From Bacteroidales bacterium (lineage in GTDB: Bacteria > Bacteroidota > Bacteroidia > Bacteroidales > P3), in assembly GCA_024400565.1 (NCBI GenBank), contig JAKSMQ010000021.1, positions 1 to 34,156 of the forward strand: a stretch of DNA of 34,156 nt. The letters are read 5' to 3'. Below are positions 1-34,156 of the stretch, in pieces. Every line of letters begins with the position of its first letter. Positions within the stretch are counted from its first letter, which is position 1. A model generated the notes under the pieces. It searched no databases. It was not told where the DNA came from and saw nothing but the letters and a program-made list of their open reading frames with translations. The position numbers and the translations under genes were made by a program.

Positions 1-164
1 AATTTTTCCTACATTTGCAGGAGTAGTTGCATTTTGGTCTGGAATCTACACCATTTACTTGGATGGTAATTCTTTTACTTGTTTCTTTGTTCTTGATTAT
101 CTGTTATTTATTGCAAAATACATACATACAAGCATACTGACAGGGACACGATTGCTAAGAAATA

Positions 165-199
165 TTTTGCCGTTTGTTACAAATTTCGTATCTTTGCAT
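165..199 (+). promoter_or_regulatory. Bacteroidota-type promoter, near-leaderless
   Basis: A TTTG at 166-169 is followed after exactly 19 bases by TATCTTTG at 189-196. This is the -33/-7 arrangement known for Bacteroidota sigma-70 promoters (TTTG and TAnnTTTG). The expected transcription start, 3 to 7 bases after the -7 box, lies at about 199-203, and the ATG of the next gene is at 206, so the transcript would have almost no 5' leader. Confidence 0.7.
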
Positions 200-205
200 C
201 TGAAT

Positions 206-478
206 ATGATAGAGATAAAGAATATACAAGGAGAAGTAATCGCCAAGGTTGATGCAGAAAAGCTATATTTTGCAGACTTGTCGAATCTCGACCTTAGAGG
301 AGCAGACTTTAAGGGAGAGTGCCTTGCTTGGACATATTTCTCGGGTGCAAATCTGGAAGGTGCAGACCTACGAGGGGCAAACCTATGTCAGGCAGGTATA
401 GACTTGTACCAATTAGAGAAAGCAATAACCGACCAATATACGGTATTCCCGGAAGAGCGAGAGTTCTGTCATATATAG
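206..478 (+). CDS. small pentapeptide-repeat protein
   Basis: A 90-residue protein. Residues about 20-55 contain consecutive A(D/N)LxG-type pentapeptides (ADLSN, LDLRG, ADFKG, then a break, ANLEG, ADLRG, ANLCQ). Such repeats fold as a right-handed quadrilateral beta-helix. Small pentapeptide-repeat proteins have varied and mostly unknown roles, so no specific function is claimed. There is no signal peptide, so it should be cytoplasmic. The reading frame stays open upstream to the window edge, but the ATG at 206 is preferred because it opens a typical N-terminus (MIEIKN) and lies just after a strong promoter; the upstream translation does not look like a conserved protein. The C-terminal 35 residues are not repeats. 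No neighbour suggests a role. Confidence 0.7.
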   Translation: MIEIKNIQGEVIAKVDAEKLYFADLSNLDLRGADFKGECLAWTYFSGANLEGADLRGANLCQAGIDLYQLEKAITDQYTVFPEEREFCHI

Positions 479-523
479 TGCATATACCAACAGCAAGACA
501 TACTTCCTCAACAAAGGCTGGTT

Positions 524-600
524 CTATAGTGCCCGTATACTGGTCGTACACTGGTCGTACAGTGATTGTACCCCCAGGGGTACGGAAAGTATAAAGGCAT
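524..600. repeat. 11-bp-period array A with C/G palindrome
   Basis: Seven consecutive 11-base units in strict register: CTATAGTGCCC (524), GTATACTGGTC (535), GTACACTGGTC (546), GTACAGTGATT (557), GTACCCCCAGG (568), GGTACGGAAAG (579) and TATAAAGGCAT (590). Identity fades from the centre outward but the spacing never slips. Positions 568-583 form a near-perfect palindrome, GTACCCC and GGGGTAC around a 2-base centre. Confidence 0.8.
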
Positions 601-892
601 AGTTCCGTTGCAACTAAATCAATACCAACTCCAATACCTTATGCTATGTCGATATTGTTTTATGATATACTTAACTAATTAATAGTTAGATAAATATATG
701 GATATAAACGATTTTGGCACCCTCGAGAAATCAACTGAAACAACTGAAACTGAAACGCTACGGATGGAATATGTTTGTCTAAGAAGCTCAATGGCAACAG
801 GATACAGTATCGCCCGAGCCCAATTTCGCGAGAAGACTAATCTCAAAAGGGACTCCTTTTTGCTACGGAAATCTGCTCGATGGTCTCCAGAT

Positions 893-958
893 AGCGCATA
901 GGGAGCATATAAACAGCATATAGAGTGCATACAAACAGCACATAGGGGGCACTATAAG
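893..958. repeat. 11-bp-period array B, left arm of an inverted pair
   Basis: Six 11-base units in register: AGCGCATAGGG (893), AGCATATAAAC (904), AGCATATAGAG (915), TGCATACAAAC (926), AGCACATAGGG (937) and GGCACTATAAG (948). The stretch 896-920 is complementary to 988-1012 in the facing array at about 23 of 25 positions. Confidence 0.8.
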
Positions 959-975
959 TGGACGGCTGACTCTTT

Positions 976-1030
976 TTGTGCTTCAATTGTGCTGTTTATG
1001 TGCTCCCTATGCCGAGTCTGCATACTCTCA
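976..1030. repeat. 11-bp-period array B', right arm of an inverted pair
   Basis: Five units in register: TTGTGCTTCAA (976), TTGTGCTGTTT (987), ATGTGCTCCCT (998), ATGCCGAGTCT (1009) and GCATACTCTCA (1020). It faces array B across 17 bases; the two could pair as a long imperfect hairpin. Confidence 0.7.
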
Positions 1031-1296
1031 ATTGCCATATAATTGACCCGAATGCAATCTCCGGTCTGCGGGCAACTATTATCTATTGGGAATCCCTAAA
1101 ACGGGTTTAATTCATAAAATATGTTAAAACATTGGTTTTGCTTGCAACAAAATGGCAGTCTTCTACGTCTATTAGATCAAAGGAGATTTTATATATGGTC
1201 AGTAACGGAGCAGACAGACCTCTTTGCGCGAGTGGCGCAGAAGAGATTACCCCTAGCCGGGTCGGCCTTCCCTCAAGGAAGCTGTTAGCCTCGGCA

Positions 1297-4200
1297 ATGT
1301 ATAGGAGCATCAGGAATGTGCTCTTGCTTTCGGTTGCTTTGCTATTGTCTGTTGTCTGCTCTGCTCAGGATACCATTATGATTGTGCACGACAGCGTGTC
1401 GAATGAACGTATCCCTTTTCCCAACAATAAATACACTTGGACAGAAATGATATACAGGGCCGATGAGATAGGAAGGCCAGGTGTTATTTCGACCATTTCT
1501 TTTCAGCTAACCACTCCCGCATACGCGTCTTATTCAATGGGCGAGATTAATGTCTATATGGCCGAAAGAAGCAGCATGGCTTTTTCTAGTTCGTCAGACT
1601 GGACTTACGATACAGATTTGACATTGGTCTACTCATCACCAAATCATTTTGTTAGTGCCTCCGATCCGTGGTTTACCTTCGAGCTGCAGACTCCATATAA
1701 CTATTCGGGTGACGGCAATCTGGTTGTTATTGTTGCCAGAAAAAGTGATTATTCCACAACTCCTTTATTTAAATGCCATAGCGATACCTATAGTTCGGTG
1801 TTAAGCAGATCGTCGAATTATATTAATTATGGAGTGTATTGTCGCATAAATGGCTCTCTGCTGAGTTTTCGACCCAATATGATGCTCACTATGGAGTGTG
1901 ATTATGAGATTTGGAGTCGAGAGGTTTCGAATATTACTGCTACTTCGGCCGACATCAGCTGGACTGATTCCAGTTCAGCTACCCAATGGACAGTAGAATA
2001 CGGAACAATGCTCAACAGTCTGAACCAGCACATAACTACCGATGTGCCGCAGGTTACTCTGACCAACCTTATGTCTGACACAAACTATTATTTTACGGTA
2101 AAGAATAATGCGAATACCAACGACAGCGTAGGCCGTTGTTCCTCGAATCTGTCGTTCCATACTTTGTGCGATACCATTGGCGTTACCTTGATACATGATG
2201 TAGCAACGGGCCGGTTGGTAGTTGATACGGGTTCTTGTATCGATACTGTTGTCCTTACAGGAGGTACATCCGATGTGAATAATTATGTGGTAATAAAGAA
2301 CGGCTTTCATGGTACGGTAGTGCTTCGGAATCTGGATATGAGCTTCTTGTTGCAATATGGGGGGAACAATTCGCCCATCCGTGTGGAGGGAAGTTCCGTG
2401 TCGAATATGAGTGCCAATACGGAAGTGAACTTTATTCTGGACGGAAATAATTCCATAACGAACCTCGATAGAGGGAGGGCCTGCATACAAGTGGATCAGG
2501 GTACAACGGTTCGGTTCTCGGCCATCGATCCTGATGACAATTCAAGTGGAACGCTTTGTGTCAAACAATTGAATCAGAGAGGAGGAGCAGCTATTGGAAG
2601 TATAGAAAGGTCGGTAGGAAGTTCGTGGGGAACCTATGTTTCAGAGCCGATCTATTCCGCTCCGAATATATGGGGACAAGACGATTCTGTAGCGGGTGGC
2701 AATATCGTAATATCCAGCGGTCTTTACATGATAAAAGGCGGACATGGTGCCGGCATAGGCGGCGGACATGGCGTTTACTACGACGGCATGATCCTGATAT
2801 ACGGAGGGGAGGTAAGAGCCAGTACTATCTACCATGCAGCCGGAATAGGAAGTGGCTGTCCAACGGGAGCAGGCGTAGTGGCTAACAATACACTCCATAG
2901 CAGTATTATCGTATTGCCCCCGGCTCATGTTGAAGCCGTGGGGGCAATGGGAGTCAATCAGATTGCTCCATCGCTCGGACTTGCCGGCAGCAGGAGTATC
3001 GTCTACATAGGAGACCCCAACAGCCCGCTCATTCGGATCAGGACCAGCGACTACAGACCGAATGTGGGAGTCTATCTCGATCTGTCGAAGAATGAAACTA
3101 TAACCAATGTGATTCAGGCTCTTGTCGACTCCTTGACGCTCGACATTAGTGCCATTCGGGTCGGGACTACAGACAGCACGGGCGTATTCTCCTTCCATGG
3201 CGTATTTCAAGATTCTACCATCATCTTTACCGATGCCGTATCAGAATCGGGTATGCCGTATGAGAAAATCAATACGGTTATTACCGATGGCGGCACGGTG
3301 GTGTTGAATCCTGAAGCGGGAAACATGGCTATGCCATACTATCGTCCAGACCATCTTTTGGTGGGATATTCGGATGCCGAAGCCCAAAACGAGTCTCATG
3401 TGATGAAGATAACCTACTCCTCTCCATTGGACATTACGGATATAACCTTCAGGCTGAACAAAGGCGACACAAGTGACTTCCAGGGTTTGGAGTTTTATGG
3501 GCCGGACAGCACTTCCGCTATAGCCCTGCCCACCCAGCTTACGGCAGGCGATGTGGTATATGTGAGGAGTGTGCTGAAACCCGATAAGCCTGTCGGCGGC
3601 TATGACGATGTGTTGCACATAGAATGCACCTATGCCAACTCCACAAAAGGCATCTTTGAACAAAGAATAAACCAGTATGTGGTTTGTCTCGATACGATTA
3701 TGCTGTGTGATTCTACCAGATATACGCTTCCTGGCGGAAATGTTGTAACTGCTACAGGATTATATTTCGACACTATATCGACCTCTTATACTATTGCAGG
3801 ACATAGAGATACCATTGCGGTTTGCAATAATGAGAATCTTATCATCGATAAACCTGATACCCGTGTGCATCAGGATAGCGTATCGTATCACTATGTCGAA
3901 TTCAATATGATGCCGAAAGATACCCTCGTCGCAAGAATCTGCGATAGTATAATGTGGATGGATTCCACATTCTTCGTCTCGGGAAACTACCATTATCCCT
4001 ATCTGACGGAAGACGGCTATTGCGACTCGATGCATTATCTCTCGCTGGGTGTTTATCCTTCGTACAACGATACGATTGTCGACGAAGGATGTCAGGGCAC
4101 AGTCTATGAGATTCTGGACTTTACGGTCGACACTACAGGTGTCTATACTCATTACAACCAAAGTATCCACCAATGCGATAGTGTGTCGGTTTTGGATTTC

Positions 4201-4797
4201 ACGATACACCCCTCTTACAACGACACTATCGTAGCGTCTACATGCGACCTTCCTTATGAGGGAAATGGGTTCTATGCAGAAGAGTCGGGCATCTATCATC
4301 GGTATCTGAAGACGGTACAATATGGATGCGACAGTCTGAGACATCTCATCTTTAGGCGCAATCCGGTTTATAACGATACCGCCATAGGCGAGATTTATTA
4401 CGACCAGATCTATACCGGATACGATTTCCATGAGAACACGGAGGGATTCTATATCCATCAGTATACCGACGAAAACGGATGCGACAGCATTCAGAATCTC
4501 GACCTGCGGGTTATCCACCTGAGGTTTCCCAATATGGTGACTCCCAATGGGGATGGCATCAACGATGTGTATGAGGTTATAGACCTCTGTAGGGCGGAGA
4601 TGTTCAATTACACCTGTCTGTGGATTTATGACCGTACGGGTCGCAAGATATTCGAGAAGGAGAATATCCGAAGTATGGAGGATTTCTGGGATCCCAACAA
4701 GACCGGTTCGCCAACGGGGACCTATTTCTTCCGCTTTGTCGGACGAGCCCTGTTCAGGGTAATCGAGCATAAGGGCGTCATAGAGGTGTTGCGCTAA
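1297..4797 (+). CDS. T9SS type B secreted multidomain surface protein
   Basis: A 1166-residue protein exported through Sec and then the type IX system. Order: signal peptide (1-24, hydrophobic LLLSVALLLSVVCSAQ); an all-beta N-terminal domain (about 26-195) also present in the giant adhesin at 29092; fibronectin III (about 205-285, ending in TNYYFTV); a Gly-rich region (about 290-590) with GAGIGGG and HAAGIGSG turns typical of beta-helical carbohydrate-binding proteins; an Ig-like stretch; four to five repeats of about 60 residues marked by YNDTI and CDS (about 800-1075); and a gliding-motility-type C-terminal domain (1079-1166) beginning FPNMVTPNGDGINDVYE with GTYFFRF near the end. The start was chosen for the signal peptide; an in-frame ATG at 1195 with an SD-like sequence would add 34 residues. 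Adhesion or glycan binding is inferred. Confidence 0.88.
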   Translation: MYRSIRNVLLLSVALLLSVVCSAQDTIMIVHDSVSNERIPFPNNKYTWTEMIYRADEIGRPGVISTISFQLTTPAYASYSMGEINVYMAERSSMAFSSSSDWTYDTDLTLVYSSPNHFVSASDPWFTFELQTPYNYSGDGNLVVIVARKSDYSTTPLFKCHSDTYSSVLSRSSNYINYGVYCRINGSLLSFRPNMMLTMECDYEIWSREVSNITATSADISWTDSSSATQWTVEYGTMLNSLNQHITTDVPQVTLTNLMSDTNYYFTVKNNANTNDSVGRCSSNLSFHTLCDTIGVTLIHDVATGRLVVDTGSCIDTVVLTGGTSDVNNYVVIKNGFHGTVVLRNLDMSFLLQYGGNNSPIRVEGSSVSNMSANTEVNFILDGNNSITNLDRGRACIQVDQGTTVRFSAIDPDDNSSGTLCVKQLNQRGGAAIGSIERSVGSSWGTYVSEPIYSAPNIWGQDDSVAGGNIVISSGLYMIKGGHGAGIGGGHGVYYDGMILIYGGEVRASTIYHAAGIGSGCPTGAGVVANNTLHSSIIVLPPAHVEAVGAMGVNQIAPSLGLAGSRSIVYIGDPNSPLIRIRTSDYRPNVGVYLDLSKNETITNVIQALVDSLTLDISAIRVGTTDSTGVFSFHGVFQDSTIIFTDAVSESGMPYEKINTVITDGGTVVLNPEAGNMAMPYYRPDHLLVGYSDAEAQNESHVMKITYSSPLDITDITFRLNKGDTSDFQGLEFYGPDSTSAIALPTQLTAGDVVYVRSVLKPDKPVGGYDDVLHIECTYANSTKGIFEQRINQYVVCLDTIMLCDSTRYTLPGGNVVTATGLYFDTISTSYTIAGHRDTIAVCNNENLIIDKPDTRVHQDSVSYHYVEFNMMPKDTLVARICDSIMWMDSTFFVSGNYHYPYLTEDGYCDSMHYLSLGVYPSYNDTIVDEGCQGTVYEILDFTVDTTGVYTHYNQSIHQCDSVSVLDFTIHPSYNDTIVASTCDLPYEGNGFYAEESGIYHRYLKTVQYGCDSLRHLIFRRNPVYNDTAIGEIYYDQIYTGYDFHENTEGFYIHQYTDENGCDSIQNLDLRVIHLRFPNMVTPNGDGINDVYEVIDLCRAEMFNYTCLWIYDRTGRKIFEKENIRSMEDFWDPNKTGSPTGTYFFRFVGRALFRVIEHKGVIEVLR

Positions 4798-5135
4798 GGC
4801 TGATGGGGTAAGCCTGGACGGGTTCCTTGTTCCGAGGAGGGGAGTTGTATTTCTGCTCCTGATACAGGTTGTCCGTCAGGGCAGGAGTTATTCTTAGCAG
4901 GGAAAGTCTTTGCCGTAGGCAATAAAAAGGCAGTCGTTCTTATTTGTAGGGAAAGTCTTGGTCGGAGGCAATAAAAAGGGCAGGCTTTTTTCTTTGTAGG
5001 GAAAGTCTTAGTCGGAGGCAATAAAAAGGGTAGGAGGGACGTTATTATCTTTACAGGCCTGTATGTGGCGCTTCTCCCCGCAAGTTTGCCCAGGGACTGT
5101 CTGAAAAGAAACAAGAAATAATCCGGAATACCATT
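4798..5135. other. 338-bp gap with a 49/50-bp tandem repeat
   Basis: No gene is supported. The centre is the three-copy repeat annotated next. TATCTTTA at 5046-5053 resembles a -7 box with its last base changed and could serve the thiamine-binding gene at 5136. No terminator hairpin was seen after the surface protein gene. Confidence 0.5.
4898..5032. repeat. three-copy tandem repeat, 49/50-bp period
   Basis: A conserved core of about 33 bases begins at 4898, 4947 and 4997. Each copy starts (C/T)AGGGAAAGTCTT and ends GGCAATAAAAAGG. Spacers of about 16 bases between cores are T-rich and less conserved. Copies 2 and 3 are nearly identical in the core; copy 1 differs at a few positions. Neither strand gives a credible protein. 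Confidence 0.8.
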
Positions 5136-5441
5136 ATGTCTGTACTCATCCAGTTTGCTATGTTCCCCACCGACAAGGGCGAGAGTGTGAGCCCCTATGT
5201 TGGTCGTCTGTGGGATGTAATCAAGGCCTCGGGCTTCCCCTATCAGACCAACTCGATGTCTACTGCCGTAGAGACCGAAACGGTCGAAGAGGCCCTCGGA
5301 GTAGTGGCCGACTGCTACAACGCGCTCAAACCCGACTGCAACCGTGTCTATACAACCTTTACCATGGACGTGCGCCAGGATCACTCCAACTGTATGGAGA
5401 ACAAGGTCAAGTCGGCGCTCAACCACACCAGCAATCCTTAA
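5136..5441 (+). CDS. MTH1187/YkoF-type thiamine-binding protein
   Basis: A 101-residue protein of the MTH1187 (thiamine-binding, DUF77-like) family. The N-terminal strand SVLIQFAMFPTDKGESVSPYV, the central YQTNSMSTAVETETVEEAL and VYTTFTMDVRQDHSN near the C-terminus match the family pattern of a ferredoxin-like fold that binds thiamine or hydroxymethylpyrimidine-like ligands; usual length is about 100 residues, so it is complete. It is cytoplasmic. No thi gene, TPP riboswitch or transporter is visible nearby, so the link to thiamine rests on the family alone. The ATG is the first in frame; no SD is present. Confidence 0.82.
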   Translation: MSVLIQFAMFPTDKGESVSPYVGRLWDVIKASGFPYQTNSMSTAVETETVEEALGVVADCYNALKPDCNRVYTTFTMDVRQDHSNCMENKVKSALNHTSNP

Positions 5442-5546
5442 GCCCGCCATACTTCTTTCGGAGGACTTGCTGTTAATAAAATGAAAATTTGGGGTACTAA
5501 ATACTAAAATCCGGCAGATTGAGTTATTATATAAATGCTTTATTCT

Positions 5547-6239
5547 ATGAAAAGATTCTATCTCCGCATAATTCCTCTCCTGGTCATGCTCCTCGCTGGC
5601 TATGTGTCTGAGGCACAGCTGTTCAAGGTTTCAAAAAGCAAAGATCTCAAGGTGTCTGCCAACGTGACCCCCATCCAGATCTCCAATTCGGCAACCATCA
5701 TCGGACAGCCCGACTCGCGCGACAACAAGCTTGTTATGGCCGTTGTCTTTGAGGGCGATACCATTCCCTATATCATTCTGAAGACGGTCATGATTACGGG
5801 CAGCTCTTCGCTTCTCACACCCGAGGAGATCCGCAAGAACAAGAAGCTTATTGTCAACGTGAAGAAGATGCTCCCCTATGCCAAACTGGCCCGTCAGGAG
5901 CTGGACAAGGTAGAGAAGGAGGCCGGCAATCTTCCCAGCAAGGACCGCAAGGAGTATATCAAGAATATGGAGAAGGAGATGCTGGCTCAGTATACCGAAG
6001 AGCTGAAGAAGTTTACCATCTCGCAAGGCAAGGTGTTGCTGAAACTTGTGGACCGTGAGACTTCGCGCACATCGTATGTGATTGCCAAAGAGCTCAGAGG
6101 TAAGTTCCGCGCAGGTTTCTACCAGACTTTTGCCCGTCTGTTCGGATACAATCTGAAAGACCATTACGATCCCCGCCACAATAAGGAGGACAATCTGATA
6201 GAACGTATCGTGCTCACGGTAGAGGCCGGTAAGATATAA
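5547..6239 (+). CDS. DUF4294 family exported protein
   Basis: A 230-residue protein from the ATG at 5547. Residues 1-23 are a signal peptide (LRIIPLLVMLLAGYVSEAQ). The body matches DUF4294, a Bacteroidota-restricted family of unknown function: the opening VVFEGDTIPYIILKTVMI, a helical middle rich in Lys and Glu (about 90-160), and the end part KLVDRETSRTSYVIAKELRG with RAGFYQTFARLFGYNLKDHYDP. It is probably periplasmic. An in-frame ATG 12 bases upstream is possible, but the chosen one places the Lys-Arg n-region directly before the hydrophobic core. The peptidase gene follows after 35 bases, so the two may be co-transcribed. Confidence 0.8.
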   Translation: MKRFYLRIIPLLVMLLAGYVSEAQLFKVSKSKDLKVSANVTPIQISNSATIIGQPDSRDNKLVMAVVFEGDTIPYIILKTVMITGSSSLLTPEEIRKNKKLIVNVKKMLPYAKLARQELDKVEKEAGNLPSKDRKEYIKNMEKEMLAQYTEELKKFTISQGKVLLKLVDRETSRTSYVIAKELRGKFRAGFYQTFARLFGYNLKDHYDPRHNKEDNLIERIVLTVEAGKI

Positions 6240-6274
6240 AAGTCGGACCGCCAGTAGAATCTGCCCGCGCCGGT

Positions 6275-7198
6275 ATGATATTTCCAAGACTGTTATTCCT
6301 CATCGCTACGGGGACCCGCAAGCGGTTCAGAACTCTGATTCAGGTATCGTTGTGCCTGCTGATACTGCTTGGAGACACCCCGTTCGCCTTCTCAAACTCT
6401 ATAAGACCAAACATGAAAGCATTTATCTGTGTACCCGCATCGCCCATCCGCAAACAGGCTGCCGACGAAAGTGAGATTGTAAACCAGGCTCTTTTTGGCG
6501 AAACCGTGGAGATTCTCCAGATGCAGGGCCATTGGGCCAAGGTTCGTTGCTGTTACGACGGATATGAGGGCTATATGGATAGCAAGCAATACCGCCGACT
6601 GACGGACGAGGAAGCTGAGAAGGTGGAGGCGTGGAAGCTCATCGTTACCGAGCAGTTCGCTCAGATAGCTGTCTCCACGGCTCTGAAAGCCGACGGAACA
6701 GGCGAGACGGCCCCGATGCTGGTTCCTATGGGAGCACGTCTGCCTATGGATAGTGTGACCACGATTGCGGGCCTGGAAATACGCCATTCGCTCGCTCCCG
6801 GAGATACATCGGTATCTCTGCTCGGCCAGGCTTTTAAGTTCCTCAACGCGCCCTATCTCTGGGGCGGACGTACGATAATGGGTCTCGACTGCTCGGGATT
6901 TACGCAGGTGGTCTACAAGACGGTTGGAATCGCCCTCAAACGTGATGCCTCCCAGCAGGTTCGGCAGGGGGTAGAGGTGGCCCGCTTTGAGGATGCCAGG
7001 GTGGGAGATCTGATCTTCTTTGCTAACTCAAAGGGCTATATCATCCATGTCGGAATACTCATAAGTCCGTCCACAATTATGCATTGTTCGGGTCGTGTGA
7101 GAATCGACAGAGTAGATAAGAAGGGGTTATATAACAACGAGTTGGGACGTTATACGCACAATCTGGCGTCGATCAGGCGTGTGACTGACGGAAAATAA
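6275..7198 (+). CDS. NlpC/P60 cysteine peptidase with SH3-like domain
   Basis: A 307-residue cell-wall peptidase (C40 family) that probably cleaves peptide stems of peptidoglycan fragments, like dipeptidyl-peptidase VI and YkfC. A hydrophobic export segment (about 20-40) is followed by a bacterial SH3-like domain (about 48-105: PIRKQAADESEIVNQALFGE, GHWAKV, GYEGYM) and the NlpC/P60 domain (about 180-300). The catalytic triad is visible: Cys206 in LDCSGF, His258 in IIHVGI and His270 in MHCSGR. YLWGGRT just before the Cys is typical. An alternative start at 6413 (MKAFICV) would remove the export signal, so 6275 is preferred. It ends at 7198, convergent with the minus-strand unit ending at 7388. 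Confidence 0.88.
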   Translation: MIFPRLLFLIATGTRKRFRTLIQVSLCLLILLGDTPFAFSNSIRPNMKAFICVPASPIRKQAADESEIVNQALFGETVEILQMQGHWAKVRCCYDGYEGYMDSKQYRRLTDEEAEKVEAWKLIVTEQFAQIAVSTALKADGTGETAPMLVPMGARLPMDSVTTIAGLEIRHSLAPGDTSVSLLGQAFKFLNAPYLWGGRTIMGLDCSGFTQVVYKTVGIALKRDASQQVRQGVEVARFEDARVGDLIFFANSKGYIIHVGILISPSTIMHCSGRVRIDRVDKKGLYNNELGRYTHNLASIRRVTDGK

Positions 7199-7313
7199 TC
7201 CGCTGGATTTATTAGGCAAAAGCAAGATAAAGAGCTTTCTTCCGAAACGATGGGGGAATACTATACGTACGTTGTCCTCAATGTTGTCTTGTAACCTATG
7301 TCTGCTTTATTTC

Positions 7314-7411
7314 GAATTGCCTTGAGGCCTCTTTGGGAGGGCTAGATGAACTTTATTTAGAATTGACCTGAGGCCTCTTTGGGAGTACTAGACGTACCTT
7401 ATCTTGAATTG
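7314..7411. repeat. 46-bp tandem repeat overlapping a gene's 3' end
   Basis: GAATTG recurs at 7314, 7360 and 7406, exactly 46 bases apart. The block GAGGCCTCTTTGGGAG is the same in the first two copies. The third copy lies inside the 3' end of the minus-strand gene 7388-7702 and diverges after its first bases, so the last codons and stop of that gene are part of the repeat. Confidence 0.75.
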
Positions 7412-7702
7412 TCGGGTGACCTCTATCTCGGGCAGACCCTGGTCGTCGGGAGTATAGATAATCGACATTCCCCGATAGGCAGAAGGTATCCGGATGGTTG
7501 CTCCTTCGCTCAGAAGCCTGTCCCATTGGGGCAACCCAAAGTCGTAGGATGCCCCATAGAGAAGGATTCTGCAATTGGTATAGTCGAACTCGTAGAAGCC
7601 CCCTCCATAGCACTCGTCGAAAGCGCCTAGAAGCTCTTTGTGAAGGCCTACGTCGCCAAGGCGGAAATCTCCGCGGTCGGTAAGGATAAACTTTTGTGCC
7701 AT
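7388..7702 (-). CDS. conserved-looking hypothetical protein, 104 aa
   Basis: A 104-residue protein that I do not recognise. It has no signal peptide or membrane segment. The sequence is mixed alpha/beta with aromatic clusters (YGGGFYEFDY, GASYDFGLPQWD) and a beta-like end (GLPEIEVTRQFKIRY). The start codon (CAT at 7700-7702 on the plus strand) lies 15 bases after the fucosidase stop, so the two are probably co-transcribed. The C-terminal residues FKIRYV and the stop lie in a 46-bp tandem repeat, so the natural end of this protein may have been moved by the repeat. Confidence 0.62.
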   Translation of the reverse strand: MAQKFILTDRGDFRLGDVGLHKELLGAFDECYGGGFYEFDYTNCRILLYGASYDFGLPQWDRLLSEGATIRIPSAYRGMSIIYTPDDQGLPEIEVTRQFKIRYV

Positions 7703-7717
7703 AGAGGGTTCTAGATA

Positions 7718-9172
7718 TTATTTTTCAAAGATGAGCTTTACAGCAATTGCATGTTTGCTGGTCTTCTGGGGGTGGGCCATAATGGTGTAGCCCTCGACAG
7801 TCTGGCGTATTCTGGCGCTACCCTTGTCGAGCAGCTTGACCTGAATGGGCTCGCGATCGAGGCGGGGAAGGGCTACTACTTCGGGCATGGACTCTCCCTC
7901 GTCGAGCATATAGATGGCATACATGACTTTGCCATCTTTGCTCTGGGTGAAACGCCATTTGTCGTAGGAATAGGGGGCTATGGGACGGGTGCCGTAGATG
8001 GCTTCGCCGTTCACGTTCATCCATTTGCCGATTTCTTTCATGCGGGCAACGGCTGTGTCGGGAAGGGCTCCGTTGGCATCGGGACCTACGTTGAGGAGCA
8101 GGTTGCCACCCTTGCAGACTACGTCGCAAAGCATGTGGATGAGTGTGTTGGTGGACTTATAGTTGTCGTCCTTGACCCAGCTCCAGCTGTCGCCCATGGT
8201 CATGCAGGTCTCCCAGGGATAGTCGAGATAGGTGTCGGGTACCTGTTTCTCGGGGGTGGTGTAGTTCTCGTAACGTCCTCCAACGCTACGGTCTACAATC
8301 AGCAGGTCGGGGATGTTTTCGCGGGCCATCTTGGCGATGCTGGGCATATCGATGTCCTGAACGCGTCCCTGACAACCGAGCCAGGGGCGGGTCTCTTCGT
8401 TGATGCTCCATTCGGGACGGATCCAGCCGCCGTCGAGCCAGAGGATGTCGATAGAACCGTAGTTGTGGGTGAGCTCGTAGATCTGGTTGAAGGTGAAGTC
8501 GCAGAAACGTTGCCATCGCTGGGGATCCTCGAGAGGGTCGTAGTTGACGTTGCGGTCGGGAGTAGCCCATTCGGGAGCCCAATAGTCGGGATGAGCCCAG
8601 TCGGGTTTGGAGAAATAGAGTCCGGTCCACATGCCCTTGGCACGGAACGATTCTACTACTTCCTTGGTAATGTCGGGGTTAGGACTCTTGGAATAGGGAC
8701 AGCTCTTGTCGGCGATGGTATAGTTGGAATACTTGGAGTCGAACATACAGAATCCGTCGTGATGCTTGGTGGTAAAGACCACATATTTCATGCCGGCATC
8801 GGCGGCATTCTTGGCCCATCGGGTGGCGTCGAATTTCTTGGGACGGAAGGTGGTGTTGAGCTTGCGGTAGTTAAGCACATACTCCAGGTAGTTGGCTCCG
8901 TTGCGGGTAATCCAGGGTTCGCTGCAGATACTCCAGCTCTCTACTACTCCCCATTGGGAATAGGGCCCCCAATGTACCATAAATCCGAACTTGAGGTCTT
9001 TCCATTCCTCGAGGCGGTCGAGGATGATGGGGTTGTCTTCCTGCTGGCGCTCGCGCTCATAGTTGCGGGGCAGGCGCTGATAGCTCTCGGCGGGGGTCGG
9101 GGTCTCCTGCTGGGCTATTGCCATGTTGCTGAGCAGGAAGAGGGAGAGAATGAAGTATGCAACTTTTTTCAT
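7718..9172 (-). CDS. alpha-L-fucosidase, GH29
   Basis: A 484-residue secreted glycosidase that releases L-fucose from host or plant glycans. A signal peptide occupies 1-20 (KKVAYFILSLFLLSNMAIA). GH29 hallmarks: MVHWGPYS (65-72), YVVFTTKHHDGFCMFDS (130-146), GLYFSKPDW, and the nucleophile Asp247 in DILWLDGGW, followed by NLLLNVGPDANG. The acid/base residue cannot be assigned by eye in this family. Length fits the catalytic domain plus a short C-terminal beta domain. There is no T9SS C-terminal domain, so it is periplasmic or surface-bound by another route. No SusC/SusD or other glycosidases are beside it, so it is an isolated enzyme and not part of a full polysaccharide locus. Confidence 0.93.
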   Translation of the reverse strand: MKKVAYFILSLFLLSNMAIAQQETPTPAESYQRLPRNYERERQQEDNPIILDRLEEWKDLKFGFMVHWGPYSQWGVVESWSICSEPWITRNGANYLEYVLNYRKLNTTFRPKKFDATRWAKNAADAGMKYVVFTTKHHDGFCMFDSKYSNYTIADKSCPYSKSPNPDITKEVVESFRAKGMWTGLYFSKPDWAHPDYWAPEWATPDRNVNYDPLEDPQRWQRFCDFTFNQIYELTHNYGSIDILWLDGGWIRPEWSINEETRPWLGCQGRVQDIDMPSIAKMARENIPDLLIVDRSVGGRYENYTTPEKQVPDTYLDYPWETCMTMGDSWSWVKDDNYKSTNTLIHMLCDVVCKGGNLLLNVGPDANGALPDTAVARMKEIGKWMNVNGEAIYGTRPIAPYSYDKWRFTQSKDGKVMYAIYMLDEGESMPEVVALPRLDREPIQVKLLDKGSARIRQTVEGYTIMAHPQKTSKHAIAVKLIFEK

Positions 9173-9206
9173 GCTGTAAGTGTGATTGATATTGATTATG
9201 AGGTCT

Positions 9207-9249
9207 GCTGTCCAAAAGAGAAAGGCCGCCCCCGGTAAGAGCGGCCTTG
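9207..9249 (-). terminator. rho-independent terminator after rocD
   Basis: AAGGCCGC at 9222-9229 pairs perfectly with GCGGCCTT at 9241-9248, with an 11-base loop. Read on the minus strand, the stem is followed by TCTCTTTT. It lies 17 bases past the rocD stop and separates it from the fucosidase gene. Confidence 0.82.
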
Positions 9250-9265
9250 AAGGGACAGATCAGAT

Positions 9266-10486
9266 TTATTCGAAGGATTTGATAGCCTCTTTGATGATGG
9301 CAATAGCTTCGCGGAGCTGCTCTTCAGTAATAACGAGAGGAGGAGCGAAACGGATGATGTGCTGGTGGGTGGGTTTAGCGAGAACACCCATGTCGCGCAT
9401 CTTGAGACATACGTCCCAAGCCTCTTTGCCGTTGTGAGGTTTGATGATGATGGCGTTGAGAAGACCTTTGCCGCGAACTTTCTCAATCATGGGGCTGTTG
9501 AAGTTGGTCATCTCCTCGCGGAAGATCTTACCGAGACGTTCTGCATTTTCCATCAGCTTTTCGTCCTTGATAACCTGGAGGGCAGCAATGGAAACCTTGG
9601 CTGCGATGGGGTTGCCGCCAAAGGTGGAACCGTGCTCGCCGGGTTTGATGTTGAGCATGATGTCGTCGTCGGCCAGAACGGCAGAAACAGGCATTACGCC
9701 GCCACCAAGGGCCTTGCCGAGGATAACGATGTCGGGACGTACATCCTCGTGGTCAACAGCAAGCATCTTGCCGGTACGTGCGATACCGCTCTGTACCTCG
9801 TCGGCCATGAAGAGAACATTGTATTTCTTGCAGATGTCGTAGCATTTCTTCAGGTAGCCCTCATCGGGAACATAAACGCCAGCCTCGCCCTGGATAGGCT
9901 CGAGGAGGAAACCGGCAACCTTGTCGCCATGTTCGGCAAGAACTTTCTCCAATGCGTCAGCATCGTTGTAGGGGATGCGGAGGAAACCGGGAGTCATAGG
10001 ACCATAGTTGGCATAGCTCTCGGGGTCGTTGCTCATGGTGATGATGGTAATGGTACGGCCGTGGAAGTTGCCTTCGCAGCAGACAATCAGAACCTCGTCA
10101 TTGGGAATGCCTTTCTTTACAACACCCCAGCGGCGAGCCAGCTTGAGAGCGGTTTCGTCGGCCTCGGCACCGGTATTCATAGGAAGAACCTTGTCGTAGC
10201 CAAAATATTCGGTAACATATTTTTCCCACTCGCCGAGACAATTGTTGTAGAAAGCACGGCTGGAGAGGGTGAGTTCGTGTGCCTGATCGCACATTGCCTT
10301 AACAATCTTGGGGTGGCAGTGGCCTTGGTTTACTGCACTATAAGCAGAAAGGAAGTCGAAATATCTCTTGCCTTCGCAATCCCATACAAAAGCGCCTTCG
10401 CCCTTAGCGAGTACAACGGGTAGAGGATGATAGTTGTGGGCACCATACTGGGCTTCCATTTCCATAAATTGTTCAGACTTTGTCAT
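9266..10486 (-). CDS. rocD: ornithine--oxo-acid aminotransferase
   Basis: A 406-residue class III PLP-dependent aminotransferase that moves the delta-amino group of ornithine to 2-oxoglutarate, giving glutamate semialdehyde. The start at 10486 ([26 protein letters not shown]) is typical of OAT; the frame extends upstream but that part lies in the leader. Visible motifs: [12 protein letters not shown] (49-59), [15 protein letters not shown] (104-118), [17 protein letters not shown] (196-207), Asp229 in FMADEVQSG, and the PLP-binding Lys258 in [17 protein letters not shown] follows. It is cytoplasmic and complete. It has its own promoter about 200 bases upstream and a terminator right after, so it is probably monocistronic. 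Confidence 0.93.
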
Positions 10487-10688
10487 AGTAGTGTAAGTGT
10501 TTAGTTTATGTGTATTAAATGATTTTCCTGTAATAATGTTTTCGGATTTTCCTGGCTGGAAAGCGGGCGAAATAAGGTTTCCTGTGTGCCGTATCAATTA
10601 TTGCTCTTTGACGCAATTGTCGATACTTGATGTTACATTCTTATTTTCATTGTCTTAAAACAGACGTTCCAGCAAGGATATCCGACTG

Positions 10689-10720
10689 CAAAGGTACAAA
10701 ATATTTTCCGAATATCCAAA
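10689..10720 (-). promoter_or_regulatory. rocD promoter, minus strand
   Basis: Read on the minus strand, TACCTTTG occupies 10696-10689 and is preceded after 20 bases by TTTG (10720-10717), a good Bacteroidota -33/-7 pair. The start would be near 10684, giving rocD a leader of about 195 nt. Confidence 0.65.
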
Positions 10721-10831
10721 TTTGATTTCGAAATTAACCCCAAAGGTTCTCTTATCTGCTTGTGAATAACGCAAATGTGTTTTCGACAGGTTTCCGCCCT
10801 AAAGGTCTCCTTTGAGAAGTTTGCGTAATGC

Positions 10832-10897
10832 CTCGGAGTTGCGTCGGGGTAGAGTCGGTCTATCTTCGGTCTAGCGTCCACCTAGCGTCCACTTTTG
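10832..10897. repeat. 11-bp-period array C, left arm
   Basis: Six units in register: CTCGGAGTTGC (10832), GTCGGGGTAGA (10843), GTCGGTCTATC (10854), TTCGGTCTAGC (10865), GTCCACCTAGC (10876) and GTCCACTTTTG (10887). Neighbouring units share parts, so the array reads as a chain that drifts gradually from one sequence to another. Confidence 0.8.
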
Positions 10898-10915
10898 ACC
10901 TCGAATATGGACTCA

Positions 10916-10981
10916 AAGTGGACGCTAAGTGGACGCTAAGTGGACGCTAGGTGGGCGCTAAGTGGACGCTAAGAGGGGAGA
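10916..10981. repeat. 11-bp-period array C', right arm
   Basis: AAGTGGACGCT occurs at 10916, 10927, 10938 and 10960, with the variant AGGTGGGCGCT at 10949 and a decayed unit from 10971. It is the reverse complement of the CTAGCGTCCAC units at 10871 and 10882 in array C, so the two arms can form a stem of about 22 bp around a loop of about 23 bases. Confidence 0.88.
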
Positions 10982-11040
10982 GAGACGTCTGTCAGGCGCT
11001 ATTTTTTATAGAATTATATCCATAATTTAGAAAAAAGTCG

Positions 11041-11048
11041 TATATTTG
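11041..11048 (+). promoter_or_regulatory. -7 box of the glsA-glsB-engB-dacB operon
   Basis: TATATTTG matches TAnnTTTG. A clear -33 TTTG is not seen at the right distance. The start would be near 11052, about 45 bases before the ATG at 11096. Confidence 0.55.
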
Positions 11049-11095
11049 CATCTGTCCTATACCTTGCAACAAGAGTGGTATGGGATGCGGAAAAT

Positions 11096-11944
11096 ATGTC
11101 TGAAATAACTGAAAACTACATCGATATCAAGAAAATTCTGGCATCGAAAGGGGTAAAAGTACCCGGATGGGTTGTCGGAATTTTGAACAGAATACTCCAT
11201 GTGAAGCAACTCAACAGGGGTATTTACAACCAGCGCAACTGCTTTGGAATTGATTTTGCCAAGGCCGTGATGGAGCAGGAACTCCACGTGAATACCCTCG
11301 TGGTAGGCGCAGAGAATATTCCCACCCAGGGATTCCCTATCGTGGCAGGAAACCATCCCCTGGGCGGCCCCGACGGCATGGCACTCATTAATGCTGTAGG
11401 TCAGTACCGTAAGGACGTCCGTTTCCCCGTCAACGATTTCCTGATGTATCTGCCCGGACTCAAGGATGTCTTTATCCCCATCGACAAGGTTCATCGCAAT
11501 ACGGCCAACGTTTCGCAACTCGAAGAGGCTTTCGGAGGCGAGAACGTATTGCTCTATTTCCCCGCAGGCATCTGCTCCCGCCGTCAGAAGGGCGTAATCA
11601 AGGACCTAGAGTGGAAGCCCACGTTTATCAAGAAATCCGTTCAGTATAAGCGCGATGTGGTTCCCGTGTTCTTTGACGCCCGCAACCGCCGCAGATTCTA
11701 CTCTATCGCCAACTGGCGCAAGCGTATCGGAATAAAGTTCAACTTCGAGATGGCTCTTCTCCCCGGAGAGATGTTTGCCCAGAGCGGAAAGACCTTCAGA
11801 CTTGTCTTCGGAAAGCCTATCCCCTGGCAGACCTTCGACAACCGTCATACTCCCAAGGAGTGGGCGGCTCTGATGCGCGAGTATGTCTACGAACTCAAGG
11901 ACAATCCCGACGCCGTATTCCAGGAGTCTGTCGTTTCTAAATAG
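11096..11944 (+). CDS. glsA: PlsC-like O-acyltransferase, probable glycine lipid synthesis (GlsA)
   Basis: A 282-residue membrane-associated acyltransferase. The catalytic block is GNHPLGGPDG (85-94), with His87 and Asp93 spaced as HX5D instead of the usual HX4D; this variant is known from OlsF-type lyso-aminolipid acyltransferases. FPAGICSRRQ (155-164) corresponds to the family's substrate-binding EGTR-like motif. There is no signal peptide. The neighbour 30 bases downstream is a GNAT/hemolysin-type N-acyltransferase. In Bacteroides such a pair (GlsB then GlsA as enzymes) makes N-acyl glycine and then the diacylated glycine lipid. The symbol rests on this pairing and the motif; the acceptor lipid is inferred. 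Confidence 0.78.
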   Translation: MSEITENYIDIKKILASKGVKVPGWVVGILNRILHVKQLNRGIYNQRNCFGIDFAKAVMEQELHVNTLVVGAENIPTQGFPIVAGNHPLGGPDGMALINAVGQYRKDVRFPVNDFLMYLPGLKDVFIPIDKVHRNTANVSQLEEAFGGENVLLYFPAGICSRRQKGVIKDLEWKPTFIKKSVQYKRDVVPVFFDARNRRRFYSIANWRKRIGIKFNFEMALLPGEMFAQSGKTFRLVFGKPIPWQTFDNRHTPKEWAALMREYVYELKDNPDAVFQESVVSK

Positions 11945-11974
11945 CACAATCACACATCAATATAACCGACTGTT

Positions 11975-13234
11975 ATGTCTACAATAGCTGATATTGCCGC
12001 ACAAGATAAAGACCTTTCCTACATCATTCCTCCTGTTGACCGCGAGCTGATAAAGGCCGAGCTCAAGGAACAGCATTTCCTTCGCAAGACCAACAACGGA
12101 GACAAGGAAATCTACATCACAACAGCCCATCTTTCGCCCAACATTATGCAGGAGATTGGCCGACTGAGAGAACTCTCCTTTGCCCTCGAGGGTGGCGGAA
12201 CGGGAAAATCGGTCGATATTGACGAATTCGACACCCTTCCCGAGCCCTACTGTTTCAAGCAGCTCTTTGTGTGGAGTCCTGCCGACGAGGAGATTGTGGG
12301 CGGCTACCGATTCATACATGGAAGCAATATGTATCGCTCCGTCGACGGCAAAATCCTTACCCCCACGGCCGAACTGTTCCAGTTTACCGAAGAGTTCATC
12401 AACAACTATCTGCCCTATACCATCGAGCTGGGCCGCTCGTTCGTTCAGCCGGCCTTTCAGCCCAGCAACAATCTCCGCAAGGGTATGTATTCGCTCGATA
12501 ATCTCTGGGACGGACTGGGCTCCCTGGCGGTAGAGATTCCCGAGACCCACTATTTCTTTGGCAAGGTTACCATGTACAGCCATATGAACCGACGGGCCAA
12601 AGACCTGATACTCTATTTTTACCAGATGCATTTTCCCGATGCCGACGGCTTGATGTGGCCTACCGACCCGCTTGAGATTGAGAGCGACCTCAACGAGCTT
12701 CACAGACTCTTCTCGGGCCACAACTACAAGGAGAATTATCAGATTCTCCAGCGTGAGGTCCGCGCCCTGGGCTCCTTTGTCCCTCCCCTCATAAATGCTT
12801 ATATGAATCTCTCGGCAACCATGCGCTCGTTCGGAACGGCCTACAACCACGAATTCGGCGAGACCGATGAGACGGGTATCCTGGTTACCTTGCGTGATAT
12901 TTTCCCCGACAAGAAGAGCCGTCATATCGAGAGCTATGATGTTAAGAATCATCAGTTCAACCGCAGAGGCCTCTTCAAGATAGATATGACCCGTCTGCCC
13001 TGGTGGCGCAAGAAATCGAACAACGAGGTCGAAGAGGAGTTGCGTCTGCTGAAGCGTATGCAGAGAGCCCGTAAGCGTGCCGAAGCTGCTGCCGAGGCCG
13101 ACAGGGAATTTAACGAACGCCCCCTCAGACGAGCCCGTGCCCAGCGTCAGGAACGCCGACAGGAGCGTCGACAGGAACGCCGTCAGGTTCGCCAGACCAG
13201 ACGTCAGAATCGCCGAAACAAGAAAGAACAATAA
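11975..13234 (+). CDS. glsB: GNAT/hemolysin-type N-acyltransferase, probable GlsB, with Arg-rich tail
   Basis: A 419-residue member of the OlsB/hemolysin-type acyltransferases. Residues about 45-250 form the acyl-ACP-dependent domain: SPNIMQEIGRLRELSFALEGGGTGKSVDIDEFD, VGGYRFIHG, IELGRSFVQPAFQP and GKVTMYSHMN. It should transfer a 3-hydroxy fatty acid to the amino group of glycine. Two-gene GlsA/GlsB and fused OlsF systems use the same chemistry. The last 60 residues are a strongly basic charged helix and tail, with QERR repeated three times and most positions Arg, Gln or Lys; this could bind anionic membrane or RNA. EngB starts 3 bases after the stop, showing tight coupling. Confidence 0.8.
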   Translation: MSTIADIAAQDKDLSYIIPPVDRELIKAELKEQHFLRKTNNGDKEIYITTAHLSPNIMQEIGRLRELSFALEGGGTGKSVDIDEFDTLPEPYCFKQLFVWSPADEEIVGGYRFIHGSNMYRSVDGKILTPTAELFQFTEEFINNYLPYTIELGRSFVQPAFQPSNNLRKGMYSLDNLWDGLGSLAVEIPETHYFFGKVTMYSHMNRRAKDLILYFYQMHFPDADGLMWPTDPLEIESDLNELHRLFSGHNYKENYQILQREVRALGSFVPPLINAYMNLSATMRSFGTAYNHEFGETDETGILVTLRDIFPDKKSRHIESYDVKNHQFNRRGLFKIDMTRLPWWRKKSNNEVEEELRLLKRMQRARKRAEAAAEADREFNERPLRRARAQRQERRQERRQERRQVRQTRRQNRRNKKEQ

Positions 13235-13237
13235 CCG

Positions 13238-13840
13238 ATGATAATACGTTCAGCCACCTTTGTAGTCAGCAATTCCGACTATCGGAAATGTCCTGATTCC
13301 ACGTTGCCCGAATATGCATTTATAGGCCGGAGTAATGTGGGAAAATCGTCGCTTATCAATATGCTTACCCAGCAGAAAGATCTGGCCAAGACCTCAGGCC
13401 GTCCCGGCAAGACTCAGCTTATCAATCATTTCCTGATCAATAACGACTGGCATCTTGTCGACCTTCCCGGCTATGGTTATGCCCGTATCAGCAAGACTGC
13501 ACGCGAGAAATGGCAGAAGATGATTAACAGCTACTTCCTTAATCGCGAACAGCTTACCAATACATTCGTGCTGATCGACTCCCGCATTCCTCCGCAGAAG
13601 ATCGACCTCGAGTTTATCTCCTTCCTCGGCCAGAACGGTATTCCACTCTCCATCGTCTTTACCAAGACCGATAAGGAGAAACAGCGAGAGGTAATGGCCA
13701 ACGTGAATGCATTCAAGAAAGCCCTCTCTCAGGAGTGGGAAGAGTTGCCCATGATGTTCCTGACCTCCAGCGTATCGGGTTATGGACGCGACAGACTCCT
13801 GGATTATATTGATGCCATAAATGACAGTATGAACGAATAA
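13238..13840 (+). CDS. engB: ribosome biogenesis GTPase EngB (YihA/YsxC)
   Basis: A 200-residue TRAFAC-class GTPase needed for large-subunit assembly. Motifs in order: G1 GRSNVGKS (30-37), the switch GRPGKTQ (54-60) with the G2 Thr, G3 DLPGYGYA (75-82), G4 TKTD (142-145) and G5 near TSSVSGYG. The length of about 200 residues is normal and nothing is missing. It is cytoplasmic and acts on the 50S precursor. It starts 3 bases after glsB and is followed after 38 bases by dacB. Confidence 0.95.
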   Translation: MIIRSATFVVSNSDYRKCPDSTLPEYAFIGRSNVGKSSLINMLTQQKDLAKTSGRPGKTQLINHFLINNDWHLVDLPGYGYARISKTAREKWQKMINSYFLNREQLTNTFVLIDSRIPPQKIDLEFISFLGQNGIPLSIVFTKTDKEKQREVMANVNAFKKALSQEWEELPMMFLTSSVSGYGRDRLLDYIDAINDSMNE

Positions 13841-13878
13841 TAGAAAATACAACTGAAATATTAAGCAAACCAACAATA

Positions 13879-15324
13879 ATGAAAAAACTTCTCCTCCTCC
13901 CCTTGATGCTCATAAGCCTTTTGGCCGGAGCTCAAAATACAAAAGAACTGGACCGCGTGGTCAAGGGAATTACCAACGAAGTCTCCTTCCGTCACGCTTC
14001 CCTGGCTGTCAGCGTGTTCAACATTACCAAGAATACTACCGTCTATCAGCACGACGGCCAGCGTTCGCTCTCTCCCGCGTCGCTCAACAAACTTTTTACC
14101 ACGGCTGTAGGCTTTGACAAGCTCGGGTCGGATTTCCGTTTCAAGACCAGTCTTGCTTACGATGGCAATATTGACGAGAAAGGCGTTCTCCATGGTAACG
14201 TCTATATTATCGGCGGAGGCGACCCCATGCTGGGTTCCTACCGCTATCGTCAGACTACTCCCGACTCTATGTTTGCAGCCTGGATGAAAGCTATTGCCAG
14301 CCAGGGAATCAAGTCTATCGAGGGTCGAATATGCTACGACCCCTCTATCTTCGACGACCAGCCCCTCCACGACTCCTGGCAATGGGGCGATATCGGAAAC
14401 TATTATGGCTGTGGCGCTTGCGGATTGAATTTCCACGAGAATATGTATTTCATCTATTTCAATCCTGCCGGTTCTCTCAATAGTCCTGCTACTATCGCCT
14501 CCACCTCTCCTGCCAATATCGATGTCAAGACTATCAACGAGGTTATTACAGGCTCGGCCGGCTCTGGCGACCAGGTAATTGTCTACGGAACTCCTTCGGG
14601 CAACGAGCGCCTGTGCCGTGGTTCCGTGCCTCTAGGACGCAATAAATTCCCCATCAAGGCCTCTCTCCCCAATCCTGCTCACACCTGTGCCTCCCAGTTT
14701 GCCAGCTATCTGCGCAACAATGGAATCTCCATCAGCTCATCCGTAAGCGAAGTCTTCTCCAAACGTAAGAAAGACCTCTTGCCCGTAATCGATTTCAATA
14801 GCGAGAAGTATTACACTATCGCCCAATATACCAATCTCACCAGCAACAATATGTATGCCGAGAGCATCTTCAAATACTTGGGATATCATATCTACGGCAA
14901 CGGCTCCTATGAGAATGGCGGACGTGTAATCCAAGACTTCTTCAAGAACCATCATCTCGAATCCAGCGGCGTAAAAGTTGTCGATGGAAGCGGCCTTTCA
15001 CGACTCAATCGCGTTACTACCGATTTCGTATGCCGTTTCCTTACCGAGGTTTCCAAAATGCCTATCTATAATGATTTCTCTATGTCGTTGGGCAAGGTCG
15101 GCGAGAGTGGAACCGTGCGCAATATGCTCCCCAATCTTCCTTCTAATATCGACCTCCGTGTCAAGAGCGGTTCTATGGCCGACGTACGTGGTTATGCCGG
15201 CTATCTGACCACCAGCAAGGGTGAGCTCATCTGTTTCTCCATTGTAGCCAACGGCTTCGACGGTAGTGGCGCCCAGGCACGCCAGAAACTCGAGCAGATT
15301 ATCTACGAGATTGCCAAGATGTAA
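13879..15324 (+). CDS. dacB: D-alanyl-D-alanine carboxypeptidase/endopeptidase, PBP4 type (S13)
   Basis: A 481-residue periplasmic penicillin-binding protein that trims or cuts D-Ala peptide cross-links. A signal peptide occupies 1-18 (KKLLLLPLMLISLLAGAQ). The three active-site motifs of peptidase family S13 are intact: SLNK (68-71), SNN (322-324) and KSG (429-431). GNVYIIGGGDPML (107-118) is the usual first-lobe signature. Length agrees with E. coli PBP4 (477 residues). It is the last gene of the operon, 23 bases before a bidirectional terminator. Confidence 0.93.
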   Translation: MKKLLLLPLMLISLLAGAQNTKELDRVVKGITNEVSFRHASLAVSVFNITKNTTVYQHDGQRSLSPASLNKLFTTAVGFDKLGSDFRFKTSLAYDGNIDEKGVLHGNVYIIGGGDPMLGSYRYRQTTPDSMFAAWMKAIASQGIKSIEGRICYDPSIFDDQPLHDSWQWGDIGNYYGCGACGLNFHENMYFIYFNPAGSLNSPATIASTSPANIDVKTINEVITGSAGSGDQVIVYGTPSGNERLCRGSVPLGRNKFPIKASLPNPAHTCASQFASYLRNNGISISSSVSEVFSKRKKDLLPVIDFNSEKYYTIAQYTNLTSNNMYAESIFKYLGYHIYGNGSYENGGRVIQDFFKNHHLESSGVKVVDGSGLSRLNRVTTDFVCRFLTEVSKMPIYNDFSMSLGKVGESGTVRNMLPNLPSNIDLRVKSGSMADVRGYAGYLTTSKGELICFSIVANGFDGSGAQARQKLEQIIYEIAKM

Positions 15325-15334
15325 TCTGTAAGAA

Positions 15335-15392
15335 TAGAAAAAAAACAACTGGCGCTATTCCATGAGGGTGGCGCCAGTTTGCTTTCTTTATA
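15335..15392. terminator. bidirectional terminator between dacB and ung
   Basis: AACTGGCGC (15347-15355) pairs with GCGCCAGTT (15371-15379). A T-rich run follows on the plus strand, and an A8 run before the stem gives a T8 run on the minus strand, so it can stop both converging units. Confidence 0.9.
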
Positions 15393-15402
15393 CTTGGTCG
15401 GA

Positions 15403-16077
15403 CTATCGTATCCGGCTCCAGTCTATAGGCTCCTTGTCCTGGGCTTCCAGGTATTCGTTACATTTTTTGAAATGGCCGTTGTTGAAAAATCCTCTGTAGG
15501 CGGAGAGAGGAGAGGGATGGGCAGATGTGAGAACCAGATGCTTGGTGGCATCAATCAACCGGGCTTTAGCTCCGGCATAGCTGCCCCAAAGTAGGAATAC
15601 GATCCCTCGGCTGTTGTGCGATAGTGCCTGTATGGCGGCATCGGTAAAGATTTCCCAACCATGCTTCTGATGGCTTCCGGCTTGATGGGCACGAACGGTA
15701 AGGGTGGCATTGAGCAGCAGAACCCCCTGGTCGGCCCATTCGCCCAGATATCCGCGGTTGGTAGGTATTGAAGAGTTGTATTCGCTATTGATCTCCTTGA
15801 TGATATTTACCAGCGACGGAGGAACGGGGAATCCCTCAGGAACGGAGAAACAGAGTCCGTGGGCCTGTCCTGGCTCGTGATAAGGGTCTTGGCCCAAGAT
15901 GACCACCTTGACCTTGTTGAAAGGCGTCCGGTCGAAAGCTGCAAAGATATTTTCGCCTTTAGGATAGCAGGTGTATTGTGCCCGTTCGGCTACAAGGAAT
16001 TCCTTGAGTTCTGCGAAATAGGGCGCTTCGAACTGAGGCTTTAGAACCTCATACCAAGAAGGGTCGATTTTTACCAT
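15403..16077 (-). CDS. ung: uracil-DNA glycosylase, family 1
   Basis: A 224-residue base-excision enzyme that removes uracil from DNA. The water-activating loop GQDPYH (62-67, with Asp64), the uracil-binding LLLNATLTVRAHQAGSH segment (120-135) and the minor-groove loop HPSPLS with AYRGF (187-197) are all intact. Length is standard for the family and there is no signal peptide. The start lies 10 bases past the stop of the MBL-fold gene, so it is the distal gene of a lysS-MBL-ung unit. Confidence 0.95.
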   Translation of the reverse strand: MVKIDPSWYEVLKPQFEAPYFAELKEFLVAERAQYTCYPKGENIFAAFDRTPFNKVKVVILGQDPYHEPGQAHGLCFSVPEGFPVPPSLVNIIKEINSEYNSSIPTNRGYLGEWADQGVLLLNATLTVRAHQAGSHQKHGWEIFTDAAIQALSHNSRGIVFLLWGSYAGAKARLIDATKHLVLTSAHPSPLSAYRGFFNNGHFKKCNEYLEAQDKEPIDWSRIR

Positions 16078-16087
16078 CTTACAGACT

Positions 16088-16729
16088 TTAGAAAAGGAAT
16101 GGATTGCCGAGTTCTTCCTCTCTCACGCTTGTAGCGTCGCCGTGACCAGGCAATACCATAGTATCGGGAGGGAGAACGAGAAGCTTGTTCTTGATGCTGG
16201 TGAGCAGCACGTCGAGGTCTCCACCAGCAAGGTCGGTACGGCCTATGCTGCCACGGAACAAAGCGTCGCCCGTAATGACTAGGCCCTCTTCCTCCAGATA
16301 GAAGGACATGCTTCCGGGACAATGGCCGGGAGTGTAGATGCATTTGATGGTGCCGTTGCCGAGTTTCAGGGTGTCGCCGTCGCAGATAGTCTGTATGGGG
16401 AGCACGTCGAGACGGTTGACGTCAAATCCGATCATTCTGCCCAGGTTGGGCGCATTCTGCAGGTGGACGATGCTGTCCTTGTGGGTGATGACAGGCAGTT
16501 CGTAATGCTGGCATACGTGTTCCAGACCCGAAACGTGGTCGGTATGGGCATGGGTGAGGAGAACCATGCTGAGCTTGAGTCCGTCCTTGGCTATGGACTG
16601 GTCAATCTGCAGAAACTCCTGCTTGTATTCCATGCAGGGGTCTACGATGGCACATTGTCTGGTCTCCTCGTCGATGATGAGGTAGCAGTTGGTCTGAAAA
16701 TGGTTGAAAGTGAATTGTCTTACTTTCAT
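16088..16729 (-). CDS. MBL-fold metallo-hydrolase, glyoxalase II-like
   Basis: A 213-residue metallo-beta-lactamase-fold hydrolase. The metal site is visible: THAHTDHVSG (59-68; HxHxDH), the third His in TPGHCPGS, the bridging Asp in VITGDALF and the last His in LPGHGD. The overall pattern (NCYLI near the start, VDPC at about 30, then FRGSIGRTDL) is that of small stand-alone glyoxalase II-like thioesterases, probably acting on thioesters such as S-lactoylglutathione analogues or persulfides. The substrate is not determinable from sequence. It is cytoplasmic and lies between lysS and ung. Confidence 0.87.
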   Translation of the reverse strand: MKVRQFTFNHFQTNCYLIIDEETRQCAIVDPCMEYKQEFLQIDQSIAKDGLKLSMVLLTHAHTDHVSGLEHVCQHYELPVITHKDSIVHLQNAPNLGRMIGFDVNRLDVLPIQTICDGDTLKLGNGTIKCIYTPGHCPGSMSFYLEEEGLVITGDALFRGSIGRTDLAGGDLDVLLTSIKNKLLVLPPDTMVLPGHGDATSVREEELGNPFLF

Positions 16730-16746
16730 GGGATTAAATATAAAGT

Positions 16747-16785
16747 AAGGAGTGTTGCCATCTCTCTGTCAGGCAACCACTCCCT
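16747..16785 (-). terminator. hairpin between lysS and the MBL gene
   Basis: GGAGTGTTGCC (16749-16759) pairs with GGCAACCACTCC (16772-16783), with one bulged base. On the minus strand it is followed by TTACTTTATATTTAA. It may be a leaky terminator or a processing or stability hairpin, because only about 20 bases separate it from the MBL start and no promoter fits there. Confidence 0.6.
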
Positions 16786-16805
16786 ACATTGGTCATTCTT
16801 GAGAA

Positions 16806-18539
16806 CTATTTGCTAATCCAGCCTTCGAGCATCTCTTTCTGAAGGGCGGGAATGTCGAGTTTCATTTTCTTGCGCAAGCCGCCGAGGTCGTTGAAGAGCT
16901 TGTTGGGATTGGCCTCTTTGAGTTGTGCGATAGTGTTGATGCCGGCTTTGCGGAGTACGGGAACCCAAGCGGCGTCAACGCCGTGAGCCACAAACTCCTC
17001 GTCGGTGGTAACGGTAGGTTTCTTCTCGGGGCGCATCTGGGGGAAGAAGAGTACGTCCTGGATGCTCTCCTGGTCGGTCATCATCATTACCAGACGGTCG
17101 ATTCCGATACCCATACCCGAGGTGGGAGGCATACCGAACTCGAGAGCGCGAACAAAGTCCATGTCGATAAACATAGCCTCGTCGTCGCCCTTCTCGCTCA
17201 GGCGCAACTGCTCCTGGAAGCGGCCCAGCTGGTCGATGGGGTCGTTGAGCTCCGAGTAGGCATTTGCCAACTCCTTGCCATTAACAAAGAGTTCAAAACG
17301 CTCGGTAAGCTCCTGATTGTCGCGATGGCGTTTGCAGAGGGGAGACATCTCGATGGGATAGTCGGTAACGAAGGTGGGCTGAATGAGCAGAGGCTCGCAC
17401 TTCTCGCCAAAGATAGCGTCGATCAGTTTGCCCTTACCCATGGTCTCGTCAATTTCCACGTTGAGCTTCTTGCAGGTCTCGCGGAGTTCCTCTTCGGTCA
17501 TGCCGCCAACCTCATATCCGGTCTGTTCCTTGATGAGTTCGCACATGGGAGCACGACGGAAAGGACCTCCAAAGTCAATCTCGTTGCCCCATACCTTGAG
17601 CTTGGTAGTTCCGTGGAGTGCCATGGCGATGCGTCCAAGCATCTTCTCTACAAAGTCCATCATCCAGTTGTAGTCCTTGTAGGCTACATAGATTTCCATG
17701 CAGGTGAATTCAGGATTGTGGGTGCGGTCCATACCTTCGTTGCGGAAATTGCGGCTGAACTCGTATACGCCAGGATAACCACCTACGATGAGGCGCTTTA
17801 GATAGAGCTCGTCGGCAATACGCAGGTAGAGGTCAATGTCAAGACTATTGTGGTGAGTGATGAAGGGACGTGCGGCAGCTCCTCCGGGGATAGGCTGCAG
17901 AACGGGGGTCTCTACCTCGAGGTAGCCCTGCTCGTTGAAGAAGTCGCGCATAGTGTTGATGATCTTGGCACGCTTCACAAAGGTGTCTCTAACGGCGGGG
18001 TTCACGATGAGGTCGACATAGCGCATACGGTAGCGCTGTTCGGGATCAGAGAAAGCGTCAAATACCTGGCCGTCCTTCTCTTTTACGATAGGCAGAGGGC
18101 GAAGACTCTTGCTTAGCACCTTGAGCGTCTTCACATGGATAGAGATCTCGCCCATCTGAGTAACAAATACATAACCGGTAACGCCGATGATGTCTCCGAT
18201 GTCGAGCAGACGCTTAAAAACAGTATTGTAGAGAGTCTTGTCCTCTTCGGGGCAGATCTCGTCGCGTTTGATGTAAAGCTGAATACGACCGAAACTATCC
18301 TGCAGTTCGACAAAAGAAGCTGCGCCCATAATGCGGCGACTCATAATACGTCCAGCAATACTGATGTTCTGGTAGGGAAGTTCTGTACCCTCGGGAGCAT
18401 CCTTGGGAAAGTTTTCGTGGATTTCCTTGCTGTTGACATTTACCTCATAGAGGTTTGCGGGATAGGGGTTGATGCCCAATTTCTTGAGTTCTTCGAGAGA
18501 GTTTCTGCGGATTTGTTCTTGTTCGGAAAGTTCAGCCAT
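16806..18539 (-). CDS. lysS: lysyl-tRNA synthetase, class II
   Basis: A 577-residue enzyme that charges tRNA-Lys. The N-terminal OB-fold anticodon domain (about 55-145; ISIAGRIMSRRIMGAASFVEL) precedes the class II core: motif 1 near FFNEQGYLEVETPVLQ, motif 2 FRNEGMDRTHNPEFTCMEIY, motif 3 GMGIGIDRLVMMMTD. After the usual end (FFPQMRPE) a further 70 or so residues follow, predicted helical with an HhH-like look (GVDAAWVPVLRKAGINTIAQLKEAN); such an extension is common in Bacteroidota LysRS. The start codon follows a promoter by about 68 bases. Confidence 0.95.
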   Translation of the reverse strand: MAELSEQEQIRRNSLEELKKLGINPYPANLYEVNVNSKEIHENFPKDAPEGTELPYQNISIAGRIMSRRIMGAASFVELQDSFGRIQLYIKRDEICPEEDKTLYNTVFKRLLDIGDIIGVTGYVFVTQMGEISIHVKTLKVLSKSLRPLPIVKEKDGQVFDAFSDPEQRYRMRYVDLIVNPAVRDTFVKRAKIINTMRDFFNEQGYLEVETPVLQPIPGGAAARPFITHHNSLDIDLYLRIADELYLKRLIVGGYPGVYEFSRNFRNEGMDRTHNPEFTCMEIYVAYKDYNWMMDFVEKMLGRIAMALHGTTKLKVWGNEIDFGGPFRRAPMCELIKEQTGYEVGGMTEEELRETCKKLNVEIDETMGKGKLIDAIFGEKCEPLLIQPTFVTDYPIEMSPLCKRHRDNQELTERFELFVNGKELANAYSELNDPIDQLGRFQEQLRLSEKGDDEAMFIDMDFVRALEFGMPPTSGMGIGIDRLVMMMTDQESIQDVLFFPQMRPEKKPTVTTDEEFVAHGVDAAWVPVLRKAGINTIAQLKEANPNKLFNDLGGLRKKMKLDIPALQKEMLEGWISK

Positions 18540-18610
18540 TGTATATTATATTTTAGTTTTCAATATATTAATATGCTTTTAGTGTTCTGTTTAGTGTACA
18601 AAGCATTTTG

Positions 18611-18618
18611 CAAAGATA
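18611..18618 (-). promoter_or_regulatory. lysS -7 box, minus strand
   Basis: On the minus strand 18618-18611 reads TATCTTTG. A good -33 TTTG is not visible. A 14-bp palindrome, TTCACT-TT-AGTGAA (18648-18661), lies about 30 bases further upstream and may be an activator site. Confidence 0.6.
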
Positions 18619-18864
18619 CAGAAACTTTGTGAATTTAAAAAATAAAATTCACTTTAGTGAAGCAGAGTCTGACTCACTTAATGATAGCAAAGAGGAAGCC
18701 TGTTGTTAGCGCTACAAGTTACTTCAGTTTCTCTGGTTCCTCGCTTTGGAGTATGCTCTTGACAGACTGCTGAGGAGTGTTGAGTTTCGTCTGCTAAGCA
18801 ATGGTGACAGAGTCCTTAAAAACAACTCGATGTAATTTTTTTTCGTTGTATGGTTTTTTTTGTG

Positions 18865-18872
18865 TACTTTTG
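18865..18872 (+). promoter_or_regulatory. -7 box of the nucleotidyltransferase gene
   Basis: TACTTTTG matches TAnnTTTG and is followed by C, as at most promoters in this window. The start would be near 18876, about 24 bases before the ATG at 18900. Confidence 0.6.
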
Positions 18873-18899
18873 CAAAATCGAAATTGCAGAAGACACCCT

Positions 18900-19994
18900 A
18901 TGAAAGAATCGGTTACACATTCATTCTTTGAATTGTTGCAGGTCTCCATTGGCGTTCGAGAAAGACTAGGAGTATCTCTCGATGCTGAAGAATGGAAGCA
19001 AATGCTGACTATAGCCAAAAAGCAGGAGTTGGTGGGTGTTGTTTTTGTTGGAGTACAACGGCTGAAACTCATTGGTCAAGGTCCTGACGATATGCTCTAT
19101 CTCACCTGGATGGGACTTGCGTCGGTAGTTCAGCATCGGAACGAGATGATTAACAATCAGTGTGTAGAGATACAAGAGGTGGCACGCAAAGCTGGTTTTC
19201 GTACTTGTATCCTAAAAGGTCAGGGAAATGCGATGCTGTATAGTCCGGAACTGCAATTGATGCGTACCTCGGGAGATATCGATCTGTGGTTGGAGGGTGG
19301 TTATGAAAGGGTAATGGCTTGGGTGCAGGCTACTATTCCTACTGACGATGTGCATGGACATCATGCCCACTACCACTATTTTAAGGATACTGATGTTGAG
19401 ATTCATTACAGACCTATTCATGGTTTCAGTCCGAGAAGAAATAGAGTGTTGGATGATTATTTTGAGACTCGCCAGGAATCGTGTTTTACGCATAGAATAA
19501 TGTTACCCAACGGAGGGAAGATAACGGTTCCGGATGTGGAGTTTAGCTTGGTTCAGCAGTTGGCGCATATATTCCAGCATTTCACGATGGGGGGCATTGG
19601 TCTGCGTCAGCTGATGGATTATTATTTCTTGCTTATAGCCTCTACTGAGAAACAGCGTAAAGAGGTGGCTTCTATTGTGAAAAAATTGCATCTTCCCCGT
19701 TTTGTTGCGGCTTTGATGTGGCTCTTAGAAGATGCGTTTGCATTGTCTCCTGAAAAGATGTTGATTCTTCCAAATGAAAAAGATGGTCGTTTTTTGTTGG
19801 AAGAGGTTATGCGGTCGGGCAATTTCGGTCACGATGACGAGCGAATTCCCAAGGGTATGGGCTATTGGAAAAGCTTCTGGTTTTACAACACCTATAGCCT
19901 TCGACTGTCCCGATTCGATTACACTCTTTGGCTGTGGCTCCCGATTATGAGAATGAAAGGTTTTCTTTGGAGAAAATCAAAAGGTTATAAATGA
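18900..19994 (+). CDS. nucleotidyltransferase-fold family protein (NTP_transf_5-like)
   Basis: A 364-residue protein resembling the uncharacterised nucleotidyltransferase family found beside surface polysaccharide genes. Residues 104-134 carry the signature: ILKGQGNAMLY, then RTSGDIDLWLEGG, where SGDIDLW supplies the metal-binding Asp pair. DVEIHYRP (about 164-171) would give the third acidic position. The C-terminal half is helical (LMDYYFLL, FVAALMWLLEDAF) with an aromatic end (YTLWLWLPI). The substrate is unknown. The start at 18900 follows the promoter; upstream codons to 18801 are unlikely to be used. It stands alone, with an 827-base gap behind it. Confidence 0.75.
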   Translation: MKESVTHSFFELLQVSIGVRERLGVSLDAEEWKQMLTIAKKQELVGVVFVGVQRLKLIGQGPDDMLYLTWMGLASVVQHRNEMINNQCVEIQEVARKAGFRTCILKGQGNAMLYSPELQLMRTSGDIDLWLEGGYERVMAWVQATIPTDDVHGHHAHYHYFKDTDVEIHYRPIHGFSPRRNRVLDDYFETRQESCFTHRIMLPNGGKITVPDVEFSLVQQLAHIFQHFTMGGIGLRQLMDYYFLLIASTEKQRKEVASIVKKLHLPRFVAALMWLLEDAFALSPEKMLILPNEKDGRFLLEEVMRSGNFGHDDERIPKGMGYWKSFWFYNTYSLRLSRFDYTLWLWLPIMRMKGFLWRKSKGYK

Positions 19995-20198
19995 TTACTT
20001 TTTTCATTACCAAATGTATACAACGGTTAAGGGAGATCTTATCTTCTTATCTTTCTTTCTAACCCGTTGGCGGAATTCAATTATGCTCTGGGAAAAATCG
20101 CCAAAGTTTTCTTACTTGAACTTATTCCTGAATTTTTTGCAGATGTCGGGTTGATTGGCGTACACCTGAAAAATGCTCATACTATTACTATGCAGTTT

Positions 20199-20270
20199 CT
20201 TTACCCCGGGGGTAAAGGCACCCTAAAGGCACTATACAACCACTATATAACCAGCGTATAGAGACTATTC
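20199..20270. repeat. 11-bp-period array D with 19-bp palindrome
   Basis: A perfect palindrome, CTTTACCCC-G-GGGGTAAAG (20199-20217), leads into 11-base units in register: GGGGGTAAAGG (20208), CACCCTAAAGG (20219), CACTATACAAC (20230), CACTATATAAC (20241) and CAGCGTATAGA (20252). The palindrome next to the array repeats the design of array A. Confidence 0.8.
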
Positions 20271-20684
20271 AATCACAATAATTGAATGGTTGGTCCTGAT
20301 TTTTTTTGTATGTGGGTGGTTTTCAGAGAGACTCTCTTGCCCTCTCGCATCTGATTTCTGTCTGCATATTTCAAAGTTCCTCCGATATATAATTTTGCCA
20401 ACGGGTTGTGAAAGTAAATGTCTATAAATATTGTTCAGCGTTGTCGAGAGGCCTATCTGGATAAAACCGATGGGTTTTGTGGAAATAATGATGATTGGAA
20501 AAACTGAGAATCGTTATGCCGAAAATGAGAAAGATATTTGTGTTTTGAAATGTTAAATTTTAAGATTTCAACGAGTTAAAAAGATTAAAGAGAGAGCTTT
20601 CGTAAATCAAAAATTTTAACATTTATAGTGGAGGTTTTATCTATTTTTTTTGAAAAATATTTTTTCTACTACCAATATATTTTC

Positions 20685-20721
20685 TATCTTTGCATCACTT
20701 GAGTCGGCGTTAGCCCAACTC
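20685..20721 (+). promoter_or_regulatory. yeiH promoter and leader hairpin
   Basis: TATCTTTG at 20685-20692 is a -7 box followed by C. The leader of about 125 nt opens with a small imperfect hairpin (about 20701-20721: GAGT pairs with ACTC, GGC with GCC, loop GTTA). Whether this hairpin regulates the gene is not known. Confidence 0.55.
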
Positions 20722-20821
20722 GTGAATTAACTAAAAATACTGAAAATAAGATTTCTGATTTGTAGAATAATTCTAGTTTGACTAAAAAAAACATTGTAAA
20801 ACATAAATATTTTTCTCTATT

Positions 20822-22201
20822 ATGGAAGACAATAAAGATATAGTATCTGCCGGCAAAACCCAGTTGTCTGACCTTTGGAAAAAAGAGGACTGGCTTGCCA
20901 TCTGGATTGGTTTTATCATTATTGCAGTCGGAGCAGTAGCAGTTTTGACCGGCTGGTTTGATTTTTCGGCCCTCAAATTCAAGACCTGGACTTGGGGTGA
21001 AGCCGAATACAGCGACAAGGTGGTTGCTCTGAGCGAACAGATGGCTCAGGGTGCCTTTTGGGTGAAGACCCTTGTTACTTTCCTCGTGTTCGGTGTGCTC
21101 TTTACCATCGGCGCAAAGATGCAGGGCACTCCTGTCAAGAAGTACATCGGAGCCTATGTGGTGCTCTTTGTTCTTGGCTTCCTGGTTCGCCTCATTAGTG
21201 CAGAATTTACCCTCAACCGCTATCTCGAGTGGGCATTTTGGGCTTTGATTGTAGGTTTGCTTATCTCTAATACGGTAGGTACTCCCAATTGGCTCAAACC
21301 AGCCATCAAGACGGAGTTTTATATTAAGACGGGTCTTGTTATAATGGGATTCTCGGTACTCTTCTCCAATATTGCTAAGTTTGGCCTCTATGGTTTGGGA
21401 ATAGCTTGGGTTGTAACACCTTTGGTTATCCTTTTTATGTGGTGGTTGGGAACTAAGATTCTGAAAATAGATAATAAGCCCCTTGTTATCACTATGGCGG
21501 CTGATGCCAGCGTTTGCGGAACTAGTGCTGCAATTGCTACTGGTGCAGCAAGTGGTGCTAAGAAGAGCGATCTCTCACTTGCAGTCTCCATCTCCATCCT
21601 CTTTACTATCCTGATGATGGTCGTTGAGCCTATCGTGCTCAAGGCTCTCCATATCGATCCTCTGTTGGGTGGCGCATTTGTTGGAGGTACTGTCGATAGT
21701 ACAGGTGCGGTTGTTGTAGCAGGTACCGCTTTGGGCGACCTTGGTCAGCAGACTGCCGTTCTGGTCAAGTCCATTCAGAATATTCTTATCGGCTTCATCG
21801 CCTTCTTCGTAGCATTATTTTTTACTACTCGTGTTAATAAGGAGAAAGGCAAGAAGGTTGGTGCTGGCGAAATCTGGCATCGTTTCCCCAAATTTGTATT
21901 GGGTTTCTTCGCGGCTTCTTTGATTGCATCATTTGTAATTCAGCCTCTCTTCAATACTGCTGATGTAAACGCTGTTGGTGATATCAACAAAGTGCTCGAC
22001 CAGTATAAGAACTGGGCATTTGTGCTGGCTTTTACTAGTATCGGACTTGAAATCAATTTCAAGGAGATTATTCAGAAGCTTCAGGGCGGTAAGGTTTTGG
22101 CACTCTATATCATTGGCCAGACCTTCAATATCATCCTTACAGCTTTGGCTGTATGGCTGGCTCTTTCGGGTGTATTATTCCCTGTTCCTCAACTGTCATA
22201 A
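20822..22201 (+). CDS. YeiH-family putative sulfate exporter
   Basis: A 459-residue inner-membrane protein with about 11 membrane helices. It matches the YeiH/PSE family (Cons_hypoth698), whose members are proposed to export sulfate or sulfonate-derived anions. Family signatures are clear: NTVGTPNWLKPAIKTEFYIKTGLVIMG (about 152-178), the ADASVCGTSAAIATG loop (about 226-240) and GAFVGGTVDSTGAVVVAG (about 286-303). A soluble N-terminus of about 25 residues precedes the first helix. A second hydrophobic gene starts 3 bases after its stop, suggesting a two-gene unit. The substrate is inferred from the family only. Confidence 0.87.
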   Translation: MEDNKDIVSAGKTQLSDLWKKEDWLAIWIGFIIIAVGAVAVLTGWFDFSALKFKTWTWGEAEYSDKVVALSEQMAQGAFWVKTLVTFLVFGVLFTIGAKMQGTPVKKYIGAYVVLFVLGFLVRLISAEFTLNRYLEWAFWALIVGLLISNTVGTPNWLKPAIKTEFYIKTGLVIMGFSVLFSNIAKFGLYGLGIAWVVTPLVILFMWWLGTKILKIDNKPLVITMAADASVCGTSAAIATGAASGAKKSDLSLAVSISILFTILMMVVEPIVLKALHIDPLLGGAFVGGTVDSTGAVVVAGTALGDLGQQTAVLVKSIQNILIGFIAFFVALFFTTRVNKEKGKKVGAGEIWHRFPKFVLGFFAASLIASFVIQPLFNTADVNAVGDINKVLDQYKNWAFVLAFTSIGLEINFKEIIQKLQGGKVLALYIIGQTFNIILTALAVWLALSGVLFPVPQLS

Positions 22202-22204
22202 TAA

Positions 22205-22516
22205 GTGGACCGTAAGCGAATAAAGAAATGGGGTAGGGTGACTGTTATTGCATTCACCCTACTTTCTGTAGGTATTGCCCTCTACATAATGAAGCATCAG
22301 CTGGGTCTGAACAAAGATCTTGACTTTGGTGCTGGTGCTTATTACTATGCCGATATCCCGGACTATGAAAAGGTTGATGCCGATGGTCATTATGTTACCC
22401 ATATTCCCAAATGGGTCTACTATGCGCTATTCTTTGTTTGGGGCTTCCTTATGTATCGTCTTTGGGTGTGGATAAGCCGCGACAAGGACGACAAAGAGGA
22501 AAACGGAAAAGAATAA
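22205..22516 (+). CDS. small two-helix membrane protein, GTG start
   Basis: A 103-residue protein I do not recognise. It has an N-terminal membrane helix (about 10-30, VTVIAFTLLSVGIALYIM), a soluble tyrosine-rich loop of about 40 residues with AYYYADIPDYEKV, and a second helix (about 68-90, WVYYALFFVWGFLMYRLWVWI) with a charged tail (RDKDDKEENGKE). The start codon is GTG, 3 bases after the yeiH stop; the first internal ATG would cut off most of the first helix, so GTG is preferred. Tight spacing suggests it works with the exporter, perhaps as an accessory subunit; this is inference. Confidence 0.68.
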   Translation: MDRKRIKKWGRVTVIAFTLLSVGIALYIMKHQLGLNKDLDFGAGAYYYADIPDYEKVDADGHYVTHIPKWVYYALFFVWGFLMYRLWVWISRDKDDKEENGKE

Positions 22517-22549
22517 TCGTCGTGTTTATATCAATACTCGGTTAGGGGA

Positions 22550-22597
22550 AAAAGAAGGAATCAGGTTCGTGCATAAGTGCAACGAACCTGATTCTTA
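22550..22597. terminator. strong bidirectional terminator between yeiH unit and cdaA
   Basis: GAATCAGGTTCGT (22558-22570) pairs perfectly over 13 bp with ACGAACCTGATTC (22582-22594), around an 11-base loop. The minus strand continues into CTTCTTTTTC, so it fits best as the cdaA terminator; the plus side ends in a weaker TTATAT. Confidence 0.88.
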
Positions 22598-22621
22598 TAT
22601 CGGAGTGCGGAAGAGAAACAA

Positions 22622-23419
22622 TTATTTGATGTTTTCTTCGAGGAATTGTTTAAGTTCAACAGGAGAAATGTTGTGGTGGATTTCTCCCGAAACAGCATAA
22701 GATATAGCACCAGTCTCTTCGCTTACGATAACGGCAATGGTGTCGAGTTGCTCGGTAACTCCGATGGCAGAACGGTGGCGCAGACCGAGGTTGGGGTCGA
22801 TGTCGAGATTGGAAGACACAGGGAGGATGCAACGTGCAGCCAGTATGGTCTCACCACGGGCTATGACTGCGCCGTCGTGGAGGGGAGAGTTTTTGAAGAA
22901 CAGCGCCTCGAGGAGGGGAGAGGAAACGGGCGCGAGGACAGACTGGCCGGTGTTGATGATGTCGGTGATGTCGTTCTGGCGGGCAAAGACGATGAGGGCT
23001 CCGGTCTTGCTCTGCGACATGTGCATACAAGCCTGTATGTAGGGGTCGAAATTGATGGTCTTGGCTACATTGGTGCTCTGTCGCCACCAGAAGATGCGTT
23101 TACGCTGGTTCTCGGCTCCTATGGCAGTCTTGGTGCCCACGAGAAGCAGCAATCGCCTTATTTCAGGCTGGAATACGATGACCAGGGCGATGATACCTAC
23201 TGAGATAAACTGACCCAGAATCTCGGTCAGTAGTCTCATGTGGAAGAATGAAACAAGCAACCACGTAAGATAGATGATGACGACTGCCCAGAAGATTCGC
23301 ATCACGTTAGTACCACGCATCAGCTTGTAAATCTCGTAGATGATAAAAGCTACGAGCAACACGTCTACAACATCGGCCCATCCTATATGGGGTAATCCTT
23401 GAATGGCTAGCAATTCCAT
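22622..23419 (-). CDS. cdaA: diadenylate cyclase CdaA
   Basis: A 265-residue membrane enzyme that makes cyclic di-AMP from two ATP. Three membrane helices occupy about 13-32, 41-60 and 68-86, followed by the DisA_N (DAC) domain. The catalytic motifs are intact: DGA (182-184, in SPLHDGAVI) and RHR (214-216, in GLRHRSAIG). Length matches the CdaA/TIGR00159 group. In Firmicutes cdaA neighbours cdaR and glmM; here it instead overlaps the end of folP by 13 bases, an arrangement I believe is usual in Bacteroidales. No CdaR-like gene is present. Confidence 0.93.
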   Translation of the reverse strand: MELLAIQGLPHIGWADVVDVLLVAFIIYEIYKLMRGTNVMRIFWAVVIIYLTWLLVSFFHMRLLTEILGQFISVGIIALVIVFQPEIRRLLLLVGTKTAIGAENQRKRIFWWRQSTNVAKTINFDPYIQACMHMSQSKTGALIVFARQNDITDIINTGQSVLAPVSSPLLEALFFKNSPLHDGAVIARGETILAARCILPVSSNLDIDPNLGLRHRSAIGVTEQLDTIAVIVSEETGAISYAVSGEIHHNISPVELKQFLEENIK

Positions 23420-24267
23420 AGTTTTTGCAAAACGTTAATGGTTTGTACTGTTTCTTTTACGTCGTGGACTCTCAGCAGTTGAGCTCCCATCCGTAGTGCT
23501 TCGCTTCCCAGAACCAAGGTACCAGGCATAGCATCTTGAGGTGTCGTACCGTCGAGTTTGTAGATCATTGACTTACGCGAAACGGCTACCAGCAGAGGTT
23601 CGTTGGGGAAGAGTTGTTTCAGTTCGGGCAATTGGGAAAAGAGCTGGTAGTTGTCGTCGAGAGTCTTGGCAAAGCCGAATCCTGGGTCGAGTATCACATC
23701 ACGTGCCCCCAATCGGTAGAGTCTCTCCAATCGTTGAGAAAAATAGAGTGCGACCTCTTGCAGTATGTTGTCGTAGTGAGGATTGTCTTGCATATGGTCG
23801 GGCTTCCCTTGGGTGTGCATCAGAATATAAGGTACGCCCATTTCAGCAACAAGGGGTATCATTCTGTCGTCAAACTGACCGCCCGAGATGTCGTTGATGA
23901 TATCGGCACCGGCTTCGATGGATTTTTCGGCAGGGATTGAATAACAAGTGTCGACCGAGATGATGCTATCGGGGAAGCGTTCGCGTATCATCTTGATGAC
24001 AGGTACTAGTCGTGCAGCCTCCTCGTTAGGCTCTACCAATTGAGCCCCGGGACGAGATGATGAGGCTCCGATATCGATAATGTCAGCACCCTCGGTAATA
24101 ATCTGCTCGGCACGTGCAAGGATGCTTTCTGGGTTTACGTAACGTCCTCCGTCGTAAAAAGAATCGGGTGTAATGTTGAGTATTCCCATTACAGCAGGAC
24201 GGGAAAAAGTATGCAATTTTTTACGGCAAACAATGCTGATTGGTGAAAAAGTTGTATCTTTGCTCAT
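23407..24267 (-). CDS. folP: dihydropteroate synthase
   Basis: A 286-residue TIM-barrel enzyme that joins pterin pyrophosphate to p-aminobenzoate in folate synthesis; it is the sulfonamide target. Motifs: MGILNITPDSFYDGG (27-41), DIIDIGASSSRPGAQ (62-76), SVDTCYS, INDISGG, LDPGFGFAKT, and the end SEALRMGAQLLRVHDVKET. All are intact. It is cytoplasmic. The 3' end overlaps cdaA by 13 bases, so translation of the two is probably coupled. It is divergent from the DUF1599 gene. Confidence 0.94.
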   Translation of the reverse strand: MSKDTTFSPISIVCRKKLHTFSRPAVMGILNITPDSFYDGGRYVNPESILARAEQIITEGADIIDIGASSSRPGAQLVEPNEEAARLVPVIKMIRERFPDSIISVDTCYSIPAEKSIEAGADIINDISGGQFDDRMIPLVAEMGVPYILMHTQGKPDHMQDNPHYDNILQEVALYFSQRLERLYRLGARDVILDPGFGFAKTLDDNYQLFSQLPELKQLFPNEPLLVAVSRKSMIYKLDGTTPQDAMPGTLVLGSEALRMGAQLLRVHDVKETVQTINVLQKLWNC

Positions 24268-24347
24268 AATATCTTGGTCCGATATTGTTGTTCTTACAAT
24301 TGACGTTCAGTTGTCTAGACTGAGTGTGAAGGTTGAATATTGAACCA

Positions 24348-24355
24348 CAAAGATA
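24348..24355 (-). promoter_or_regulatory. folP-cdaA promoter, minus strand
   Basis: The minus strand reads TATCTTTG across 24355-24348, preceded by A/T-rich sequence. The start would be near 24343, about 75 bases before the folP ATG. A plus-strand TATCTTTG at 24251-24258, inside the start of folP, is a possible promoter for the divergent DUF1599 gene. Confidence 0.6.
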
Positions 24356-24383
24356 CAAAATTTATAGAAAATACATAATAAAA

Positions 24384-24926
24384 ATGCACAATACAAAAGA
24401 AGAATTTGCGGTAGAGATAGCTCGTTGCAGAAGTATTTACGAGAAGAAGAGTCGCGACTATGGCACCTCTTGGCGCATATTGCGACTTCCCTCACTTACC
24501 GACCAGATTTTTATCAAAGCCAACCGCATTCGCAGCATTCAGGAAAGTGGCGTAAATATGGTGGGCGACGATTTTGGTGGTGAGTTTATCGCTATGGTCA
24601 ACTATTGCGTAATGGCACTCATTCAGCAAGAGCTAGGTCCCGATGGCAATATGGAACTCCCTCTCGACGAAGCCTTGGCTCTCTATGATAAGCATATTAC
24701 CCGTACTACCGACCTTATGCTCAACAAGAATCACGATTATGGCGAGGCCTGGCGTCAGATGCGTATCAGCTCGATGGTCGACCTGATTCTGATGAAACTT
24801 CGTCGCATAAAGCAGATTGAGGACAATCAAGGCAAGACGCTTATCTCCGAAGGCGTAGAGGGCAGTTATATGGATATCATCAACTACTCCATCTTCTGTC
24901 TTATCCGCCTTACCGAAGGAGAATAG
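24384..24926 (+). CDS. tandem DUF1599 protein (nucleotide-modification-associated domain)
   Basis: A 180-residue protein made of two copies of the DUF1599/Nmad1 domain. Copy 1 (about 8-82) has KKSRDYGTSWRILR, then ANRIRSIQE and EFIAMVNYCVMALIQ. Copy 2 (about 100-176) has NKNHDYGEAWRQMR, then LRRIKQIEDNQ and YMDIINYSIFCLIRL. The family name comes from its co-occurrence with DNA base-modification genes in phages; in Bacteroidota it is a chromosomal gene of unknown role. No modification genes are near. ATG 24384 is chosen because upstream codons include the folP promoter. It is the first gene of a cluster running to 27916. Confidence 0.85.
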   Translation: MHNTKEEFAVEIARCRSIYEKKSRDYGTSWRILRLPSLTDQIFIKANRIRSIQESGVNMVGDDFGGEFIAMVNYCVMALIQQELGPDGNMELPLDEALALYDKHITRTTDLMLNKNHDYGEAWRQMRISSMVDLILMKLRRIKQIEDNQGKTLISEGVEGSYMDIINYSIFCLIRLTEGE

Positions 24927-24968
24927 AATGACACTTTATTTCGATTAACGAATATAAAATACGTACTT

Positions 24969-26150
24969 ATGAAAGAAACAAAAACAGGACATATCGTTAA
25001 TATTATCTGTCGTTGGGTTGTAGGCTTGACGTTTATCTTCTCTGGTTTCGTAAAAGGTGTCGACCCTCTAGGAACAGCTTATAAGATTCAGGAGTATATG
25101 ACAGCTTGGAGTGTAGGAAGTCTCACTTTCGAGTGGGCTACACCAATGGCACCATTCCTGTCGGTTTTCCTTGTAACACTCGAGTTTGTGGTTGGCGTAA
25201 TGCTTATCACCAATTGTTACCGACGTCTCACAGCATGGGCGTTGGGTTTGATGATGCTCTTCTTCTTCACCACCACCCTTATTGATGCGCTTACCAATAA
25301 GGTGACCGACTGTGGTTGTTTTGGTGATGCTATTCACCTGACCAATTGGGAGACCTTCTTCAAGAATGTGGCACTTATGGTTCCAACAATCATAATATTT
25401 GTGCAGCGTCGCAAGAAATGGAATCACAAACTTCGTTTGGAACGCGAAACACTTGTAGCCATCTGCTCCATAGCTGCTATGGTAATATTTGCTTGCTGGA
25501 ATATCAATAACGAACCATGCATCGACTTCCGCGCCTGGAAGGTTGGCAATCAGATGATGCCTTTCGGCGAGAATATTGAGAAGAAGAGTTATCTCACGTA
25601 TAAGAATAAAACTACAGGCGAGACGATAGAGTTCGAAAGTAAGAAGTTGATGGACTATTATGCAGATTCTACTTGGAAAGACAACTGGGAGTTTGTTGAC
25701 AGTCGCGTAGAGGATCCCTACGAGATTAAGGCCGACGGCTTCTCGATGTTAGGCCCCGATGGCGAGGATAATGCCAAGGAGATTATCGCTAGCGAAGAGC
25801 CTGTACTCATAGCAACCATTCATCATATTGACGATGTAGATAAGAAAGGTGTGGCTGCATTAAAACGCATTCACAACTATTGCATTGAGCAGAATATTAA
25901 TTTGGTGTTGCTCTCTTCGGTTGAAGGAGACCTTGAACAGTTTCTCCATGTCAATGATTTAAGTATGATGAACTACTTCCTTACCGATACCAAAGCAATT
26001 GAGACTATGCTCCGTTCCAATCCCGGATTCATTCTTATCCACAATGCTAAGGTAATCGACAAGTGGCATTACAAGAACTATGAGAAGATTCTTCAATTCG
26101 ATTTCGCCAAACTGATGAATTCGAACAACGAAGAGACTTCGCAAGAATAA
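24969..26150 (+). CDS. DoxX/MauE-like membrane protein (BT_3928-like)
   Basis: A 393-residue protein with an N-terminal DoxX/MauE-like four-helix membrane domain (about 8-145) and a long C-terminal part. The first helix pair has RWVVGLTFIFSGFVKGVDPLG, characteristic of the family. Cys115 and Cys117 (DCGCFGD) sit after helix three; in MauE-like proteins such Cys pairs handle disulfides. A fifth helix (about 158-176) leads into a soluble domain (about 200-385) with a thioredoxin-like look (EPVLIATIHHIDDVDKKGV, NPGFILIHNAKVIDKWHY) but no CxxC. Bacteroidota proteins of this layout are common but uncharacterised. A role in envelope redox is inference. Confidence 0.82.
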   Translation: MKETKTGHIVNIICRWVVGLTFIFSGFVKGVDPLGTAYKIQEYMTAWSVGSLTFEWATPMAPFLSVFLVTLEFVVGVMLITNCYRRLTAWALGLMMLFFFTTTLIDALTNKVTDCGCFGDAIHLTNWETFFKNVALMVPTIIIFVQRRKKWNHKLRLERETLVAICSIAAMVIFACWNINNEPCIDFRAWKVGNQMMPFGENIEKKSYLTYKNKTTGETIEFESKKLMDYYADSTWKDNWEFVDSRVEDPYEIKADGFSMLGPDGEDNAKEIIASEEPVLIATIHHIDDVDKKGVAALKRIHNYCIEQNINLVLLSSVEGDLEQFLHVNDLSMMNYFLTDTKAIETMLRSNPGFILIHNAKVIDKWHYKNYEKILQFDFAKLMNSNNEETSQE

Positions 26151-26191
26151 AATTCCCCAACAGTTTAATCTCAAGATTCAAATAGAAAAAT

Positions 26192-26665
26192 ATGATTCAA
26201 CGTATCCAATCCTTCCTCCTTGTGCTTGCAGCTTGTGGCGCAGCCCTTTGTCTCATGTTTCCTGTAGCGCTTTATGCTCCTGCAGGCGAAGATCCCCAGA
26301 TGGCACTCTACCTCTTGCCCCACTCAAGCGATGCCATCGCTTTTATCCGAATCGACTGGATTCTTACCGTGCTGATGTTCCTTATCGGCATCATTTCGCT
26401 TGTAAGCATCTTCTTGTATAAGAACCGCATCCGTCAGATGAGAGTAGTAACCGTCAATGTTCTCCTCAGCGCAGTCTATATTGCTCTCACTCTCCTCTAT
26501 TCAGTTGACCATGCACTTGCCGTAGCACATCTGCCCGGCAACCTCGAACCCAATTACTCCATCGGCTCTTATATCCCCATGGTAATGGCCGTATTGCTTA
26601 TTATCGCCCAGCGTTGCATCCGTGCCGACGAGATGAAGGTACGTGCAGCCGACCGTCTCCGTTAA
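26192..26665 (+). CDS. DUF4293 family membrane protein
   Basis: A 157-residue inner-membrane protein with four predicted helices (about 5-27, 50-72, 83-104 and 126-144). The opening MIQRIQSFLLVLAA is the signature of DUF4293, a Bacteroidota family of unknown function, often beside rho or housekeeping genes. The C-terminus is basic (ADEMKVRAADRLR) and should face the cytoplasm. It lies 41 bases after the DoxX-like gene and 15 bases before tsaE, within one probable operon. Confidence 0.83.
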   Translation: MIQRIQSFLLVLAACGAALCLMFPVALYAPAGEDPQMALYLLPHSSDAIAFIRIDWILTVLMFLIGIISLVSIFLYKNRIRQMRVVTVNVLLSAVYIALTLLYSVDHALAVAHLPGNLEPNYSIGSYIPMVMAVLLIIAQRCIRADEMKVRAADRLR

Positions 26666-26680
26666 GTCTTTCTTCTGGTT

Positions 26681-27109
26681 ATGACTACTACTATCACATT
26701 CTCGTCAGTAGAAGAGCTGCCTACTGTTGCTAGACAGTTGCTGGAGACATATCCCGAGGAGCGTTTCTATGCCTTCTTCGGAAAGATGGGAGCAGGCAAG
26801 ACTACCCTCATCAAAGAGTTGTGTGCCCGGCTGGGAGTAGAGGACAATGTCTGCAGCCCAACCTTTGCCATCATCAACGAATATTCATCGGGCGAGGGCG
26901 AACCGGTGTACCATTTCGATTTCTATCGTCTCAAGAGTCTCGACGAAGCCTACGACCTGGGCTATGAGGAGTACTTCTATAGCGGATGCTACTGTTTCTC
27001 CGAGTGGACAGAGAAGATAGAGCCCCTGTTGCCAGAACATTACCTTCGCGTCGCTATAGATGAGGTCGATGCAATACGCACCCTCACGGCCGAAGTGGTT
27101 GATGAGTAG
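26681..27109 (+). CDS. tsaE: tRNA threonylcarbamoyladenosine ATPase TsaE
   Basis: A 142-residue P-loop protein that drives the TsaB-TsaD-TsaE complex making t6A37 on ANN-decoding tRNAs. Motifs: Walker A GKMGAGKTT (34-42), the SPTFAI motif (about 66-71), HFDFYRL with the Walker B-like Asp, and FSEWTEKI. The length is normal. It is cytoplasmic. The stop overlaps or nearly abuts the next gene. No other tsa gene is in the window. Confidence 0.92.
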   Translation: MTTTITFSSVEELPTVARQLLETYPEERFYAFFGKMGAGKTTLIKELCARLGVEDNVCSPTFAIINEYSSGEGEPVYHFDFYRLKSLDEAYDLGYEEYFYSGCYCFSEWTEKIEPLLPEHYLRVAIDEVDAIRTLTAEVVDE

Positions 27110-27137
27110 TCCTTCTTACTTTAAATCTGCAATTCCA

Positions 27138-27653
27138 ATGACACCATTCACTCCGATATTCTCACAGCTTCCCCCTCAGGCACCACCTCTTTCCAAAGCG
27201 GTGGCGCAGGCATTGGCCGAGCGTGAGATTTCCAAACAGGATATCCTGGCCCTCGTTACCGAGCAGGGAATCTGCGACCTCAATGAGGTGATAAATCAGC
27301 TGGGCTATCTTTTCTTCTATTATGCCTTCAGGGCACTCAACGACCATGTACTCACGCCCGAGGAAAAGATGAACGCCCTCTACCTCAAACGCACATTCGG
27401 TTTCAAGGAAGGCTTCTTTTTTCAGAACTTCTATCGTGAAACCCAGACTCTCGTGTCGAAACAGCTTCAGCTGATCTATGCCGACAACAAGGTGACCGAA
27501 GCGGAACGACAGCATATTGCCGATATACAGGAACTCTTCGACTTGAGCTTTGCTCAGATGGATGAGTTTAAGGCGGTTTTTGTGGATAAGGCTTTAGCAG
27601 ATGGCGCAAACTTGAACGAACTCGACACTAACCTTTCTGATTCAACAATCTAA
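27138..27653 (+). CDS. hypothetical helical protein, TerB-like
   Basis: A 171-residue mostly helical protein without export signal. Two halves look alike in pattern: about 35-90 (ISKQDILALVTEQGICDLNE...) and about 110-160 (SKQLQLIYADNKVTEAERQHIADIQELFDLS), each with an acidic DxxVTxxE-type turn. LIYADNKVTEAERQHI resembles the acidic helix turn of TerB-like domains, so a TerB-type fold is likely but unproven. ATG 27138 is chosen for its A/T-rich approach; ATG 27102, overlapping the tsaE stop, would add 12 residues. Function is unknown; position suggests co-transcription with tsaE. Confidence 0.68.
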   Translation: MTPFTPIFSQLPPQAPPLSKAVAQALAEREISKQDILALVTEQGICDLNEVINQLGYLFFYYAFRALNDHVLTPEEKMNALYLKRTFGFKEGFFFQNFYRETQTLVSKQLQLIYADNKVTEAERQHIADIQELFDLSFAQMDEFKAVFVDKALADGANLNELDTNLSDSTI

Positions 27654-27664
27654 AATACCCGGCA

Positions 27665-27916
27665 ATGAAAGAGATTATCATAGTATTGGGAGCAGCTATG
27701 GCGGTTATAGCCTTTGCTTTTGTAGGACTCGGTATCAAGATACTGGTCAAGAAGAACGGCGAGTTCAAGCGCCATTGTTCGAGTGTCGACCCTTATACCG
27801 GAGAACGCTCGGGTTGTGTGTGCGGAAAAACCATCCTCGACAAGTGCAAGACCTCTCCCCAATACCATCCCCTCGAGGTCAATAAAGAGCTCCTGGACGA
27901 AGTAAATGGAAAATAA
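27665..27916 (+). CDS. small Cys-rich membrane-anchored protein
   Basis: An 83-residue protein with one N-terminal membrane helix (about 4-27, IIIVLGAAMAVIAFAFVGLGIKIL) and a basic stop (KKNGEFKRH), followed by a soluble tail with five Cys: C39, then CVC, and C in LDKC. The layout resembles NqrM-like small proteins (helix plus Cys cluster) involved in metal delivery to the Na+-NQR, but I cannot confirm it. It starts 11 bases after the preceding stop and is the last protein gene before tRNA-Ser. Confidence 0.68.
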   Translation: MKEIIIVLGAAMAVIAFAFVGLGIKILVKKNGEFKRHCSSVDPYTGERSGCVCGKTILDKCKTSPQYHPLEVNKELLDEVNGK

Positions 27917-27918
27917 TT

Positions 27919-27949
27919 TTTGTCAGTTTCAAAAATGTTTGTATCTTTG
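27919..27949 (+). promoter_or_regulatory. tRNA-Ser promoter abutting the mature 5' end
   Basis: TTTG (27919-27922), 19 bases, then TATCTTTG (27942-27949) is the same spacing as the promoter at 166-196. The start would be at about 27952-27955, and the mature tRNA begins at 27955. Confidence 0.75.
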
Positions 27950-27954
27950 CTCTC

Positions 27955-28039
27955 GGAAGGATGGCAGAGTGGTCGAATGCGGCGGTCTTGAAAACCGTTG
28001 ACCTTCACGGGTCCGGGGGTTCGAATCCCTCTCCTTCCG
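27955..28039 (+). tRNA. tRNA-Ser (anticodon UGA)
   Basis: An 85-nt class II tRNA. The acceptor stem GGAAGGA pairs with TCCTTCC and the discriminator is G at 28039. The anticodon stem CGGTC/ GACCG-like segment holds TTGAAAA with anticodon TGA, reading UCA and other UCN codons. A variable arm (TTGACCTTCACGGGTC) is present, as expected for serine. The T-arm has GGGGGTTCGAATCCCTC. CCA is not encoded. Confidence 0.93.
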
Positions 28040-28055
28040 CTCAAGAAAAATACTC

Positions 28056-28095
28056 AAAAATCTGCAAATTCGTTTGCGGATTTTTCTTTTTATAC
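28056..28095 (+). terminator. terminator after tRNA-Ser, UUCG tetraloop
   Basis: Bases 28056-28068 pair with 28073-28085 over 13 bp (one G-U), closed by TTCG (28069-28072), then TCTTTTTAT. It is a textbook intrinsic terminator. Confidence 0.92.
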
Positions 28096-28511
28096 ACGGT
28101 TTTGAGGGTGGAAAATTACTTTGTTTTGTTTTTTTTAACATTTGCTGTTTGGGATTGCATCAACAGTCAGAAATGAATGGTAGGGTAGGGGCGTTCTGGC
28201 TCCTTTGCTTTGGTCTTATTGGAGGTAAACTGCTACCTGGTAGGGGGCGGTAAAGGGAAGATAGTGCTCCGACAAGTGAGTGCTCCGAAAGAGGCTAAAT
28301 TATACAATGATTAAGCAGGAACAGCACTCCGATAAGTCAAGTCTGGCCCAATAACAATACTCCACTAACGGACTAGGGAGTCCTTGATCAGAAGAACCCT
28401 GACAGCAATCTGACCTAAGGGTAACGCAATCTTTGTATAGGGCAGATGAATGAATAACGCACTATCAGTCTCTAGAGGGGACTTCCGACAACCAATGGGA
28501 AATGTATGTGC

Positions 28512-28665
28512 AACCTAGGCCGAACCTAGGCCGAACCTAGGCTGAACCTAGGCCGAACCTAGGCCGAACCCAAGCCGAATCCTAATCGAATCCTAGTCAA
28601 GTCCTAGTTAAGCCTAGGCCGAATCTAGGCCGAACCTAAGTCGAATCTAGGCTGAATCCAGGCTA
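28512..28665. repeat. 11-bp-period array E, 14 units
   Basis: Fourteen units in exact register from 28512. The head unit AACCTAGGCCG is repeated at 28512, 28523, 28545 and 28556, with AACCTAGGCTG at 28534. Units then drift: AACCCAAGCCG, AATCCTAATCG, AATCCTAGTCA, AGTCCTAGTTA, and back toward AGCCTAGGCCG, AATCTAGGCCG. Not one insertion or deletion breaks the 154-base run. Most units contain CCTAGG or a close variant, a 6-base palindrome. Confidence 0.92.
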
Positions 28666-28724
28666 AGAAGTACGAGCAGACCCAGGCATCCTGAATCTTT
28701 ACGGTTTGATTGAGTCGCGAAGGA

Positions 28725-28783
28725 AAAGAGGTGTAGAATTGAATTAATAGAATGGAAAGAGGTATAGAATTGAATTAACAGAA
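28725..28783. repeat. 31-bp-spaced direct repeat
   Basis: A 28-base block (AAAGAGGTRTAGAATTG...) occurs at 28725-28752 and 28756-28783 with two mismatches, just after array E and before the adhesin promoter. Confidence 0.75.
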
Positions 28784-28854
28784 GGTTGACGAAAATGTTC
28801 AAATTAACTTTATTATTATTTTGAACTTTTTGTTTTATAAATCAAAAAATGGTG

Positions 28855-28862
28855 TATATTTG
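28855..28862 (+). promoter_or_regulatory. -7 box of the giant adhesin gene
   Basis: TATATTTG matches TAnnTTTG and is followed by C. A TTTG at 28829-28832 lies 22 bases upstream. The start near 28866 gives a leader of about 225 nt, A/T-rich near the ATG with a run of nine A just before it. Confidence 0.6.
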
Positions 28863-29091
28863 CTAGTTATTTGTTAAGAAGGCGCGGATATGTACGAGTG
28901 AGGTAAATGCTTGTGATACTTGCTGAATTGACTTGTTTGATGTGTGGATACAGATAAGAGAAATCGGTAAAATTGAAAAATCGGAATGTCCTGATAGGGA
29001 TATTTTGTTGCCGGATTTCTCGATATAGGAAGTGAAAAAATAAATATTATATAAATTAGTTAACAATATTATTAACCAAAAAAAAACGCTC

Positions 29092-32000
29092 ATGAAAAAG
29101 TTTTTTATGACTTTGGCCCTATCGGTAGCCTTGTTGCTGCCTTGGGCAATGAATGCGCAGCTCACGTCGATTGACGAAGGCTTTGACGGTGGTTCCATTC
29201 CCGCGGGATGGACTGCAGCCGGCACTATGCCTTGGACTGTCGCATCGGGCTCTTCTAATGGAAGTGACTTCACTGGCGCTCATAGTGGCTCTGGCTATGT
29301 TAAGGCCAGCCACAACACCAGCAACACTTCCGGTACTCTGACCTCTCCGACGATTGACCTCAGCGGAGTAACTGCTGCTTACATCAGCTTCTGGTACACC
29401 AACCCTGACTGGAGTGGTGACCAGAATGTACTTGTTGTAAAGTACAGCACCGACGGTGGTACTACCTGGACTACTGCTGGTACTTACGGCACCGACGTTA
29501 CCAACTGGACCGAGGTAACCATCCCCATTCCTGCTACTGACCTTACCTCTACCTTTAAGATTCAGCTCGAAGGTCAGGACCACTATGGTTACGCCATCTG
29601 TGTTGATGACCTTTTCGTAGGTGCAGCTCCTACCTGTCCTGCCGTTGCATCCATCAACCTCGAAGAGGCTACTACCGAATCTCTCACCGTCTCCTGGATT
29701 CCTAACGGCAGCGAGAATTCCTGGCTCGTAACCTGTGGCGAAGATGCAGTCGTTGTTTCCGACACCACCTATACCTTCTATGGTCTCGATGGTGCTACTG
29801 CCTACGAGATTACCGTGGCAGCTCTCTGTGCCGATGGCGACACCAGCCGCGTAAAGAGCGAGGTATTCCGTACCACCTGCCCCGCTGCTGTTGAGAACTA
29901 CAGCGAGGATTTCGAAGGTTTCGCTACCGATGAGGTTCCCGACTGCTGGCAGGTTATTACCCACGCTTCCTCTTACTACTATCCCAATCCCTGTATCAGT
30001 GTTGACGCTAACCACGCTCACAATGGTTCAGGTCTTTTGAGTCTCTACGACTACAACTACTCCGGCAATGCAATTAACCTTATTGCTACCCCCAGAGTGG
30101 CCGATATCAGCACCCGTCAACTCAACTTCTGGGCAAAGACTCAGAGCGGTGCTAATCCCACCCGTTTCGTAGTTGGTCTCGTAAACAATGCAAATGCATT
30201 TATCCCTGTTGATACTCTCAGCCTCGCTACTACCTACAACTATTTTACTGTTAACTTTACTGACTTCTCCGACTACGACACCATGCGTATCGGTTTCATG
30301 GCAGAGAAACTTGGCGGTAGCTTCCATGTAGACATCGACGAGGTTTCTATCATCGATCTTCCCAACTGTCTTACTCCTAGCGGCCTCGCTGCTATCGACA
30401 GCACCCTTACTCCCAACGATATCGAACTTGTATGGAACGAAGAGGGTACTGCTACCGCATGGAACATTGCTTACTCCACCAGCCCCATCGGCGATTTCGA
30501 TACCATCTCTCCCGAGAGCGTAAGCTATATGCCTTACATGATCTCCAACCTTAACCCCGCTACCCAGTACTACTTCTATATTCAGGCAGACTGCGGTGGC
30601 GAGACCAGCCCCTGGAGCCCCGCTTACGTTAAGACTACTCCCGTATGTAGCGTAGAAGAAATGTGCTCCATCCGTTTTGATATGGTTGACTCTTATGGTG
30701 ACGGCTGGAACGGCAATGGCATCCGTGTAAAACAGGGCGCATTCGTTCTTGGCGAGGTTACCATTGCCAGCGGTTCAAGCGACAGCGCTATTGTAAGAAT
30801 CTGCCCCAACGACACCGTAGTATTCGAATGGATCAGCGGTTCTTATGCTTCCGAGGTTTCCTTCAATATCTATGATGCTTTCGGTGAGCTTATCTATTCT
30901 TGCACCGACGCTACTTCTTTCGCAAATGGTCAGCAGATCGGCACCTTCGTAACCTCTTGCGAAGCTCCCGACTGTGCACGTCCTATGAATGTTGTATTCC
31001 AGAGTGCTACCACCAGCTCTATGACCATTGCATGGAGTGAGATGGGCGAAGCTACCACCTGGAATGTAGTTTGGGATACTCAGGCTATCACCGACTTCAG
31101 CAACTACAATGCTACTGCTGCTTATTCTAACCCCTTCACCATTACCGGTCTTGACAGCAATACTACCTACTATGTATATGTTCAGGCTGACTGTGGTGGT
31201 GCAGAAAGCGAGTGGAGTGCTCCTCTCGTAGCTAAGACCAGCATGTGTGACGACAACTGCGATATCAACGTCGTAGCCGCAGGTTCCACTTACTGGTGGG
31301 GTACCTCTTATGCTGCTTCTGCTGCTCTCATCCAGGGTGGCAATACCATTGCCAACATCACCAGCGCAGGTGAATATCAGATACCTGTTTGTGCCGGCGA
31401 TTCTATCTCTATAGTATTCACCAGCAATGGTGGCTCCGACTATGCATCCTATGTATCTCTCAACATTACCGATGCTTGGGATGTTCTGCTCTACGACAAA
31501 CCCGCGTATAGTAGTGTGACTGAGGATGCTCCTGCAGCTCAGATTGCAACCAGCTGTGTTGCTCCTACCTGTGTTAAACCCAAGTTCGTCACCTTCAGCG
31601 ATATTACTCTCAACGACGTAACCGTTCATTGGTTCGATACTATCGGTGCTGCTTGGACCGTAGAGTATGGCGTAGCAGGTTTCACTCCTGGTAACGGTAC
31701 TGTTGTTAATGCTTCTGCCGACAGCATCCAGCTTACCGGTCTCACCCCCGGCACCCGTTATGCTGTTTATGTAACTCCTACTTGCGACAACACCCTCACC
31801 AGCGATGTAGCTTACTTCGCTACCAGCTGTGCTGTTGTTACCGCTGTTCCTTTCGCAGAGAACTTCAACACCTATGCATCTGGTGACGTTCCTACCTGCT
31901 GGACCGCTACACAGACCTATGTTGACTACGCAGATGTTCAGCTCCCCGCTGTAATTGCTGGTTCTTATGACAGCTATGACGGCAGCGCATTGCTCGAATT

Positions 32001-34156
32001 CTACGGACAGTCCGAAAGCATAGCTGACACCGTTCGCAATACCATTGCACTCCCCGAGTTTGCAAGTCTTGCTGGTCTCCAGCTCGAATTCTTAGGTATG
32101 GGTGACAATTGGAATATTACCGACGAACTCTATGTCGGCGTTCTCGACACCGCTGATAATTTCGTTGCTCTCGACACCCTCCACCTCAACGGCACTTTCG
32201 AACTCTATACTATAGTTCTCGACCGTTACGATACTCTCAGCCGTCGTGTTGCCTTCTCCGCATCCGGTGCCGGTTACTATGAGTATTACTATTTCTACAT
32301 TGATAATATAGTTATCGATAGCGTACCTTCCTGCTTCCGTCCCGAGGCATTCGCTGTTACAGGAACTGCTGCTAATTCTGTAACCCTCTCCTGGAACGAG
32401 GTTGGTCAGGCTACCAGCTGGCAGATTGCTTACGACACCGTAGCTCTCAATCCTGCTGACTGCGCTAACTTCGAAACTGTAACTACCAATCCTTGCACCG
32501 TTACCAACGTTGTTCCCGGAGTTCCCTACACCTTCTGGGTACGTTCTATCTGCGGTGCCGGCGATACCTCCGAATGGTGCATCAACTCCGTTTCCGGAGC
32601 TGCTAACACCTGGACCATGCATGCTAACCAGACCGATACCATTACCCTCTGCGGTGGCATTATCTACGACTGTGGCGGTCCTAACGGTACCTACGAAAAC
32701 GACGAAAACTCCACTCTTATCATTCTTCCCGATGTTCCTACCAATACAGTACGTCTCCAAGGTAACTATAACACCGAGTCCAACTACGATAAGATCAGCA
32801 TCTACGAAGGCGTAGGCACCAGCGGCACCTGCCTCCTCAACCAGGCTAGCGGTATCGGTACTGTCGACTACACCTCTACTGCTATCGGTGGTGCTCTTAC
32901 TCTCGTATTCACCTCCGACCTCTCTGCTGCAAGAGACGGTTTTGCTTTCTCTGTTTCCTGCGTAAGCAACACCTGTCCTATGGTAGTTGACCTCCACGTT
33001 ATCGACAGCACCATCACCTCCGGCTCCTTCGATATCGACTGGACTGAGGCTGGTACTGCTGCCCAGTGGGAAGTTGTAGTTGCAGAAGGCGGCAATGATA
33101 TTACTACCGGCTTCAGCGCTGTTACTACCTCTCATCCCTACACCGTTAACGGTCTCAATGCACTCTCTGCATACGATGTATATGTTCGTCCTATCTGCTC
33201 CGCAACCGATACTGGTGACTGGAAATCCATCACCGTAGGTACCGGTATGTGCGAGGATGGTACTACTATCGTTCTCGGTGACGACTCCAACTATGTTTCC
33301 AACTTGTATGCTCCTGCATATAGCTACTACAACTACTCCTACAGCCAGACCCTCATCAAGGCCGACGTACTCGCTGGTCTTGAGGACGGCATCGGTGCAT
33401 TCGAGTTCTACATGGGCTCCAACTCCGGTGGAGACAAGATGGCAAACACCCAGATCTACATGGGTCATGTAGCCGATTCTAACCTCTCCGGCGGAGCTAT
33501 CGCTATCGACACCACCTTCGTTAAGGTATTTGATGGCGAACTCGCTTACACTCAGGGCTGGAACCGCTTCTCCTTTACCCAGAAGTTCGATTGGGATGGT
33601 CAGAGCAACGTACTTATCGTATTCGACCGTAACGCTGGTTCTTACGCTTCCGGTGCTAACACCCGTGTTACCAGCACTACCGACGTAATGACCCTCTACA
33701 CCTATAGCGATAGCTACAACATCGATCCTGCTAATCCCGATTCCTACACCGGTACCATCTACGATGGTAACTGGGTACCTGTTTACCACTTCTTCGCATG
33801 TCCCGAAAGCGGCAGCTGCGCTCGTCCTATTGTAACCAACGTTACCAACGACCACAGCAATGCTACCATCACCTGGACTGCAAGTGGCAACAACTTCGAA
33901 ATCGAACTCAAACCCGCTACTCAGGGCGCATGGGCTGATCAGCCTGTCGCTGTTCAGGGTCTCACCTACACCTTCGCAGGTCTTACCCCCGAAACTGCTT
34001 ACCAGTTCCGTCTCCGTCAGGTTTGCGACGACGCAAACACCAGCGCATGGGTAATGGGCTCCTTCACTACCGACAGTCTGCCTTGCTTTGCTCCTTCCGC
34101 TGTAACCGCTACTCCTGCCGGTACCTCTGTTGATCTCAACTGGACCAACGGCGGCA
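29092..34156 (+). CDS. giant modular secreted adhesin, 5' part, runs off the window
   Basis: At least 1688 codons without a stop; the frame leaves the window. A signal peptide (1-22, MKKFFMTLALSVALLLPWAMNAQ) is followed by alternating modules: choice-of-anchor J/cleaved-adhesin-like domains (about 23-181, 268-423, 917-1080), fibronectin III domains (about 182-267, 424-522, 627-718, 824-914, 1080-1175, 1294-1385, 1577-1663 and one cut by the edge), two copies of a beta domain (about 524-625, with DSYGDGWNG, and 720-820), a CUB-like domain (about 1176-1293, DCGGPNGTYENDENSTL) and a beta domain (about 1386-1572) shared with the protein at 1297. A T9SS sorting domain should lie beyond 34156. Codon use is strongly biased to ACC, GCT, AAC, TAC and ATC, unlike its neighbours, as in very highly expressed genes. 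Confidence 0.88.
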   Translation, partial: MKKFFMTLALSVALLLPWAMNAQLTSIDEGFDGGSIPAGWTAAGTMPWTVASGSSNGSDFTGAHSGSGYVKASHNTSNTSGTLTSPTIDLSGVTAAYISFWYTNPDWSGDQNVLVVKYSTDGGTTWTTAGTYGTDVTNWTEVTIPIPATDLTSTFKIQLEGQDHYGYAICVDDLFVGAAPTCPAVASINLEEATTESLTVSWIPNGSENSWLVTCGEDAVVVSDTTYTFYGLDGATAYEITVAALCADGDTSRVKSEVFRTTCPAAVENYSEDFEGFATDEVPDCWQVITHASSYYYPNPCISVDANHAHNGSGLLSLYDYNYSGNAINLIATPRVADISTRQLNFWAKTQSGANPTRFVVGLVNNANAFIPVDTLSLATTYNYFTVNFTDFSDYDTMRIGFMAEKLGGSFHVDIDEVSIIDLPNCLTPSGLAAIDSTLTPNDIELVWNEEGTATAWNIAYSTSPIGDFDTISPESVSYMPYMISNLNPATQYYFYIQADCGGETSPWSPAYVKTTPVCSVEEMCSIRFDMVDSYGDGWNGNGIRVKQGAFVLGEVTIASGSSDSAIVRICPNDTVVFEWISGSYASEVSFNIYDAFGELIYSCTDATSFANGQQIGTFVTSCEAPDCARPMNVVFQSATTSSMTIAWSEMGEATTWNVVWDTQAITDFSNYNATAAYSNPFTITGLDSNTTYYVYVQADCGGAESEWSAPLVAKTSMCDDNCDINVVAAGSTYWWGTSYAASAALIQGGNTIANITSAGEYQIPVCAGDSISIVFTSNGGSDYASYVSLNITDAWDVLLYDKPAYSSVTEDAPAAQIATSCVAPTCVKPKFVTFSDITLNDVTVHWFDTIGAAWTVEYGVAGFTPGNGTVVNASADSIQLTGLTPGTRYAVYVTPTCDNTLTSDVAYFATSCAVVTAVPFAENFNTYASGDVPTCWTATQTYVDYADVQLPAVIAGSYDSYDGSALLEFYGQSESIADTVRNTIALPEFASLAGLQLEFLGMGDNWNITDELYVGVLDTADNFVALDTLHLNGTFELYTIVLDRYDTLSRRVAFSASGAGYYEYYYFYIDNIVIDSVPSCFRPEAFAVTGTAANSVTLSWNEVGQATSWQIAYDTVALNPADCANFETVTTNPCTVTNVVPGVPYTFWVRSICGAGDTSEWCINSVSGAANTWTMHANQTDTITLCGGIIYDCGGPNGTYENDENSTLIILPDVPTNTVRLQGNYNTESNYDKISIYEGVGTSGTCLLNQASGIGTVDYTSTAIGGALTLVFTSDLSAARDGFAFSVSCVSNTCPMVVDLHVIDSTITSGSFDIDWTEAGTAAQWEVVVAEGGNDITTGFSAVTTSHPYTVNGLNALSAYDVYVRPICSATDTGDWKSITVGTGMCEDGTTIVLGDDSNYVSNLYAPAYSYYNYSYSQTLIKADVLAGLEDGIGAFEFYMGSNSGGDKMANTQIYMGHVADSNLSGGAIAIDTTFVKVFDGELAYTQGWNRFSFTQKFDWDGQSNVLIVFDRNAGSYASGANTRVTSTTDVMTLYTYSDSYNIDPANPDSYTGTIYDGNWVPVYHFFACPESGSCARPIVTNVTNDHSNATITWTASGNNFEIELKPATQGAWADQPVAVQGLTYTFAGLTPETAYQFRLRQVCDDANTSAWVMGSFTTDSLPCFAPSAVTATPAGTSVDLNWTNGG

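What the first reader, a model, noticed from the sequence alone, without database searches (positions are those of the whole stretch)
524..28676. A family of intergenic arrays with strict 11-bp period across the window
Four separate gaps (524-1030, 10832-10981, 20199-20270, 28512-28665) carry arrays of 11-base units. Unit sequences differ between arrays and drift within them, yet the register never slips, even where neighbouring units share only half their bases. Slippage-made minisatellites usually lose register as they decay, so either units are copied and mutated by a process that measures 11 bases, or the spacing is selected. Eleven is not a multiple of three, so they do not code; it is close to one helical turn, so each unit would present the same face of DNA. 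No gene in the window explains them.
Basis: partly seen in the sequence, partly recalled or inferred. Interest (0 to 1): 0.85.

Follow-up and report, generated by a model that had tools for sequence, protein, structure and literature searches.

The report
Genus-wide 11-bp hairpin repeat families
The gaps between genes in this gut bacterium hold families of scattered DNA repeats built from 11-base units, often able to fold into long hairpins; sampled related species carry different sequences but the same 11-base unit, which hints at an unknown ruler in repeat evolution.

Summary
The arrays are real and 11 bp is special. In 422 kb of this genome lag-11 segments number 35 intergenic and 2 coding; on shuffle-tested pieces, 34 against a mean of 0.10. 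Two corrections: 524-1030 holds two arrays of different families, and the register slips once, near 28605-28612. The arrays belong to repeat families scattered through the genome; two of the four gaps share one family. The trait is clade-specific: 10 of 20 stretches from the same genus have intergenic lag-11 arrays, against 0 of 22 from nine other genera of the family, which peak at 21-22 bp instead. The unit sequences I searched for are confined to one species or a few, in up to about 100 arms per strand per genome, while the length stays. Many copies are palindromes; in one relative, arm variants match in 38 of 42 hairpins; loops are species-specific even at two shared sites. Best reading: lineage-specific, non-coding, MITE/REP-like palindromic repeats whose units change number in whole steps and are homogenised. 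Why 11 (and 21-22) is unresolved; helical phasing is preferred but unproven. No mobilising enzyme was identified; RAYT transposases do not fit.

The parts
525..571 (+). Direct 11-bp array, family V (units of the kind GTACACTGGTC), between a conserved leader and flank
   Evidence: aligned with copies elsewhere
569..582 (.). G+C-rich palindrome that closes the family V array (TACCCCCAGGGGTA)
   Evidence: read directly; present in all 7 aligned copies with changes; 520-600 folds with z -3.24
893..957 (.). 11/22-bp array, family III (units of the kind AGCATATAAAC)
   Evidence: 24 of the 46 genome matches of query 500-1060 fall on this unit region
883..1025 (.). Palindrome formed by the family III array and an inverted copy (arms 883-918 and 990-1025, 81% complementary)
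   Evidence: folds with z -6.73
10829..10892 (-). Left arm array of a family I hairpin (reverse complement of units of the kind GTGGACGCTAG)
10908..10976 (+). Right arm array of the family I hairpin (TGGACGCTAAG, 6 copies)
   Evidence: whole palindrome 10836-10980 folds with z -5.90; the unit pair occurs 36 times forward and 51 reverse in this genome
20199..20217 (-). G+C-rich palindrome closing the second family V copy
   Evidence: read directly; aligned
20213..20253 (-). 11-bp array of the second family V copy, opposite orientation to the first
   Evidence: folds no better than shuffles (z -0.47)
28512..28664 (+). Direct array, family II (AACCTAGGCCG), about 13 units, with one register shift near 28605-28612; no inverted partner arm above control
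   Evidence: z -2.09

Best explanation
The arrays are parts of several families of non-coding, dispersed, often palindromic repeats (MITE/REP-like in behaviour) in intergenic DNA of one Bacteroidales genus. Shown in the samples examined: dispersal; intergenic location; unit sequences confined to one or a few species; a unit length shared across the genus; frequent palindromes, with arms that carry matching variants in the one family tested; copies that differ by whole units; species-specific loops at two shared sites. Inferred: units multiply by tandem duplication in whole-unit steps; copies spread by transposition or by recombination-based copying; arms and copies are kept alike by copying between them. 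Not shown: why the unit is 11 bp here and 21-22 bp in other genera of the family. My preferred cause is that each unit is a contact site of a mobilising or architectural protein that has to recur on the same face of the helix, so that only arrays with a unit of about one or two turns persist and multiply.
For: Lag-11 excess in intergenic DNA. Dispersed copies in the genome. Inverted partner arm within 150 bp above the control 95th percentile in 10 of 35 own arrays and 31 of 65 in relatives. G012: 44 forward and 43 reverse arms, 42 pairs at a fixed 45-bp offset, variants matched between arms in 38 of 42; 16 copies aligned. Whole-unit differences: L005 against L006, L229 short of 22 bp in one arm. 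Species-specific loops: 12 of 12 in G230, 8 of 8 in G023. Clade limits: 10 of 20 genus stretches, 0 of 22 from nine other genera of the family, which show lags 21, 22 and 42.
Against: No mobilising gene, clean empty site or target-site duplication was found; at the two sites where G008 lacks the repeat the alignment gives no clean boundary. In the one shared segment of about 36 kb the sites are stable, not hopping. 25 of 35 own arrays have no inverted partner above control, and two of the window's arrays hardly fold, so a palindrome is not universal. Relatives also have 7-bp arrays (43 segments), which helical phasing does not explain; 11 bp is not an exact fit to B-DNA. Some lag-11 segments in relatives fall in called ORFs (25, 6), probably but not provably spurious ORFs.
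Confidence: 0.55

Rival explanations
1. Ordinary tandem repeats with an inherited period: 11-bp duplications arose in a few ancestral repeats of this genus and were copied around with them; nothing measures or selects 11.
For: Adjacent units are most alike (0.809 identity adjacent, 0.656 five apart, 13 arrays; 0 of 2000 unit-order permutations reach the difference; partly built in by segment choice). Whole-unit copy differences. A register slip exists.
Against: The units of different families and species look unrelated, yet 11 recurs; other genera of the family repeat the pattern with 21-22 bp and multiples, which a single founder does not explain.
Confidence: 0.22
2. Arrays of regulator or nucleoid-protein binding sites in promoter regions, spaced by helical turns and kept by selection on gene expression.
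For: Unit lengths of 11 and 21-22 bp; some 21-22 bp units look dyad-like by eye; arrays are somewhat more frequent in divergent gaps (6 of 23 own and 26 of 127 in other genus-set loci, against 10 of 58 and 27 of 212 tandem gaps).
Against: Dyad symmetry of 21-22 bp units exceeds the control 95th percentile in only 24% of 25 units. Near-identical palindromes of about 100 bp in dozens of copies exceed what a regulator needs. Arrays also lie in convergent gaps (3 of 22 and 11 of 76).
Confidence: 0.14
3. RNA-level hairpins (terminator, attenuator or double-stranded RNA signal) in which 11 bp equals one turn of an A-form helix (helical value recalled).
For: Very stable predicted stems: z -5.9 and -6.7 for two window regions, -12.7 to -18.7 for three relatives.
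Against: No preference for convergent gaps; in tandem gaps arrays sit mid-gap (median 0.46-0.50), not at gene ends. Direct arrays without a stem share the 11-bp period. No Rfam family matches in the window other than a tRNA. Transcription was not testable here.
Confidence: 0.07
4. REP/REPIN elements mobilised by a RAYT (TnpA-REP, Y1 transposase family).
For: High-copy, intergenic, palindromic; Y1_Tnp matches in 5 of 11 genus genomes examined, including G012, G023 and G230.
Against: No match in G210 (205 arm matches, 97% complete), G016 (100%), G008 (88%), G014, G041 or the window's genome (71.6% complete). Of three Y1 loci read with about 1.5 kb on each side, L321 and L323 show no family hairpin and L322 has a related array and a single unit at its edge.
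Confidence: 0.02

Closest known systems
BrickBuilt MITE of Porphyromonas gingivalis (PMC4596501; abstract, sections 5 and 8 and part 1 of section 7 read)
   Same: Bacteroidales; intergenic; dispersed (19 copies in one strain); core of imperfect tandem units without spacers; unit number differs between strains; predicted long stem-loops
   Different: 23-nt unit of one conserved sequence in P. gingivalis, with homologues reported in P. gulae; leader and tail with IS5-like terminal repeats; here many unrelated unit sequences share a length of 11 bp across a genus
PINSR of Prevotella intermedia/nigrescens (PMC4755523; passages and section 14 read)
   Same: Clade-limited, intergenic, 177-184 copies, no coding content; about three-quarters of sites shared between two strains, like the stable sites in the one segment compared here
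   Different: 188-bp repeat reported without terminal inverted repeats; no 11-bp unit is described in what I read
REP/REPIN elements with RAYT transposases (PMC3116915, PMC3733652, PMC8266576; search listing and start of abstracts only)
   Same: High-copy intergenic palindromes, different in different lineages
   Different: Small (20-40 bp) palindromes tied to a Y1 transposase; here longer arms with an 11-bp period, and no such gene found in several hairpin-bearing genomes
Heptamer TAACTGA direct repeats in Beggiatoaceae, Cyanobacteria and some Bacteroidetes (PMC4679880; abstract and outline read)
   Same: Intergenic short tandem arrays of a fixed unit length; comparable to the 7-bp arrays seen in relatives here
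   Different: One conserved heptamer; here the length is kept while the sequence differs
Over-representation of 6-11 bp tandem repeats in intergenic DNA of a few archaea (PMC4060949; passages only)
   Same: Intergenic tandem repeats of similar unit size
   Different: A survey count without unit families, palindromes or a preferred length

Membership tests
MITE | Short, non-coding, dispersed in many copies | tested here: met
   arrays are mainly intergenic
MITE | Defined ends with terminal inverted repeats | tested here: inconclusive
   G012 copies are palindromes with outer arms that fade beyond the 13 bp outside the unit array (16 copies); no separate terminal repeat was isolated
MITE | Target-site duplication at an occupied site against an empty site | tested here: inconclusive
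   two sites lacking the repeat in G008, alignment too diverged for clean boundaries
MITE | Related autonomous element with the same ends | not tested
   no search for transposases bounded by hairpin ends was made; only the Y1 family was searched
REP/REPIN | High-copy intergenic palindromes | tested here: met
REP/REPIN | RAYT (Y1) transposase in the genome, flanked by the palindromes | tested here: not met
   no Y1 match in G210, G016 and four more of 11 genomes; three Y1 loci not framed by the hairpins
REP/REPIN | GTAG or CGTC tag at one end | not tested
   feature known from a listing only
BrickBuilt | 23-nt tandem unit | tested here: not met
   units are 11 bp
BrickBuilt | IS5-like terminal repeats on leader and tail | not tested
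   no search for those ends was made
Minisatellite (tandem repeat with copy-number change in whole units) | Copies that differ by whole units | tested here: met
   L005 against L006, one unit; L229, 22 bp
CRISPR array | Repeats separated by unique spacers | tested here: not met
   units are contiguous, no spacers

The most novel reading that the evidence does not exclude
A lineage-specific ruler: in this genus a process or selection fixes repeat units at about one helical turn (11 bp), and in other genera of the family at about two (21-22 bp), while the unit sequence turns over and is homogenised within a species. That would be a repeat system conserved in geometry but not in sequence, with an unknown protein that reads spacing.
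Probability: 0.33. Interest if true: 0.82.

Novelty: new variant of a known kind. Interest (0 to 1): 0.6.

Why it matters
Bacterial intergenic repeats are normally recognised by sequence. Here the property that is shared across species is unit length, which sequence searches do not see. If the preference for 11 and 21-22 bp reflects selection or a measuring process, the question of what protein drives or tolerates such repeats becomes testable, and genomes with roughly a hundred near-identical hairpins offer a natural case of concerted evolution among dispersed bacterial repeats.

Tried and rejected
RAYT/REP origin: rejected as a general cause. CRISPR: no spacers. Coding origin: 35 of 37 own lag-11 segments are intergenic. 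Assembly artefact: the pattern recurs in many separate assemblies, although several matches to window 500-806 lie near contig ends. Terminator role: no preference for convergent gaps or gene ends; a mild excess in divergent gaps. RNA families: only a tRNA-Ser in the window. Dyad operators as the nature of the 21-22 bp units: weak (24% of 25 units above the control 95th percentile). Lag-7 arrays as the same phenomenon: in relatives 5 of 55 have an inverted partner above control, but 2 of 6 in the own genome do, so undecided there. Strain comparison of the window's own loci: not possible. An attempt to compare arrays in 11 pairs of near-identical named loci gave whole-unit differences for two 7-bp arrays (61 against 40 bp; 42 against 7 bp) but mostly missing flanks for 11-bp arrays. 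Literature: searches listed no report of an 11-bp intergenic array system in Bacteroidales; two searches returned no paper at all, and most subscription papers are not in the library.

Biases. Lag-11 segments are found by adjacent similarity, so the fall of similarity with distance is partly built in. Counts include runs of N (seen in L065, L072 and L095); one search leaves pieces with N out. Gene calls are crude ORF calls. The 80 named loci are the best 80 of 202 and are not all proven to be of the same genus; at least 21 are identical over the compared stretch to loci of genus genomes. Stretches from one genome are not independent, so the Fisher values on stretches (1e-4) are rough: the 20 genus stretches come from 14 genomes, the 22 of the other genera from 21 genomes. 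The loop count takes loops of 3-8 bases only; one G230 hairpin with a longer loop (L296, 7815-7922) is outside it.
Full report
Observation. The window is the whole of contig 14 of a 1.89-Mb, 57-contig, 71.6% complete genome; the named loci nearest to one of its genes come from uncultured Bacteroidales and Bacteroidetes assemblies, many from rumen or gut. A scan of lags 4-60 finds six lag-11 segments in the window, and no lag other than 11 and its multiples gives more than three; TRF agrees. Six stand against none in each of 20 dinucleotide shuffles of the window's intergenic pieces. In 421,656 bp of the same genome (20 stretches plus the window, 88% called coding), lag 11 gives 35 intergenic and 2 coding segments; outside 11, 22 and 33 no lag from 4 to 40 gives more than 6 intergenic. 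On the shuffle-tested pieces the figures are 34 against a mean of 0.10. So the period is real, specific and mainly intergenic.

Dispersed families. The query 500-1060 matches 46 places in the genome, itself included; 24 fall on the 883-958 unit region, others on 500-636 and 641-806. The unit pair GTGGACGCTANGTGGACGCTA, up to one mismatch, occurs 36 times forward and 51 reverse here and in none of the other 118 genus genomes searched. The arrays at 525 and 20.2 kb are one family in opposite orientations with partly conserved surroundings. Among its copies L005 and L006 differ by one 11-bp unit in otherwise similar sequence, and L026 repeats a different unit throughout. So units change number in whole steps and become alike within a copy.

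Palindromes. An inverted partner arm within 150 bp exceeds the 95th percentile of matched random intergenic segments for 10 of 35 own arrays and 31 of 65 in relatives; for lag-7 arrays 5 of 55 in relatives and 2 of 6 in the own genome. In the window, 10836-10980 and 883-1025 fold far better than shuffles (z -5.9, -6.7), 520-600 moderately (-3.2), 28510-28658 and 20190-20275 little (-2.1, -0.5). Relatives show the form most clearly: L055 1945-2070 folds into one nearly uninterrupted stem of about 50 bp (z -18.7) with an 11-bp period over most of it. In that species (G012), 44 forward and 43 reverse arms occur, 42 of them paired at a constant 45-bp offset; the unit variant in one arm is matched in the other in 38 of 42 pairs (2x2 Fisher p 9e-8). 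Sixteen aligned copies show outer arms that continue the palindrome and then fade, and one copy (L229) short of 22 bp, two units, in one arm.

Species specificity and homogenisation. A second family (ACTGAAGAAC, any base, ACTGAAGAAC) is found in 9 of 119 genus genomes and is abundant in three: 108/97, 95/92 and 76/73 forward/reverse matches. G008 and G230 are 85% and 84% identical to G023 in one gene. In about 36 kb of shared gene order all three array sites of G230 are also occupied in G023; G008 lacks the repeat at the two sites that could be compared. Two of the three shared sites carry the hairpin with a loop, and there the loops differ between the species. Over all distinct hairpins matched, 12 of 12 in G230 have CAAAC (either strand) and 8 of 8 in G023 have GC-type loops (GCCGC five times, GCTAC, GCCAC and GCAGC once each); one G230 hairpin with a longer loop lies outside that pattern. 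Stable sites with species-specific loops are the mark of concerted evolution.

Distribution. Twenty 20-kb stretches from 14 other genomes of the genus give 13 intergenic lag-11 segments in 10 stretches (and 6 in called ORFs); twenty from the order, two of them from the same family, give one; twenty from class and phylum give one. Twenty-two stretches from nine other genera of the family, the two just named included, give none, but give 17 segments at lag 21 and 8 at lag 22. On their N-free intergenic pieces the counts are 17 at 21, 8 at 22, 12 at 42, 4 at 63 and 7 at 66; shuffles, run for lags 5-34 only, reach at most 2 at lag 21 and 1 at lag 22 in 8 trials. The 80 named loci give 63 at lag 11 and also 43 at lag 7; the 7-bp arrays look like a second phenomenon.

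How it probably works. Shown in the samples: dispersal, palindromes with matched arms in the family tested, whole-unit changes, species-specific loops, a unit length shared by the genus. Inferred: whole-unit duplication by slippage or unequal exchange, copying between arms and copies, spread by an unidentified agent. RAYT transposases are not that agent in general: no Y1 match in six of 11 genus genomes, among them hairpin-rich G210, complete G016 and the window's own genome, and the three Y1 loci read are not framed by the hairpins. The preference for 11 and 21-22 bp is the open question. It could be inherited from founders or reflect helical phasing of protein contacts (21 is two turns of B-DNA, 11 one turn of an A-form helix; recalled). 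The 7-bp arrays and the inexact fit of 11 to B-DNA count against phasing. Gene context gives little: arrays occur in tandem, convergent and divergent gaps, with a mild excess in divergent ones.

Against known kinds. The nearest published repeats I found are BrickBuilt of Porphyromonas gingivalis and PINSR of Prevotella, both clade-limited and intergenic; [quoted passage not shown] None of my nine paper searches listed a system in which unit length is shared across species while sequence is not. I file this as a new variant of a known kind: it works like a MITE or REP family, but MITE membership is unproven and REP membership fails on the transposase.

Noticed in passing
window 641-806: Another dispersed element of about 150 bp, AT-rich, flanked in copies L002-L004 by repeated TGAAAC motifs in opposite orientations; in the window it overlaps a 67-codon ORF (698-901). 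Several copies lie near contig ends.
   Followed up: partly
L026, L006 and L005, upstream of the family V array: A conserved leader in front of the array (ATGAAAAAGATGCG..., a possible short reading frame after a TTTGC motif) in copies outside the window.
   Followed up: no
80 named relatives, e.g. L102 8140-8193, L038 3918-3979: Intergenic 7-bp tandem arrays are the second favoured period in relatives (43 segments); two aligned pairs differ by whole 7-bp units.
   Followed up: partly
L302 15214-15296, L308 9377-9485, L310 11352-11451: 22-bp arrays in other genera of the family whose units contain a short palindrome (e.g. GATGTACATC every 22 bp).
   Followed up: partly
window 4878-5034, 7305-7424, 28725-28783: Tandem repeats with periods of about 50, 46 and 31 bp, unrelated in length to the 11-bp arrays.
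   Followed up: no
window 13143-13187: 12-bp tandem repeat inside the reading frame 11975-13234 (in-frame period).
   Followed up: no
window 1132-4797 and 29092-34155: Two large proteins with fibronectin type III domains; the first ends in a type IX secretion signal domain.
   Followed up: no
window 27955-28040: tRNA-Ser (anticodon TGA) upstream of the 28.5-kb array.
   Followed up: no
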